Assembly (NCBI RefSeq): GCF_001640025.1
Contig: NC_031673.1
Location: 1,612,001 to 1,676,000, forward strand
DNA length: 64,000 bases
Reading direction: 5' to 3'
From: Sugiyamaella lignohabitans
Lineage: Eukaryota > Ascomycota > Dipodascomycetes > Dipodascales > Trichomonascaceae
The stretch's first letter is position 1; each line of letters begins with the position of its first letter. The notes beneath the pieces are model-generated. The model was given only the letters and a program-made list of their open reading frames with translations. It did no database searches and was not told the origin of the DNA. Below, in pieces: positions 1-64,000 of the stretch. Made by a program: the position numbers and the translations under genes.

Positions 1-786
1 GTTCAATATGTGGATACACCATACATCCAAATCAAAGACGGAAGGCATCCCATGGTAGACCAGCTTCTCTCTAGCGGTTCATTTGTCCCAAATAGTGTAG
101 ACATGTCTCATGACGTTAACAGAAGTTTGATAATCACTGGGCCCAATATGGGCGGAAAAAGCTCGTATGTGCGGCAGGTAGCGTTGATTTGTATAATGGC
201 CCAAATTGGGTGTTTCGTGCCTGCTGAGAGTGCTACTTTAGGCATTGTCGATGCTATTTATACTCGAATGGGTGCATACGATAATATGTTGGCTGGTGAA
301 TCTACTTTTATGGTCGAACTTAAAGAATGTGTGGATATAATTAACAATGCTACCGAGAGGTCGCTTGTGATTTTGGACGAAATTGGAAGAGGCACTGGCA
401 CTATGGATGGTGTGGGCATTGCACACGCAGTTTTATCCCACTTTATTACAGATATTAAGTCACTTACACTATTTGTTACTCATTATCCACTGCTGGCAGA
501 GTTTGAAAACGAATATCCTGGCATTGTTTCTAACCACCACATGGGATTTTTAGAAAGAGATGGCGAGTTTGGTAAGGAGATAACTTTCTTGTTTACATTG
601 GAAACAGGTATAGCTCATAGATCTTACGGACTCAATGTTGCACGGCTAGCAGGCGTCCCTTCGTCCATCCTACATCTAGCCAGAATTAAGTCAGAAGAGT
701 TGGAGAAAAGGCTAATAGCACGACGAAGTATGAAACAGGCAATTAAGGATGCCATCCAGTTAAAAAGGGCTCTTGTGACAACCTAA
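1..786 (+). CDS. MSH3: DNA mismatch repair protein Msh3, C-terminal part (5' end outside window)
   Basis: The reading frame is open from base 1, so the gene enters from the left and only about 261 C-terminal residues are visible. They hold the MutS ATPase domain: Walker [10 protein letters not shown] (about bases 139-165) and Walker [12 protein letters not shown] (about 364-396). The region around them reads closer to Msh3 than to Msh2 or Msh6, for example [10 protein letters not shown] before the Walker A and [11 protein letters not shown] after it. Msh3 pairs with Msh2 as MutS-beta and repairs insertion/deletion loops in the nucleus. Oddity: the segment after Walker B reads GRGTGTMDG, where MutS proteins usually have GRGTST(H/F)DG. 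The C-terminal helical region that contacts the partner is present and ends in a normal stop. The assignment to Msh3 within the MutS family is by recalled similarity. Confidence 0.9.
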
Positions 787-2142
787 AATGAAATCATAAT
801 ATCTCATCCTTATAATTATTTATTTATAAATGCGTTGTATATATGCTCACAAGACACGTGGTGAGATGGTTATGCTAGAGATAATAGTCGAAATGGCTAA
901 ATGGCGATAGCTATGGCTACTATGAGGGTCGCCGCGCCATATTGTAACTACATATACATGTAATTATCGTTCCTACGAACTGCTCATTTTATCAACTTTC
1001 TCTATCGCCTATATTCAGTGATTCAGTGGTAAAACTTAATTTGTTATTACTACATGCAGGTTGCCCAGCAGCCGAGACTCGCTGTAGCCGATAGTGGCAA
1101 AATCAGGGGGAGCTGCAGATGTGAGTGAGTATAATTGAGGAACGGCTGATATCATAGGCTCAAACATATAAATTAAACCTGAACTTCGATCAGCTCCACC
1201 AACACTTGAACATATTCCGCAAGGCCCAAGGAAACAAATCTGCGAGTGATGGGTGTTCTAATTTTCCTTTAGTATTTGTGTCCGCCCCAGGTCACACCTT
1301 AATATGGGCATTTCCAGCTGACAGCAAGTGTTAGCACATTCAATACACATTTAATAAACAATCCAGGACGAATATCCAGACTACTATCTCCAGCTGATCG
1401 TGTATAACTAACCAATATTCCCATCTGGTCGCATGGATTCTGGCTCATGTACACAAGAGTGCAACCATGGGTTCGCCCGACCATTATCTAATTTCTCCAG
1501 ACGGTCGAACTCAAGCCGTATTTCCGGGTGAAGATTCAAGCTGAATTAGCCAAACTAAAGTATCCTCTTGCTGATTGCGTCCACTAGTATCCCGATCTGG
1601 TGGCATGGGTTCTGGCTCATGGATGCAAGAGTGCACCCATAGGCTCGCCAGAGTGCAGTTTGAGCTTTTCCGCTATATCCCCTATTTACTACATTCCAAG
1701 CCATGAGTAAGTGAGATACAAATAAAATTATCTCATTCTCATTTATTCTTATGGTCAGAACCTCAAGAAACTAAATTGTCACCAGTTTTGACTGGCGCTA
1801 GACTTTATAATTCCTGCATAAAGTACTTTTGTACATAAAGAAACCAGGTTGTTTTTTACCAATGTGGACAACAAATGTTATAAGATCAAATTATTTTTGT
1901 TCCGAAGGATTCTCAGCTTCTAATGACGTTCTGCCCCTCACTAAACACTTTACTAGCTGACAGCTGATATTTGGAGGAGTTTTCTGTCTTTCCTCCCTCC
2001 CTCACCTGTATTTCTCAAGTCACATGACATGAATTTTTTCAGCGGCAAGGGTTACGAAGTCATTCGACCGAAATCGGCCCTTCAGATATTCCTGATTTTT
2101 ACTGGCTAGTTTTCTAACTAAACAATTCATCGGTTGTCAAAA
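787..2142. other. intergenic region between MSH3 and LYS12
   Basis: About 1.36 kb without a convincing gene. It holds the MSH3 3' flank, an imperfect direct repeat (1420-1479 and 1592-1651, listed separately) and the LYS12 promoter. The 120 bases before the LYS12 start include pyrimidine-rich tracts typical of a yeast promoter. A TCCGAAGGA word at 1901-1909 resembles the TCCnnnGGA core bound by Lys14-type regulators of lysine genes, but it departs from the full consensus at one position. No tRNA or other RNA gene was recognised. Confidence 0.6.
1420..1651. repeat. imperfect direct repeat, two copies of about 60 bp
   Basis: Copies at about 1420-1479 and 1592-1651 share blocks such as ATCTGG, GCATGG, TTCTGGCTCATG, CAAGAGTGCA and CCCAT/CCAT followed by GGnTCGCC, with scattered substitutions. 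Neither copy sits in a plausible gene. They may be remains of a duplicated regulatory or mobile sequence. Function is unknown. Confidence 0.7.
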
Positions 2143-3537
<1,395 letters not shown>

Positions 3538-4069
3538 TTCAGATGATCAACTGTAAGATATTTAGTATATAGGCCAAATCCATGAACATAATGATCTACG
3601 GTAGTTTTTTTAAGTTAATCTTTTTGTTTTCATTCTTGCCCTTTTAGCAGTTCATCTACAAGAGATTACTGGGGGTAGTGGTTTATGGCTCTGAAGAAGC
3701 GAAATAGAACGAACCAGGAACAACATGTGCTAGTGATAAAGAGAGTTAACTGCAAAGTCAGTTTCCTATATCCTTTCGTCAAAAACCGTTGTTATCAAAA
3801 GCTTATCGGCGATAGATGTTAGGGTAAAGCTTATGGTGTAATGCAATCCAAGTCCGCATTATAGGAAAAAGGGGCCTCATTTTCTCATTTTCTGTTCTCT
3901 ATTATATTACTTCAAGCCAGAGAGGCAAAAGTGATCAAATCGAACGATTAGTCTGGAAAGGGAGTTTGCGGTTTGCAGACGCCTCAGTGTAGCTATAAGT
4001 GATAATAGCAGCTAAGGGATAAATAGGCAGTGATTCTGAAACCAACTTTATCATTATTGATAGAATACC
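3538..4069. other. intergenic region LYS12-SLX8
   Basis: About 530 bases of AT-rich sequence between two + strand genes. It must hold the LYS12 3' end signals and the SLX8 promoter. No RNA gene, repeat or clear operator was recognised. Confidence 0.5.
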
Positions 4070-5131
4070 ATGACTAATGACGAGGCCCCTGAAAAAGGAG
4101 GAGACTCCTCAAGGAATTTAACAGGACTATTTGAGACTTCTCAACAACACAGACATCGAAAAATATACTCTCAAAGTTCACAGAGTCAATCTACTAGTAC
4201 TAACCCTGAGAATGACAATGAAGTTGGCAGCTTATCACCAAAACGCAAACGCCGGAGAAGGAGCAGTCTGGCTGAACTTGGTAGACTAGTAAGAGGATCT
4301 GATCCAGTACCTATGGGTGACAGTTCAGCTGTAGCTGAATTGTTGGAGCCAGCCGTCAGTGAGAATACCGAACAAGATCATAATGCTGTTCCACCCGAAA
4401 TAATCGAGGTTGAAATCCGATTAGATTCTCTTGGAGGAGAAGGAGGTAATATGATCTATCCAATTCCGACGGATACTGTGCCAGCTGCTCCAGTTGACCA
4501 AGACTATCAGGGTGCTGCTGCAGAAGATCTATCTGCAGACGATGAGGTAATTCCAGTTGACACTGGGTCTGGGTCCGAACAACCAGAATTAATAAGATCT
4601 AGTCGTAGTATTAATTTACGAACCAGGGATCGGGGAGATAGCCGCTCTCTGGCTCGTGACCGCAGAGCATACCAGAAAAGGATTGAAATGCCACGGACTT
4701 CATCTTATTCACCTATAGACCTAACTGATGATGGTATGGACTTTGCAGAAGTAATTGATATTGCCGATGACGAGGAGGATGGCATTCTCACCACCAAACA
4801 GTTGAAAAATGATGCTCCCACAGAGCTGAACGAAAGAGCAGGGTTTCGCCAAGCAACCTGCTGTGTTTGCTTTGAATCTCCAAAAATTGTTGCAATAACT
4901 GTGTGTGGTCACTTTTACTGTTCAAAATGTGTGTTTCGTGCGCTAACTATATCTCCTCGTGCTACCACTACTTATGGAGAATGCAGTGTTTGCAGGACTA
5001 AGATGGCATATACTGCAGTTAAGTTCTTGGAGCTCAAGTTGAGGCCCCGGAAGCGTGAGTTGTCTAAAAACGACGCACCTGTTCTGCCTGAAAATACTAG
5101 TACTCCTGTGGTTGCCACTGACTTGGAATGA
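4070..5131 (+). CDS. SLX8: SUMO-targeted ubiquitin ligase subunit Slx8-like, RING finger
   Basis: 353 residues. The C-terminus (about 263-310) is a C3HC4 RING: CCVCFESP, then CGHFYCSKC, then CSVCRTKM, followed by a basic tail (LKLRPRKREL), the layout of yeast Slx8, where the RING is also C-terminal and followed by a Lys/Arg tail. Upstream lie acid-flanked hydrophobic SUMO-interacting-type motifs: PEIIEVEIRL (about 110-118), PIDLTDD (about 215-221) and VIDIADDEED (about 228-237). These fit a ligase that ubiquitinates SUMO-conjugated proteins during DNA repair, usually with Slx5. A basic cluster KRKRRRRSS near residue 60 is a likely nuclear signal. No intron is needed. Alternative: another short nuclear RING protein. 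The RING and SIM combination makes Slx8 the best call. Confidence 0.8.
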   Translation: MTNDEAPEKGGDSSRNLTGLFETSQQHRHRKIYSQSSQSQSTSTNPENDNEVGSLSPKRKRRRRSSLAELGRLVRGSDPVPMGDSSAVAELLEPAVSENTEQDHNAVPPEIIEVEIRLDSLGGEGGNMIYPIPTDTVPAAPVDQDYQGAAAEDLSADDEVIPVDTGSGSEQPELIRSSRSINLRTRDRGDSRSLARDRRAYQKRIEMPRTSSYSPIDLTDDGMDFAEVIDIADDEEDGILTTKQLKNDAPTELNERAGFRQATCCVCFESPKIVAITVCGHFYCSKCVFRALTISPRATTTYGECSVCRTKMAYTAVKFLELKLRPRKRELSKNDAPVLPENTSTPVVATDLE

Positions 5132-5492
5132 AATAAACATACTCTATGTGATGCGCTCACCAATATTGCTACCAATATAAGATCCGTTGCTAACTAATGA
5201 CCTAATGACTATAACTTATCGTATAACATAATATTTCACTTTTCTTACATCTAAATAAACTGGCGACCCTGTCCACTGCCCAGTGGAGGTTATATGGAAG
5301 AGAGCGGTGTTCTCTACCCAGTGCTATAATTCCATTATATTAACGATAAATGCTAAACTATGGAGCCAGAATTATGACAGAATACAATTAATTTAGATTC
5401 TAGGCATAACCAGCTCAAATGCAGCGACAGGAACACCAGGATATGGGACGAAGTACCAGGCTCCAGAGCCACAACTCGCCCAAGTATTAGTG
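5132..5492. other. tail-to-tail spacer SLX8/RCM1
   Basis: About 360 bases between convergent genes, AT-rich, and expected to hold both 3' ends. Nothing else was recognised. Confidence 0.5.
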
Positions 5493-6972
5493 TTAATCAA
5501 ATCCGGTCCACTCCTCGTCGTCTTCTTCTCCCTGAGTAGACGGGCCATTTATTTCAACTGGGTCACCAATACTATGGCCGTCAGTTGTGACACGATCAAA
5601 ACAGGCTGCAAAAAAACCAATGCCGCCGTCTTCTTTGGGAAGAGCACGAACGCATCCTTCTGCCAGTTCCTCAGCAGAATCCATGCCTTCAAATTCAGCT
5701 GGCCAGCCTCTGCGATGCCAATTGGGTAACACGCCATGTTTACGTCTCAAAGTCCAACCTCGAGCTCTAATATCAGGGTCTTCCAGGAGTTTTCTAACCA
5801 CCTGCTCATTTTCTTCTGCGTGTATAGAGCAGGTTGAATACACCACTGTCTTGGCAGAGGGAAAGCTCATAGCATGTGACACAATCTTAAACTGAAAATT
5901 TGATAGTTTGTGTAGTCGAAACTTATCAGCCTGCTCATCTTTCTCTTTATTATTCTCTTCTTCAAAACCTCGGCCAAAAATGCCTGACCCTGAACATGAT
6001 GGATCTACAACTAGTCCTGTAACATCCTTGAGTTCTGAACTAGAAGGGTCGCATTCTGTAAAATCGCCTACTTTGATTTTGACACAGCTGCCAGCTCCGG
6101 CCATGGCGACCATTTTCTTCAAGATTTCGGCTCGTTTCGGGTCTCTTTCGAATGCAGTTATGGAGTTTTTCGTATTTTGAACGAATGAGGCCAAATGAGT
6201 AGTCTTATTTCCTGGAGCAGAACAAGCATCCACAAGAATATCACCAGGCTTGGGGTTAAGAATCGTTGCCGGAAAGCAAGAAGCTCTGTCTTGTATGATG
6301 ATCTTTCCTGTTTGATAGGGAGGCATTTTTGATACTTTCTCTGATGGATGAATTCCATACAAAAAGGGCACATGTGGATCTATAAATATCTTGCCGGAAC
6401 TAGTCAGTTTGTCGATAGTATCGACACGTTCATAATTTGAAAAAAAGGTCTCCAATGGGTCCTCTTGACATTTTATGTTATTCCTGCGAATCCATCGAAC
6501 TGGTGCTGCCAAAATCGTTAGTTCATCAACCAATAACCCGCAAATCAATCCATCTTTCCCACTTACTTTCATCATCTACAGACACTGAGCTTGTACTCTG
6601 AATTTTGTGTTTAATTTTGTATTTTACCAGCTCTGCTTTGAGCCGTGTTTTGTGCCTCAACACTGCGTCTTTCAAGGGATTCTTTCCGCAATTGATCCGT
6701 CCCGACTTCGATAAAAGCAAATCTTGGCACATTAGAAGCGCTACTGGAGCCGTAAGACGCTTCTCTGCTTTTAAAAGACCCGCTGCTTTAATCACATCTG
6801 TCAGAAGAGCTTTATATTTCAGTGTCTCGGACACCAACGCATACACTTGCTTTGGATCGCATTTTAAAGTTTTCTTGTTGTCTTTTTCATACTTGGAGTA
6901 CAGAATGGTACGCAAAGTTCCCGACTGGCCCTTGCTATCAAGGAACTGAGCTGCTTCTTTATACAAACTCAT
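5493..6972 (-). CDS. RCM1: 25S rRNA (cytosine-5) methyltransferase Rcm1/NSUN5 (2 exons)
   Basis: Exons 6567-6972 and 5493-6505 join to 472 residues. The 61-bp intron has donor GTAAGT, branch AACTAAC-like and acceptor GGCAG. Splicing gives SVDDE-T-PVRWIRRNN, which matches the Rcm1 core, whereas unspliced reading hits a stop. The protein is a NOP2/Sun-family SAM enzyme that methylates a conserved cytosine of large-subunit rRNA in the nucleolus. Visible motifs are the SAM-binding SAPGNKT (about 231-237), DPSCSGSG with the motif IV Cys (about 306), and STCSIHAEEN with the motif VI catalytic Cys (about 361). The C-terminal ALPKEDGGIGFFAACF is also typical. An RRPE-like word lies about 70 bp upstream of the start. 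Confidence 0.95.
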
Positions 6973-7040
6973 CTTCTCAGTGCTAGTTTTTAAGGGAAGG
7001 TGAAGATTCCCCTGGTGCTTCTACTTATGATGAACGGCTG

Positions 7041-7049
7041 AAATTTTTC
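7041..7049 (-). promoter_or_regulatory. RRPE-like word upstream of RCM1
   Basis: GAAAAATTT on the minus strand, about 70 bp before the RCM1 start, matches the core of the ribosomal RNA processing element TGAAAAWTTT known from yeast ribosome-biogenesis promoters. Short AT-rich words occur by chance, so this is supportive only. Confidence 0.4.
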
Positions 7050-7262
7050 GTGATCGGCGAGAATAGCGCAGGGTCCATGCAGGGACCTATGAGCAAGACT
7101 TTCTGGCTCTAGGCTCTAAAGATCTACTAGACTCTATATCTTTTGCTTCGCTGAAAATCTAGAGACTGCCGGAACGAGAGGTAAGATACTATTGCCAACA
7201 ATTAATTTGCTGCAGACTATGCTAATTTTTATAAAAAGTTTTAGACGTTAGATACATATATT

Positions 7263-8906
7263 CTAGTCGTCAGAAGTATCAGAGTCAAATTCATAGCCCC
7301 ATGAATATCCCTCAGACATTGTACTTAGCGTGTCCTTAAGTTGCTCGCGCTCGTCACTACCTCGGTCGAAGCGCGACACAAAGTTGGCCATATCTGTAAG
7401 AGTCGAACCAGCTTCAGTGGTGATGGAAAAGCTTGAGTATAAAGAGTCGGTACCAGTAATTATACCGGAAGGAAATGATGATGGTTGTGCAAATTGAAAG
7501 TCTTCTTGTTTCAATTCTGAAAGGTTTCGTTCTAAAGTACCCTGATCAAGCAACTGCTGCTTATCGAAGTATTTCTCCAGAAGGTCAGTTCTATTCGAAT
7601 CAATTTTAGCAACTTGGTCTACAAAGTCCCAAGGTGAAGCACCTGATTTAAGATCCACAATCCCGTAATTGTTGACTGCAGGTTTGAGAGATGGAGTGGG
7701 CTTTGGCAATCTTACAACAGCATACTTTGAGAAGTAGCGAGCAGCACGCACTTTTTTTCGAGGAGTCAAAGAAGGCATGGTAAGTACAGTTGAAAAGTCA
7801 ATCAACGGTAGGCTTGAAGTGGCAGAAACAGCAGTAACTACTTTCCGTTCCTCTGCACCATTAGTGAGCGAGTTTGCTAGTGTCGACATAGAGACGCGCG
7901 AATTGCCCCGCAGACTTGAAAGTACCGACATTGGCTCGTAAACCATATTATAAAGTGCTGTTTTCTGCCAAGTAGTAAGAGGTAGTCCTATTTGTTTTGA
8001 CAACTCCGCAGGAAATTGATCTAGTTTTGGTAGTGAAAGCGGTACAAACAAGGTGCTATTTTCTATTAACCCTGCAGTGGACTTTATTCTTGACATGGTA
8101 TCATATATGCTAAGCTTCTTGCCATTTAAATCTTGATCATACAGTCCCCATACAAAGCGGGGTACTTTGGGACAATAATCGTCTATGATGTCAGATAGCA
8201 TGCATTCAGTAAAACCACCCCAGGCTGAATCTACATCCGTAGAAATCACTAGGCCATCCAGAGAATCACATTGCTCAAGAATTGGTCTAAATGATCTATC
8301 AAGATATTCCTTATCATTTTCAGCTTGAATCTGGTTCCATTGGCTGATACCAATATCATAGCCGTTGAAGGAAGCAGTAGATGCAGATGTGGGAGATGAT
8401 GGTGTCGGATCAGACTCTCCGCTCCCTCTTGGACGGCCCTTGGGATATCGTATTGGATCATATTCCCAGTCTTTTAAGACTAGTTTCGACTTGGGATGAT
8501 AATCAACTCGAATATAATCAGACCAATACAAGGTATTGGTTTTATTTAGTTTTGGATCGGTCAAGTTTCCTGAGTCGAGTGATTTCTGATATTCGCTAGT
8601 CGTTACTTGTTTCCGGGCGATTCTATCCGGCTCACCACCTTCCCAAATATCTCGACTTGGAATAGAACTATTGTTGTCCGAATAAGCACCGGAATATTGT
8701 TTCAATGCGCCAAATCCACCCTGGAAATCCCAAACCAAAGCTCGAGGGGTGTATCCAATGCCTTGCTGAAACCGCACAGTGGGATCTACTTTGGAATCTG
8801 CTACCTCAGAATCCGAGTAAACAAAATACGACTCCTGCGCATTATAGAAATGAGAATTGAGGTGATTGGATATGGGAGATAGTGATAGATGAATTACCTC
8901 GTGCAT
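7263..8906 (-). CDS. DML1: Dml1/Misato-type protein, mitochondrial DNA inheritance
   Basis: 547 residues from the second in-frame ATG (8906), chosen because the conserved family N-terminus MHEVIHLSLSPISNHLNSHFYN starts there. The frame remains open to an earlier ATG at 8939. Dml1/Misato proteins combine a tubulin/FtsZ-like N-terminal segment with a second tubulin-like segment, and in yeast they are needed for mitochondrial DNA partitioning and morphology. Visible support includes TPRALVWDFQGGFGALKQYSG in the N-terminal segment and LDGLVISTDVDSAWGGFTECMLSDIIDDYCPK in the middle. The C-terminus is acidic and probably disordered. The gene is transcribed away from RRP46, with about 1.1 kb between the two starts. 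Confidence 0.88.
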   Translation of the reverse strand: MHEVIHLSLSPISNHLNSHFYNAQESYFVYSDSEVADSKVDPTVRFQQGIGYTPRALVWDFQGGFGALKQYSGAYSDNNSSIPSRDIWEGGEPDRIARKQVTTSEYQKSLDSGNLTDPKLNKTNTLYWSDYIRVDYHPKSKLVLKDWEYDPIRYPKGRPRGSGESDPTPSSPTSASTASFNGYDIGISQWNQIQAENDKEYLDRSFRPILEQCDSLDGLVISTDVDSAWGGFTECMLSDIIDDYCPKVPRFVWGLYDQDLNGKKLSIYDTMSRIKSTAGLIENSTLFVPLSLPKLDQFPAELSKQIGLPLTTWQKTALYNMVYEPMSVLSSLRGNSRVSMSTLANSLTNGAEERKVVTAVSATSSLPLIDFSTVLTMPSLTPRKKVRAARYFSKYAVVRLPKPTPSLKPAVNNYGIVDLKSGASPWDFVDQVAKIDSNRTDLLEKYFDKQQLLDQGTLERNLSELKQEDFQFAQPSSFPSGIITGTDSLYSSFSITTEAGSTLTDMANFVSRFDRGSDEREQLKDTLSTMSEGYSWGYEFDSDTSDD

Positions 8907-9517
8907 CGTAGAAAGCTCTGGTCCGTCAACAACCTCCAAGACTATGATGATGGTTTCGGCAGTAGACTTTGAACATCACGTGATAGGCACTTTCATTATG
9001 TTCCTATTGATCCCTATCTTTAGCAACAACCTCCGCTCAGACGCTGGTCTATGTCTTATTTGACAGAGCCTCAGATTGTTGCTTTGGAACTCTCGAGGGT
9101 TGTGACGAATGGAAATTTTCCTTGTCAGTATCGGTTTTGGGGAAGGAAAAAACTGGCTTAGGATGGGGTCATGGCAATTAGATATCTGCCTGGTTATATC
9201 GTCCACAGCCTGATAGACCCCGTTTTCAGTATGTAAACAATACTCTCAGCATGTTCGCTTGTAGCAAAAATTAAAAGAGATTCTAGAAAGACAGAAGCAC
9301 CAAAGATGGTGCCAGTACAAAGATCAAGTTATAGCTACTATTCTATTTATTAGTTACCTTTGAGCAAAATATCTTTGAGGATTTCAAACAGAAATCTAGC
9401 GGCTACTTAAATCTGCTGACTTCTCTCTATATTTATATTCAAGAAACGACTACATGCCATGGTGCCACAAGGTTTAGGTGCATTCTGCGGCACAGGGATT
9501 ATAGAACTTATTCCAAA

Positions 9518-9629
9518 CTGATAAAATCCCTGGAAATTTTTGTGCCAGTACTGATCATTTACTTCTTGAAGAAATTTCCATCCTGATAATCCCTGCAAAT
9601 GCTCATGCCAGTACTGGTCAATTATTTCT
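9518..9629. repeat. imperfect tandem repeat, two copies of about 48 bp
   Basis: Both copies read CTGATAA...TCCCTG.AAAT, then TGCCAGTACTG, then TCA..TA.TTCT. The shared TGCCAGTACTG block is near-palindromic around AGTACT. The copies are 65 bp apart start to start, in the DML1/RRP46 promoter region, and could be duplicated regulator sites. Confidence 0.65.
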
Positions 9630-9923
9630 ATTTACAGAGATGTTTACTCAGCTATCTTTACCATCAGTCATTCTGCACCATCTGATAAGTTTGATGACGG
9701 CTCCAGGAAGACAACTAGACGTGTTGAAAATCATACCTTAGAACAGCACAAGAAAATACCTAAATTTCTAAACGTCTGATATTCACATAACCTGATACAC
9801 TCTCTAATTGTGAACAAAGATATGATTAAATTATCTGTCAATCCCTGTTTGTGGGTTGAGGGCTGCATTACCCCTGGCATTTCCTTCCTGTGTGAAAAAT
9901 GCGGCTTGTGAAGGTGCATAAAA

Positions 9924-9932
9924 TGAAAATTT
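9924..9932 (+). promoter_or_regulatory. RRPE-like word upstream of RRP46
   Basis: TGAAAATTT matches the TGAAAAWTTT core of the rRNA-processing element and lies about 68 bp before the RRP46 start, a usual position. It is also seen upstream of other ribosome/translation genes in this window. Confidence 0.4.
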
Positions 9933-9999
9933 AAGGACCTGTGTGCACATTGAAGTGGTTGAGGAAGGGGTTGCCGTGAACTATTTGTTATTAAGTATA

Positions 10000-10683
10000 A
10001 TGACAGTAACGAGCACGAAACCAATTGCGTCAACCGGCATTCTACCTAGTGTAGACGGTTCAGCTGAGTGGAATTATGGACAGACAAAGGTTATTTGCTC
10101 GGTCTCTGGTCCTATGGAGGTGAAGATTCGAGACGAGATCCCGAATGCTACTACTTTAGAGCTGGTTGTAAGGCCAGTAGCCGGACTTTCCACTACTCGT
10201 GAGACACTCATCGAGGATAGACTTTATTGTGCGTTGTCATCGGTTGTACTAAGACATATTCATCCTCGGTCCCTGGTGCAAATTGTGGTACAAGTCATGG
10301 AGGCAGGCGAATCATCGAAGTTTGTTTGCCGAGAACTGGCGGCCAGTATTAATTCGTCAAATCTTGCTCTTGTTGATGCTGGAGTTCCTTTACAAGGTCT
10401 TGTAGTTGCGACTAGCATTGCCATTTTAAACGATGACAAACATAGCTTAATCGTAGAACCTTCGCACCAAGATTTGGAAGCCAGTGTTTCGTCGCATGTT
10501 GTCGCATACGAGTTTGTCGATAAAGAGCCACAGCGCCTCCTCCTGTGCGAAAGCACCGGTCAGTTCAGTGAAGAAGAGGTATACGAAGTGCTTGAAAGGG
10601 CCTTAGAAGGATGCAACACTGTGTACCAATCTGTGAGAGGCACATTAGAACAGAAAGTTAGTAAGGACTTTGTGTGGCGGTAA
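10000..10683 (+). CDS. RRP46: exosome core subunit Rrp46 (RNase PH-like)
   Basis: 227 residues from ATG 10000. An open frame reaches 9943 through a non-ATG start, but MTVTSTKPIASTGILPSVDGSAEWNYG aligns with the Rrp46 N-terminus. The protein is one of six RNase PH-fold ring subunits of the nuclear/cytoplasmic RNA exosome, catalytically inactive in yeasts and needed for 3'-5' RNA processing, including 5.8S rRNA. Family marks visible are DGSAEWNYGQTKVICSVSGPMEVK, ELVVRPVAGLSTTRE and INSSNLALVDAGVPL. Length fits the family (about 220-250). It sits tail to tail with VAS1. Confidence 0.93.
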   Translation: MTVTSTKPIASTGILPSVDGSAEWNYGQTKVICSVSGPMEVKIRDEIPNATTLELVVRPVAGLSTTRETLIEDRLYCALSSVVLRHIHPRSLVQIVVQVMEAGESSKFVCRELAASINSSNLALVDAGVPLQGLVVATSIAILNDDKHSLIVEPSHQDLEASVSSHVVAYEFVDKEPQRLLLCESTGQFSEEEVYEVLERALEGCNTVYQSVRGTLEQKVSKDFVWR

Positions 10684-10986
10684 TTCTGTCGGCCATTTTG
10701 TTCTATTACTTAATTATCTACTATTTATTTTACTATTATCAAGTCAGTTTTCCTTCTTACCATTAATCCAAGAACCTGACTTTTTCTGCTGGGGTTTTTA
10801 CAAAAGTACCGCGACTCACATGAAGCAAAACAAAATGAATCCGATTTGGTTCAAGCTCTACTGCCAAGTAGAGGTGACGGCTCCCAGGGCAGGGTCCAAA
10901 AGCCAGAGAACATCTGAAAAATTTCAACAGGAATCCACGAAACATATGCTAAAAATAAAATATATTATATTAATTAATCAATTACT
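10684..10986. other. tail-to-tail spacer RRP46/VAS1
   Basis: About 300 bases between convergent genes with AT-rich 3'-end-type sequence near both stops. No gene or RNA was recognised. Confidence 0.5.
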
Positions 10987-13900
10987 CTAATCCAACTTGA
11001 GTCTTTGGAAATTGGCGATTGTAGCCTCAAGTCCAGCAATCTCAGCATTGAAATTCTCCAAACGTTTAGTGTTAGATTCTTGGACGTCCTTACGAACCTT
11101 GATCTCGTAGTCCTTGACAGACATGGACTTCTCAAGCGACTGTTTCTGCTTCTCAGTCTTTTCAATCTTTTGTTGGGCCTTAGCGATCTCGGCATCGAAA
11201 TCAACAAGTCCCCGAACAACAACGAAGACACTACACTCAGGTGAAATAACAGACGTAACAGAACCTGAAGGAGCGGTGGTAGAATCAGTCACCTCCAGCT
11301 TAGCAGCAGCCTTGACAAGAGACAAGATACTGGCTTCTTGGTCAGCCACAATCTTGTAGGTTTTGCTATCAGCAGCCTGGACAATAATCGTGGCATTCTT
11401 CAAAATACCATACTGAGCAAGGAGAGAACGAGCACCCTTGACAACCTCGAGAATGAGGTTGTAAGCAGACTCGGCTTCAAGGTCAAAGGCCTGAAGACTA
11501 GGGTAGGAAGCCTTGACAATGGATTTAGTGGTGTCATTTGGTCTTCTGGGAAGTCTTTGCCACAATTCTTCAGTAATAAAAGGCATGAAGGGATGGATAA
11601 GCTCAAGAGCACTCGACAGACAAGTATACAGGGTGTTTTGAGCAGATAATTTCTCTTCAGGAGTACCTTCCAAAATCAAGTATTTAGAGTTCTCAATGTA
11701 GATATCACAGAATTCATAAAGCCAGAAGTTGTAAATCACATTCGTGGCTTCAAGGAAGTCACGTTTGTCTAGAGCTTCGGTAGCGATCTTGCTGGCGGTC
11801 GACAGCTTGTGAAGAATCCACTTTTCGACAAGGCTTTCCTTTCCTGAGGGGTTGCCAGAGGCAGGAGGAACGTAGTCATCTCCAAGTCTCATAAGAGCAA
11901 ATTTGGTAGCCTGGTAGATCTTGTTACAGAACTTTCTGTAACCTTCAATACGGTAGATATCCAAGTTGATGTCACGTCCACCGGTAGTGTAGGCACAAAG
12001 GGCAAAACGAAGAGCGTCAGTACCACACTCGGGAATACCGTTGGGGAACGAGATTTTTTGACCCTCCTCAGCCTTTTTCGTTTCACGAGGGTCGAGATTT
12101 CCTTGGCGGAGTTTATCGTGCAAACCTTGTAAAGGAATACCAGCAATGACGTCCAAGGGATCAATGACGTTACCCAAAGACTTTGACATCTTACGGCCCT
12201 GAGCATCACGAATAAGCGAGTGACAGAAAACCTCAGTAAAAGGAACTTCTCCAGACAACTTCATACACATCATAATCATACGCACAACCCAGAAGAACAG
12301 AATATCCCAACCAGTCTCGAGCAAGGACATTGGGTAAAAGTTCTTAAGGTCGACAGACTTGGTGTTAGGCCACTCAAGAGTTGTCAGAGGCCATAAACCG
12401 GCAGAGAACCATGTGTCAAGAACATCCTCGTCTTGTTCAAGAGTGAACTTAACATTGGGGAACTTGGCTTCAGCCTTCTTTTGAGCCTCTTCAAGATCAC
12501 GACCAGCAACCCAGTTAGAAGCATCACTTCTGTCTTGCTGCTCTTCGGTGGAATTCTCACGATTAACAAAGTAAACAGGACATCTGTGACCCCACCACAG
12601 TTGACGCGAGATACACCAATCCTGAATGTTGTTAACCCAGTGGAAGAACTCATTCTCCGACGTCTTGGGGACAATAGTGATCTTACCATCCTTAACGGCC
12701 TTAATGGCCTCAATGGCTTGTTCCTTTTGAGAAACCCACCATTGAGGCTTCATGATGGGTTCAATAACATCACCAGACTTGGTACAGAATGGGATAGTCA
12801 TTGGGTTTTCTTGTTGGTCGATGAACAACTCTTTCTCCTTCAGTTTTTCAATAACCAATTTTCTGGCATCAAATCTCTTAACACCGTTGAAATCACCCGC
12901 ATTCTCATTCAGAGTACCATCATCATTCATGATATTGATGAACTCAAGATTATGACGCTTACCAGTTTGGTAATCATTGGGATCGTGAGAAGGAGTGATC
13001 TTGACAGCACCAGTACCGAACTCCATATCAACAGCCTCAGAATCGGTGATAATGGGGATTTTACGGTCCAAGAAGGGATGTAAAGCAAACTTTCCATGCA
13101 AATGCTTATATCTGGGATCCTCCGGGTGAACGGCAATACCAGTATCACCAAACATGGTTTCCGGACGAGTGGTTGCAACGACAATCTTTTCATCAGAACC
13201 TTCCAAAGGATAGGCAAAAGAAGTAATAACACCAAATTCGACAGGCTCCTTATAACCAGGAACAGACAATTGAGTACGACCAGCGATATCCTTGTTCTCG
13301 ACCTCTAAATTGGACAAGGTGGTATTGAGAGCAACACACCAGTTGACAAGACGGTTAGCACGGTAGATAGTACCATCATCGAAAAATCTAACAAAAGCTT
13401 CGACAACGGCCTTGGAACGCTTGTCGTCAAGAGTGAATGCCTCCTTGGACCAGTCATAAGAAGCACCTAATCTCTCGACTTGTTTACGAATACGCTCATG
13501 GTACTCTTCCTTCCACTCCCAGACTGTGTCAACAAACTTCTCTCTTCCAAGATCGTGACGCGTGATCTTATTTTTATTCCAGAGCATCTTCTCAACAACT
13601 GATTGAGTTGAAATACCGGCATGGTCGAATCCGGGGATAAACAAAGTGGTCTTGCCCCTCATACGGTTGAATCTGATCAAAGAGTCCTGGATCGCAATTG
13701 TAAGGGCATGTCCAATGTGTAGGGCTCCGGTGACATTGGGAGGAGGAGCGGGCACAACAAAATGTCCCTCCGGTTTAATTTTGCCATCCTCAGTAAACTC
13801 AGGCTCAAACAATCCCTCCTTCTTCCACCAATCGTACCAAGAAGACTCAACAATGTGAGGGTTATAGGCCTTTAGGGCAGGGTCATCCAAGCTAACGAGA

Positions 13901-14262
13901 ATCTTCTTTTCACCAGGGACAGTTTTATCAACGAACTGAGCAACGGGAGCAGCAGCAGGAGCTGGAGAAGCAGCAGGTTCCTTTGCCTTCTTAGCTTCAG
14001 ACTTAGCAGCAGCAGCCTTCTTCTTAGCCTCTTTGGCTTGAAACTTGGCGAGTTTCTCAGCCTTTTTACGCTCTTTTTCAAGCTCTTTCTCAGTCTTTGG
14101 GGGAGCAGCAGCACCATCAGCAGTTGTAGCAGCCGCAATAGCAGCCGATTTGTCTTCAATTTTACTATCGGACATTATAGATCTAAAATTGATACGACTA
14201 GGCCTTGTATTCTTATTAATGAACAGAAATGAACTTGTTTGGGGCACGAGGCACCGTTGCAA
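10987..14262 (-). CDS. VAS1: valyl-tRNA synthetase, cytosolic and mitochondrial forms
   Basis: 1091 residues from the first ATG (14262). This class I synthetase charges tRNA-Val. The catalytic signatures are HIGH (182-185, in NVTGALHIGHALT) and KMSKS (691-695, in GRKMSKSLGN). The editing domain includes ATTRPETMFGDTGIAVHP (about 363-380), and the C-terminus is a coiled coil with an anticodon-arm contact. Residues 1-29 are basic, Ser-rich and without acids, as in a mitochondrial presequence. A second ATG at 14175 begins MSDSKIEDK, then an Ala/Lys-rich cytosolic extension. In S. cerevisiae VAS1 makes both isoforms from two starts, and the same arrangement is visible here. Confidence 0.96.
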   Translation of the reverse strand: MQRCLVPQTSSFLFINKNTRPSRINFRSIMSDSKIEDKSAAIAAATTADGAAAPPKTEKELEKERKKAEKLAKFQAKEAKKKAAAAKSEAKKAKEPAASPAPAAAPVAQFVDKTVPGEKKILVSLDDPALKAYNPHIVESSWYDWWKKEGLFEPEFTEDGKIKPEGHFVVPAPPPNVTGALHIGHALTIAIQDSLIRFNRMRGKTTLFIPGFDHAGISTQSVVEKMLWNKNKITRHDLGREKFVDTVWEWKEEYHERIRKQVERLGASYDWSKEAFTLDDKRSKAVVEAFVRFFDDGTIYRANRLVNWCVALNTTLSNLEVENKDIAGRTQLSVPGYKEPVEFGVITSFAYPLEGSDEKIVVATTRPETMFGDTGIAVHPEDPRYKHLHGKFALHPFLDRKIPIITDSEAVDMEFGTGAVKITPSHDPNDYQTGKRHNLEFINIMNDDGTLNENAGDFNGVKRFDARKLVIEKLKEKELFIDQQENPMTIPFCTKSGDVIEPIMKPQWWVSQKEQAIEAIKAVKDGKITIVPKTSENEFFHWVNNIQDWCISRQLWWGHRCPVYFVNRENSTEEQQDRSDASNWVAGRDLEEAQKKAEAKFPNVKFTLEQDEDVLDTWFSAGLWPLTTLEWPNTKSVDLKNFYPMSLLETGWDILFFWVVRMIMMCMKLSGEVPFTEVFCHSLIRDAQGRKMSKSLGNVIDPLDVIAGIPLQGLHDKLRQGNLDPRETKKAEEGQKISFPNGIPECGTDALRFALCAYTTGGRDINLDIYRIEGYRKFCNKIYQATKFALMRLGDDYVPPASGNPSGKESLVEKWILHKLSTASKIATEALDKRDFLEATNVIYNFWLYEFCDIYIENSKYLILEGTPEEKLSAQNTLYTCLSSALELIHPFMPFITEELWQRLPRRPNDTTKSIVKASYPSLQAFDLEAESAYNLILEVVKGARSLLAQYGILKNATIIVQAADSKTYKIVADQEASILSLVKAAAKLEVTDSTTAPSGSVTSVISPECSVFVVVRGLVDFDAEIAKAQQKIEKTEKQKQSLEKSMSVKDYEIKVRKDVQESNTKRLENFNAEIAGLEATIANFQRLKLD

Positions 14263-15121
14263 GACAAATTTAAAGAACGCCGTTTTTAATGAAAAGGATC
14301 GAAAATGAAAGAGAGGAAACTTTCAACTGGTGAATCAATCCGATTTAAATATGTACAGACGCTCTATAAAGGCAATTGTAACATAAACACCGAGATATAT
14401 TTCATAGAAGCTTGTCGATCTCAATTTTTCACGATGAGTCAACCGGGTAATGCCGTGCCTCAAATGTGACAAGTATATGCAGGGGGAAGTACTGATCCAT
14501 GCGTGATTGTGAGCAATCAGATTGACTTCAATGTAAGATAAAAGAATTAGTCATTACAAGAGGAATGTCTATGGTTATGAAGATTCCGACGGTTGGCCGC
14601 ATTGCCCGCTCAAATATCTCGAGTTGCGTCTAGCGGGATATTTCGATCAAACAAATACTGTCGATAACGAGATTACCGCAATAAATCTGCACGTATTACT
14701 TCTATGGATAAAGAGTCATTCAATTTAGTGGTCAAAGATTAATGATAATTTTGCTAGCGAATCGAAACCTGGATTAAGCTTGATTAACTTGAGAAAGATT
14801 TGAAAGGCTTGCTATTTTAAAGCATTGTAAACTGATCCAGGTCTTTGCTACATCCATTTCGAGTATGTCGGGCAAAACGAGTTATTTTACAAAGTTAGGT
14901 TAATACTCAAATCGTCTGGTTAAGTCACAATTCCAAAAAAAGCGTCGTTAGATTTTGTCAGCTTTCGAAAGACAGATGGTGAAGCAGGGTCCGAAGACCT
15001 GATGATCTCTGCAGACCGTTGAAATGTATGAGAAACCTAACATCACAGTTAGAAAAAATATATTGCAGATCAGTTTACTGGTGAACTTTCACATTGAGTA
15101 CCAACATCTCGATCTAAGAAG
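14263..15121. other. divergent promoter region VAS1/ECM16
   Basis: About 860 bases between divergent genes. It contains a composite site at 14423-14441 (listed separately) nearer to VAS1. No RNA gene or repeat was recognised. Confidence 0.5.
14423..14441 (+). promoter_or_regulatory. composite RRPE / PAC / Gcn4-type site upstream of VAS1
   Basis: AATTTTTCA (RRPE core, reverse) runs straight into CGATGAG (PAC core), which overlaps TGAGTCA, a perfect TGASTCA Gcn4-type site at 14435-14441. It lies about 160 bp before the VAS1 first start and about 680 bp before ECM16. RRPE and PAC mark ribosome-biogenesis promoters, and Gcn4 sites mark amino-acid-responsive genes. Binding is inferred from consensus only. 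Confidence 0.5.
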
Positions 15122-18100
15122 ATGGGTAAATATCGAAAAAGATTTAATGAAAAGGCCAGGTCTGGCATGGTTGCGAAGCAACTGGCCTTGAAAAAGGTTA
15201 GAAATAAAAGTTTTCAACAGGATGATGAGGAAGTGCAACCTACTACTACAGATGTGCCTTTGGACCCAAATGCAGAGGTTCTGTTGCCTTTAACAACTGA
15301 AGAGAAAATGGAAAGAAAAAGACAGTTGGAAGAATTGCTCAAACCAGCAGAGACAAAAATGTCTAGCTCAAAGCGAAAAAGATTGGACAAATATATTGTA
15401 AGTGTCTAGGTCTAGAGATAAGGTTGATCAACAAACACAGAGTACTAACATCTACTAGGAGCGACAAATTAAGAAGCAAGAGAAAATTGAGGTCTTGGAC
15501 AAATTGTCCGACTATAAAATTGACACCAGTCTGATGAAAAGTTTAAAAACGCTCGGTACTAGAAGTGAAACGAAGCGAGATAAAGTGGAAGAGGCATTGA
15601 TGTTAGAAAAATTAGGCAAAGGAACTGAAGAAACGCAGGCAATTCTATATGAAGAAAGAGAAGTAAAAGAGTGGACTGAAGAAGACTCACCTTTTGGTAA
15701 CATGGTAACGAATGAGTTTGATACAGATAAGATGGATGAAGACGAACAACCCAAAACATCATCTTTTATTGACCATCGTCCCAAGGGTCCTCAAGGAATG
15801 GGCTTTGGATTCCAGACTGCAACAAAAATAACATCCAAAAAAGCCAAACCAAAGTACAATTGGAGAGCTCGATTGGAACAAGAAAAGGCCCGAAAGCGAG
15901 GAATCGAAATGTATGGAGATGGAAGCAGCGATGAAAACTCAAGTGAGAATTCAGACCAAGATTCAGAAGATGATGGGTCTAGCGACGGTACTGGAGATGA
16001 CGTTGAAGAAGACGAGGAAGACGAAGAGTGGGCTGGATTTGAGGACGATGGTGCTAAAGCTACCTCTATCAATGGGAATGGTCTAAACAGATCCATTGAT
16101 GTCGATGATGAGCAAGACTTTGAGGAAGACGACGACAATGAAGACGATGACGATGAAGATGACGAAGATGAGGAAGAAGATGAAGAAGATGACGGTAAGT
16201 CAAAAGGCCAGCAGTTTAAGGAATGGGCGAACCAAATGATCAATCCCGAGAGCGAGCGTATCGAAACACCTGTGTTCAAGGGTACCTATACTCCCCTTGA
16301 CCGTTCTGAAGATAAGGAAGCGCTACCTTCTGAGTACGTTGTTCCAGAGAAAGCTGTTGATAGAAAAGCATACTACGTCAACGTTGAGAGATCAGATGAA
16401 ATCCAACAAGCTAGAATCCAGCTACCAGTTGTAAGCGAGGAACAGAGAATCATGGAGGCAATTCACAATAATGACACGGTCGTGATTTGTGGTGAAACTG
16501 GTAGTGGTAAAACTACGCAAGTTCCACAGTTTCTATTTGAAGCAGGTTATGGCCACCCTGAAAGCAAGACACCAGGAATGATAGGAATCACCCAGCCAAG
16601 GCGTGTCGCAGCTGTCAGCATGTCCAATCGTGTGAGCAATGAACTAGGCAATTATGGTAGCAAAGTCGGTTATCAAATTAGATTTGATGCCACGGTTAAG
16701 CCTGATACAGCTATGAAGTTCATGACTGATGGTGTGCTTTTACGAGAATTGACCACAGACTTTGCCCTTACAAAATACAGTTGTATTATTATTGACGAAG
16801 CGCACGAGAGAAATATCAATACCGATATCTTAATTGGTGTTTTGAGCAGAGTTGTATCACTTCGAAAGGAAATGAGTTCTAATCCCGATAGCAAGCTCAG
16901 CCCTTTGAAGCTAGTTATCATGTCGGCAACATTACGAGTATCTGACTTTACAGAAAACAGCTCTTTGTTCCCAAATCCACCACCCGTGTTAAAAGTTGAG
17001 GCTAGACAGTTTCCAGTTTCAGTTCATTTCAACAGAAGAACTCCTCATGATTATCTCGACGAGACGTATAAAAAGGCGGTCAAAATCCATCAAAAACTTC
17101 CCCCAGGAGGAATTCTCATTTTCCTGACCGGCCAAAATGAAATCAATCAAGTATGTCGTAAGCTAAAGCAAGCGTTTCCATTTAAGAAAGGGCACAAGCT
17201 TGCGGCCACCGAAACATCGGTGAAAGTTCGAGTTTCGGCCCAAGAATCTGTGACTGAGGTTGAAGATATTGATTTTGGTTTAGAAGAAACTCTCCAACCG
17301 GAAAGAAGGGTAACCTCTGATGACATTGTCGATGATTATGACGAAGATGACGAAGAGGAAGAAGAGGGATTTGAGGAGACAATTGAAGAGGGTCAAGATA
17401 TCAACGCTCCATTGCATGTTCTACCCCTTTACTCGCTGTTACCTACCAAGGAGCAAATGAAGGTGTTCCAGGAGGTTCCTGCCGGCAGCCGTTTATGTGT
17501 TGTGGCTACCAATGTAGCCGAAACAAGTTTGACCATCCCAGGTATTCGATATGTTGTTGACTGTGGTAGGTCGAAAGAACGTCATTATGATGAAGAGACT
17601 GGGGTTCAAAGTTTTAGAGTGTCGTGGACTTCTAAAGCTAGTGCTGATCAAAGAGCTGGTCGTGCCGGTCGTACTGGACCTGGTCATTGTTACCGCATAT
17701 TTTCTTCTGCTGTATTTGAGCGCGATTTTAACCAATTCAGCAAGCCTGAAATTCTACGCATGCCAATCGAGGGTCTTGTGCTTCAGATGAAATCTATGGG
17801 CATTGATAACATTCTAAACTTTCCTTTCCCCACCCCCCCGCCTGCAAACAGTCTTGGAAAGGGTCTGAGATTGCTTCAGTTCTTAGGAGCTTTATCCCAA
17901 GCTGATAAGCCCCTGTTGACGGAACTTGGAAAGTCGATGAGTTTGTTTCCATTAACTCCGAGATTTGCGAAAATGCTTATCATTTCCAACCAGCATGGAT
18001 GTTTGCCATATATTATTGCAATTGTAGCAGCATTGACAGTTGGAGAACCGTTTCTCACTCAGGAAGAAGTTGGAATCAACATAATTTCTGGTCAGGGAAA

Positions 18101-18995
18101 TGAAAGTGACGACGATGATGATGATGCTGAAAATGACATTAGTATAGAGCTTAAGGAGGCAAACAGAAGGCTCCGAAGTGAGTACTTTGGAGCACTTCAA
18201 CGGTTTTCAGCACTTGACTTCAAGTGTGACGCTTTGAAGACACTAGCAGCTGTATGCGCATTTGACTTTGATAAGGATCGTGAAAGTTTCTGCAAGAAAA
18301 ACTTTCTCCGTTTCAAGGCTATGGAAGAAATTTCTAAACTTCGTAAACAGTTGGCTTATCTTGTTGCAGTCAACACCCGTCCAAATGCTGTTGATAGCAC
18401 TGTTCAGAAACTCAATGCTAAACTTGGCCCCCCTTCAGCGGTTCAGATCAAAGCGCTCAAGCAAATGATTGCTGCTGGATTTATAGACCAAGTTGCTGGC
18501 AGAGCAGATATAGTTGGTACTGATGAGATCAAGTCAAAACAGCGGGTTATCACCTTCCCATATATCCCACTTTTCCCAACATCAGTTGCCAACATCGACC
18601 CTTATCAGGCACGCGATCCGTATGTATATATTCACCCAGGATCTATTCTTGCTAATGGCGGAGGAGCCCCTCCTGAGTACATTATTTACGCGTCAGTCCA
18701 TGTAAATGAAGGACACAGAGCAGGACAGACACCTAAAGTGAGAATGAAGCCCCTAACGGACATCACACCTTCGCAACTTTCTAACGTTGCGCGGTCTTCT
18801 GCTTTAATTACATACTCGAAGCCCCTCGGACCACCATACGGTCCCAGAAGCATCACACCTACCAAGCGCGAGTGTTGGGTAGTTCCTAGATTTGGTGCTG
18901 CTATTGGCAGTGGCTCAGTAGGCTGGGACCTACCGGCGAAAAAAGTCATCCAGGAAAAAGATGGCACTAACTGGGTTGTCACGAGTGACGCATGA
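15122..18995 (+). CDS. ECM16: DEAH-box RNA helicase Ecm16/Dhr1 (2 exons)
   Basis: Exons 15122-15397 and 15459-18995 give 1270 residues. The 61-bp intron has donor GTAAGT, branch TACTAAC (15443-15449) and acceptor CTAG, and the join reads RLDKYI-ERQIKKQEKI. Dhr1 acts in the nucleolus, removing U3 snoRNA from pre-18S rRNA during 40S maturation. Helicase motifs are GETGSGKTT (about 437-445), QPRRVAA, DEAH (about 537), SATLR, TNVAETS and QRAGRAGR. The N-terminus MGKYRKRFNEKARSG is the family signature and is followed by a long Asp/Glu tract (about 150-260). An acidic loop also interrupts the region between the RecA domains. Length matches S. cerevisiae Dhr1 (1267). Confidence 0.97.
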
Positions 18996-19184
18996 TTGCA
19001 TTATTTATTAATTTAATCCATAGATCTTCAATATATCGCACAATTGCATTTTGTTTTGCTGCTGTTAGACTTTCTATTATCGTATGGCTGACGCTGTCGC
19101 TCACTCCAGGCGAGTATAGCGAAGAATGGGCTTGTGGGGGCAGGGCCCCTGACACCCGACGCAGATGGCTTATAAATATATTAT

Positions 19185-20675
19185 CTACACAGATATCCCA
19201 TCTTCAGGTGCAGGAGTACTAGATGCTGAGGATGACGCGCTGTTGAAGTTGAGTTTGAGTTTTTGAACCGGCCGGGGAAGCAGGGGAACAGGGCGTTGTT
19301 TGGGCTTATGTGCCATGGATTCGCACCCAGGGCAATTGTGCAATGTTTCATGGCAAAAAACATCGCAATCAATGCAAAATTGGTTATTACACTTGACACA
19401 GGCAAACCGGTGGGTAGGTGACGTGAGAGAGGTGATATGGGGCAGCTCAAGTTGACATGAAAAGCAGTGTGAAGCGATTGCTCGTTTCGTGGCATCGACT
19501 TCTATAAATGATTGGAGTGGAAAGAGATGGTGATATGAACGAGCAAGATGGGTGGATAAAATAAGGGTCAGACTACAGCAGGGACAAATGGTGGGTAGCG
19601 AGCATATCTTGGATTTGCATCGCGGGCATAGATACCCTCCCTGGGTCAGCATTGAATGACAGGCACAGAGAGTAGGTTCAGATTCTGATATTCGTGAAGG
19701 GAACCCCATTTCAACCAACATGTTTGCCCGCACCGAAGCTCCCATTTTTGATACAGCTAGCGGGGTGGTCGTTTCCATCAGCAAATCTTTAAAATGCGGT
19801 TCATTTAGCACAACACCGTAATTATTTTCAGAATGGCCGTAGTTAGTTCGTGTACTCAACTCCTTACAGACAGCCACCTGAGCTGCGAGACCAATGACCT
19901 TTGCTCGGATCTTGTCATCGACCAAACTAGTGATGGTTTTGTGAATATCTCCAGGATCTGACGATAGAAGAGCACCAAATATAAGTAGAACTTCCTTTGT
20001 ACAATGTGCAGGGACATGATAAAGCAACCCCCGAGCCATTTCTAATGCATTTTGTAAAGAGGGAACTCCAGTGGGCTCTTGTTTGCGACATAGTTCCAGT
20101 TTATGAATATGCTCCGTAGGGTTGCCATCCAATTCAGACACCAACATTGCTAAACCGTCCTTCATGGCGACAATTCCTAACTGAGAAATTGGATTTTGAT
20201 CGAAAAACTCTCCAACAAATTCAATAGCATAATTGATCATTAGTTTATATCGATTCGGTCGTAGATCCTTTTCCAGCATGGCAGAACTGAAGTCGAGAAT
20301 CAGAATCAGGTTTCTAATGATACCTCTTTGCAAAGGTTTCGTATCTCGAACAATTCTCTTCTTTTTTGATTCCTCAACAAGACCAGCAACAGCCCCTGCT
20401 AAACTACCCCCCTCATCCTCTTGTACAACATCCCAACTTCGATGATATTCATCTTCCCAAGCATAACCACCACTGGTTCCCTTCAGTTTACTGTCAGCAA
20501 CTGCTTTGCCTTTTCTAGGTGAACCTTTTTTATTAGTACTTCCACTGGGATCTCTATTCCGAGTTCTTTTAGAAATACCATCATTGTCATTGAAATCTAA
20601 ATCGTCATCATCTCCACCTCCGGGAGAAAACTCGACATAGTCGTCGTCAGAGTCGTCCATTGTGATTACCGGCAC
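19185..20675 (-). CDS. SSL1: TFIIH core subunit Ssl1
   Basis: 496 residues. Ssl1 (human p44) is part of the TFIIH core that opens promoters and serves nucleotide excision repair. It contacts and stimulates the Rad3 helicase through its von Willebrand A domain. Visible are GYAWEDEYHRSWD before the domain, the vWA segment RGIIRNLILILDFSSAMLEKDLRPNR through SLQNALEMARGLL and a C-terminal Cys/His-rich zinc-binding part (CACHSML, CPRCKSKICSLPTICPCC, CDVFCHETLHNCPGCES). The N-terminus is acidic and low complexity. A start at the sixth codon (20660, MDDSDDDYV) is also possible. It is tail to tail with ECM16, about 190 bp apart. Confidence 0.95.
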   Translation of the reverse strand: MPVITMDDSDDDYVEFSPGGGDDDDLDFNDNDGISKRTRNRDPSGSTNKKGSPRKGKAVADSKLKGTSGGYAWEDEYHRSWDVVQEDEGGSLAGAVAGLVEESKKKRIVRDTKPLQRGIIRNLILILDFSSAMLEKDLRPNRYKLMINYAIEFVGEFFDQNPISQLGIVAMKDGLAMLVSELDGNPTEHIHKLELCRKQEPTGVPSLQNALEMARGLLYHVPAHCTKEVLLIFGALLSSDPGDIHKTITSLVDDKIRAKVIGLAAQVAVCKELSTRTNYGHSENNYGVVLNEPHFKDLLMETTTPLAVSKMGASVRANMLVEMGFPSRISESEPTLCACHSMLTQGGYLCPRCKSKICSLPTICPCCSLTLILSTHLARSYHHLFPLQSFIEVDATKRAIASHCFSCQLELPHITSLTSPTHRFACVKCNNQFCIDCDVFCHETLHNCPGCESMAHKPKQRPVPLLPRPVQKLKLNFNSASSSASSTPAPEDGISV

Positions 20676-21180
20676 TTAGCAAATAAATAGCAATATAGTA
20701 TGGCAAATAAAGAGCAGACCAACTGAAATAACAACCGAATATGAGAAAAAACAGATATCGAAGATTAAATTAAACAATAAAACAAAAAAAAGAAAGAAAA
20801 TAAATAAATTATCCGGTGAAATGAGCTTGATTTTATTGAGATTCAGCAAGTCGAGATATATAGCATCATAATCCGAGCCGCAGATTTATAGCCCCACAAG
20901 CCGCACATATTACAAGTATCCACGACCATGCTCCCACCCAAATCTTGAAAAACAAAGTTAACTAATCTTCACAGACAGGCACTTGATACGCGTCGAAGCG
21001 AGTTGAAAAAGTCCGGTCCAGAAAAAACAAATACAGATACAGAAGGTCGCATTAGATATTAGTATCTGCATCAACTATTGACAATTGAAACACGAATAAA
21101 ATACAGAAGAAACAGCTTGCTAAATTTTGAAAGATACGGAATACTCAGCATCACGAAGTTCATCGTTAAAACAACCCGAA
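20676..21180. other. divergent promoter region SSL1/RSC58
   Basis: About 500 bases, A-rich, with poly(dA) tracts near 20770-20810 that could exclude nucleosomes. No RNA gene or repeat was recognised. Confidence 0.5.
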
Positions 21181-23358
21181 ATGGCGTCTAATAGTATGTA
21201 CAGTGAAGAGTATTTCGACTGATATTATTTGAGAGGCATCCAAACGTCTTTGTTGAACCTCATCACAGTATCGATTCTTGTAGAATTGTCGATCTATGAT
21301 TCGAGGAGAGCAGTAGCGAGGCTTGGATGTTTTCTCGAAATACAACAGAAGGACTAACATTTAAAAGAAACCCCGTCAGGGTATCCAGTATTTCCACCGG
21401 GGTTCATTCCGAATGCCCAACAGATACAGCAATTCCAGCGGCAACATCAGGAACAACTTCGTCAACAGCAGATGGCGGTGCTTCAGCAACATAGGCAACA
21501 GCAACAGCTAAAGTTGGAGAGAGAAATAATAGAACTACGAGAAAAAAACGCTGTCGACAAGAAGAAAGAAGCAGTAGCAAAACTGAAAGAATTGTTTGAA
21601 GACTTACGCGTGATAGCCAACAGTAGTGGAGTATTGTCTGAGGAGATTATCCGTGCTTCTATAGTACCAGTTGAGAACTTACAGCCAGGAGCTCACGAGA
21701 AGCTTCTTGAACGGAGGCAGGAAAAGGAAAAAGATGACGACGAGTCTCATGGCACCGATAATGATGAACAAGTGGAAGAAGACACTGAAAATCTGAGTTC
21801 GGTTGATAAGAAACTGGAATCTGGGAAATACAAAGACGACGTGTACGCTCTCTACCACGATATCAAACTTGCAACAATTGCTAATCTCATAAAATATCCT
21901 ATTGGCAGCGAAAAGTACACTCAAATTAACGACTTTTTCAAGTTTCTATCTGACTGTATGTTCCGTGAAGCAGTACGACTGGGTCTTCTTGAAGAGTACA
22001 AGGGTGAGCATGAAGCTGAAAGCAAAGAACAAGCCGAATCTGAGGAAACTACCATGAATAGAGGTGTGACCACAAGACGGTCGGCTGCGGGTCTGGGTAC
22101 TGAGAAGCCGGCAGCGACAGATGGAACAAATGGAACAAATGTAAAATTGGAAGCAAATGGCCGATTGAAAACGAATAAAAAGAAGCTTACTCAAGAGGAG
22201 TATTATGCAGAAGAAAGAGATCGCTTTGAAAGCGATATTTTTAATGGATTCAAGAAGATTTTTTCGGATGTGATGGAGTTCTACGGAGAAGCATACTACA
22301 TCATGGGCCAGCAAGGGCCGATGTTTTCGTCGTTAACCGGCAAAGCTGCCATCGACCCTCGAGAAACAGTAACCAGAGGACTGTTTAACACTGTACAAGT
22401 ATTACCACCTACCAAAGTACAAACCGGACCGTATCATTTGATGTATGTATCACCACCAGTAGCGACACGCATTCCGCATCCCTCATTACCTCCTTCGGAA
22501 ATATTACAATTTTATGTTCATCCTACTAATGCTCCATTACCCTCAACTAGATGGCTGAAATACGACTCATACTCATCATTTGCTCCTAGTAGTGACGATT
22601 TTGCAACTGTATTAAAGCGAGGCTCATCCGCCGCTGTGTGGTTGGACAAGGTAGGACTTCCTATAGCCGAAGAAGCAGCTGCCAAGAGAGAACAGGACGA
22701 GTACGACAACGAAAGCAATCCCGAAGATGATGAAGATGAGGATGAAGAAGACGAAGACGATCAGGCACAACAAGCGGAGGAAGATAGCGATGTGGAGATG
22801 AAAGATACTGGCTCTGATTTGGCAGGTGATTCTGTCAATAAATCTGTTGTACAGACTACCGAAGCTGCTGTGAAGACGGAAAGCGCAATCAGTCCATCGA
22901 CGTCAGATATAGTCAACAGAGAGGCTTCTCCTGGATCAAGTCCAGCATTGACCGTGGATGATGGTATCAATCTGCTACATGTACTAGAATGGTCACCGGC
23001 TAGTTTTGTTGATGACGATGAGATAGAGGCAGCTGCCAATGGAACGCAGGTCGAGCTAGTCAGCTGGCTTTTGCTAGAGTTACAGGACATGCAGAGAACG
23101 AGATTAGCCAGAGAAGATACTTCAGCGTTCATGATTCCTGAAAGGGAACGTCGACTGGCACTCAAAATCCAGAATATTCTTTCCCGTTTAATAGGTGAAA
23201 CAAATCCCAAAGATCTTGATCTATCGCTTTCGCATCTACTCCCGATCTTACAGACAAACTACGCAGGAACTCTGCCAGGTCCACCGGAACCAAAAACCTC
23301 ACAGGCGGGCAGATCGACTACCCGTACTCCTTCACGCCAGACACGCACTAAACGCTAA
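21181..23358 (+). CDS. RSC58: RSC chromatin-remodelling complex subunit Rsc58 (probably 2 exons)
   Basis: The secure part is the frame from ATG 21472 (628 residues). It matches Rsc58 in order: a bromodomain-like helix segment (YALYHDIKLATIANLI...FFKFLSDCMFREAVRLGLL), SLPPSEILQFYVHPTNAPLPSTRWLKYDSYSSFAPS, the WSPASFVDDDEIE segment and a basic C-terminus ending after VLQTNYAGTLPG-like sequence. RSC slides and ejects nucleosomes at promoters. The frame stays open upstream to 21358 without an ATG. I infer a 13-nt first exon 21181-21193 (ATG GCG TCT AAT A), donor GTATGT, branch ACTAAC at 21353-21358, acceptor AAAAG, and exon 2 from 21368, giving MASNKTPSGYPVFPPGF. The acceptor AAG is unusual. Without the intron, translation would start at 21472. 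Acidic low-complexity stretches fill the middle. Confidence 0.85.
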
Positions 23359-23396
23359 TTTAATAACGACTAGTATGACTTATATTTGTTATAGCT

Positions 23397-23449
23397 GCCT
23401 CCGGTGGCTGGGGCCCTGTCCCAGATCTTGTGGAGCTCGCTTTGCTAGC
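23397..23449 (+). repeat. GC double-hairpin element, decayed copy 1
   Basis: Head GCCTCCGGTGGCTGGGG is recognisable. The first stem is altered (GGGGCCCTGTCCC) and the tail reads GAGCTCGCTTTGCTAGC. It is the most diverged copy accepted into the family. Confidence 0.6.
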
Positions 23450-24347
23450 ACGTTGACTATGATAGAACATGGCTATTTGCTAACCGGAGTTCTGGCTCCG
23501 GCCCGTTGTTCTTCTGGTAGCTGAACCAGTTCGTACTTTAAAACAGTGATGAGAGGATGTAAAAGTCAAACTCGAGCTGCAGAGATAGAGGGTCTGCGAG
23601 CCCGGTATTGCCCCAGCATCCTCTAAGGAAAGATCTTATATTCCTTTGGACTTCTAGAGAAGATCGAGTTGTCCCTACTTTTAATATTGAATATCAGAAT
23701 GGCAGTAGTATTACATACAGTTACATGGATATGGTAGCAGCCGTCCAACCCACTTGAAAGCAGAGCAATTAGCCGTCGTGACTTAAAATAATATTTAGCT
23801 AAGCCCACAGAAAGATCTTCCTCAGGAGCTACATGACCAATTGTCCCTAAAGATATATTGAGGGAAGCGAGCTGTATTTATATTTCAGATTTGTGGTCTC
23901 TGCTAATCAGCGGCGGATAACAGCTGAGGTAGGTAATGCAACTCTGCTAGCAAAGGTCACTGAAGTGCAGGCTACAGATCGCCCATTGAAATTATATCAG
24001 GGGTAGCGAATATGCAGGGGTAGACGAGGAAGGGCCGATCAGTTGACCCGCACGGTACTGGGCTAAAAGTAATTGATTCAACGAGCAGATTACCTATCGT
24101 CCAGGATCTCTTTTTTTACTTGGCACGAAGTAGTAAGACAGGTCATTCTCAGGTTCTTTGGTGGTGAGCAATTGAATAAATTAGGTAGTGCAGCTCTGAT
24201 GTAGAAAAATAAGAGACGATGCAGATATCAATTGAACCGATTTCCAGCTGTCTAACATACCAAGTACGATGCTGACTAATCTTGAACAGAACACATCCCA
24301 GCCAAGGAGCCGAGTCAAGTGAGGAGCAATACCGGGACTCAGAAGCT

Positions 24348-24407
24348 CGACTCGAGCGTAGCGAGAGGAGCAACGGGGTCTGGGGCAAAGCCCCAGCCGC
24401 CGGAGGC
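24348..24407 (-). repeat. GC double-hairpin element, copy 2
   Basis: Complete copy on the minus strand with the CTCTCGC/GCTCGAG-type tail. The loop of the first stem is TTT in element orientation, instead of TCC, while the stem is intact. It ends 43 bp before the NRAMP stop codon, in its 3' region. Confidence 0.9.
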
Positions 24408-24450
24408 AGGTTGGTAAAAAGTGAAAATATTAATGCAATAGTACTTTTGT

Positions 24451-27400
24451 CTACATTTTAACGTCGGCGCCCAGCGCCATGGAGAGGATTAGGAAAGCAT
24501 TCAGCGAAGACACGAAGACGAAGATAAAGATGGCTATGCCGTTCGTGAGTTTGCTGTTGCTCATGTCAAGGTAAGCTACAGCAGGTGAGTTCGTGCCGAC
24601 AGTAGTTTCGTCAGTTTCAACTGCTGTATACCCGTCAGATCCAGAAGTGGTGACGGGGGTCCTGTCGGTGATGCGCACGCTCATGATCTTTTTGGATTGT
24701 GTGAAGTATAGCAATGGAGCTGATACAAATGGGAGTAGTAAACTGAGCACCACCTGACTGGCGTTGAGAACATCAGCCAGTCCTTTGCGTCCTACAAACA
24801 ATGCTACCAGCAGACATGGGGCTATAGCAATAGCACGTGTAATGAGTCGTCTAATCCACGGTTGGAATGACCAATGTAGGAATCCTTCTGAAACCATTTG
24901 TCCTGCCAGGGTACACACGATACCAGCCGACTGGCCAGAAAACAACAGAGCAAGAGCAAAGATAACTGCAGCAAAGTGACCGAGGTATTTCCAAAGCATG
25001 TCATAAATACTGAACAAATCGGCGTCCTCGGCTTCTGGCGAGTGGGCTAAAGTGGCTGCTGCCACGATAAGAATCGCACTGTTGACAAATATAGCGACAG
25101 TGAATAGCGACATGACGAGCTCTGCAATAGAGAAGTTCATGGCATATTTAATAGCATGAATACTGGGTCGGTACCGTGATGCCTCCCACGAGCTGTTGCT
25201 AGAATAGATCGATGCAGAAGAGGCGTGAAGAACTTCTTCAATCTCATCCTCAATGTCCTGGATAATGTTGGGTGTAGTGCCGCTCGAAGAGTCGTCAGAG
25301 AAGTAGCCATGCTTGGTATCGAACTCACGGAGTCTAGGTTGAACAAGTCCTGATCCGAGATATAAACTATGAGGCATAACAGTAGCTCCTAAAATACCAC
25401 ATGACATGTATAAACCATCAGATTCTACCAGCTCTGGAGATGGTAAAAATCCCTTTAGTACTGTACCAAGGCCAATAGGCCCGATGCTCATGAGTTCCAC
25501 TGCGAAACATAGCACCACTACAAATACTAGTACAGAAACCAGATATTCAAAGTAACGCACAAACTTGACAGGACCATTTGGTCGATATGCCATGAGTACT
25601 ATTAAAACGTCGAGAACCGTCAAAAGCACGCCTATCGCCAGAGGAATGTTAAATAAAATGTTCAGGGCAATGGCAGTACCTACTACTTCGGCCAAATCAG
25701 TGGCTATAATGGCGATTTCCGCCAAAATATAAATGGCTATACAGAGCCATCTGGGAAGGTGTTCTCGGCAATTTTGAGCCAAGTCGAGGCCCGTGACTGA
25801 TCCGAGCTTTACACAGAGGATTTGCAGAAACACAGCAAACACATTTGACAGTAGAATCACAAACAAATGCTTGTACTGATACATAGCACCCGCCGTCACA
25901 GCAGTCGAGTAATTACCTGGATCCAGGTATGCTACCGAGACCATAATGCCCGGACCAATGAATCGGGCATACTTGAACGCGACTTTACGCGAATGTGTAA
26001 TAATATAGTCGATTTTTTCTTTAAACGACATTGAACTGTTGAGAATAGATGACGAAGATGGAGAGTATGATCGTCCTGAACCGGTACTATTAGCTGTGCC
26101 ACTGCTGCCTCTTCTATCAATATTTGACTCGGCAGTGGTGCCAAGATCGGGTCCGCCTGGCATAGTTGTGTTTCTGTTGGGATCAGACAGACTCGGACCA
26201 CCAGGTGGATCGAGCTGTTCAGTAGTAGAAGTGCCGTATGAACTAATCGGAGCACTAGGTTTTAAATAGCTGTTTCTTCTTCTACTGGCAGGACTCGGAG
26301 TATCAGCAGATGTGGATGGTGTCATATCTGACGTGACTGTGTGAGTAGAATGCAAAGTTCGGGGTTTAGACCTTGAGCCAAACTGTGAGTTGAGGTTGGA
26401 TATGCTATTAGTGTCAACCTGTCCTTGCTCCCTCAGACGTCTAATATTATCAATCTGTTGGAGAAGTGGGATATTGGCAGAATACTGACTGGCTCTTGGA
26501 TCCAAATCAGTGCTATCAAAGTCGTCTTCGTCTTCGTCTATCGATTCGTTGCCGTACTCGCCGTCGTCCTGGCTCGTGTCAAAATCAAACGAATGACTAA
26601 ACTCTTCAGGAGGCTTGGTATTGAACCGAACTTTTTTAACAGCAACTGAGTTATTGTCCACTATGTTTTGCGGGGTGTTGGATAATGCAGACTGTAGTAA
26701 GCCCGAATCTGGACCCTTTGCCAGTACTAATCCCCTATTTAGTGAGAGATATTTAGGGTTAGGATCGTCGGGTGCGTCCGGGCGGTAATTAGCAGGGGGG
26801 TCGAGCGACGTGTACAGAATGGGAGCTGATTCTAGCAGACGTGATGATGAGGCGAGTGAGGCGGGTGAGGCGAGGGTTTCAGAGTCGTCTGATCCAGATC
26901 TAGGAGCAGCTGCGACAATTGCGGGGGTGACTAGACTCGAGTTAGGGGTTCCATGTACCGTAGTGGTTGGTTCTGTCGTGGCATTTCTAACGGCACCAGC
27001 AGAAGTCGTATATCGGACAGAGGAAACTGAACGAGAATCTGTTGGATACGACGAAGCAAATAATTTTGTAGTTGTAGATGACGTAGCATGATTTGATGTA
27101 AGTGGTGTAGTAGACCCACTAATAGAAGTTGTTGAATTAGCAGTAGAAGAATCAATAGAACTATTAATCGAATCTGTAGAACCGTTGATAGAATTCGTAG
27201 AACCAGCAATCGAAGCTGTAGTAGAGCCCTTAACAGAATGTGTCGAGGTCTTAGTAAGTGAAGTTGAAGGGGCAGTAGAAGAGCCAGTGGAAAAATCACC
27301 TGAAGAACCAGTGGAAGAACCACTAGAAATGGCAGCAGAAAGGGTAGTAGAAGTAGTAGTAGTATTGAGCGAATCGTTGACATCGCGTCGAGTCGCATCG

Positions 27401-27666
27401 CTACCGTCTCCATTTACTACCCCTCCACTGCCATGGGCGATTCCATCGTTGGTCAGATCACCATCACGTTTCTGTAGCAATGTAAAATCAGGTCCACCAC
27501 CACCAGCATCCTGAGTGGAATCCAAGTTCATATCATTTCCCCCACAGGTCCTGTCTTGATCTTTGTCAAACGATCGTCTCGTGTTGGTGTCGTTGTTGAA
27601 CAGTGGAGGGTTCTGGTTGTGTCCTATCCTGCCAGCAGGCTCTGTGTCTCGTGTTGGACAATTCAT
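24451..27666 (-). CDS. NRAMP-family divalent metal transporter (Smf-like) with very long N-terminus
   Basis: 1071 residues. The C-terminal ~510 residues are a complete NRAMP transporter: the metal-site motif DPGNYSTAV (582-590), GLDLAQNC, the second metal-site motif ATVMPHSLYLGS (762-772), and about ten to eleven hydrophobic segments from about 565 to the end. Such H+-coupled Mn/Fe carriers (Smf1-3 in yeast) sit in the plasma or endosomal membrane. The first ~545 residues are an unusual Ser/Thr/Gly/Asn-rich, probably disordered, cytosolic extension with degenerate Ser/Thr repeats (about 100-245) and an acidic stretch (about 365-390). S. cerevisiae Smf1 is 575 residues in total. Later in-frame Met codons (for example M546 at MSFKEKIDY) could give a normal-length protein, but 545 codons without a stop favour real translation. 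Confidence 0.9.
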   Translation of the reverse strand: MNCPTRDTEPAGRIGHNQNPPLFNNDTNTRRSFDKDQDRTCGGNDMNLDSTQDAGGGGPDFTLLQKRDGDLTNDGIAHGSGGVVNGDGSDATRRDVNDSLNTTTTSTTLSAAISSGSSTGSSGDFSTGSSTAPSTSLTKTSTHSVKGSTTASIAGSTNSINGSTDSINSSIDSSTANSTTSISGSTTPLTSNHATSSTTTKLFASSYPTDSRSVSSVRYTTSAGAVRNATTEPTTTVHGTPNSSLVTPAIVAAAPRSGSDDSETLASPASLASSSRLLESAPILYTSLDPPANYRPDAPDDPNPKYLSLNRGLVLAKGPDSGLLQSALSNTPQNIVDNNSVAVKKVRFNTKPPEEFSHSFDFDTSQDDGEYGNESIDEDEDDFDSTDLDPRASQYSANIPLLQQIDNIRRLREQGQVDTNSISNLNSQFGSRSKPRTLHSTHTVTSDMTPSTSADTPSPASRRRNSYLKPSAPISSYGTSTTEQLDPPGGPSLSDPNRNTTMPGGPDLGTTAESNIDRRGSSGTANSTGSGRSYSPSSSSILNSSMSFKEKIDYIITHSRKVAFKYARFIGPGIMVSVAYLDPGNYSTAVTAGAMYQYKHLFVILLSNVFAVFLQILCVKLGSVTGLDLAQNCREHLPRWLCIAIYILAEIAIIATDLAEVVGTAIALNILFNIPLAIGVLLTVLDVLIVLMAYRPNGPVKFVRYFEYLVSVLVFVVVLCFAVELMSIGPIGLGTVLKGFLPSPELVESDGLYMSCGILGATVMPHSLYLGSGLVQPRLREFDTKHGYFSDDSSSGTTPNIIQDIEDEIEEVLHASSASIYSSNSSWEASRYRPSIHAIKYAMNFSIAELVMSLFTVAIFVNSAILIVAAATLAHSPEAEDADLFSIYDMLWKYLGHFAAVIFALALLFSGQSAGIVCTLAGQMVSEGFLHWSFQPWIRRLITRAIAIAPCLLVALFVGRKGLADVLNASQVVLSLLLPFVSAPLLYFTQSKKIMSVRITDRTPVTTSGSDGYTAVETDETTVGTNSPAVAYLDMSNSKLTNGIAIFIFVFVSSLNAFLILSMALGADVKM

Positions 27667-28118
27667 TTTTCATGAGCTGCGTACTTTTTATAATAATTAT
27701 GCTGTGGTGGGAAATGTAGTTGGTGACCGCTTTGGTGGGTTTGTTGTGTATGTTTCAAATTAACTAGTAAAATTGCATGTCTCGGCCTTAATATTTATAT
27801 GCGTCTATAAATCTATATATCTATATATTTATATAAAACGTACATGTACAGATCTACCGCGATAAGGGCGATTACGGTGTCCAGACCGCTCGTCTGCATG
27901 AACCTGACCACCCCCTGAGTCCGGGTAGCATAGGCCAAAAAACCACCAACCGGCTTCGACCTGCTTCCAAACGGTACAATCAACCTCCAATTATCAACTG
28001 GCCACTCAAAACCCAATCTTATATAACATCTCGCCCCGCCAGATTAACTTTACCCCTCAAACTTTATTCTTCAACATTCACCCTCGGCTGATGGAATTGT
28101 AGACCGGGGGTGTCTGGT

Positions 28119-28180
28119 GCCTCCGGCGGCTGGGGCTCCGCCCCAGACCCCGCTGCTCCTCTCGCTTCGCTCGAGTCGGG
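28119..28180 (+). repeat. GC double-hairpin element, copy 3
   Basis: Full consensus copy: head GCCTCCGGCGGC, stem CTGGGGC-TCC-GCCCCAG, tail CTCTCGCTTCGCTCGAGTCGGG split by no change. It lies in the promoter region of the NRAMP gene. Confidence 0.95.
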
Positions 28181-29065
28181 CCTCGGGCTCCCCTGGAAGC
28201 TTGACTTTTGGTCTCGAGCTGCCTGTTATGCGAATAAGATTACCTTGTGGTTATATTTATTCAAGACCAAACAATGGTATATATCTAGTGATATTCAGCC
28301 GATTTCTTGTTTGCCGGTGGAAGTCTGCTCCTGGTTTTCCTATTCTCCTCTTCCTCTCCAGTGGTAGATAGTAGGGTGACTGGTCTGTAATATTTTGAAA
28401 ATCTTCAGCTGAAATATGGACAGCCAAGAAACCCCAGGAGGAAAAATAAATAGAAATTTCAGTGGTAAATACTGTATGAATGTTTATTGTTTTAGGGTCG
28501 TCGGCTGTGTTCAATGTTTTTTTCAGATGACGCAGTATGCAACTTTAAATTGCGATCGACGACGGATAGTCCCTAAAACATGTGCAATAGAATCCGAGCT
28601 ATAGCCGGAGACAGTTGGTCAAGTGATCCAAAAAGAGGTGGAAATAGTAGTGAAAAATAGCACGGAGACGTGTGAGCCGTGTTATAGTCATTTGGTTCTA
28701 ATAAATAGCGGGTATTGGAGCAAAAAGAAGATGTAATAACGATAGCAGTCCGACGGTTGGAGCCTTCAACAGCCAAGAATGCAGACTTGAAGTGCTTCCT
28801 ATTTTCTTCTTCTCTTAAGTATTACGAGTCTTTTTATGATAACAATTTTTTCCAAACAGTTCATAGAGAGTCTTTTATAATATATAATTTTTTAGATTGA
28901 TTTTTTAATGGAGATAAGAGTATGAGAGGTTGTGAAAAAGTCTCAAAGAGCCTCAAGAGGGTCTCAGAGGCCTAAGAGAGCACAGTTCCTTCCTCTGAGG
29001 CAGAAAGGCCTGATCCACTTTTACCCACCAAATCCAACACCGACCCTCCTGTCAGACGGTCCTAG

Positions 29066-29119
29066 CAAACGAGCGAAGCGAGCTACGGGGTCTGGGGCAG
29101 AGCCCCAGCCGCCGGAGGC
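29066..29119 (-). repeat. GC double-hairpin element, copy 4
   Basis: Minus-strand copy with intact first stem, loop TCT in element orientation, and a variant tail AGCTCGCTTCGCTCG. It lies about 280 bp upstream of the NIP1 start. Confidence 0.9.
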
Positions 29120-29244
29120 AGCAAACCACCCCCTGGATCGCCATTCCCAATGCAGGGACTGCGGCGGCGCCGCACCGGGGGTGAAAAGCGGCTAGCGTAA
29201 TTTAGAGACTGACTGCGTAGATGACGGCGGCGTAAGCCACACGG

Positions 29245-29254
29245 TGAAAAATTA
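29245..29254 (+). promoter_or_regulatory. RRPE-like word upstream of NIP1
   Basis: TGAAAAATTA is one base off TGAAAAWTTT and lies about 148 bp before the NIP1 start. It is supportive only as part of the pattern across ribosome and translation genes in this window. Confidence 0.3.
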
Positions 29255-29401
29255 ATCGGTGGAAAAAGTGCGAAAGGAGCTACGTTCACACGACAGGACA
29301 ACGAACGAGAACGCAAACGCGATTTTTTCGGACACAGCGTCGTTTGTATAAAAGACTCAACAAAAGGGATTTTTAGAATATCTCAGTGAGCCCGGCACAA
29401 C

Positions 29402-32050
29402 ATGTCCAAGTTTTTTGCTGGTTCTGATAGTGAGAGCTCGTCTTCGGACGAAGAACTGTACTCGTCCTCTGGAGAGGAGGATAAGGACGTTTCTTCCAGT
29501 GAAGAAGAATCTTCTGAAGAAGACGACTCTGAAGATGAGTCGAGTGATGAAGAATCCGACGAGGAAACTGGAGGTGCTAAAAAAGGTACTCCCGGTTATT
29601 ACATGAGAAATCAATTCTTGAAAGGAGGTTCTTCGGCTGGTGCTGATTCCGACGAAGAGTCGGAGGATGAGGGCAAAAGAATTGTCAAATCTGCTAAAGA
29701 CAAGCTTGTTGATGAGATTGATGCTTCGATCAAAGCCATTGAGAATGCCAAGAGAATCAACGATTGGGTGGCTATTTCTGGAGAATTCGACAAGGTCAAC
29801 CGTCTGGCCGAGCGTGCTGGTAAGCAATACAGTACCACTCCTCCTCAGTATATCAATATGTTAATGGAATTGGACGAGTTTGCTCAAGAGGCTGTTAAGA
29901 ACGAGAAACAGGCTAAAAAGAAGATGAATGCATCCAACAGCAGAGCCTTGAACACCATCAAGCAACGTATCAAGAAGACCTCTAAGGGCTTTGAGACTAA
30001 GATTGCTGCTTATAAGAGTGATCCCGAACTTTATCAACGTGAGTTGAAGGGTGAGACTACTCCTCAACCCGAGGCTACTGCCTCTTTCAAAAAGACCACT
30101 GTTGCCTCGACCACTAGCACCACTGTGGCTGCTGCTGATGATAACGACGGATTCTCCACCGTTGGTAAGGCCGGCAAGGTGCTTCAATACACTCCTGAAA
30201 ACATTTTCAAGACTCTTATTTCCATTGTCGAGTCTCGTGGTAAGAAGAATACTGATCGTGCTGAGCAGATCAAGACTCTTGAGGAACTCAACAAGGTGGC
30301 CACCACACCTTACCAAAAGATTTCTGTTCTTCTTATGTTGATTCCTATTAGATTCGATCTTACTTCTGCTGGTTCGGTCGTTCCTACTCAAAACTGGAAG
30401 GCTGCCGAACAAGATATTCGCGCTCTTTTCACTGTTCTAGAGGAGAATGCTTCTACATACCGAGTCAGCGAGTCTGCTAGCGAGCCTGAAGACATTGAGG
30501 AAGGACCCACTGCTGGTCCTGACGGAGTCAAAGAGATTCCTGGTAGTGTCACATCTCTTATTGAGCGTTTGGATGACGAGTTCACTCGTGCTCTTCAAAA
30601 CATCGATCCTCACACAACCGAATATGTTGATAGATTACGTGACGAGGCTGATCTGTACACACTGATTATTCGTGGCCAGTTGTACTTGGAATCCAGCCTA
30701 AAACAAGGTCAACAACCTCATACATCCGAGGCTCTTAGCCGACTTTTAGTGCGAAGGCTCGATCACATCTACTATAAACCCACTTCAGTTATTATCAATT
30801 CTGAGCGTGACGCCTGGGACAAGATCCGTAGTGCCGATGTCACCTCTAAACAACTCATTACTCCTAGAATCTCTGGTGATGTTGCTGTTACTGATAAGAG
30901 CTACACTATCCAACTTATCGATAGAATCTGTTCTGTCCTCTACCAACAACAAAGCACTATTTTCAGATCCAAGGCTATGTTGAGTCATATCTACCACTAT
31001 GCTTTGAACGACTACTATTTCAAGGCCCGTGACTTGTTTTTGATGTCGCATTTACAATCTTCCATCCACACTGCTGACCCCACCATCCAAGTCCTCTATA
31101 ACAGAGCTCTTGTACAGGTTGGTTTGTGTGCCTTTAGAATCGGTTTGATTGTCGAGTGTCAACAATCATTACAAGAGATCTGCTCTTCGTCCCGTCTCAA
31201 GGAGCTTCTTGGCCAAGGTGTCACCAAGTTCGGTCAAGTCAGTGCTCCTGATAAGCAGAGATTACTGCCCTTCCACATGCACATCAATCTCGAGTTGTTG
31301 GAGTGTGTCTACCTGACTGCCTCTCTTCTCATCGAGATCCCACTCATGGCCTCTCTCGGCAACTCTATCGATGCCAAGAAGAAGATTGTATCCAAGCCAT
31401 TCCGTAGAATGCTCGACTACCATGACAGACAAGTTTTCAGCGGACCTGCTGAAAACACCCGTGATCACATTATGCAAGCTGGTAAGGCCCTGTTGAACGG
31501 TGACTGGACCAGTTCTCGTGACTTGCTGACCTCGATCAAAATCTGGTCTTTGCTCAGCAATGCCGAAGAAATCAAGACCATGCTTGGCGTCAAGGTCCAA
31601 GAAGAGGGTCTCAGAACATACATTTTCAACTACGGCTCGTGTTACCAGTCACTGTCGATTTCCATACTGTCATCGCTGTTTGAGCTTTCCGAGCGCAAGG
31701 TGTCTGCTATTGTGTCCAAGATGATTGCTACTGAGGAGATCGCTGCTGCTCTTGATCAAAAGTCCAACTCGATTGTTTTCAGAAAGGGTGTTGAGCTCTC
31801 CAACTTGCAAGTTCTTGCCCAAGCTCTTGCCGACAAGTCCGTGCAACTGGCGGAAAGAAACGAGAGACTCGCTGCCGGTGGCCACCAGCTGTCTGAGCAA
31901 GGCAACACCAGCGGGCCAAACAAGCCCTCGGGACAATCTGGCCAGGGCGACCGTTACAACAACGACCGTTCGTCTAACCAAAGAGGCCAAAACAGACAGG
32001 GTAATAGCGGTCGTCGTGAGAACCAGCAGCCCAGACCCATCCGCGCTTAA
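29402..32050 (+). CDS. NIP1: translation initiation factor eIF3 subunit c (Nip1)
   Basis: 882 residues, single exon. eIF3c is a core scaffold of eIF3 that binds eIF1 and eIF5 and helps load the initiator tRNA complex on the 40S subunit. The N-terminus MSKFFAGSDSESSSSDEE followed by a Ser/Asp/Glu tract to about residue 55 is typical and carries likely CK2 sites. The family pattern continues with SKGFETKIAAYKSDPE and the region around HIYHYALNDYYFKARDLFLMSH. A PCI domain occupies about 560-780 (FNYGSCYQSLSI...LSERKVSAIVSKMIA...). The C-terminus is Gly/Arg/Asn/Gln-rich (RYNNDRSSNQRGQNRQGN). Codon use is strongly biased, as in highly expressed genes. The gene ends tail to tail with BLM10. Confidence 0.96.
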   Translation: MSKFFAGSDSESSSSDEELYSSSGEEDKDVSSSEEESSEEDDSEDESSDEESDEETGGAKKGTPGYYMRNQFLKGGSSAGADSDEESEDEGKRIVKSAKDKLVDEIDASIKAIENAKRINDWVAISGEFDKVNRLAERAGKQYSTTPPQYINMLMELDEFAQEAVKNEKQAKKKMNASNSRALNTIKQRIKKTSKGFETKIAAYKSDPELYQRELKGETTPQPEATASFKKTTVASTTSTTVAAADDNDGFSTVGKAGKVLQYTPENIFKTLISIVESRGKKNTDRAEQIKTLEELNKVATTPYQKISVLLMLIPIRFDLTSAGSVVPTQNWKAAEQDIRALFTVLEENASTYRVSESASEPEDIEEGPTAGPDGVKEIPGSVTSLIERLDDEFTRALQNIDPHTTEYVDRLRDEADLYTLIIRGQLYLESSLKQGQQPHTSEALSRLLVRRLDHIYYKPTSVIINSERDAWDKIRSADVTSKQLITPRISGDVAVTDKSYTIQLIDRICSVLYQQQSTIFRSKAMLSHIYHYALNDYYFKARDLFLMSHLQSSIHTADPTIQVLYNRALVQVGLCAFRIGLIVECQQSLQEICSSSRLKELLGQGVTKFGQVSAPDKQRLLPFHMHINLELLECVYLTASLLIEIPLMASLGNSIDAKKKIVSKPFRRMLDYHDRQVFSGPAENTRDHIMQAGKALLNGDWTSSRDLLTSIKIWSLLSNAEEIKTMLGVKVQEEGLRTYIFNYGSCYQSLSISILSSLFELSERKVSAIVSKMIATEEIAAALDQKSNSIVFRKGVELSNLQVLAQALADKSVQLAERNERLAAGGHQLSEQGNTSGPNKPSGQSGQGDRYNNDRSSNQRGQNRQGNSGRRENQQPRPIRA

Positions 32051-32183
32051 GACCATCATGACTAATGTGTAGTGTAAAAAATGCATAGGGAGAAAGACAA
32101 GAAACTGGTGCTTTGTATGTAGAACACTGTTTGGTTCTGTCTAAAAATAAAATAAACTTATTCTAATACTCTCCGGGGTGTGT

Positions 32184-32238
32184 GCCTCCGGCGGCTGAAG
32201 CTCCGCCCCAGACCCTGTAGCTCTCCTACTTCGCGGGA
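32184..32238 (+). repeat. GC double-hairpin element, copy 5
   Basis: Slightly decayed copy (stem CTGAAGC / GCCCCAG has lost pairs; tail CTCTCCTACTTCGCGGGA). It forms a convergent pair with the copy 23 bp to the right. Confidence 0.85.
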
Positions 32239-32261
32239 CGCTGTTGGGACTCTCGACTGAA

Positions 32262-32323
32262 CCGACTCGAGCGTAGCGAGAGGAGCAACCAGGGTCTGGG
32301 GCGGAGCCCCAGCCGCCGGAGGC
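32262..32323 (-). repeat. GC double-hairpin element, copy 6
   Basis: Minus-strand copy with intact first stem and CTCTCGC-type tail (loop middle base changed, GTA). It is 51 bp from the BLM10 stop codon. Confidence 0.93.
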
Positions 32324-32373
32324 ATGCCCCGTTCCCCGAAACTGGTGAGAAATGTATATATTACATAGATGGT

Positions 32374-35300
32374 CTAGATGAAGTAGTTGCGCCACAGCAC
32401 ACCTTCGAGGTCTTCGAGTTGCTCGCTCGTGAAGACCTTGGAGTCGATGTGCCAGGTATCTTGACGCGTTTTCTTGAAATCGCCGAGGATGAGCTTGACA
32501 CTCTTGCCAACCATGCCAGGGTCATTTGCGGCCTTGACTGCCAGCACTTGCATCACTTCTGGGATCCATTTTGGTGGTGGACTCTGGTACGGGAATGCCT
32601 TGACTAGGGCTCCTAGACCCAGTACTGCAGAATGGCGCTTGACCATAGCGGTTTGGTACTCATTTAAAGGAACGCCAGTTCTGGAGACTGGTGTTCCAGG
32701 GCGACTGGGTATGGGCGTGACTGCAAGACTTGCGGTGGGTGTACGACGTAAATTCTTCCATGATTTGGTTTCGTTTAACAGGATAGTACAGTGCTGTTGA
32801 AGACTGGCTATAAGCCTGTCCTGCTCGGCAATTGGAGAGCAGCGAAGCAGGCCAGAAAGGGTCTCAGCAGCCAGCTCACGGACTTCTAATTGCACGTCAA
32901 CCAGCATATCTGTCACAGAGTTGATCAAGAACGATCTCTGATGTTCGTTCATCTTGAATAAATGTCTGAAGAAGAAGGCTTGCAAATATGAAAGAATACT
33001 GATTCTTTGATGCCAAGTTGTGGCTTTAGTACCAATATCCACTATCATATCCACCATCAGTTGAATGTACTGCACAGGACAAGGGATGTTGCCAAGCAGT
33101 TTGAACAACGACACTGCCGAGAGCATTACCTCCTCTTCATCTCTGACATTAAGGAAATTTAATAACGCAGGGATGATGGTCTTAGGAAACAGGGGGATTA
33201 ATGACACGGCATATGATTTACGGAATAAACTTTCCAAAAACAACGAGAGCGTTTTGGCAACCACAACATACTGAGATGTTCCTCTACTGCTCAAAGCTTC
33301 ACGTTCCAAACGGAGTGTCTCAAGCTTGTTAAATGCCTTAACAATTCGACTGGATAAGTCATCTGGCATCTCGTAGCATAGCAATCCTACTGAGCCACTA
33401 TCGTAGTTAGCCTTCAAAAACTGGCTCACTGTTTCAAATGACTCATGATATCTCGTAACATAGATTCCACCCAAAGTCTTGGCCACCTCATCTCGTACTC
33501 CCTGCAGAGGATGTGTGATATTATCCCACAAGTTATCGATAATCTCGTCTACATTGTGCTGGTAGTACCATCCAATTGTACTAATCGACTTCCTCAATAG
33601 GCTTAGCCGAGAGCTCTCTCTGACGCTGGTACTATATGCATCTGTTCTGACGCGAATCTCGTTTAGGAGCTTCTCAACCTGCCAAGCACGACGATAGTCG
33701 ATATAAATTGATGTCCACCAAACAAACGATCTCCAATATTCAATGTTGTCATGAGCAATACTGTTTTGAAGAACATCAGAGAATATTCCCACTAGCAAAG
33801 TTACTTTTTTGTTGATGACTTCTTCTCCCTCGGTAAACTTCAGCGAGTCAATGAGAGCAGAGCACATCTCTGCCACACATCGGTGAGAATTTTTATCTTC
33901 GGGGTTGTAAGCATGAGCAATCATAACTAAAAAGTGATCTATGCTGATTGGAGTATAGCCTAAGCCAATCATACGAAGCACAATCTTGAAAAAAATAGCA
34001 TTCGTGACATCGAAATAATCATCTTCGACTCGAGGTTCTTCTAAATGCCTTGCAATGACCGCAGCGATCCATTCGGGTGTCATGATCAAGGCAAACTCCC
34101 GAATAGCTTTCTCGTCTTCTTCACTAAACTTGAGAGTGTCTTTATACGCAGCTTTATCAGCTTCAAACTTCTTAGGCCACACAAGCCAGCCATAGTTAGC
34201 ATTGCCCTTATCCAAAAAGTAAGTTGGGTTCTCAAAATTTTCTAGCTCCGCAACGAATTTAGCTTGGAAATCAGGCACTGAGCTATCTACAATCATACCG
34301 TTATCAGACAGAATGTTGTCTTCATCACAATTCAGTAGGAATCGATTATAGTCATAACCACTGCTTGCCAGGTTGAATAATTTACTGGAAATCATAAACA
34401 ATCCGTGCATACAAATAGCTTTAATTCCAGGATGAGGGCTCATTGCGCCATTTCCAAGTTGAATAAGTACTCTCGCATCAATTGGCATCTGTGGAGACGA
34501 GCAAATAGCAGTGAATAATCCACCATTGACAGCAGTGAGCTTCCAATGTTGGTCTTTACTTTCTTTGCCCCCGGCAAGATAGTCGATTAAATGATTCATT
34601 TCCTTTTCGGCCTTTGCACGCTTGTCTTTCTTTTTGGCTTTGAGCTGCTCGATCCTTTCCGCGACAGATCTGTACTCGCCATTAATGACTGTTTCTGGCT
34701 CAGCAGGTTTGAGAACATCTACAGACGACATATCTATGCTAATAACATCCAATGGCAGTCTGATATTAGTGGCAAAGTAATTGTACAGTGAGGTAGCAAC
34801 TGCATTGAGATTGGGGTAATCCGCTTGCATGGCCAGCTTGATATACTCAATAAAAGGAACCATATGCTTAAAGTCCTTCTTAATCGACGATTGCATAACT
34901 CGTAGATTGAGAAGTCTCACTGCACTCTCTGCCTTAGTATACTCCTGGCATTTCAACGCAGTATTCAACTCACGAAGAACAAATGGGTATACTTGTGAGC
35001 GTGATCCTATCAAAATTTTAACTGCTGATTCTAAAGACGACTGTCCATTTCTACGAACATCGGAATAAATCGACATACTAGATCTAACACTGTCAAACAA
35101 AAGCGTCTTATCAAGATCGGACATCTTTCTGAGCCCAACATTGTGAGCAAGTCTTTCGTAGTGGTACAAGTATGCTCGTCTACTCAAGAGAGGGCGAGGG
35201 TAGTCCTTTCTTAATCCTGGAATACGGAAATGCTTTGTTTCATAGCTGTAAAGTGCCAGTAGCGAGTCAAGGGTCTTAGCAGACCGTTCCATTCCAACAT

Positions 35301-38300
35301 CAGAAAACCATACTTTTGTAGCAAAGAGCAATGCTTTGAAAGATGCAATATCATTCTCTCTATTCTTGCTTAAGTAGGTATGTATTTCGTGCAAGAACTT
35401 TCCAAGGTCAAGTCGTAGTTCATGGATACGACGATATAAAGGATCATCAGCCTTGGTATGCTTATCAAAGAAATAGTTTACTGGATACTCACGGAACTTT
35501 TTGAGGTCCACAATTTCTCCCTCAAAATCAAGATCGTCATCCACTGCAATCAAATTGTTGTTCATTAGCTCATCTTCCTCGTCGAAGCTAGACGCATCAG
35601 AATCAGAATCCATTTCTTGTGAAACGCTTTCTTCATATTCAGAGTCGCCAACATTCTCATTCAATCCAGACTTTTCGCCATACTTTGGGTCAAAGAGCAA
35701 AGCAACACCTGAAGTGGCAGTACGAATATACGTAATGTTATTTGCTATCAGGTCAGATAATTCAGTTGGCGAATATTTCTTCTCTGCACCCTGCTGATTC
35801 ACCACAAGTTTAAGAGCATCTGTTGATACCTGACAATGCTTCGAATAGAGGTCAACCGCAAACTCAATCTCATTTCTCGACGGTACATGCCATTTCAATT
35901 TTAGATTTTTGGTATCCGCTTTAGCACCCCAATCTCCAAGACCCACCGGATCTCCTTCAGGAACCAAGCTGTAGTCGTTTGATGTCGTCGTAGTCAAAGT
36001 CATTAAAGTATGATGGATGGCATTGGAAACATGGAATACAATAGCTCCTTTGCAATGCTCACGCAGATACAAGGTCAGTTCCATGATCTGATCTTTAAAT
36101 ACAAACGCCTCAGCAAATGCATGTGCCAGCACCATATTCAGCGCTGACAGATACCAGATTAAAGCTCTATCACGAGGAAGAATCTCCGAGCCACTTCGAG
36201 TAGATCCAGCTCCGTTCTCTTCAATCTCCTCCTTGATCTTATAGTACAGCATATTGAACATTTTAGGAAATGCTACCTCTGGATTCACCTTGATTAAGCA
36301 ACCGCAAATATGCGCAACTGGGTCGGCAGCATGGTGAATCACATTATGCTCTACAAAGTCGACTACGTGATTGACAATCCGCTTGAACAGATTTGGAGAA
36401 ACTGCTCCTAATATAGCAGTAACTGCAGGTGGTAATGCATTGGACACCTGAGCCTCTGGTGAATCACGGGCCGCTTTAGCAGAACCTGATCCGGTCCCAG
36501 AATTATCTGGCAAGTTTTCTAGCATTGCAAAGATTCTATCGAATACCATGATTACAAACTCGTCAAAGGATGCAGTTGAAGATTTAAGCACTTGCGGAAT
36601 CATCTCTTCAGGTATTTCAGGTAGCTTACCATGTTCTTCCAGATAAGAGATTGATCCTGCGATAGTTTCCATGGCCAATCCAGATCCCATATTCTCGCTA
36701 ATATCGTAGAATGGCACGTTCAAAGCTACTGCCTGAATAAATGACAGCGAATGCAATGTCTTGGATAAATCATTAGCGTCTATGCCAGGGACAGCTAGAC
36801 CCAGCAGTGTTGTAATGTGTAAAGCATATTTTGGCACTTGGGAGATTTTTCTTGCCAATACGGTCAATGCCTTAAGCGAGGACATTGTTCGATGCGTCTC
36901 AACCAATCCTTGCAATGACGGATACACCTCACCGAGCAGTCTAGGGATAATCAAATCTGGAGATAGATATGCAAGACCCTGTAAAGCTTCTAATGAACTG
37001 GCTACAACAGTGGTACTCTTGGCATGGATTCCCAGAAATGTGGCATTTCTTAAAATCCTGACAAATCTGTCCTTGACTTTATCAGTCAAATGACGCTCGG
37101 CAGGAATCACTGACTCCTTGTAGGGGTTGCCTTCACAATCCACTGTGTCTGACGACTGCACATTCCATCTCAGTAAAAATATCTCTACCATGGCTGCAAT
37201 AGTCTGCATTATATTTCGCGTCCATGCTCCCTGGTTAGATGGGTGCACAAACGTCTCTACCGCGTGCATCAAACTTTCCAACTTATCTAAAATACCGTCT
37301 GGCTCTAAACCACTTTCTGCCGATAGCGAATATACGATGAGATTCGCAATTGGCCTCGCGCATCTGTTCTTTTTGTCTCTATCGGATTTAACGCTTACAG
37401 TCTCATTTGACTGAACGTACGGCGAGCCAACATACGATACCGGTACTTCAAGCATGCGCAAAATAGCGCTAAACACAATCGACAGCTGTTCAGGGGTCAA
37501 AATTCCGTACTTATCAAAACTGACTAATTTCGACGATATCGAGTCTGAAACCAACGTCGCCACTAAATCCAGAGACTGGAAATCATACAAAGATGATCTT
37601 GGCAGCAGTGACCACATATGGAATATCGCTGGTAGCATGTATTTCGGCATGATCTCTAACTCATCTCCCTCTGCTGGCACAGCAGGCGTAAGCAGAATCA
37701 GCAAACTCATAACATTGTGGGATACACTTGCCTTCGAAACGGCATACTTCTTTTGTTAGTTCTTGGTCCGCAATGCCTCCGGCGGCTGGGGCTCCGCCCC
37801 AGACCCCCCTGCTCCTCTCGCTTCGCTCGAGTCGGGCGTGGGGAGGGGAGAGATTTGAAGAGCAGCCAAAATCATTCTGACATGGCAAACTTACGTGTGG
37901 CAGGATCTCCTCCAGAATTTGTAATGTTAGCTCGGGCTTGATCAAGTGACGAGCCACCTGGGCCAGCCTGGATAATGCAGAAAATGACTTGGAAATGCTG
38001 CCTTCATAACTCGACTGCTGTGGAAATGCCAATTTCCTCATCACCACCACAAGCGTACGCCAATCCAGATCTAGATCCTGTGGCTTAACTGTATCTTGAA
38101 ATAGATCATCTTTACATAGTAAGCAAAACATGTTGATGAACTTCTCCATTGCTGCTCCATCTGTTCCTGCTAGAGCGAGCGAGTAATACAGTTTGATGAG
38201 CTTGATTCGCGTTTCCAGTGGCATGTCAAACTTAAGACTAATCCAAGATCTGAGTTCTTTAGTCCAATGATACACAGCTGGCCCAGTACTATTTCCAATT

Positions 38301-38494
38301 ATCCCTTTCAGATCATCACCCTTGATGGCAATATATAAGTTGGCAATGATATGATCCAGATGTTCTAATCGTTCTTCTTGTGTCTCACACTCATAAGGTA
38401 AAGCTGAAATATATGGAAATGTCCTTGGTCGGCTACGAAAGCTATTGCCCTTGGCAATCACTTTTCCTTCTCCCAAATCAGTGGACGGAGTCAT
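32374..38494 (-). CDS. BLM10: proteasome activator Blm10/PA200 (2 exons)
   Basis: Exons 37895-38494 (200 codons) and 32374-37749 join to 1991 residues. Blm10 is a HEAT-repeat solenoid that caps the 20S proteasome and opens its gate. The N-terminal RPRTFPYISALPYE, the many HEAT-like helices and the C-terminal LEDLEGVLWRNYFI fit the family; S. cerevisiae Blm10 has 2143 residues. The 145-bp intron (37750-37894) has donor GTAAGT, branch ACTAAC and, by the best join (EEILPH-KYAVSKASVSHNVMSLL), an AAAG acceptor only a few bases past the branch. It contains a GC double-hairpin element. Oddity: the last three residues are YFI, whereas the gate-opening HbYX tail has Tyr in the penultimate position (YYA in S. 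cerevisiae). An acidic linker lies around residue 850. The first upstream ~600 bp show no clear proteasome-gene (PACE) element. Confidence 0.94.
37750..37894 (-). other. BLM10 intron carrying a GC element
   Basis: 145-bp intron with donor GTAAGT and GAACTAAC branch. The likely acceptor AAAAG comes directly after the branch. More than a third of its length is one GC double-hairpin element, antisense to BLM10 in element orientation. Confidence 0.8.
37775..37836 (+). repeat. GC double-hairpin element, copy 7 (inside BLM10 intron)
   Basis: Full-length copy with intact first stem and CTCTCGC-type tail. The linker has one extra C (ACCCCCCTG). It lies 26 bp inside the 3' end of the BLM10 intron. 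Confidence 0.95.
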
Positions 38495-40353
38495 TTTGCT
38501 GCAAAACTTTGACTGGTCTAATAAAATAGCAAATTTTTCAACTGCATTATTTGGTTAGTATACTATTTTTCATTACCATTGTTTAACAGTCAATTCTACA
38601 ATCAATTAAGTCCTATCGAGCAATTGAGTCAACCCATCATCCCTCGAATGCTACGCACAAAATTTGTAATCTCCAACTTCGAGTTATCAAAAAAAGTCCC
38701 CATTTGTTGTCAACATATTATTTATGGATGTTGTGCATCCAATTGATTCACAAGCCAATTCTTTTGGGACCAATCTGGCAGCACCACTTTGAATTGATCA
38801 AGATTCTTGACTATCAATTCGCAGTTTCATGCGTAGTTACAATTTCGAAAATATATTGGGTCATTCATTGCATTGTTCAAGGGATCAATTAGATTATCAT
38901 TTAGGACACAGCTAGCTGGTACTGGTATTTTGATTACTCACATAAAAATCAATTTGTTAGCTTCACAATCTAACGAATTACGAAATGTTCTTGTGCACTA
39001 AATTAAGCAAGACAAATCAAATCTAACCGATTCGTCATCAACTCTTTGTAATGCTATTTGAAGATCAACTGCAGAATAGACAACGTCAATCTAAATAGAG
39101 ATATTAGTTTAAACTCAGCTAAACCAACTCCTCTCTATAATCGAATCAACAATGTCCAAACCCCTTCGTCTTTCAATGACGATTGCTAGATGTCCGCTAT
39201 GGGGGCAAAGTAGGATAGGTCAGGAATGGCGATCTATCGACGACCAGCCGTATTATGTTTGTGCGGCTATTAGTCTGACGTAATATGGCTGGAGTGTTGA
39301 GAAACACTGAGGATAGCGCGATATCGAATATACAGGTGAGAGATGTTATAATCTCGTTTGTGGGGGAATAGGATGTTATTGACTGATTCTCATATGTAAT
39401 GCTAAGATAGAGATATGTTTTTACTATCTTGATGCAGCCCCGTTATAGTTTATCTGTTGTTACAGGACCCTGCGTTCTGCATTGCTGATCTTCGAGGGGT
39501 TAGATTATGCACGGAAGCTAGTTTATTCCAGTCTTGTAAATCATGCTGAGATGTTCAAAAAATCTGCTTCAGGTCTTAATATTAATAACTGTATGGATTT
39601 GCTGGATTCTGCGTTTGTCAAGCAAATGAAGAATTAAATGGTCTCATTATGGTATACTCAGGGGGTAGCCTGAAAGTAATGAGATACGCACATTAAACTT
39701 GACTTTTTGAACAAATTTAGAGTGATTCATCTGCCAGAAGTTCATAGAATAGACAAATTGCTAGAATTATGAGTCAATAATTTTGCTCAGTAATGAGCCG
39801 GATCTATCTGTCAGACAAGTGAGAACTGCAATTGATATAGACTATACAAACAAGGACGAGGCATGACTAGCTTACAGACCTTTTGATGCTTATCAGGAAA
39901 GTGAAGCCAGGGCAATTTTAGGAGGGGTCATGACAGCAGTTATTAGAAGAGTCGTAGATGTCTAGAAGCGGTGATAAGGACGGTGATAGGGGGGTTCGAG
40001 TAATGGGTACAAAATACTCGGGACGGAAGTCGCCTCCCGGATTGACGGATGTCACAAACTGTCAATGGGAACAGGTGCCTCGGCTTGTCTCGTTTAGATT
40101 CTGGGTCTGCAAGCTAGCCCACTGTCTCGTTCATATTTGATTCATAATATCACGTGCGAAATTCGGCCAGCTGAATTTATCGGTAGGATGGGATCGACAG
40201 ACTGGCGTTGATAAGATATCTGGATATTGACGACAAACGAATCGGTCGATACCACCCCATTATTGGAAAATAAATACGTCAATTGTCAATTAAAGTTTTA
40301 GACACAAGGGCGGCTCCATCGGTACGACTTTTATGGTTGTCTGGGGAAGATGA

Positions 40354-40416
40354 CCTCACAAAGGTACAACCTTACAAAGGCACAATCTTACTAAGGTACA
40401 ACCTTACAACCTCAAC
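40354..40416. repeat. tandem repeat, about 16-bp unit, 3-4 copies
   Basis: Units of the form CTTACAAAGGTACAAC (with CTCACAAAGG, GGCACAAT and CTTACTAAGG variants) follow one another. No coding frame or known element explains it. Confidence 0.75.
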
Positions 40417-41271
40417 AAAAAAAAATACAATCTTCTTCCAAAAATATATGGACAACTTAGTCAAATGTATCTGACAAATTTACCAATGCCGTTCGATATT
40501 CTCGTGAAGAGTATTTGTGATTTTCTAGTAGGAACATGCTTGCTATTGCAGCCCACGGCGCTGAGCTCGTGCTCATGTTGGTTGTAAAGCTAGAAAAAAT
40601 GCATTGAAATGTGCGCGATATTCATCCGTTCATACGAATGGTTGCTCTACAAAAGAAATATATCTCTGTTACACTATGTTACACTAAAGAGGAGGGTCTC
40701 GCTTTTTATTTTTTCTTGTCAAATTCCGAGCAATTTTCTAAACCACTAGGGTATCTATTTAGCACAGGTGTGTATGTTGGTGGAGACGCATCTCGTTTTC
40801 ATTCGTGTAGTAGTTGCCGCTATCTGTATTGCACAACTGCTACCCCTGTTCCTTACCTAAAACTGTCGAGTCATACTGAAGCTTTACTTCACACTGGATT
40901 AGCCTACTGTGATGCTGTGTTACCCATAATTATTTGACAAGTTGGCACGAGAAAAAGCAACTGTTAGTGGTCTAAACGGCAACTGAGGTTGGCTATTTCC
41001 TGAACTAGCCTAACCATATGTACTATGATACTGACGGTGCTTCATTTTACAAGCTTATCAGCAGTAAATGTTATTTTAAACTCCACCAGTTGCTTCTAAT
41101 AGTCCTAATAGTCTAATAGTATATAGGAAAGACAACGAACCACAGACTCGAACACAGCCCAGTATTCTAGTCAGAATCTCAAGGGGCTGATTTATAAAAT
41201 AAAGTTATCTGAAAAATAATTTATTTGACATGTGCACCGAGCAAGGAGTTATAATCTGCTATCTATATTAA

Positions 41272-41333
41272 GCCTATCTGGCGTCTATCTTAGGTCTGTT
41301 TTGGGTCTATCTTGGGTCTATCTTGGAAGTATC
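41272..41333. repeat. tandem repeat, about 11-13-bp unit
   Basis: GGTCTATCTTG-like units repeat about five times with small changes (GCCTATCTG, GGTCTGTTTTG, GGTCTATCTTGG). Confidence 0.7.
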
Positions 41334-41868
41334 TCGTCCCAATCGTTCCACGTCGTCCCACGTCCAAGTTCAGTTAAGTCATATATGACAACGGGCCGGT
41401 AACCACCGGAATGGTAGTGATTCTATGACGGATTCTAAATTAATCTGACTGCCTTTACCGATATTCCATTTGCATCTCCGGTCCGACGGCTGTCAAGTAA
41501 TCCAATATAACAGGCACGTTGCTGCTTTGACGCTCTTGACAAATCGACGATTTTTATGAATATCCCTTTAAAATAGCATTCGTATTTATGAGCCTTATCA
41601 GTGATCCAAGGTTACAGATAGAAAATCGGTTCCATTTTAGGACCATGCATTGCAGCTAACTTTTAAAGCACATGTATGGAACTTCCACTGAACTAAGAAA
41701 AAAAGAAATATTCTGTGCTGCGATCTTGCATGTCCTTCCCCGATGGATAAATTGGCAGGGTAGAGTAATTTGGTAATTTAGTGTGGTAAGTTCATCACCC
41801 CATAGCTGAAACCCGAGATGGGGGTAAGACTATAATCAGTTCTATTTTGGACCATAACAGGCCACTTA

Positions 41869-41911
41869 TCACCACCACCACCACCCCAGGCAGACAGACA
41901 GACAGACAGAC
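41869..41911. repeat. CAC and CAGA microsatellites
   Basis: A short run of ACC triplets is followed directly by about five GACA tetranucleotides. Confidence 0.85.
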
Positions 41912-41954
41912 AAGTGACTGATTGATCGATTTGATACCCTAACTAGAAACCTAG

Positions 41955-42029
41955 ATGACTGCCAGATTGCCATATTGCCAGATTGCCTGACTACCTGACC
42001 TGACTGACTGACGACTGACTGAGTGACCA
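41955..42029. repeat. degenerate TGACTGCC / GATTGCC repeat
   Basis: Repeated words TGCCAGATTGCC, CATATTGCC and TGACTGACTGAC form a loosely periodic block. Confidence 0.6.
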
Positions 42030-43107
42030 CTGAAATATGTCGCTGCCAAATATTCCCGCCGCCCTACAGATGCCGCCGTTAGTCTATCCACTCAAACGGC
42101 AAGGTACAGTAAATAGCTTCATTTCGAGGCGGCTATTGTTTAGACTGTATTGCTACAATTTTAATGCATTTACAAAAAAATAAAAATTGGGCTTGTCCAT
42201 ATTGGTGCAATAATTGTTTCAGTATTTGTTGAATTTTTGAACCCGCTAGGCTTGTTCCTCCCCCGACTTTCCCCCTCTTCTCTCATCGTCCCCCTCTTTA
42301 GTCGTTCTCTCATTGTTAGTACCTAATCAGAGCACATGGAAGACAGGATCTACGGACACTTTTGAGACTCGCATTACATCCAAGCACAGTCTCAAAAAGA
42401 AAGATAAAAGTGTGTCTAATATTGCAGATAAGTGGATATGTTTTGCAGGGCACATTCCTATTTAGAATTGTTTCGCATATGGACCAGTGTGGATCCAGTG
42501 TGGATCCAAGCAATAGACCTGCGGGTATGATCCACATCTATTCACATCCCACTCATTTGATAGACTATCCAAGCATATCTCCGATCGGAAGGGAGTTACC
42601 CAATGTAGAATGGATATTTTGGGGACTTGATAGGTTCGGGAAGCCAGCCGCCAGGTTTGGATCAGGTTGGGTAGGGTGTATGAATCTTGGATTTAGCTTG
42701 GTTTAAAGTATTGAATTAAGCGACTGGCATGATTCGGAATCACGCAGCTCGATGCGATGGGCAGATTGATTGGACTTTGATTTCGATATTGCCTGCACAA
42801 GCGAGATTCTAACTAACTGATACTACTGTGCCTGTAACTGCCGCCGCTGTATGATAAACAGCTGCTGACAACACAATTACTACTACCTTGCTATATGTAG
42901 GATGAGGAAGATATTAGGGAAGACTGCATTTGCAAGGAGCAATCTAACGATTCCCCTGGTGTTAGTATGTTCAACGGGGAGCTTGGCATGAGGGAGTAAC
43001 GGAGAGGCTATGCCCCACAAACCTTGGCTACTCAGCGGTAATTTAAGGGTTTGGTTCAATTTCAGGGCAATTCATGGTCAATTGTAGTAAGAGTTCCATG
43101 AATCAAT

Positions 43108-43180
43108 GCGAGAAATGATGTCGAGAAGTATGGCGAGAAATGATTCCGAGAAGCCATGGCAAGAGATGGTGATGCAAGGC
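43108..43180. repeat. tandem repeat, about 25-bp unit
   Basis: Two clear copies of GCGAGAAATGAT..CGAGAAG.ATG (43108 and 43133) and a decayed third (GCAAGAGATGG, 43159). Confidence 0.75.
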
Positions 43181-44097
43181 CATGAGTATAGTCTATGATA
43201 GACCAGGATAGACCATAAAAATCATGGCAAAGAGGGGGTGTCACAAACTATGCGGGGAAATAGAGACAATGACGATGATCACTACTCTAGTGAAGTGACG
43301 AGGGAAAGACGAGGCGAGCAAGGCTACCCAGCGACCATTTCGATGCTGTACAAGATTCCCGAACATGCTATCCTAAGACATTGCTGTATTATAATGAAGC
43401 CAACCACAAAACTAAAAGTACATGAAGCTGCAGACGGAGTCGATCAAACTACTGGTCCTCACAAAAGTCATGCCTGGTGGCGGCCCATGACCATGTGTCA
43501 AGGGTAATCGAGCGGTTATTGATTAACTACATTTGTCTATGTGCCTGCCGCTAATATCCACCAGTATCAACGTTACTTTTTACAAGCTATCTAGATTGTG
43601 TGTGATTTCAAGGTACAATTCAACACGACCATACTGCTAAATAGACTGGAGGTGATTGGCGACTAGGGGTCGGTCTCGATTCGATGAAGTTGAGAATTAA
43701 TTACAGAAAGATGTCAATTAGTGCTAAGTGGTGGGTCAATTGCTTGACAATCTCTCCACTATTCTGTTGTTTATTTGATTTTGTTCAATCTATTCAATAT
43801 TATCGATTTACACACTTTATTCTATTTTATTTGGGCTATTTTATTTGTTTCTGCTTGGTTTATTTGGTTCTATCGATTGATCTAGATTTGTTTTGTTCTG
43901 GTCTGTTTCCGCTAAGATACTAATAAGCAATACTATCAAGTTCCAATTGCATCTTAGATCAGCTAGGACCCAAGTCAGCAACCACAGTGCTTATTACAAC
44001 AATCCCGAGAGAATCAGGAAAAGCAGTGCCGAAACCCGTCTCAACAGTATCTGGTACTTGTACCTCACTTGCCGGTTTAGAACCAGCCAGATACTCC

Positions 44098-44179
44098 AGG
44101 CAGATACACCGGCACGCACACCATCAGGTACATCAGGCAGGCACACCAAGCTGGCCCACCAGGCTGATACACCAGGCTG
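44098..44179. repeat. degenerate ACACCAGGC repeat
   Basis: Words CAGATACACCGG, GGCACACCAAGC, CCCACCAGGC and GATACACCAGGC recur over about 80 bp. Confidence 0.6.
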
Positions 44180-44819
44180 AAAAAATTTACATGAGAGACC
44201 AACTGATATGGTCCAACTCTTAATACCCCAGTAACCAACCTACCGTTAACATTTAAAACGTACAAGCGTTGAAAAACGTATAAGCATACCCCTCTCGCCC
44301 GTACGACGTCTTCCTGATCATGTGGCATGTGGGACAGTTTTACCCACCATACCCGTTAGAATCACCACCCCCAAAAAAACCGTATACCTTACTATGGTTA
44401 AGCATAAAGAAGAATCATGTGTATTTGAGGGGAGAGTCTGGATCTTGGCAAAAAAGCCAGGATACCCTTGCCTAATCCAACCAAACTATAAACCTGCGTT
44501 GGAGATCAGGTTCCTGATTGAGGGAAGAAGATGAATCCAAGATGGATATTTCAGGGCGATCTTGATTTTAGAGGGGGAAGTTCGTAAAATAGGCGGACCA
44601 AGTGTCAAAAAACAATCTGGCTGTAGTGGATATCGACAGTGACTATAACCTAAGACCTTTTGAGACATCGTTGCTGGATAGGAAGAATAGAAAGGTACGA
44701 TTGACATGCAGACCTTGGTCTGCCCCCACAAATGCATGATTTAAGGTGCTAAAATATCAGGTGGTCGTTGATTTAGTGAACTTCAAAGATAACACAGTCC
44801 ACCACGGGAAATGTGCAGT

Positions 44820-45008
44820 GAGTGACGCAGAAGCAGCAGCTGTAACTGAAGCATAAGCATAAGCAAAAGTCGCAGGTGTCGCAGAAGCATAAGCAGAAGT
44901 CACAGGTGTCGCAGAAGCAGTAGCAGAAGAAGTAACTGTAGCTATAGAGAAAAAGTAGCTGTAGCTGTAGCTGTATAGAAAAGGTAACTGTATCTGTAGA
45001 GAAAAGGT
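44820..45008. repeat. degenerate GCAGAAGY / AGCTGT repeat block
   Basis: Two copies of CAGGTGTCGCAGAAGCA with GCATAAGC between them, then GTAGCTGT repeated and two copies of AGAGAAAAGGTA. Open frames on the minus strand here simply read the repeat (SATASATPVTSAYASATP). Confidence 0.75.
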
Positions 45009-45732
45009 AGACGGGCCCAGCGGCAATCAATATCGAAAAAGGTGTAGTAGAATGGAGGCAGGACCGACTGCGTATAGCAGTAAACAGCAGGTGGGGAAGT
45101 TGGAAACTAGAAACGGACAGGGTGAAATATGTTTCTGATTGTGATTATACGGTTTGTTTAACTAAGGTTTTAGCTAATGCCCCGTTTCTATAGAGACAGC
45201 AGTAGTGTGTGTAAACTATATACAATTATGTACGCAACAGGTACCTTGTACTGTGGGAAGACAAACTAGCAGTAGCGGCAGTTCTGGTTCTGATAGAAGC
45301 AGCCATTGGGTTATGAGTTCAGGCAGTCACACAAACTCAGCCAACCTAGATAGATACAACACGGGATTGCTAACAAAGTTGGCACCGCCGTTCGGGCAGT
45401 CGTTATCTGGATGAAGGAAACCACACCGAATTCCAGCTGGCGACCCTGGATTAAGTCAAGTCGCGTGGTCAAATCAACAAATGCAGGCATCCGGGACGGA
45501 TGGCGAACCTAAACGACGGGACGTCGGATCTCAATAAACCAGCCCGTCAGGCCATACGCCAGCGGCAGCCTTGCACCGGCAGCAGCAACTGGAGTCATTC
45601 AACATGCGAAGTTCGCGATCCGACGCAGCAGCCACCTCTAAACACAACTCGCGAGATCACCAGCGAGCTAGATATTCCTAGTTAGACGGTGCCGAAACAG
45701 GAAGCGGCAATACGAACGGGGCCGGGGGACCT

Positions 45733-45789
45733 GCCTCCGGCGGCTGGGCTCCGCCCAGACTGGTGGTGCTCGCTTCGCGAGCGACTGGG
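45733..45789 (+). repeat. GC double-hairpin element, copy 8 (compensated variant)
   Basis: Stem 1 is CTGGGC-TCC-GCCCAG, shorter by one G:C pair on both sides. The second hairpin is a perfect GCTCGC-TTC-GCGAGC. Both changes keep pairing. Confidence 0.93.
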
Positions 45790-45800
45790 ACCGTCGACGC

Positions 45801-45861
45801 TCGACTCGAGCGCAGCGAGAGGAGCAGCGGGGTCTGGGGCGGAGCCCCAGCCGCCGGAGGC
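45801..45861 (-). repeat. GC double-hairpin element, copy 9
   Basis: Full minus-strand copy that forms a convergent pair with the copy 11 bp to its left. The pair lies about 200 bp past the HMG gene stop. It is the one copy whose head is followed by T rather than A. Confidence 0.95.
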
Positions 45862-46065
45862 TGAGCCCCCCGAGAGAGATTAGATGATATCCTTGTATTG
45901 ATTGATGTATGAAGGAGTGAATGATACTGCATCCAGTCGTAATAAATAAAAAAAAATTAAAACAGTAAAAAATGGTAAGTAAAAAATAAAAATAAATAAA
46001 AAAACCGTGAACCATTAGTAAAAAGCGGGAAGGGCAGGAGGGTGGGTGGTGCAGCGACGACGTTT

Positions 46066-47751
46066 TTATTCTATCGAGGAAGATCTTTTCTTCTTTTGAG
46101 GACAGAATTTGTAGTCGGGGTGAAGGGCTCGGTGGAGGTCCTTTTCCTGGTCGGCGATTCGCGCAAACTCTTCCTTCAGCTCCTTGGACTCGGTCTGCCA
46201 CATGAGCCCGATTATCTGGGAAATGTTCTGGTGATTGAGCCTTAGTTGCGAGCTGACAGCATAAGCCATGGCCGACTGGGTTTGCGACTTGCGGTACAGC
46301 ATGAACGAGTTGAGAGGTCGCTTGACATAGTGGGGCTTTTGCTTTCTATGTTTCTTCTTTTTGATGATGGTTCCATCGGGCCCGGCCGTCACGTCGGCCG
46401 AGTCGTCGTTATTGGCCACAAAGGCGCCGCTGCCCATGGTGATTTTGATGTAGACATCATCGCCTCTAAATCTATTAACTTCATTGTCTTGTTTGCCCTT
46501 GGTGCTCGAGTAGATGGTCAGCACCGACTCGACCGTCTCAATGTCAATACCCTTTTCGGTAGCAAGACTTTTGATTTTGGCAATTCGTTGTTCAGTCATT
46601 CTTGACAGCTTGACCCATTTAGTATAACTCATCTTCTTAATAATCTCATTTTGTCTTTCTCTTGTTTGTTGAGGAGACAGAGGTGATGGTGGTGAGGCCG
46701 ACGAGTGTGGAGATGGAGGTGACATGGGCATTGAATGACCAGCAGCAGCTGCTGCAACAACAGATGATCCAGGAGGTGTCATAGCTCCAGTAGTATCCAT
46801 CTGTTGAATCATTGCCAGTGAAATAGACTGTAGTTGTTGATGATGGTGATGGTGTTGTTGCTGTAGTGGGTGTTGTTGCGAGGCATCAGCACCTGCCGAC
46901 ATTGGCAGATCATGAGACTGGTTTAACGAGACAAAAGGAGCAGACGGATTATAAGTGGAAGCAGATGCAACTACGGCAGCAGCGGCCACGGCAGCAGCAC
47001 TTCGAGAGTCGGGGTTCACAGTCGACTCATCATCAGTGTCATCTTCAGGAGTAGCAGGAAGGTTTTGAGCATATGAATTGGGAATAGTAGCAGCAGGAGT
47101 CATGTCATGGGACGAATTGAGTTGAGAAGCAAATTGCGAGAGGATAGGAGAAGGCGACCAGATCGTGGCATTGGAGTAAATCGAGTCCACCACTGGAGCA
47201 GCAGGCATCAAACTATTGAGCGAGGTGGCCGACGAGCTGGTACTAATAGATTGAGTGTCGATAGTGGGTCCAGGATATGCATTTGCAGCGGCAGCAGCAC
47301 TGACAGCGGCCATTGCAGAAGCATGAGCAGCAGCAGCAGCGGCAGCAGCAGCAGCAGCATTCGAACCCATTGCTAGAGATAAGTCCATTTGCACATCATT
47401 AGCCGGTTGCCCTGGTAAGAACCAACCGTACATTGCCTCGTCGGTGCCCAAAGCAGGTGACACCATATTTGGGCTATCGGGAGAGTAGAAAGAAGCCGAG
47501 CCGGACGATAGAACAGAAGAAAAATAACTTCCCTGATCAGAAGCACTCGATGATGCAGATGCATTATCAGGCGTGTACAGATTAGAAGGAAGCATGGCAT
47601 GCGATGAAGGGGGAGAAGACCAGCACAGGGCGCCAGAAGGAATGATAGTTTGTGGTTCTGAAGCATCTACGTCTTCCAGAGACACCACAGATGGTTTTCT
47701 GGACACCACTTGGTCGGTTATGTATGTGTTGAAGATGGGTTCGTCAAACAT
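46066..47751 (-). CDS. HMG-box transcription regulator, MATA_HMG type
   Basis: 561 residues, single exon. The C-terminal HMG box (about 475-545) reads VKRPLNSFMLYRKSQ, then NISQIIGLMWQTESKELKEEFARIADQEKDLHRALHPDYKF, the pattern of sequence-specific fungal HMG boxes related to mating-type and Ste11/Rox1-like regulators. It is followed by a basic tail KKKRSS. The long N-terminus is low complexity: poly-Ala (about 130-155), His/Gln runs (about 285-300) and Ser/Pro-rich stretches, as in activation regions. About 7 kb of gene-free DNA lies downstream and about 10 kb upstream, a setting seen for developmental regulators. Neighbours are not the usual MAT-locus genes (SLA2, APN2), so I do not call it a mating-type gene. 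No symbol can be given safely. Confidence 0.85.
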   Translation of the reverse strand: MFDEPIFNTYITDQVVSRKPSVVSLEDVDASEPQTIIPSGALCWSSPPSSHAMLPSNLYTPDNASASSSASDQGSYFSSVLSSGSASFYSPDSPNMVSPALGTDEAMYGWFLPGQPANDVQMDLSLAMGSNAAAAAAAAAAAHASAMAAVSAAAAANAYPGPTIDTQSISTSSSATSLNSLMPAAPVVDSIYSNATIWSPSPILSQFASQLNSSHDMTPAATIPNSYAQNLPATPEDDTDDESTVNPDSRSAAAVAAAAVVASASTYNPSAPFVSLNQSHDLPMSAGADASQQHPLQQQHHHHHQQLQSISLAMIQQMDTTGAMTPPGSSVVAAAAAGHSMPMSPPSPHSSASPPSPLSPQQTRERQNEIIKKMSYTKWVKLSRMTEQRIAKIKSLATEKGIDIETVESVLTIYSSTKGKQDNEVNRFRGDDVYIKITMGSGAFVANNDDSADVTAGPDGTIIKKKKHRKQKPHYVKRPLNSFMLYRKSQTQSAMAYAVSSQLRLNHQNISQIIGLMWQTESKELKEEFARIADQEKDLHRALHPDYKFCPQKKKRSSSIE

Positions 47752-47794
47752 TGTGGACGATAGGGTAGTAGTAGTGGTAGTGGAGAAGCTGATG

Positions 47795-47915
47795 GAACTA
47801 GAACAGTAGCAGCAACAACAGTGGTAGTGAAGCAGATGTAACTAGCTAGTACAGTAGCAGCAGCAGCAGTAGCAGCTAGAACAGCAATAGCAGTAAAAGC
47901 AGCAGCAGTGATGAG
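47795..47915. repeat. CAG/TAG-rich degenerate microsatellite
   Basis: Runs of AGCAGCAG, GTAGCAGC and AACAGCA just upstream of the HMG gene start, in the presumed leader. Confidence 0.75.
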
Positions 47916-48504
47916 GATGGACAGGTCAAATAGACGATGTCGAAGTGAGAACTCTAGCAGCGAGCTAGAATTATGTTGTTGTTGCAGCTATTGACAGAGC
48001 TATTGTAGAGTTCACAAACCAGTGTGAGCCTTTTCACTATAGTATTTTGTATAGTGTGGTGGAGAGAGAGAGCAGAATGCAACACAATTGAGACTCAACT
48101 AAACTAGATACTAGGAATTGCGATTGGTGATAGCAACGTTGTAAATACTTGGATAATCAAAGCTGAGAGAGTACCAGAGCCAACTAAGTGAATTGGAGAA
48201 CAGAGTAACTGAGCGAGGTGAATATTAAGCGAGCTGAACGAGCAGAAGCGATAGATAGATCCCAGTAAATAAAACAAGCAAGCCAAAAGCTAGATAGATA
48301 AAAAAAAATCGACACAATTGACAAGATGGGATGAGAAATATATCGGATATCCAGCAAACAAGCAGAAAAATAATTACCAGCTATGGAAAAAAAGGTCTTG
48401 GACAAGGTCGTTCGATAGAGATACGAAAGTGGTCGAAAAAGGTAGCAAAAGAATCAATAACAATAACAGTTATTTAAGAGCGGCCGTCAATTCCAAAAAG
48501 AAAC

Positions 48505-48582
48505 CAAACGAAAATAAAAATAAAAAATTAAAATAGAAATTATCGACCAGCAAAAATAAAAATAAAAAATAAAAATATAAAC
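48505..48582. repeat. (AAATA)n-type A-rich repeat
   Basis: AAAATAAAAATAAAAAA words recur on both sides of a short unique core. A similar shorter block lies at about 45940-46005 past the HMG gene stop. Confidence 0.75.
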
Positions 48583-49094
48583 AAGACACAAAACCGTAGA
48601 AACCCAAACCAAGATTTTACAATATCGACGCTGGGTACTTATATATAAAGTACTGACGTTGAACTGAGACTGAGCATCCGGAAACTAAGTCGATAGGACA
48701 TAATTGCTTTTGCGACAGAGGATGTTGACGACTTCGAGGTCTGTGCAGACAGTATGTTATTGCACCAGCCGGAAAAAGCAACGAGGCAAAAAAAGAGCAG
48801 CGAAATTGTGGGATAAGCTGGAGGGGGGGAACGGCGCTTCGAACTGGTAGCAGAAGCAGCCAGGCTGCTACCACCACCACCACCACCACCCGCACGAGCA
48901 GCGATCATGCCCAGGAAAGCTTTACCAGCCAAACGAGCAAACCCTCACCACCCCTCCCTCTCCCCACTGCACACACCCCTGTTCCTCCACACCCCTCTTC
49001 CTTTTCCTCCCTTCCCCTCGCCAGCAGTCCCTACACCCGACTGGGCCGCCCTCGCAAAGCACACCACCTCCCCCCCTCGTCCCCTCACCCCACC

Positions 49095-49155
49095 CCGACT
49101 CGAGCGCAGCGAGAGGAGCCACGGGGTCTGGGGCAGAGCCCCAGCCGCCGGAGGC
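49095..49155 (-). repeat. GC double-hairpin element, copy 10
   Basis: Full minus-strand copy, CTCTCGC-type tail, loop TCT in the first stem. It is bordered on the left by a C-rich tract. Confidence 0.95.
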
Positions 49156-49547
49156 AGCACCACCCACCCGCCCCTCCGGACCTGCAGCCGAACGAGGGGC
49201 AGGTGAAGGTGGAGGGGTCGAAGTGCGACCAACAGCAGCTGCAGCTGCAGCACAAAAAGCAAGTCGGCAGCGCTAGTAGTGTAATCGCAGCTTGCTTTTT
49301 TCGAGGTGCGCAGCTGGCTGCTGGTCGCAGGACTGCAGGTGGTTGGGAAAATGATGTGCGCTCGGGAAAAAGCAACGTCGCCCGCTGGCTGATAGGCTGC
49401 TGGCCCCGTTGCTTTTTGCAAGCACGCAAAACCCTCTTCTGGCTAACTCAAGTGGGCAGCACCCTCGCTGCCCTGGCCCTGAAGCTTAATACCTCGTCTG
49501 TGCGGCGCGTGCGGCCTGGCGGGGGTGCTCCTCCGACTGGGGTCGGT

Positions 49548-49609
49548 GCCTCCGGCGGCTGGGGCTCCGCCCCAGACCCCGCTGCTCCTCTCGCTTCGCT
49601 CGAGTCGGG
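49548..49609 (+). repeat. GC double-hairpin element, copy 11
   Basis: Full consensus copy followed by GGCGTGGGGGTCCCCC, a G-rich tail common after this tail type. Confidence 0.95.
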
Positions 49610-50069
49610 GCGTGGGGGTCCCCCGCTGGGGGGTGCCAGGGGAGGGTTGGGAGGGGACTGGGTTGGTGGTGGTGGTGGTTCTTCTAGCGGTGAGGAGGGG
49701 CCGGGGGAAGCAGCAGATGCAGCAGGAACCACGTTTATTGCCTTATCGTGCACCTCGGGCCTGTGGCCGGAGGCACTTCTGGCCGCAGTGTCTGGCAGGG
49801 CAGAGCCACAACGGACTGAACTGGCCATCGATAGCAGCGTGCGAACTAGCCTCGTCCGCACAGGCGTGTCTCTGGCACCACCTCCGCCATCTCAGGCGGA
49901 GCTGCCGTGACCCGTAGATTGGGACATCGTCCTGCTCCCCTCGTCCGTCCTATGCCCTGGCGCCATGCCCGTTTTCGGCATGTGCTCCCCTCCAAACCCA
50001 CACCGCCGGGTCGTCCCCTCCTCCTCGCTACCAAACGAGGGGCACTACCACCCCTCCCCCGCGCCCTCC

Positions 50070-50125
50070 TGTCGCTTTGCTCGAGGAGCCACGGGGTCTG
50101 GGGCAGAGCCCCAGCAGCCGGAGGC
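50070..50125 (-). repeat. GC double-hairpin element, copy 12
   Basis: Minus-strand copy with changed tail (TCGCTTTGCTCGAG region) and one change in the head (CAGCCGGAGGC). First stem intact. Confidence 0.88.
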
Positions 50126-50194
50126 ACCCGCTTCCGCCAAGCGGCGGTGACGACTGCCAAGGGCTGGGCTTGGGTCGGCGGGGGGTGGGGTGCT

Positions 50195-50256
50195 GCCTCC
50201 GGCGGCTGGGGCTCTGCCCCAGACCCCGTTGCTCCTCTCGCTGCGCTCGAGTCGGG
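50195..50256 (+). repeat. GC double-hairpin element, copy 13
   Basis: Full copy with loop TCT and tail loop TGC. It is preceded by GGGGGTGGGGTGCT, the same flank as copy 16. Confidence 0.95.
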
Positions 50257-50275
50257 CGAGGGGGAGGGGTGCCGT

Positions 50276-50330
50276 CTCCTGCGAAGCAGGAGCAACCAGG
50301 GTCTGGGGCGGAGCCCCAGCCGCCGGAGGC
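50276..50330 (-). repeat. GC double-hairpin element, copy 14
   Basis: Minus-strand copy with the perfect CTCCTGC-TTC-GCAGGAG tail hairpin. It forms a convergent pair with the copy 19 bp to the left, although the tails differ. Confidence 0.95.
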
Positions 50331-50843
50331 AGGCCCAGACCCCCTGGATTCTGGGCGAACGGAGGTCAGGTATCGTTATCAGTTGAGGCGCTGGCGACGC
50401 CTGGGCTGGTGACATCGGGCATGGGGACAGGCGCATGTGGCATCGGGGTCTGAATGTGGTTTGAGCCTGGGGTTGGTGCCTGGCCGGGTTCCTGAATTGG
50501 GTCCCGTGAGCCGGGATTGCCCGTGAATGACGTCCTTCGGACTCCATCCAGGTCTCTTAACAGAAACTCCAGTGACAAATAAAATGTCGTGACCGAACAC
50601 CGAACTGAACTGCCGTCATGGCCGACCGGTGGCTCAACTGGCTCGTTCTCAGACCGCAGTTATCGTTGTTGACCCGTGTGCATGGTACCATTCCATCCCC
50701 GACAGCCGAGTTCCGGCCGCCAGACTCAGCCAGTCGCAGCACCACCACCACCACCACCACCACCACGACCATCTGTCCCCTCCCTCTGGTGTCCGTCCGC
50801 CCCTCCCCCTCTGCCCCTCTACCTGCCGCTGGCGACCCCCCAG

Positions 50844-50906
50844 CCCGACTCGAGCGAAGCGAGAGGAGCCACCAGGGTCTGGGGCGGAGCCCCAGCCGCC
50901 GGAGGC
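50844..50906 (-). repeat. GC double-hairpin element, copy 15
   Basis: Full minus-strand copy with CTCTCGC-type tail and CCCTGGTGG linker. Confidence 0.95.
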
Positions 50907-51213
50907 AGCACCCCACCCCCGCTGCCGCTGCCACTGCCGCTGCATGGGTGGGTGTTAGTCCTGCCGGTTTATTATTATTATTGGCGCTGCAGACATTCCA
51001 GCTGGCGACGTTTTTTATTTATTTTGGCGTGCGTTTATTTTTATTATTTGGCTACCACGGTTATTATCATTCCTGTCTCGACAAATATTATTTGCGCTGC
51101 AATCGTGTCAAAAATATTATTATTCCTCTCCTATTATTTTATACCTGTGCATACACGGAATTCCAGCATCGCGCGCCGTCACTCACCGGCCACATCAACG
51201 GTGCTGCTGCGAT

Positions 51214-51222
51214 GCCTCCGGC
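51214..51222 (+). repeat. truncated GC element head
   Basis: Only GCCTCCGGC is left, followed by GGGGGTGGGG and then a complete copy 16 bp further on. Confidence 0.55.
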
Positions 51223-51237
51223 CGGGGGTGGGGTGCT

Positions 51238-51300
51238 GCCTCCGGCGGCTGGGGCTCCGCCCCAGACCCTGGTGGCTCCTCTCGCTTCGCTCGAGTCGGG
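51238..51300 (+). repeat. GC double-hairpin element, copy 16
   Basis: Full copy, linker CCCTGGTGG, CTCTCGC-type tail. Its left flank (GGGGGTGGGGTGCT) is identical to that of copy 13. Confidence 0.95.
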
Positions 51301-51493
51301 CTGGGGGGTCCCCAGCGGCAGGTGGAGGGGCGGGCGGGGTGTGGACGGAGAGGGGGCATGGGCATGAGTGGGTTTATTATTCGAGCTGCTTGCGGTGCTG
51401 GTGGTGGTGGGAAGGGATCGGTGCGGGGAGCGTCTCATGTCACGACCAGCCGGTCCTGCCGCCGTCCCCAGCCTGCCCACCACCTCCACGCGA

Positions 51494-51554
51494 CGACTCG
51501 AGCGCAGCGAGAGGAGCCACCAGGGTCTGGGGCGGAGCCCCAGCCGCCGGAGGC
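51494..51554 (-). repeat. GC double-hairpin element, copy 17
   Basis: Full minus-strand copy facing copy 16 across about 190 bp, with the same linker type. Confidence 0.95.
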
Positions 51555-52005
51555 ACACCCCACCCCCCGGAGGGCCCCCCAGTAGCGAGACCGCCCGGAA
51601 CAGTAGCCTCGCCATTATATGCACCCAATTGGTTTGGTGGGTTAATTAAGGTTTGGTTTGATATGGTTATTTTCGTGGGTGCAGAGGCGATCATCTGCAG
51701 CGTGGCATGCGGTGGGCTGATGTGTTGGCGGAAGGTTGCGGGTAGCTGCAGCTGCCGTCGAGGGGCTCCAGGTGGGCTGGTGGCAGCGGCCGGGCTGGGC
51801 TACGGGGTGAGCGAGGAAGGATCGAGCAGGGGTGAGGGGCCGGGGCGGTCGGGCGGGGGGTTTTGTTGGACTGAGGGGAGCAGAGGGGAGCAGAGGGGGG
51901 TGAGGGGCCTGAAAAATCAGGGAAAAAGGAGGGGTTCAGGGGTAGAGGGGGGACTGAGTTTCAGGGGGTGTAAGAGGACTAAGAGATTATTCAGGGAGTA
52001 AGAGA

Positions 52006-52081
52006 AGTATGAGGAGTATGAGGAGTATGAGGAGTGAGAGGAGTGAGAGGAGTGAGAGGAGTAAGAGGAGTAAGAGGAGTG
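52006..52081. repeat. 9-bp minisatellite
   Basis: Purine-only units AGGAGTATG, AGGAGTGAG and AGGAGTAAG repeat about eight times. The unit type changes in steps along the array, as expected from slippage. Confidence 0.9.
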
Positions 52082-52193
52082 GGCAAAAGAGGACAGAAAA
52101 GGCAGAGGGTTCAGAGAGGGGAAGAGGGGACAAAGAGAGGGACAAAGACACAGGGACAAGGAGACAGGGACAAGGACAAAAGCAGCGTCCTCA

Positions 52194-52264
52194 GCATCAG
52201 CATCAGCAGCAGCAGCAGCAGCAGATGCCATCGAGTCCTGAGTCCTGAGTCCTGAGTCCTGAGT
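52194..52264. repeat. (CAG)n and (GAGTCCT)4 repeats
   Basis: About nine CAG/CAT triplets are followed by four head-to-tail copies of GAGTCCT. Confidence 0.9.
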
Positions 52265-53408
52265 CATGCGACAGGCTAGACAAAACCCAATCGACACGAA
52301 GATATCCGAGAAAGAACCGAGGAAAGAGATAACAGGACAGCAGAGCAGGGAATCTACGGAGTCGCGGACGAGATCCAGGAATATCAGGCCAGGCCCGGAG
52401 ATCATCAACAGATGACTGAGCCGGACGTGGTGGGCCAGACCAGTGCAGTCGTCAGTTTTAAACTTTATTCAGGCACAATTAACGGTCGACCCTGGCAAAT
52501 GTTTCAGCTGTAAGGGGGATTTCTTTTTCTCAGAGATGGTATGGCCTCTTTGCTCCCTCGTTACAGTTCCCCAGTTGGGCATCAGCCCTCGTTTTCCCCC
52601 GCATACCAGGCCAAAACTTATTATTAGCTTAAACTCTATATTCTGCATACAAGCGGGCGAAATAATATCGACTGTTTCCTACTTTAGCAATTGGAGATAA
52701 TCAAACTTTATACTAATATAACTGAATAATTTACACGGGTTCTAGTTAATTTGTTTTTGTTGATGTTATATGGTGTAAGTAACGTTCACATGCCAGTTGC
52801 AATTGGTTATTTTGACTCCTCTTTTTCTGATCAGCGTTTGGATTAGTTCTGTCTTAGCTGTTGTTGTTTCTTTGCCAGGAATGGAAATACCAGACGGCGA
52901 GAAGTAGAGTTTTGAGTGGAAACAGTGGAGAGCGTGGTTGTGGCAGCATGTGTGGTGGTGGCAGGATGTAATGGGATATGATATAGCAGAGTAGAGTATT
53001 TAGAATTAGACCTAGCAGTAGTGGTAGCAGTGGTGGTGATAGAGGGTGGGATATCTCAATCTGGAATGTAGTTAGAAAGAGGGAGGTGTAACGGGCACTC
53101 AAAGTGGACCGCGCAATTCGGATTTCGGGAGAGGAGCCCTGGAGATAGCGGAATTAGCAGGCCGTAGGTTGGAGCGAGTGACGTTATAGCTTCGCAAGAG
53201 CAGTAGCAAGAGCAGTAGCAAGGGCAGAAGCAGAAGGAGATTGCAAAAGCAAGAAACTGGCAGTAGCGAGGTCGAAGCGAGGAACACGACAGGAGCGGCA
53301 GAACAGGACCCAGCGAGTTCGTCACACCTCCAACGAAACCATACAAATGACCTCAACGACAGAACTTCAACGTTGACCACCCCCCTAGCACTGGCAGCAC
53401 CCCGGGCA

Positions 53409-53464
53409 ACTCCTGCGAAGCAGGAGCAACCAGGGTCTGGGGCGGAGCCCCAGCCGCCGGAGGC
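53409..53464 (-). repeat. GC double-hairpin element, copy 18
   Basis: Minus-strand copy with perfect CTCCTGC/GCAGGAG tail hairpin. It stands alone, without a close partner. Confidence 0.95.
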
Positions 53465-53543
53465 AAATCCCCGACTCGCACGGTCCAAACGGCAACGTAA
53501 TCGCCCCTGGTTACACGGGTTGGCGAGCGAGGTGAAAGTAATC

Positions 53544-53915
53544 TTATTTTCTTCTTTCGCTTACTTTGCAGGCAGCGATCGAGCGGGATCCTCTTTTTTT
53601 TTTAATGCACTGTAATAGTTTGTAATAGCGATAGGTTATAATTGACTTTGACGAGCCACTTATTCTCACCTGAACGACCTTTCTGTCCACAAATATCCTC
53701 GACGGCTGTTTCATATGTGAACCAGCGCCGACTCGTGGCAGTTTCACGAGCCCCTGAATCAGCCCAGCTACCATATCACCACCATCTGCCAGTCCACATG
53801 TGACACGAGACATTTTTCTGGCTGAGAAATGTCGCAAATCGCCAATCTTATTGCTTTTTGAGCGCTGAAGGCCTTGTATTGCACGACCGTTAGTTTTACT
53901 TACTTTTGAAACCAT
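53544..53915 (-). CDS. possible small gene, unknown
   Basis: An open frame of 123 codons in a calmer patch of the GC-rich gene-poor region. The product begins MVSKVSKTNGRAIQGL, is basic and shows no domain I recognise. A second ATG begins MSRVTCGLADGGDMVAGL. A GTGAGAAT donor-like word occurs after codon ~80 (VDRKVVQ), so a spliced form is possible. It could equally be chance. Confidence 0.2.
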   Translation of the reverse strand: MVSKVSKTNGRAIQGLQRSKSNKIGDLRHFSARKMSRVTCGLADGGDMVAGLIQGLVKLPRVGAGSHMKQPSRIFVDRKVVQVRISGSSKSIITYRYYKLLQCIKKKRGSRSIAACKVSERRK

Positions 53916-53954
53916 CGTTCGTTACTTTTGGCCACTGCAAAAACTCTAAATAGC

Positions 53955-53980
53955 CCTGCCTGCCTGCCTGCCTGCCTGCC
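53955..53980. repeat. (TGCC)n microsatellite
   Basis: About six TGCC tetranucleotides in a row. Confidence 0.9.
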
Positions 53981-54167
53981 GCCCACCGACATGAAACTAT
54001 CGTGCTCAAGTCCTATCGCGACCATGTACCTCGTCCTGCTGGTCCCGGTACATCCACCCTCTTCGCCATGCACTCCCCCGACCCCGGCTCCCTGCCTCCG
54101 TGCGATACCGGGCCCTGTCCTGATGACACGCTTGTTATGTCAGAAGCTCTTCTTCCCGGGAGGTGGT

Positions 54168-54222
54168 GCCTCCGGCGGCCGGGCTCCGCCCGGACCCGTG
54201 GCAACTCCGCGAAGCGGAGTTG
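54168..54222 (+). repeat. GC double-hairpin element, copy 19 (compensated variant)
   Basis: First stem CCGGGC-TCC-GCCCGG and second hairpin AACTCCGC-GAA-GCGGAGTT. Both stems differ from consensus on both sides and stay paired. Confidence 0.93.
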
Positions 54223-54419
54223 GGTCGTGGGGGGAGACGGGTTGTTTTGGTGGTCCCTGGCGTTCGCCAGCTGTCAAATGGGTTGACACCTGGAATTGTT
54301 TTTGGGTGGTTTCGTCTCCGACATGTAACGGTCCCACCTGATTAGGGACATCAGACATGCGGATCTGCTCATGCTCGTTCATGCCCGATCTCGAGATCAT
54401 GCTCTGGCAGCGGCCCTGT

Positions 54420-54474
54420 GCCTCCGGCGGCTGGGGCTCCGCCCCAGACCCTGGTTGCTCCTGCTTCGCAGGAG
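54420..54474 (+). repeat. GC double-hairpin element, copy 20
   Basis: Full copy with CTCCTGC/GCAGGAG tail. It faces copy 21 across about 270 bp. Confidence 0.95.
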
Positions 54475-54742
54475 TTGGCTGGGGCGGTCTGTCGAATGGG
54501 CGACGGGGATGGGTGCGTGAGTCTGAGACTGACGCGGTTCGCAGCTGAAACTCCGCTGCTGGCGATTCTGCCGAGTTCCGAGGCTCGCGAACTGAGACTC
54601 AGTCTGTCAATTAACTCAGACTCGGACTTTGTAAACTCTGACTGTGATTCTGAGACCCTGAGTCTGAAATAAAATCCAACATAAGCTCCCCTGACCCCTC
54701 CCCTGACCCCTCGTCCCCCCACCACCCCACCGGCCCCTCCCC

Positions 54743-54797
54743 CTCCTGCGAAGCAGGAGCAACCAGGGTCTGGGGCGGAGCCCCAGCCGCCGGAGGC
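54743..54797 (-). repeat. GC double-hairpin element, copy 21
   Basis: Full minus-strand copy with CTCCTGC/GCAGGAG tail, bordered on the left by C-rich tracts. Confidence 0.95.
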
Positions 54798-55004
54798 AGC
54801 CCGGCCCCGGCCAGGTTATATTTAGCACCCCACCGTGGCCACAAACGGCAAGCCAATGCTCGACCGACCTAACATCACTGGAAACCTAAAAATCTACGAC
54901 GCTGGAACCGGCAGGTGAGTAAACAAGCGGTCAGCATGCGACGCGACACAGGTCTCTCATGTGTCCGCATACATCCAGATTCCGCCATTGGGGGGAGGGG
55001 GTCT

Positions 55005-55059
55005 GCCTCCGGCGGCTGGGGCTCCGCCCCAGACCCTGGTTGCTCCTGCTTCGCAGGAG
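55005..55059 (+). repeat. GC double-hairpin element, copy 22
   Basis: Full copy with CTCCTGC/GCAGGAG tail, followed by a T run and a run of 20 C before its convergent partner. Confidence 0.95.
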
Positions 55060-55079
55060 TTTTTTTTTCCCCGGCCCAA

Positions 55080-55099
55080 CCCCCCCCCCCCCCCCCCCC
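55080..55099. repeat. homopolymer run of 20 C
   Basis: Uninterrupted C20 in the 51-bp gap between two convergent GC elements. Its exact length is hard to sequence, so it is also a likely assembly weak spot. Confidence 0.85.
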
Positions 55100-55110
55100 T
55101 CCCCGTAAAC

Positions 55111-55169
55111 GACTCGAGCGGAGCGAGAGGAGCCGTGGGGTCTGGGGCGCAGCCCCAGCCGCCGGAGGC
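55111..55169 (-). repeat. GC double-hairpin element, copy 23
   Basis: Full minus-strand copy, loop TGC in the first stem, tail loop middle base changed (GGA). Confidence 0.95.
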
Positions 55170-55347
55170 ACACCAGGAGAATGCTCCGTCGCTGGCGATC
55201 AGGATATGCTCCCTGCATACTCTCGGCTGCAGGGCAGACGCGCCGATCGCTGCCCGGTGTGGCTGGGCCCTGTACAGGTGGAATATGGCCTGAGAGTTGC
55301 GAGTCCTTGCGATTTTGGGTGTGAGGGGTGTGAGAGGACGGGCCGCT

Positions 55348-55401
55348 GCCTCCGGCGGCTGGGGCTCCGCCCCAGACCCCGTGGCTCCTGCTTCGCAGGA
55401 G
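55348..55401 (+). repeat. GC double-hairpin element, copy 24
   Basis: Full copy with CTCCTGC/GCAGGAG tail, followed by TTGGCCGGGACCCTGGGG, a tail also seen in part after copies 20 and 36. Confidence 0.95.
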
Positions 55402-55798
55402 TTGGCCGGGACCCTGGGGTGGGGTGCTGAGGGGGGGGAGTACGGGAGAGGGGTGATGCTGGGTCGACTAGTCCTGTTTGGGAGGAGGAGAAGGGATCTA
55501 CTCATTGTCGGAGCTATACGAGATTCACATTGAGCGACAGGGGATGAGGAGCCCGGAGGGGCATAGTCGAGACCGTCTGCTGCTGCTGCTGCTGTTGCTT
55601 GGCTGGCTGCCTGGCTGCCTTCCCGATGCCTCGATCTTAGCACGCTAAGGGCTGCTGATCCTGTGCCTTTAGTTGTTTTTTTTTATCTCCCCTCCTTCCT
55701 GTACGGTGTTTACGCTGTGGTTGGTACATCAACCACGCTAACGCCAATATTGCTTGCTGCTTCTACCGACCTGACGCTACTGACGCTCCAGACGCTGA

Positions 55799-55824
55799 AG
55801 CTGCTGCTGCTGCTGCTGCTGCTG
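55799..55824. repeat. (CTG)n microsatellite
   Basis: Eight to nine CTG triplets. Similar short CTG runs occur at about 55569-55590, 56417-56438 and 57245-57263. Confidence 0.85.
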
Positions 55825-56087
55825 CCCGTGCTACTGCACCGCTGCTCATGGTCCGGCCTCTGATCCCTTGCTCCCTCCTGCTCCTCATACAAATCCGGCT
55901 TCCGATCCCGCTGGTCTTCTCTCGTCCTCGACAGATTCGGTTAGTCCTCCCGCTGCTGGCTGCCAACCCCCACTGGCCCTGGCCGGCTCTGGCCCTTTCA
56001 ACAGCTGTCCTGACAGATTCCGCTTGACATCCCGCGTGCTCTACGGATCCGGCTAGCGTTCTCGTGCCACCGCCGATACCCGGGCCT

Positions 56088-56141
56088 GCCTCCGGCGGCT
56101 GGGGCTCTGCCCCAGACCCCGTTGCTCCTGCTTCGCAGGAG
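56088..56141 (+). repeat. GC double-hairpin element, copy 25 (left half of duplicated pair)
   Basis: CTCCTGC/GCAGGAG tail, loop TCT. With copy 26 it forms a 137-bp unit that recurs at 57298-57435 with the same spacer. Confidence 0.95.
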
Positions 56142-56164
56142 TTTCACCGGGCACCCCTCGCAAC

Positions 56165-56224
56165 GACTCGAGCGCAGCGAGAGGAGCAACCAGGGTCTGG
56201 GGCGGAGCCCCAGCCGCCGGAGGC
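56165..56224 (-). repeat. GC double-hairpin element, copy 26 (right half of duplicated pair)
   Basis: CTCTCGC-type tail with GCA tail loop. The 23-bp spacer to copy 25 reads TTTCACCGGGCACCCCTCGC plus three bases, near-identical to the spacer of copies 30/31. Confidence 0.95.
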
Positions 56225-56543
56225 ACACCCCAGGCCCCGCTTATCAGTGAGATCGGCCCCAGCCAGCCAGCAAAGAGCAACCGACCTCCGTAGCTCATCC
56301 CATCATCGCCCGGGGGCCATCATCGCGCTTCTGCCGCCGAAATAATTACGTCTCTCACTGGTCCCGGGTCTCGGAGGTAGCCTTCGATTAGCTACCACAT
56401 CTCAACCCCACCTTTCATGCTGCTGCTGCTGCTGCTGCTCAGCTACGAATGGAATGGTCAATCGCTCTAGCTCAGATTAGCGGCCATGGCACATCCTGCC
56501 CAAACCGTGTCACCCCTCTTGGGTCCTGGAGGGGGAGGGGTGT

Positions 56544-56605
56544 GCCTCCGGCGGCTGGGGCTCCGCCCCAGACCCCGCTGCTCCTCTCGCTTCGCTCGAG
56601 TCGGG
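56544..56605 (+). repeat. GC double-hairpin element, copy 27
   Basis: Full consensus copy that pairs with the variant copy 28 across 40 bp. Confidence 0.95.
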
Positions 56606-56645
56606 CGTACACGTCCCAGCTGGCGGGGGGAGGGACCCCACACGC

Positions 56646-56699
56646 TTGCTCGCGAAGCGAGCAACAACGGGTCCGGGCAGAGCCCGGCCGCCGGAGGCA
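56646..56699 (-). repeat. GC double-hairpin element, copy 28 (compensated variant)
   Basis: First stem CCGGGC-AGA-GCCCGG and second hairpin TTGCTCGC-GAA-GCGAGCAA as read on the plus strand. Both differ from consensus on both arms with pairing kept. Confidence 0.93.
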
Positions 56700-56970
56700 C
56701 ACCCCACCCCCTCAGGTTGTCCCTGTCGTCTGGCTTATCTGCCACTTCCAGACACCTGAGGCCACTGCATCCTGCGGCCCTGGCCTGCCTGATCTGAACC
56801 TGCGTGCCCTGAGCTTGTCTCAAACGGGCCGCTGACGCTTTTTCTGGTTTGCTTATCTCCCTCCCTCTCACGTGGGGTAATCACCACATCCCATCCACAC
56901 ACCCCATCCCACTTTCACTAGCACAACCCCTTCACACCCCTCACACCCCGCTGGCCCCCTCCCCCACAAC

Positions 56971-57030
56971 GACTCGAGCGCAGCGAGAGGAGCAACCAGG
57001 GTCTGGGACGGAACCCCAGCCGCTGGAGGC
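56971..57030 (-). repeat. GC double-hairpin element, copy 29
   Basis: Slightly decayed minus-strand copy (CTGGGACGGAACCCCAG, CGCTGGAGGC). Confidence 0.9.
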
Positions 57031-57297
57031 ACACCACTACCAATCACGATCGGCCCCTCCCAGGCCGTTCCGGGCACGTGCAGGAGCTATCACGGTTGTT
57101 TTGGGGAGGTTGGTGGTCACTAGCACCAGAGCGGCAGGGATGGCTGCTGCTCGCGAACAATAGCATCTGTCGACGTAAAGGGAACGACTAACGACACCTC
57201 TTGGCAGGGTGCAGCCGCCGCTTTCGGCCGTAGGTCTTCCCAGAGCTGCTGCTGCTGCTGCTGCGATAAGATAAGACCTCTGGCTGGTGGGGGGTCT

Positions 57298-57352
57298 GCC
57301 TCCGGCGGCTGGGGCTCCGCCCCAGACCCTGGTTGCTCCTGCTTCGCAGGAG
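57298..57352 (+). repeat. GC double-hairpin element, copy 30 (left half of duplicated pair)
   Basis: CTCCTGC/GCAGGAG tail. Together with copy 31 it repeats the unit at 56088-56224. Confidence 0.95.
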
Positions 57353-57375
57353 TTTAACCGGGCACCCCCCGCAAC

Positions 57376-57435
57376 GACTCGAGCGCAGCGAGAGGAGCAA
57401 CCAGGGTCTGGGGCGGAGCCCCAGCCGCCGGAGGC
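57376..57435 (-). repeat. GC double-hairpin element, copy 31 (right half of duplicated pair)
   Basis: CTCTCGC-type tail with GCA tail loop. The spacer to copy 30 reads TTTAACCGGGCACCCCCCGC plus three bases. It lies about 175 bp past the PHD gene stop. Confidence 0.95.
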
Positions 57436-57609
57436 AGTCCGCCCTCCCCGTGAGGGGTGGTGGTGGGGGAAATTAGTTTGTTGATTTTCAGTTACTTTGC
57501 ATGGGTCCAGAGCAGGGTCCAGAGCAGATTTTGGTGATGGTGCAGGCCGATCGGGGCAAAGTGTGGGGTAAGTGAGGAGGTCGGCGGTCAGTGAAAGTGA
57601 ACACATGTC

Positions 57610-58981
57610 TCACTTGCTGTGACCATTGACACGATCGTGTGCATTAGTGTCTCCGCTGCTGATGGGTGTGGCCAGCGCGGGATTGGTGCTAGTAGGAGAT
57701 AAGACCGGAGGAGGGGGTGCGGGGCTCGAGGGGGAGTGCGACTGCGGGTCGTGGCTTGGCAGGGTGTTTCCGTTTCGGGTCGAGTCCAATCCGGGCTGGT
57801 TCTGTCGCCAATCGCTCGATGTTGTTTTTGTTGGCCGTGTATCAGATGGCTTCGTCGACGGAGTCGTCGTCGAAGTCGCTGTCGTTGTTGGTGATCCGAC
57901 CCCCGCAATTGTACCATTGGCGTGGCCATTGGCGTGGTTGAGGGGTGGTTGTGACACAGGAGTTGCGACTGCTCCTGCCGCTGGTGGAGCTGGACCCGCT
58001 AGTGGTACTCGTGGAGCTGATACAGCTGCTAGTGAAGCTGGTGAAGCTGATGTCACCGATGCTGATACAGTTGCTGGTGCTGATGTAAGCACAGTTTCCC
58101 GGGTTGAAGGCGGCAGCTGCTGCTGTTGGTTCACCGGATGTGATTGAAATGGGTCAGCTTGACCACTGCCAGTGCCAGCATGAGCAGGACGCACGATCGA
58201 TCGAGGATCGTGCAGGTTTGAAGGCTGTTGACTGCTTATAACCGGCTGGACTGGCCTGTCAGCTGCTAACTGAGGATGGGTGCCAGAATGGGAATCAGAT
58301 GAAGGCGTCTTCGTCGTCGTCATCGTCGTCGCTGCTGTTGTTTCTTGGTGCGGTTGGATTGGTCGAGATAAGACAGGCGACGTTGACGACGACGATAACG
58401 ACGATGGTGTCGATGATGTCGTCTGAAACGATCCGTAGGCTGGTAACCCTCCTCCTGGTCTGGCAGCGGGTGTCTGAAACTGGCCTTGAGGCGGATTGGG
58501 AGCTGTTTGGGGATGCACTTGAAAGCTCGATTGGAAAAATTGAGCTGTGTGTGGAGTTTGTGAGTGAGCTTGTGATTGAGTTTGGAGTTGAGCTTTGGCT
58601 TGAGCTCTGGCTTGAGCCTCTGCTTGAGCTTGGGCTTGGGCTCTGGCTTGAGCACGGGCTCTGGCATCGGCTTCTGCCTTTAATCGTTCTTTTTCCAGTC
58701 GCTCTCTTTCTCGCTCCTCGTCCAGTCGTTTCCTCTCAGCTTCTGCTGCTGCTTTCAGAGCGTTTTCGTAGTCCCGTTTGGCTTTGGCTGTACATCTGTC
58801 ACAGATGAACGCATACTCGCTGGCTTCTGTATCGGAACTGTCGGTCCTAGCTCTTCGAGAATCGTCTGTAGAAACCGTATTAGAAGTTGTAGAAGTAGCA
58901 GTGACATCGGTCTGATTGTTTGAACCAGTAGCATTCGTTGCTTCACCATCAATACCTGCTTCTGTCTCTGTCGCTGTAGAA

Positions 58982-59012
<31 letters not shown>

Positions 59013-60825
59013 CAGCTTCAGCTTTCCGCTGCTTGTTCTCTTCCTGCTCTTCTTTCTCAGAAATAGATTTCAATACACTTTCTCGTTCTTCTTGTGGTAA
59101 ACATGCTACGTGCATCCACGTATTGCACCTCTCACAAGCAACACTGAGAGTGCCGTCATCATAGTTCTCTCCGTATACTCCACAAGTACAGTCAAACACC
59201 CACGAATCTTCCGACTCCATTTGTGACAGTTCTTGTTGTGCTTTTTGTTGTTGTAATTCTTGTCTTCTACTGCTCTTACGCAAACTACCTTCGTCACTAG
59301 TGCCATTTTCAGAAGCAGGAGTCATAGAACGAAGTCGTTCTATCTGGCTATGACGGTCGAGTTTACGACGTTCCCTTTCCATAAACCGCTGTTCTCGAAG
59401 TTCTTCTTTCATGAGTCGTTCATTTTCTAATCGTTCTTCTTCCTCTTGTACTCTACGTTGTCTGTCTTGCTCTTCACGAATCGCCTGCTCCTCCAGCTCT
59501 CGTTGATGCTTCTCTTCTAATCTTGACGACCGTTTTCTATTAGCCACTAACAACGCTGTAGTTCGTACTTTGACTCTAGCAAGTGCTGTCTTGACTCGGG
59601 TTTCTTCGTGTGCTTCAATCACCGGCATCACATGCTTCACAAGATAATTATGAAGTTGCTTCTCTCCAGCCTGTTTCGACTTTTTCAGCTGGTCCACAAA
59701 TGCCTTCCACGACTCCAAATGCCAACATACACACTCGAATTCCGGTTCATACTCTCTAGCTAGTGCCTCGCCCATTGTAGGAACAGGCTCGGGTACTGAG
59801 TCTTCTGCTTCAGCTTCTCCGTCTTCCTGTTTCATATCCACATCTTCATTACCATTAGTTTGGTGGTTAACACTATCGTCACCACCGTTTCCCTCATCAC
59901 CTTCACCTCCCTCTTCTACATCCTCATTATCCTCATTGTCTTCATCATCTTCACTCTTTGACCGATACTTGTTACTGGTCGACCTCTTGCGCCTCTTATA
60001 AGAAGATCCAAAAGGCCGATTCGACCTCCGTCGTTTTTTCTTTCTAGCAGCTTCTGCTGCTGCGGCAGCAGCTGCTTCGGCCTCTGCTTCAGCAGCCAAT
60101 CTAGCTTCTTCTTCCTCCTTTTCACGAGCCTCCAAAACATCGTCAATATATGGCTCGAAGTCCGTCTTCAAATACAGTCTGTTATCGTCAAATAAATAAT
60201 AACTGCCGAAATCTCCCTTCCAGCCAATAGGAGCAATACGAAACTCTTCGACAGGAACGTCCATGGCCTCGATTTTCGTTCGAAACCGGTCATCTATCGA
60301 TACCCATCTGACGACATGGGCAATTGCCTTTACTTTCGACTCGGCATCCAGTTCAGTGAACTTTCTCTCAAAACTGTCTGTTTCCTCATTATATTTCCCA
60401 AAAATCTTTGTTCCCGTGGTCTCGCCATCGTCAAAAATATATCCTTTTCGTACAAACAGTTTCCATAACCGTTCATTTGTATCCTCATAGTCGTTATAAG
60501 CAGATACTTTAACACCGACTGTCAAAGCAGCAATCAGAGCTCGAACCAATTGAGGAAGTAGAGCTCCGACCGGGCCATTAAGACCAATGAGATCTTCTTC
60601 AAGAACGTCACGAGCCGAATCGGTTTCTGGAGACGCAGGAATGCCGAGAATGGGTCTAAAAAACGACAGAAACTGCGTTATTGAGCACAATTCCCACGAA
60701 TCTCGCAGCTTTTTAAGCACCTCCTGATACTGGTCGTCGTCTAACGGGATCACCGGCGGTCCAGCCAGAGCCTGGATCCTCTTAATCCCGTACGAGCCTT
60801 TAGGTCGTCCCATTGGTAACTCCAA
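57610..60825 (-). CDS. DDT-like/PHD-finger chromatin protein (Ioc2-like)
   Basis: 1071 residues (a start at codon 5, MGRPKGSYG, is also possible). Order: an AT-hook-like GRPKGS; an N-terminal DDT-like helical segment (about 30-110, ELCSITQFLSFFRPILGI...LLPQLVRALIAALTVG); a WHIM-like part (VRWVSIDDRFRTKIEAMDVPVEEFRIAPIGWKGDFGSYYLFDDNRLYL); basic and acidic linkers; coiled coil (about 420-500); a PHD finger (CTCGVYGENYDDGTLSVACERCNTWMHVACL...FICDRC); then Gln/Ala and Thr/Ser/Pro-rich sequence to the end. Such proteins are ISWI-type remodeller partners or related chromatin readers in fungi. Oddity: roughly 90-95 residues, including poly-Ala, separate the sixth ligand Cys from the last Cys pair of the PHD finger. 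S. cerevisiae Ioc2 is the nearest idea, but I cannot verify it. Confidence 0.8.
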
Positions 60826-61344
60826 TTCTTCACAAACGGGGTCCCTTCACGAGTCACTTACAAGCCTCTGACGTGCCACTAACGAGTTAGTACCGGTCCA
60901 ACACTGTTCCACAACCATCCACAACCATCCACCACCCTCGTAAACCCCTCTAAACCCCCCAGTTCAACTCCACCACCAACTTCCGGCAATTTTTCACCGC
61001 AACTTACATCCAAGATCAGTTCACTCTGCACAGTAATCAAGCCACAAACCGGGCGACAATTCTTCACAAACGCCTTTGATCCACGCACAAACGCCGATAC
61101 ACGCGCTTCACCCGATACTCGCGAGCTGTCCCCTTACACAAAAAAATAATCTCCGACCGAGAAAACCCGAAAAAAAGTACGTGTTCCGCTAAACTCACTT
61201 GCTCGCTCACTGCCGGTTATTCAGTCCAACTCACCATCGCTCGCCGGTCGCGCTCATAGTTCACTACCCTCGCGTCAAAATCTGACACTTATTCACCACC
61301 CCTAACCCTCCACGCGCGTCTGGGACCCTGGGGTCCTGGACCCT

Positions 61345-61406
61345 GCCTCCGGCGGCTGGGGCTCCGCCCCAGACCCCGCTGCTCCTCTCGCTTCGCTCGA
61401 GTCGGG
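61345..61406 (+). repeat. GC double-hairpin element, copy 32
   Basis: Full consensus copy in direct tandem with copy 33 (18 bp apart). Confidence 0.95.
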
Positions 61407-61424
61407 TGTGGGGGGACGGGGTGT

Positions 61425-61486
61425 GCCTCCGGCGGCTGGGGCTGCGCCCCAGACCCCACGGCTCCTCTCGCTTCGCTCGAGTCGGG
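61425..61486 (+). repeat. GC double-hairpin element, copy 33
   Basis: Full copy, loop TGC, linker CCCCACGG. It forms a convergent pair with copy 34, which shares loop and linker. Confidence 0.95.
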
Positions 61487-61529
61487 CGTCGGCGACCCCC
61501 TGAGTTGGATTTCACGTCAACCCCCGAAC

Positions 61530-61591
61530 CCCGACTCGAGCGAAGCGAGAGGAGCCGTGGGGTCTGGGGCGCAGCCCCAGCCGCCGGAGGC
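61530..61591 (-). repeat. GC double-hairpin element, copy 34
   Basis: Full minus-strand copy with loop TGC and CCCCACGG linker, the near-exact reverse of copy 33. Confidence 0.95.
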
Positions 61592-61655
61592 AGACCCTCA
61601 GGAGTATGAGCAAAGATTACAATTACTTTTAGGCCCGGGAGGGGGCCGGGAGGAA

Positions 61656-63978
61656 TTACACAGCGGATCTGGAGCCGCGGGTGGAGGAGGAGGAGCCTCC
61701 GCGACTGGGCCGGCCGCCACGGCCTCGCGAGAAGAAGTGACCGCCGCCGCGGCGGGGGTAGGAGTTAGAGCGGTCGCCGATGAGCGAGACTCGGCCGGCT
61801 TTGGTTTTGTCCATTTTTTCCATGGCCGACTTGGCGAGGTCGGCAGTGGGGAAGTGCACGAGGGCGAATTTTTTGTCGGGGTGACCGAAGGATTCTTTGA
61901 TTTCGATGTTGGTGACGAGGGATTTGTCGTCGTCGGTGAAGAATGCTTTGATCTCGTCTTCGGTGGCATGGCCGTTAGAGATCCAGATTCCTGGTTGTTG
62001 TGGCTCTTCTGGTACAGGTGTCGAGGATGTTGCTGGTTTTTCAGTAGCAGCAGCTGTTGATGTCGCTGTTCCATTGGTGGTGGAGGAGGTGGAAGTGGAT
62101 TCGGTTGCTACAGGAGTACCACCATTGGTTGCTGTTGTTGCTGTTGTGGAAGTACCATCTGGAGTACTGGCTCCGGGTGCTGAGGGGCTGGCAGATGCTG
62201 CTGCTGGTGAGTTACGAGCACCGGTGTTGTTGCTGGTGTTGTTGCTGCTGGTACTGTTGCTGGGGGTGGTAGCACCAGTGGCTGTCGAGTCTGTATTAGC
62301 ATGTTTGCCGGTTTTAGCAGATGACGTATCGAGACCCTGCTTGGTTTTCTGATTTCCTGTCGTGGCAGTAGTCGTTGATGCTGCTGCAGTTGATTTTGCT
62401 GAGGTCTGGCCTGCTTTGGAGGTGGCAGCAGGACCAGAGGGAGTTCCTCCTGGAGCACCAGAACCGGTTCTAGAATCTGTTCTGTCAGTTCTGTCAGTTC
62501 TGGCAGCTCCAGTACCAGTAGTGGCAGAAACTGTACCAGTAGTATTAGCACTAGAAACAGCAGTATTAGAACCAGTACTAGCAGAAGTAGCAGTGGCACC
62601 GGCAGAACCTCGAGATCCACGACTGTTGTTCTTTCTGTACTTGAAATCAAATCCCTGTGATTTGGCCTCTACACTGACTCTGCCATCAACCACGTTCAAA
62701 ACAAGCGATCCGTACTCGGCATCGCACAGATTGAAGTTCCACATATTCCTATAGGCTGCTAACAGATAATCGGTTCGAGCAGGAGTTTCGCCAGTATTGA
62801 CTTCAGTAGGCATTCGTTCAAACACTTCAAGAGCAGATTGCAGTAAAAGCCGTTGTTTGGTGTCTTTTTCCAGCAAACTGAGCACCTGGACCTTGACATT
62901 TTCCCAGATATCCATAAACTGAGCACGAGCAGCCACTAATTTAGCTTTAAAGCTCTCAAAAGTGGGTTCGGCTGTGAATGCATTAAAACTGGATCCGTAG
63001 ATAAAATGAAGGCCCGAACTAACAGTAAAATCGGCTCGCAGTGCAATAGCTAGTGCCAATAACAGCCCTTCTCGTGAAGGACAAGGATGGGATATAAATA
63101 TCCGGATTTCACTAGCATCAAACGATTTTCGAACTGTTTGGATCAACTGGCCGATTTGTAAAGCCGTGGTCCACATCAACCCATGAGTTCCTGCAATAGT
63201 ACTAGTACCATCTCCATTATCAAAGAATCGATGAAGAACAAGACTACCACCCAGACCCATTAAACGAATGACATGGCCACTAGCAGTTTCAATGGCATGA
63301 GTCTTAGTCTCGTCAACAAGAAACAAATTAGGTACTGAATAAGTGCCATTATTGAACTTTTCAATGACTGTGAGGTCTTCAGATGCTCCATAAATACAGT
63401 ATACAGGCACATTGAGTTTGAATTTGCCGGAAATGAAATCGGGCAGTTCTGACAATGCGTTCTTAGCCAGTTTACTCTTAAGCTCCTGGCTATCCTGAGG
63501 CAATTTCGATGCATCCAGCAACGGCGAAAACATGGAAATATGCTTCAAAGTCTTGGGAACAATGCGATCTATACTGTGGCTGTCGAAAAACCCGAAATTG
63601 CCACTATGAATAATAATCGACGCCCGATGCTCCTTCGCCAGCTCGTTCAAATGACTAAGCCGGCCCCGGATCTCGGCCACCGCCAGAATCCTCAATCCCT
63701 GTACACTATGTACAACAGCCTACACATCGTTAGCAACACATTCTACACACCCCCACCACCACGGTCCAAGCCCCTCGAGCGAAGCTCGAGCAACGGGGTC
63801 TGGGGCGGAGCCCCAGCCGCCGGAGGCATAGGGGGCCACCGGGGAATTGCCTCCGGCGGCTGGGGCTCCGCCCCAGACCCCGTGGCTCCTGCTTCGCAGG
63901 AGATTGCTGGGACCGTGGGGTGTGGGGAGACGGTGTTGGGGGGAGGGGAGAGGGGGTACTTACGCCATTGGATACCAT
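61656..63978 (-). CDS. DUF2433 protein with C-terminal RRM-like and RGG region (2 exons)
   Basis: The main exon has no ATG at its start. The best model joins exon 63964-63978 (ATGGTATCCAATGGC, MVSNG) to 61656-63719, giving 692 residues. The 244-bp intron has donor GTAAGT, branch TGCTAAC and acceptor GTGTAG; an alternative acceptor GTACAG lies 21 bp further and is also in frame. The N-terminal ~340 residues match the fungal DUF2433 family, related to metallophosphoesterases: LRILAVAEIRGRLSHLNELA, IIHSGNFGFFDSHSI, VPVYCIYGASEDLTVIEKF, LGGSLVLHRFFDNGDGTSTIAG, RIFISHPCPSREG. A Thr/Ala/Ser-rich linker follows (about 365-565), then an RRM-like segment (IWISNGHATEDEIKAFF...FALVHFP) and an Arg/Gly-rich tail. 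RNA binding is inferred; the biochemical role is unknown. Two GC double-hairpin elements lie in the intron. Confidence 0.82.
63774..63827 (-). repeat. GC double-hairpin element, copy 35 (compensated tail)
   Basis: Second hairpin is a perfect CTCGAGC-GAA-GCTCGAG, the fully paired version of the common mismatched tail. It lies in the DUF2433 intron. Confidence 0.95.
63849..63902 (+). repeat. GC double-hairpin element, copy 36
   Basis: Full copy with CTCCTGC/GCAGGAG tail. It lies head to head with copy 35 (21 bp apart) inside the DUF2433 intron, the only tight divergent pair in the window. Confidence 0.95.
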
Positions 63979-64000
63979 AGTTAGCTCGGTTTGGGGGTCG

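What the first reader, a model, noticed from the sequence alone, without database searches (positions are those of the whole stretch)
23397..63902. A family of about 36 nuclear GC-rich double-hairpin elements
Thirty-six copies (18 per orientation) of a 54-63 bp element share a head GCCTCCGGCGGC, a first hairpin CTGGGGC-nnn-GCCCCAG, a short linker ACCCC/T..GGCT and a second hairpin with a TTC/GAA-type loop. None encodes a protein. This resembles the mobile double-hairpin or GC-cluster elements described from some fungal mitochondrial genomes, but here the copies sit among ordinary nuclear genes. Sequence, copy number and structure are seen directly. Mobility is inference, and I cannot say from memory whether this family has been described in this lineage.
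Basis: partly seen in the sequence, partly recalled or inferred. Interest (0 to 1): 0.9.

Follow-up and report, generated by a model that had tools for sequence, protein, structure and literature searches.

The report
Fold-back repeats at yeast gene ends
This yeast nuclear genome carries thousands of short GC-rich repeats, many of them halves of a mirror-image unit that tends to sit about 50 bases after the ends of genes, and the synonymous bases of neighbouring genes are shifted towards C or G in a gradient centred on the units, which suggests that they are long-lived sites of DNA processing.

Summary
The 36 copies are real (chance 0.14) and belong to a genome-wide family: 6,554 matches in 15.93 Mb, none for the reversed pattern. 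The "double hairpin" is only an arm. Arms pair tail to tail into fold-back units, typically ~137 bp: 1,044 exact-head convergent pairs against 14 divergent; 31 of 42 short units join a type A with a type B arm. No target-site duplication was found. Arms sit ~50 nt after stop codons: 37 of 62 ORFs ≥300 aa have a sense arm within 150 nt; relocations average 5.5, maximum 16. Unexpectedly, a strand-polar substitution gradient surrounds units: fourfold sites in the last 150 bp before a unit have C 0.58 against 0.22 in arm-free genes; 34 of 35 genes exceed their own interior. Genes starting beside a unit show the mirror effect (G). It fades within ~1 kb. Isolated single arms show little flank skew, though three ORFs ending at unpaired arms are raised too. 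Best reading: a non-autonomous, REP-dimer-like eukaryotic fold-back repeat marking sites of recurrent DNA breakage and resynthesis. Mobility and mechanism are inferred; empty sites were not testable.

The parts
23397..24407 (.). two convergent arms (diverged + arm at 23397, type A - arm ending 24407) 1,011 bp apart; heads 39 and 44 nt after the stop codons of the ORFs 21472-23358 (+) and 24451-27666 (-, NRAMP)
28119..29119 (.). two convergent arms about 1 kb apart between divergent ORFs (NRAMP / eIF3c)
32184..32323 (.). fold-back unit between the convergent eIF3c (stop 32050) and BLM10 (stop 32374) ORFs
37775..37832 (+). single type A arm inside a presumed intron of the BLM10-like gene (GTAAGT...ACTAAC...AG on the - strand)
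   Evidence: intron read by eye
45733..45861 (.). fold-back unit, arms type C and type A
49098..49155 (-). type A arm
49548..49605 (+). type A arm
50068..50125 (-). arm with rearranged second hairpin (GAGCAAAGCGA)
50195..50330 (.). fold-back unit A/B, 136 bp
50849..50906 (-). type A arm; together with flank an inverted duplicate of the 51238 arm (122 nt, 94%)
51238..51554 (.). convergent pair of type A arms, 317 bp
53407..53464 (-). type B arm
54168..54225 (+). arm with CCGGGC/GCCCGG first stem and GAA-loop second hairpin
54420..54797 (.). convergent pair of type B arms, 378 bp
55005..55169 (.). fold-back unit B/A, 165 bp
55348..55405 (+). type B arm
56088..56224 (.). fold-back unit B/A, 137 bp
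56544..56698 (.). fold-back unit A/C, 155 bp
56973..57030 (-). type A arm with changed bases in head and first stem
57298..57435 (.). fold-back unit B/A, 138 bp; single strand folds at -77.3 kcal/mol, z -14.9; 175 nt past the stop of ORF 57610-60813 (-)
61345..61402 (+). type A arm, tandem neighbour of 61425
61425..61591 (.). fold-back unit A/A, 167 bp; 65 nt past the stop of ORF 61656-63533 (-), whose last 300 bp have fourfold-site C of 0.71-0.75
63770..63827 (-). arm with perfect CTCGAGC-TTC-GCTCGAG second hairpin
63849..63902 (+). type B arm

Best explanation
What it is: a non-autonomous, non-coding fold-back repeat family of a yeast nuclear genome. The arm is TGCCTCCGGCGGC, hairpin 1, a short linker, and a second part of one of several types. 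The usual unit is two arms facing tail to tail, typically one of type A and one of type B, around a short centre: about 137 bp in all, more when the centre is longer. How it works, with steps marked. (1) Shown by prediction: one strand of a unit folds into one long hairpin (three units). (2) Shown: arms are strongly enriched about 50 nt after stop codons, head towards the gene. (3) Shown: DNA on both sides of a pair carries a strand-polar, GC-raising composition gradient, with C on the strand that reads towards the unit and G on the other, fading over about 1 kb and sitting at synonymous sites. (4) Suggested: flank skew is much weaker at isolated single arms, so two arms may have to act together; the few ORFs beside unpaired arms do not bear this out. 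(5) Inferred: the arms form a structure (cruciform, or two ends joined by a protein) that is repeatedly nicked or broken; end processing and resynthesis leave the gradient. (6) Inferred: repair that copies from other units keeps arms alike at old sites and seeds new ones, so the family spreads by break repair rather than by a classical cut-and-paste transposase. Position at 3' ends follows from targeting or tolerance there; a side role as a two-way transcription roadblock is possible but untested.
For: Copy number 6,554 (3,251 + / 3,303 -) with 0 in the reversed control. Orientation of neighbours: +- 81, -+ 73, ++ 27, -- 25 of 206; spacing of +- pairs peaks at 136-139 bp. Genome-wide exact heads: 1,044 convergent against 14 divergent at the same gap, plus 239 convergent at the next gap class. 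A/B heterodimers in 31 of 42 units of 110-150 bp, no A/A or B/B among them. Fold -70 to -77 kcal/mol, z -12 to -15, for three units. 3' ends: 37 of 62 ORFs >=300 aa with a sense arm within 150 nt against mean 5.5, maximum 16 of 500 relocations; 5' ends 10 against 7.2. Gradient: fourfold C 0.577 against 0.221 in the last 150 bp (35 and 24 ORFs); gene means 0.564 against 0.224, 0 of 20,000 permutations as large, 34 of 35 genes above their own 600-1200 bp interior (arm-free genes: 16 of 24, mean difference 0.035); GC3 0.725 against 0.422 with GC at positions 1-2 nearly unchanged (35 and 26 ORFs). Mirror at gene starts: G 0.356 against 0.155 (17 and 40 ORFs; 0 of 20,000 permutations). Side-specific: 12 ORFs with a unit only at the 3' side have first-150-bp G 0.165; 5 with a unit only at the 5' side have last-150-bp C 0.237. 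Decay: skew about -0.25 at 16-200 bp to about 0 by 1.1-1.5 kb for 68 unit arms with free flank. Pairing: flank skew -0.210+-0.015 in units (152 arms) against 0.005+-0.035 at 30 isolated single arms of similar intactness (26.54 and 26.07 of 28 matches). Seen in each part of the sample: C1, C2/C3, C4, window.
Against: No empty site, strain or sister genome was seen, so movement is not shown. No transposase link: Y1_Tnp and MULE profiles find nothing in the genome; Helitron could not be tested because its control was silent. No target-site duplication in 62 units. The substitution spectrum does not match a known break signature: in human meiotic hotspots the forward strand in the flanks shows C>N and A>N changes (PMC7615360 passages), whereas here the strand reading towards the unit gains C. 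Pairing is not a clean requirement: pairs 260-600 and 600-1100 bp apart show the skew too (-0.206+-0.031 and -0.157+-0.029, 15 and 12 arms), and the three ORFs that end at an arm without a partner within 1.1 kb all have raised last-150-bp C (0.67, 0.38, 0.40; two lie near the edge of the stretch read). In the window one of two ORFs at a 1-kb pair shows no gradient (0.21 against 0.20 inside), the other a weak one (0.35 against 0.19). Single genes are noisy. Hairpin 1 shows no compensatory change: of 15 changed cells among 1,330, 13 break a pair and none change both sides. That arms are alike (26.5 of 28) is partly built in, since copies were found by likeness.
Confidence: 0.45

Rival explanations
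1. The units are initiation sites of DNA synthesis (replication origins or priming sites). The G-rich strand reading away from the unit has the sign of leading-strand skew (recalled).
For: The skew changes sign at units in the direction expected for an origin: reading towards the unit C>G on both sides.
Against: The gradient ends within about 1-1.5 kb even where no other arm lies within 2.5 kb on that side (24 arms), whereas fork-direction skew should run on; GC also rises near units; density is about one arm per 1.7 kb in 18 stretches of C1 (105 arms in 180 kb), far denser than known origins (recalled).
Confidence: 0.15
2. The units are two-way promoters of antisense transcripts; R-loops downstream of those starts leave G-rich non-template strands, as at CpG-island promoters (recalled).
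For: Sign, length (about 0.5-1 kb) and GC rise of the gradient would fit.
Against: No RNA data were available and no promoter feature was tested; the weakness of flank skew at isolated single arms is not expected if one arm can be a promoter.
Confidence: 0.15
3. The arms are 3'-UTR or terminator elements kept by selection (sense hairpins about 50 nt after the stop), and spread is secondary.
For: 37 of 62 ORFs >=300 aa have a sense arm within 150 nt; bacterial REPs lie next to the 3' ends of ORFs too (PMC3733652 passages).
Against: 26 of 75 ORFs >=200 aa have no arm within 300 nt and mostly AT-rich 3' ends by eye; no head within 1 mismatch lies in the first 23 kb of the window; arms also lie between divergent ORFs (12 of 18 such intervals) and in gene-poor blocks; no compensatory changes in hairpin 1; the gradient on both sides is not explained.
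Confidence: 0.1
4. An ordinary MITE family moved in trans by a DDE transposase; the gradient reflects a preference for landing in GC-rich, skewed spots.
For: Terminal inverted repeats TGCCTCCGG...CCGGAGGCA, high copy number, subfamilies.
Against: No target duplication in 62 units; MULE profile absent (other DDE families not searched); a preference would have to reach 300-500 bp into synonymous sites with opposite strands on the two sides, while the interior of the same genes is normal.
Confidence: 0.13

Closest known systems
REP sequences and their dimers (BIMEs) of bacteria
   Same: Small palindromic repeats in many copies, often head-head or tail-tail dimers, homo- or heterodimers with different stems, placed close to the 3' ends of ORFs (PMC3733652 passages; BIME details otherwise recalled).
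   Different: Eukaryotic nucleus; longer arms (about 58 nt) with a 12-nt head; no GTAG tag (5 of 246 arms have it within 12 nt before the head) and no Y1 transposase profile match; strand-polar gradient in flanking genes.
Double-hairpin elements and GC clusters of fungal mitochondria
   Same: GC-rich, hairpins, non-coding, mostly intergenic, thought mobile (PMC10085805 and PMC4478555 passages).
   Different: Nuclear; paired into inverted units; no AG/ACT duplications; thousands of copies, against 5-25 identical copies of the commonest GC clusters in one yeast mitochondrial genome and 1-14 double-hairpin elements in fission yeasts.
MITEs / fold-back DNA elements
   Same: Non-coding, terminal inverted repeats, high copy number (general features recalled).
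   Different: No target-site duplication found; interiors of longer pairs have no relatives in the sample; no transposase identified.

Membership tests
Bacterial REP/BIME | GTAG or CGTC tag at one end | tested here: not met
   GTAG within 12 nt 5' of the head in 5 of 246 arms; last base before the head is T in 94% of 204 arms; CGTC not counted
Bacterial REP/BIME | associated IS200/IS605-type tyrosine transposase (RAYT) | tested here: not met
   PF01797: 0 matches in the genome, control rang in 5 of 14 genomes
Bacterial REP/BIME | inverted dimers next to gene 3' ends | tested here: met
Mitochondrial DHE / GC cluster | located in mitochondrial DNA | tested here: not met
   contigs with nuclear genes; the four contig lengths sum to the whole genome held, so no mitochondrial contig was there to search
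Mitochondrial DHE / GC cluster | two hairpins | tested here: inconclusive
   hairpin 1 perfect in 197 of 206 exact-head arms; second perfect hairpin missing in 77 of 206
Mitochondrial DHE / GC cluster | short direct target duplication | tested here: not met
   62 units, best z 2.4 among 512 settings of length (3-10) and offset; duplications of 1-2 bases were not tested
MITE (class II) | terminal inverted repeats | tested here: met
   1,044 exact-head convergent pairs
MITE (class II) | target-site duplication | tested here: not met
   a 2-base duplication such as TA was not tested as such
MITE (class II) | autonomous partner with the same ends | tested here: inconclusive
   MULE absent; other DDE families not searched
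Mobile element in general | presence/absence at orthologous sites | not testable with these tools
   no strain or sister genome held; paralogue attempts uninformative
Structured RNA element | compensatory base changes | tested here: not met
   hairpin 1 of 190 standard-length arms: 0 of 15 changed cells both-sided; rare stem types CTGGGC (6) and CCGGGC (6 of 206) exist; no Rfam hit in the window

The most novel reading that the evidence does not exclude
A network of several thousand fold-back units serves as built-in nicking, breaking or synthesis-start sites at the ends of a large share of the genes of a yeast. They are maintained at fixed old sites by copying from one another, and steadily rewrite the synonymous bases of neighbouring genes in a strand-dependent way: a site-specific, genome-wide source of biased evolution in a eukaryotic nucleus.
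Probability: 0.3. Interest if true: 0.93.

Novelty: new variant of a known kind. Interest (0 to 1): 0.8.

Why it matters
If right, one small repeat has shaped the base composition of the ends of perhaps half the genes of a yeast (37 of 62 sampled ORFs >=300 aa have an arm there). The gradient, with mirror images on the two sides and arm-free gene ends as controls inside the same genome, gives a direct way to study how DNA processing at inverted repeats biases substitutions. It also shows a REP-like lifestyle in a eukaryotic nucleus; the listings of ten full-text searches showed no description of it. Practical point: codon-usage and GC3 studies of this yeast need to allow for it.

Tried and rejected
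Empty sites inside the genome: a 2.3-kb dispersed repeat with inverted ends (L019:3696-6034) was searched genome-wide because gaps in some copies had about the size of a unit; the three stretches read hold an AT-rich minisatellite and no exact head. Two paralogue pairs whose gene ends differ in an arm (L023, L036) are too diverged in their 3' flanks to align. Shared interiors: apart from arm sequence, short local duplicates and simple runs, the cores of +- pairs have no relatives elsewhere in the sample (listing cut at about 120 rows), so the two 1-kb pairs in the window are not evident copies of one larger element. Covariation as support for function: not found. Neighbour patterns with a 2-mismatch head were discarded: the head is nearly its own reverse complement and gave false pairs; one search repeats it properly. 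A folding scan of gene ends with shuffles timed out and was replaced by a plain one without shuffles. The codon-scored gene set was too strict (41 genes) and was replaced by ORF length cut-offs; ORFs overlapping arms were dropped (4 at >=300 aa, 8 at >=200 aa). L001-L008, L033-L034 and L037-L039 were left out of the counts. Within-unit likeness of arms is only suggestive (loop identical in 0.44 of 18 pairs against 0.26 random). A mitochondrial origin could not be tested: no mitochondrial contig is held. Exact head-plus-hairpin-1 sequence in viral contigs: none.
Full report
SETTING. The window is C4:1612001-1676000 of a genome of 15,932,016 bases in four contigs (lengths 5,930,846, 4,950,000, 2,773,601 and 2,277,569, which sum to the whole). 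It holds ordinary yeast genes (NRAMP, eIF3c, BLM10, Ssl1 and a class I tRNA synthetase among them: Pfam hits for 7 of 8 and 6 of 7 ORFs). The eIF3c protein is closest, among hits with a named organism, to Blastobotrys adeninivorans (60%; unnamed metagenome proteins reach 69%). Size and four chromosomes fit Sugiyamaella lignohabitans CBS10342 (16.0 Mb, 4 chromosomes, 6,820 genes: PMC5499181 passages), but the name is my inference and was not confirmed.

THE OBSERVATION. The 36 heads are there, 18 per strand, against 0.14 expected. Genome-wide the first 28 bases occur 6,554 times with up to 3 mismatches, and not once when the pattern is read backwards. Eighteen stretches of 10 kb on the first 3.4 Mb of C1, mostly at 200-kb steps, hold 105 arms by a slightly wider definition, between 0 and 12 per stretch. 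Arms with an exact head and an exact type A or type B second part number 1,345 and 1,497.

THE REAL UNIT. Many arms are not single. Among 206 neighbouring pairs in 304 kb the order +- occurs 81 times and -+ 73 times, ++ 27 and -- 25. The +- spacings pile up at 130-200 bp with a peak at 136-139, while -+ spacings are broad. Genome-wide, exact heads 98-128 bp apart are convergent in 1,044 places and divergent in 14; 239 more convergent pairs are 129-159 bp apart. Of 42 units of 110-150 bp, 31 join a type A and a type B arm and none joins A with A or B with B. One strand of such a unit is predicted to fold into a single long hairpin (-70 to -77 kcal/mol, z -12 to -15, three units) while a lone arm folds weakly (-14.3, z -1.7, one arm). 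Longer pairs have interiors without relatives in the sample, apart from arms and short local duplicates. Of 246 arms by the wider definition, 153 are in pairs of 110-260 bp, 55 in pairs up to 1.1 kb, 30 are isolated and 8 are other. Arms are also copied locally in tandem together with part of the centre (examples). Direct duplications of 3-10 bases next to units were not found: the best of 512 combinations of length and offset has z 2.4 (62 units). Bases -14 to -4 before the head are G-rich and the last base is T in 94% of 204 arms.

PLACE IN THE GENOME. Of 62 ORFs of at least 300 aa (4 that overlap arms were dropped), 37 have an arm in sense orientation within 150 nt after the stop codon; 500 random relocations of the arm blocks within non-ORF sequence give 5.5 on average and 16 at most. 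32 of the 37 lie in blocks of two or more arms. Arms near 5' ends are not clearly enriched (10 ORFs against 7.2) and none within 150 nt is in sense there. Distances from stop to sense arm centre on about 50 nt. The orientation is what the symmetry of the unit predicts: the near arm usually turns its head to the gene. 26 of 75 ORFs of at least 200 aa have no arm within 300 nt and mostly end in AT-rich sequence, judged by eye, so the unit is not needed for gene ends. Intervals between ORFs hold an arm in 15 of 18 convergent, 18 of 24 tandem and 12 of 18 divergent cases. Two further contigs look alike (ORFs of L035 on C2 and L036 on C3).

THE GRADIENT. While testing flank composition I found that the strand reading towards a unit is rich in C over G on both sides, in coding and non-coding DNA alike. 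In 35 ORFs that end within 150 bp of a unit, fourfold-degenerate sites of the last 150 bp have C 0.577, G 0.170, T 0.153, A 0.100; in 24 ORFs without any arm within 600 bp they have C 0.221, G 0.112, T 0.399, A 0.268. Values return to the background between 300 and 1200 bp. Third positions carry the rise in GC (GC3 0.725 against 0.422); GC at first and second positions hardly moves. Gene by gene the means are 0.564 and 0.224, with 0 of 20,000 permutations as large, and 34 of 35 genes exceed their own interior, against 16 of 24 arm-free genes with a mean difference of only 0.035. Genes that start beside a unit show the mirror image: G 0.356 against 0.155 in the first 150 bp (17 and 40 ORFs; 0 of 20,000 permutations). 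The effect is confined to the side that has the unit (12 and 5 ORFs). By a nearest-arm rule it is seen on C1 (22 ORFs, 0.554), C4 beyond the window (6, 0.626), C2/C3 (3, 0.501) and in the window (3, 0.558). With free flanks the skew falls from -0.25 to about zero by 1.1 to 1.5 kb (68 and 24 arms).

DOES PAIRING MATTER? Flanks of paired arms have skew -0.210+-0.015 and of 30 isolated single arms 0.005+-0.035, although both are similarly intact. The contrast holds in three contexts, with few unpaired cases (near 3' ends -0.240 against -0.014, 44 and 5 arms; near 5' ends -0.207 against -0.098, 19 and 6; away from ORFs -0.143 against -0.050, 90 and 27). Arms whose partner lies 260-1100 bp away still show it. 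Against a strict need for a partner, all three ORFs that end at an arm without a partner within 1.1 kb have raised C (0.67, 0.38, 0.40), two of them near the edge of the stretch read. Of the two window ORFs at the 23.4-24.4 kb pair, one has no gradient and one a weak one. The role of pairing is therefore suggestive, not settled.

INTERPRETATION. A bias that changes synonymous sites this far needs, I infer, long residence at one site, yet the recognised arms in units are much alike across the genome (26.5 of 28 bases; partly because they were found by likeness). Either the arms are renewed by copying from other arms, or they are strongly selected; the lack of compensatory changes in hairpin 1 (0 of 15 changed cells) speaks against selection for the stem as such. 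I therefore favour recurrent breakage or nicking at units, with resynthesis of the flanks and copying between units. Strand-polar mutation around breaks is known in human meiotic hotspots, but there the forward strand shows C>N and A>N changes (PMC7615360 passages), so the spectrum differs and the biochemical step is open. [quoted passage not shown] Origins and outward transcription are rivals with the right sign; the short reach speaks against origins.

COMPARISON. The closest relatives in behaviour are bacterial REP dimers, which also sit close to the 3' ends of ORFs, as homo- or heterodimers (PMC3733652 passages), but the GTAG tag and the transposase of REPs were not found here. Yeast mitochondrial GC clusters have AG or ACT duplications (PMC4478555 passages) that were not found here; double-hairpin elements are described from mitochondria (PMC10085805 passages). 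The listings of ten full-text searches showed no description of this family, and passages of two papers on related yeasts gave none (PMC13130702, PMC12232646). Subscription papers are mostly not in that library; the genome paper of the likely species was not held under the DOI I recalled.

LIMITS. ORFs are open reading frames from ATG, not annotated genes. About 0.32 Mb of 15.9 Mb was read for the counts, chosen by position, with one 30-kb block on C1 taken because it is dense in arms. No RNA, break or population data were available. Standard errors are bootstraps over arms and ignore that neighbouring arms share flanks.

Noticed in passing
L019:3696-6034 (C1:1603696-1606034); also L020 and C4:1690095-1690815: A dispersed 2-2.3 kb repeat with 172-bp inverted ends (77% alike) and a 281-aa ORF without Pfam match; 37 matching pieces listed genome-wide (a lower bound), the long ones mostly on C1 1.6-3.8 Mb, with a variable AT-rich minisatellite.
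   Followed up: partly
L033 and L034 (both ends of C4): The contig ends are inverted copies of each other (90% over 0.6 kb) and carry AT-rich hairpins with GCTTCGC tips, like the tip of the second hairpin here, but no arm and, by eye, no telomere repeat.
   Followed up: no
window 37601-38500: The BLM10-like gene is split over two frames by what looks like an intron that contains a single arm.
   Followed up: partly
window 47751-57609: A GC-rich block (up to 64% GC) without a confident long gene, holding most of the window's arms and CAG/CTG-type runs; a similar dense block lies at C1:200001-230000.
   Followed up: no
L027 (C1:3200001-3206000): About 6 kb of long tandem repeats with units of several hundred bases, about 85-94% alike, without arms.
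   Followed up: no
window 18985-19195: Between two convergent genes lies what may be a decayed unit (GGGGCAGGGCCCC with a TTCGC-like part), in a region without recognised arms; judged by eye.
   Followed up: no
G000 contig C2: The contig length is exactly 4,950,000, which may mean that the held sequence is cut.
   Followed up: no
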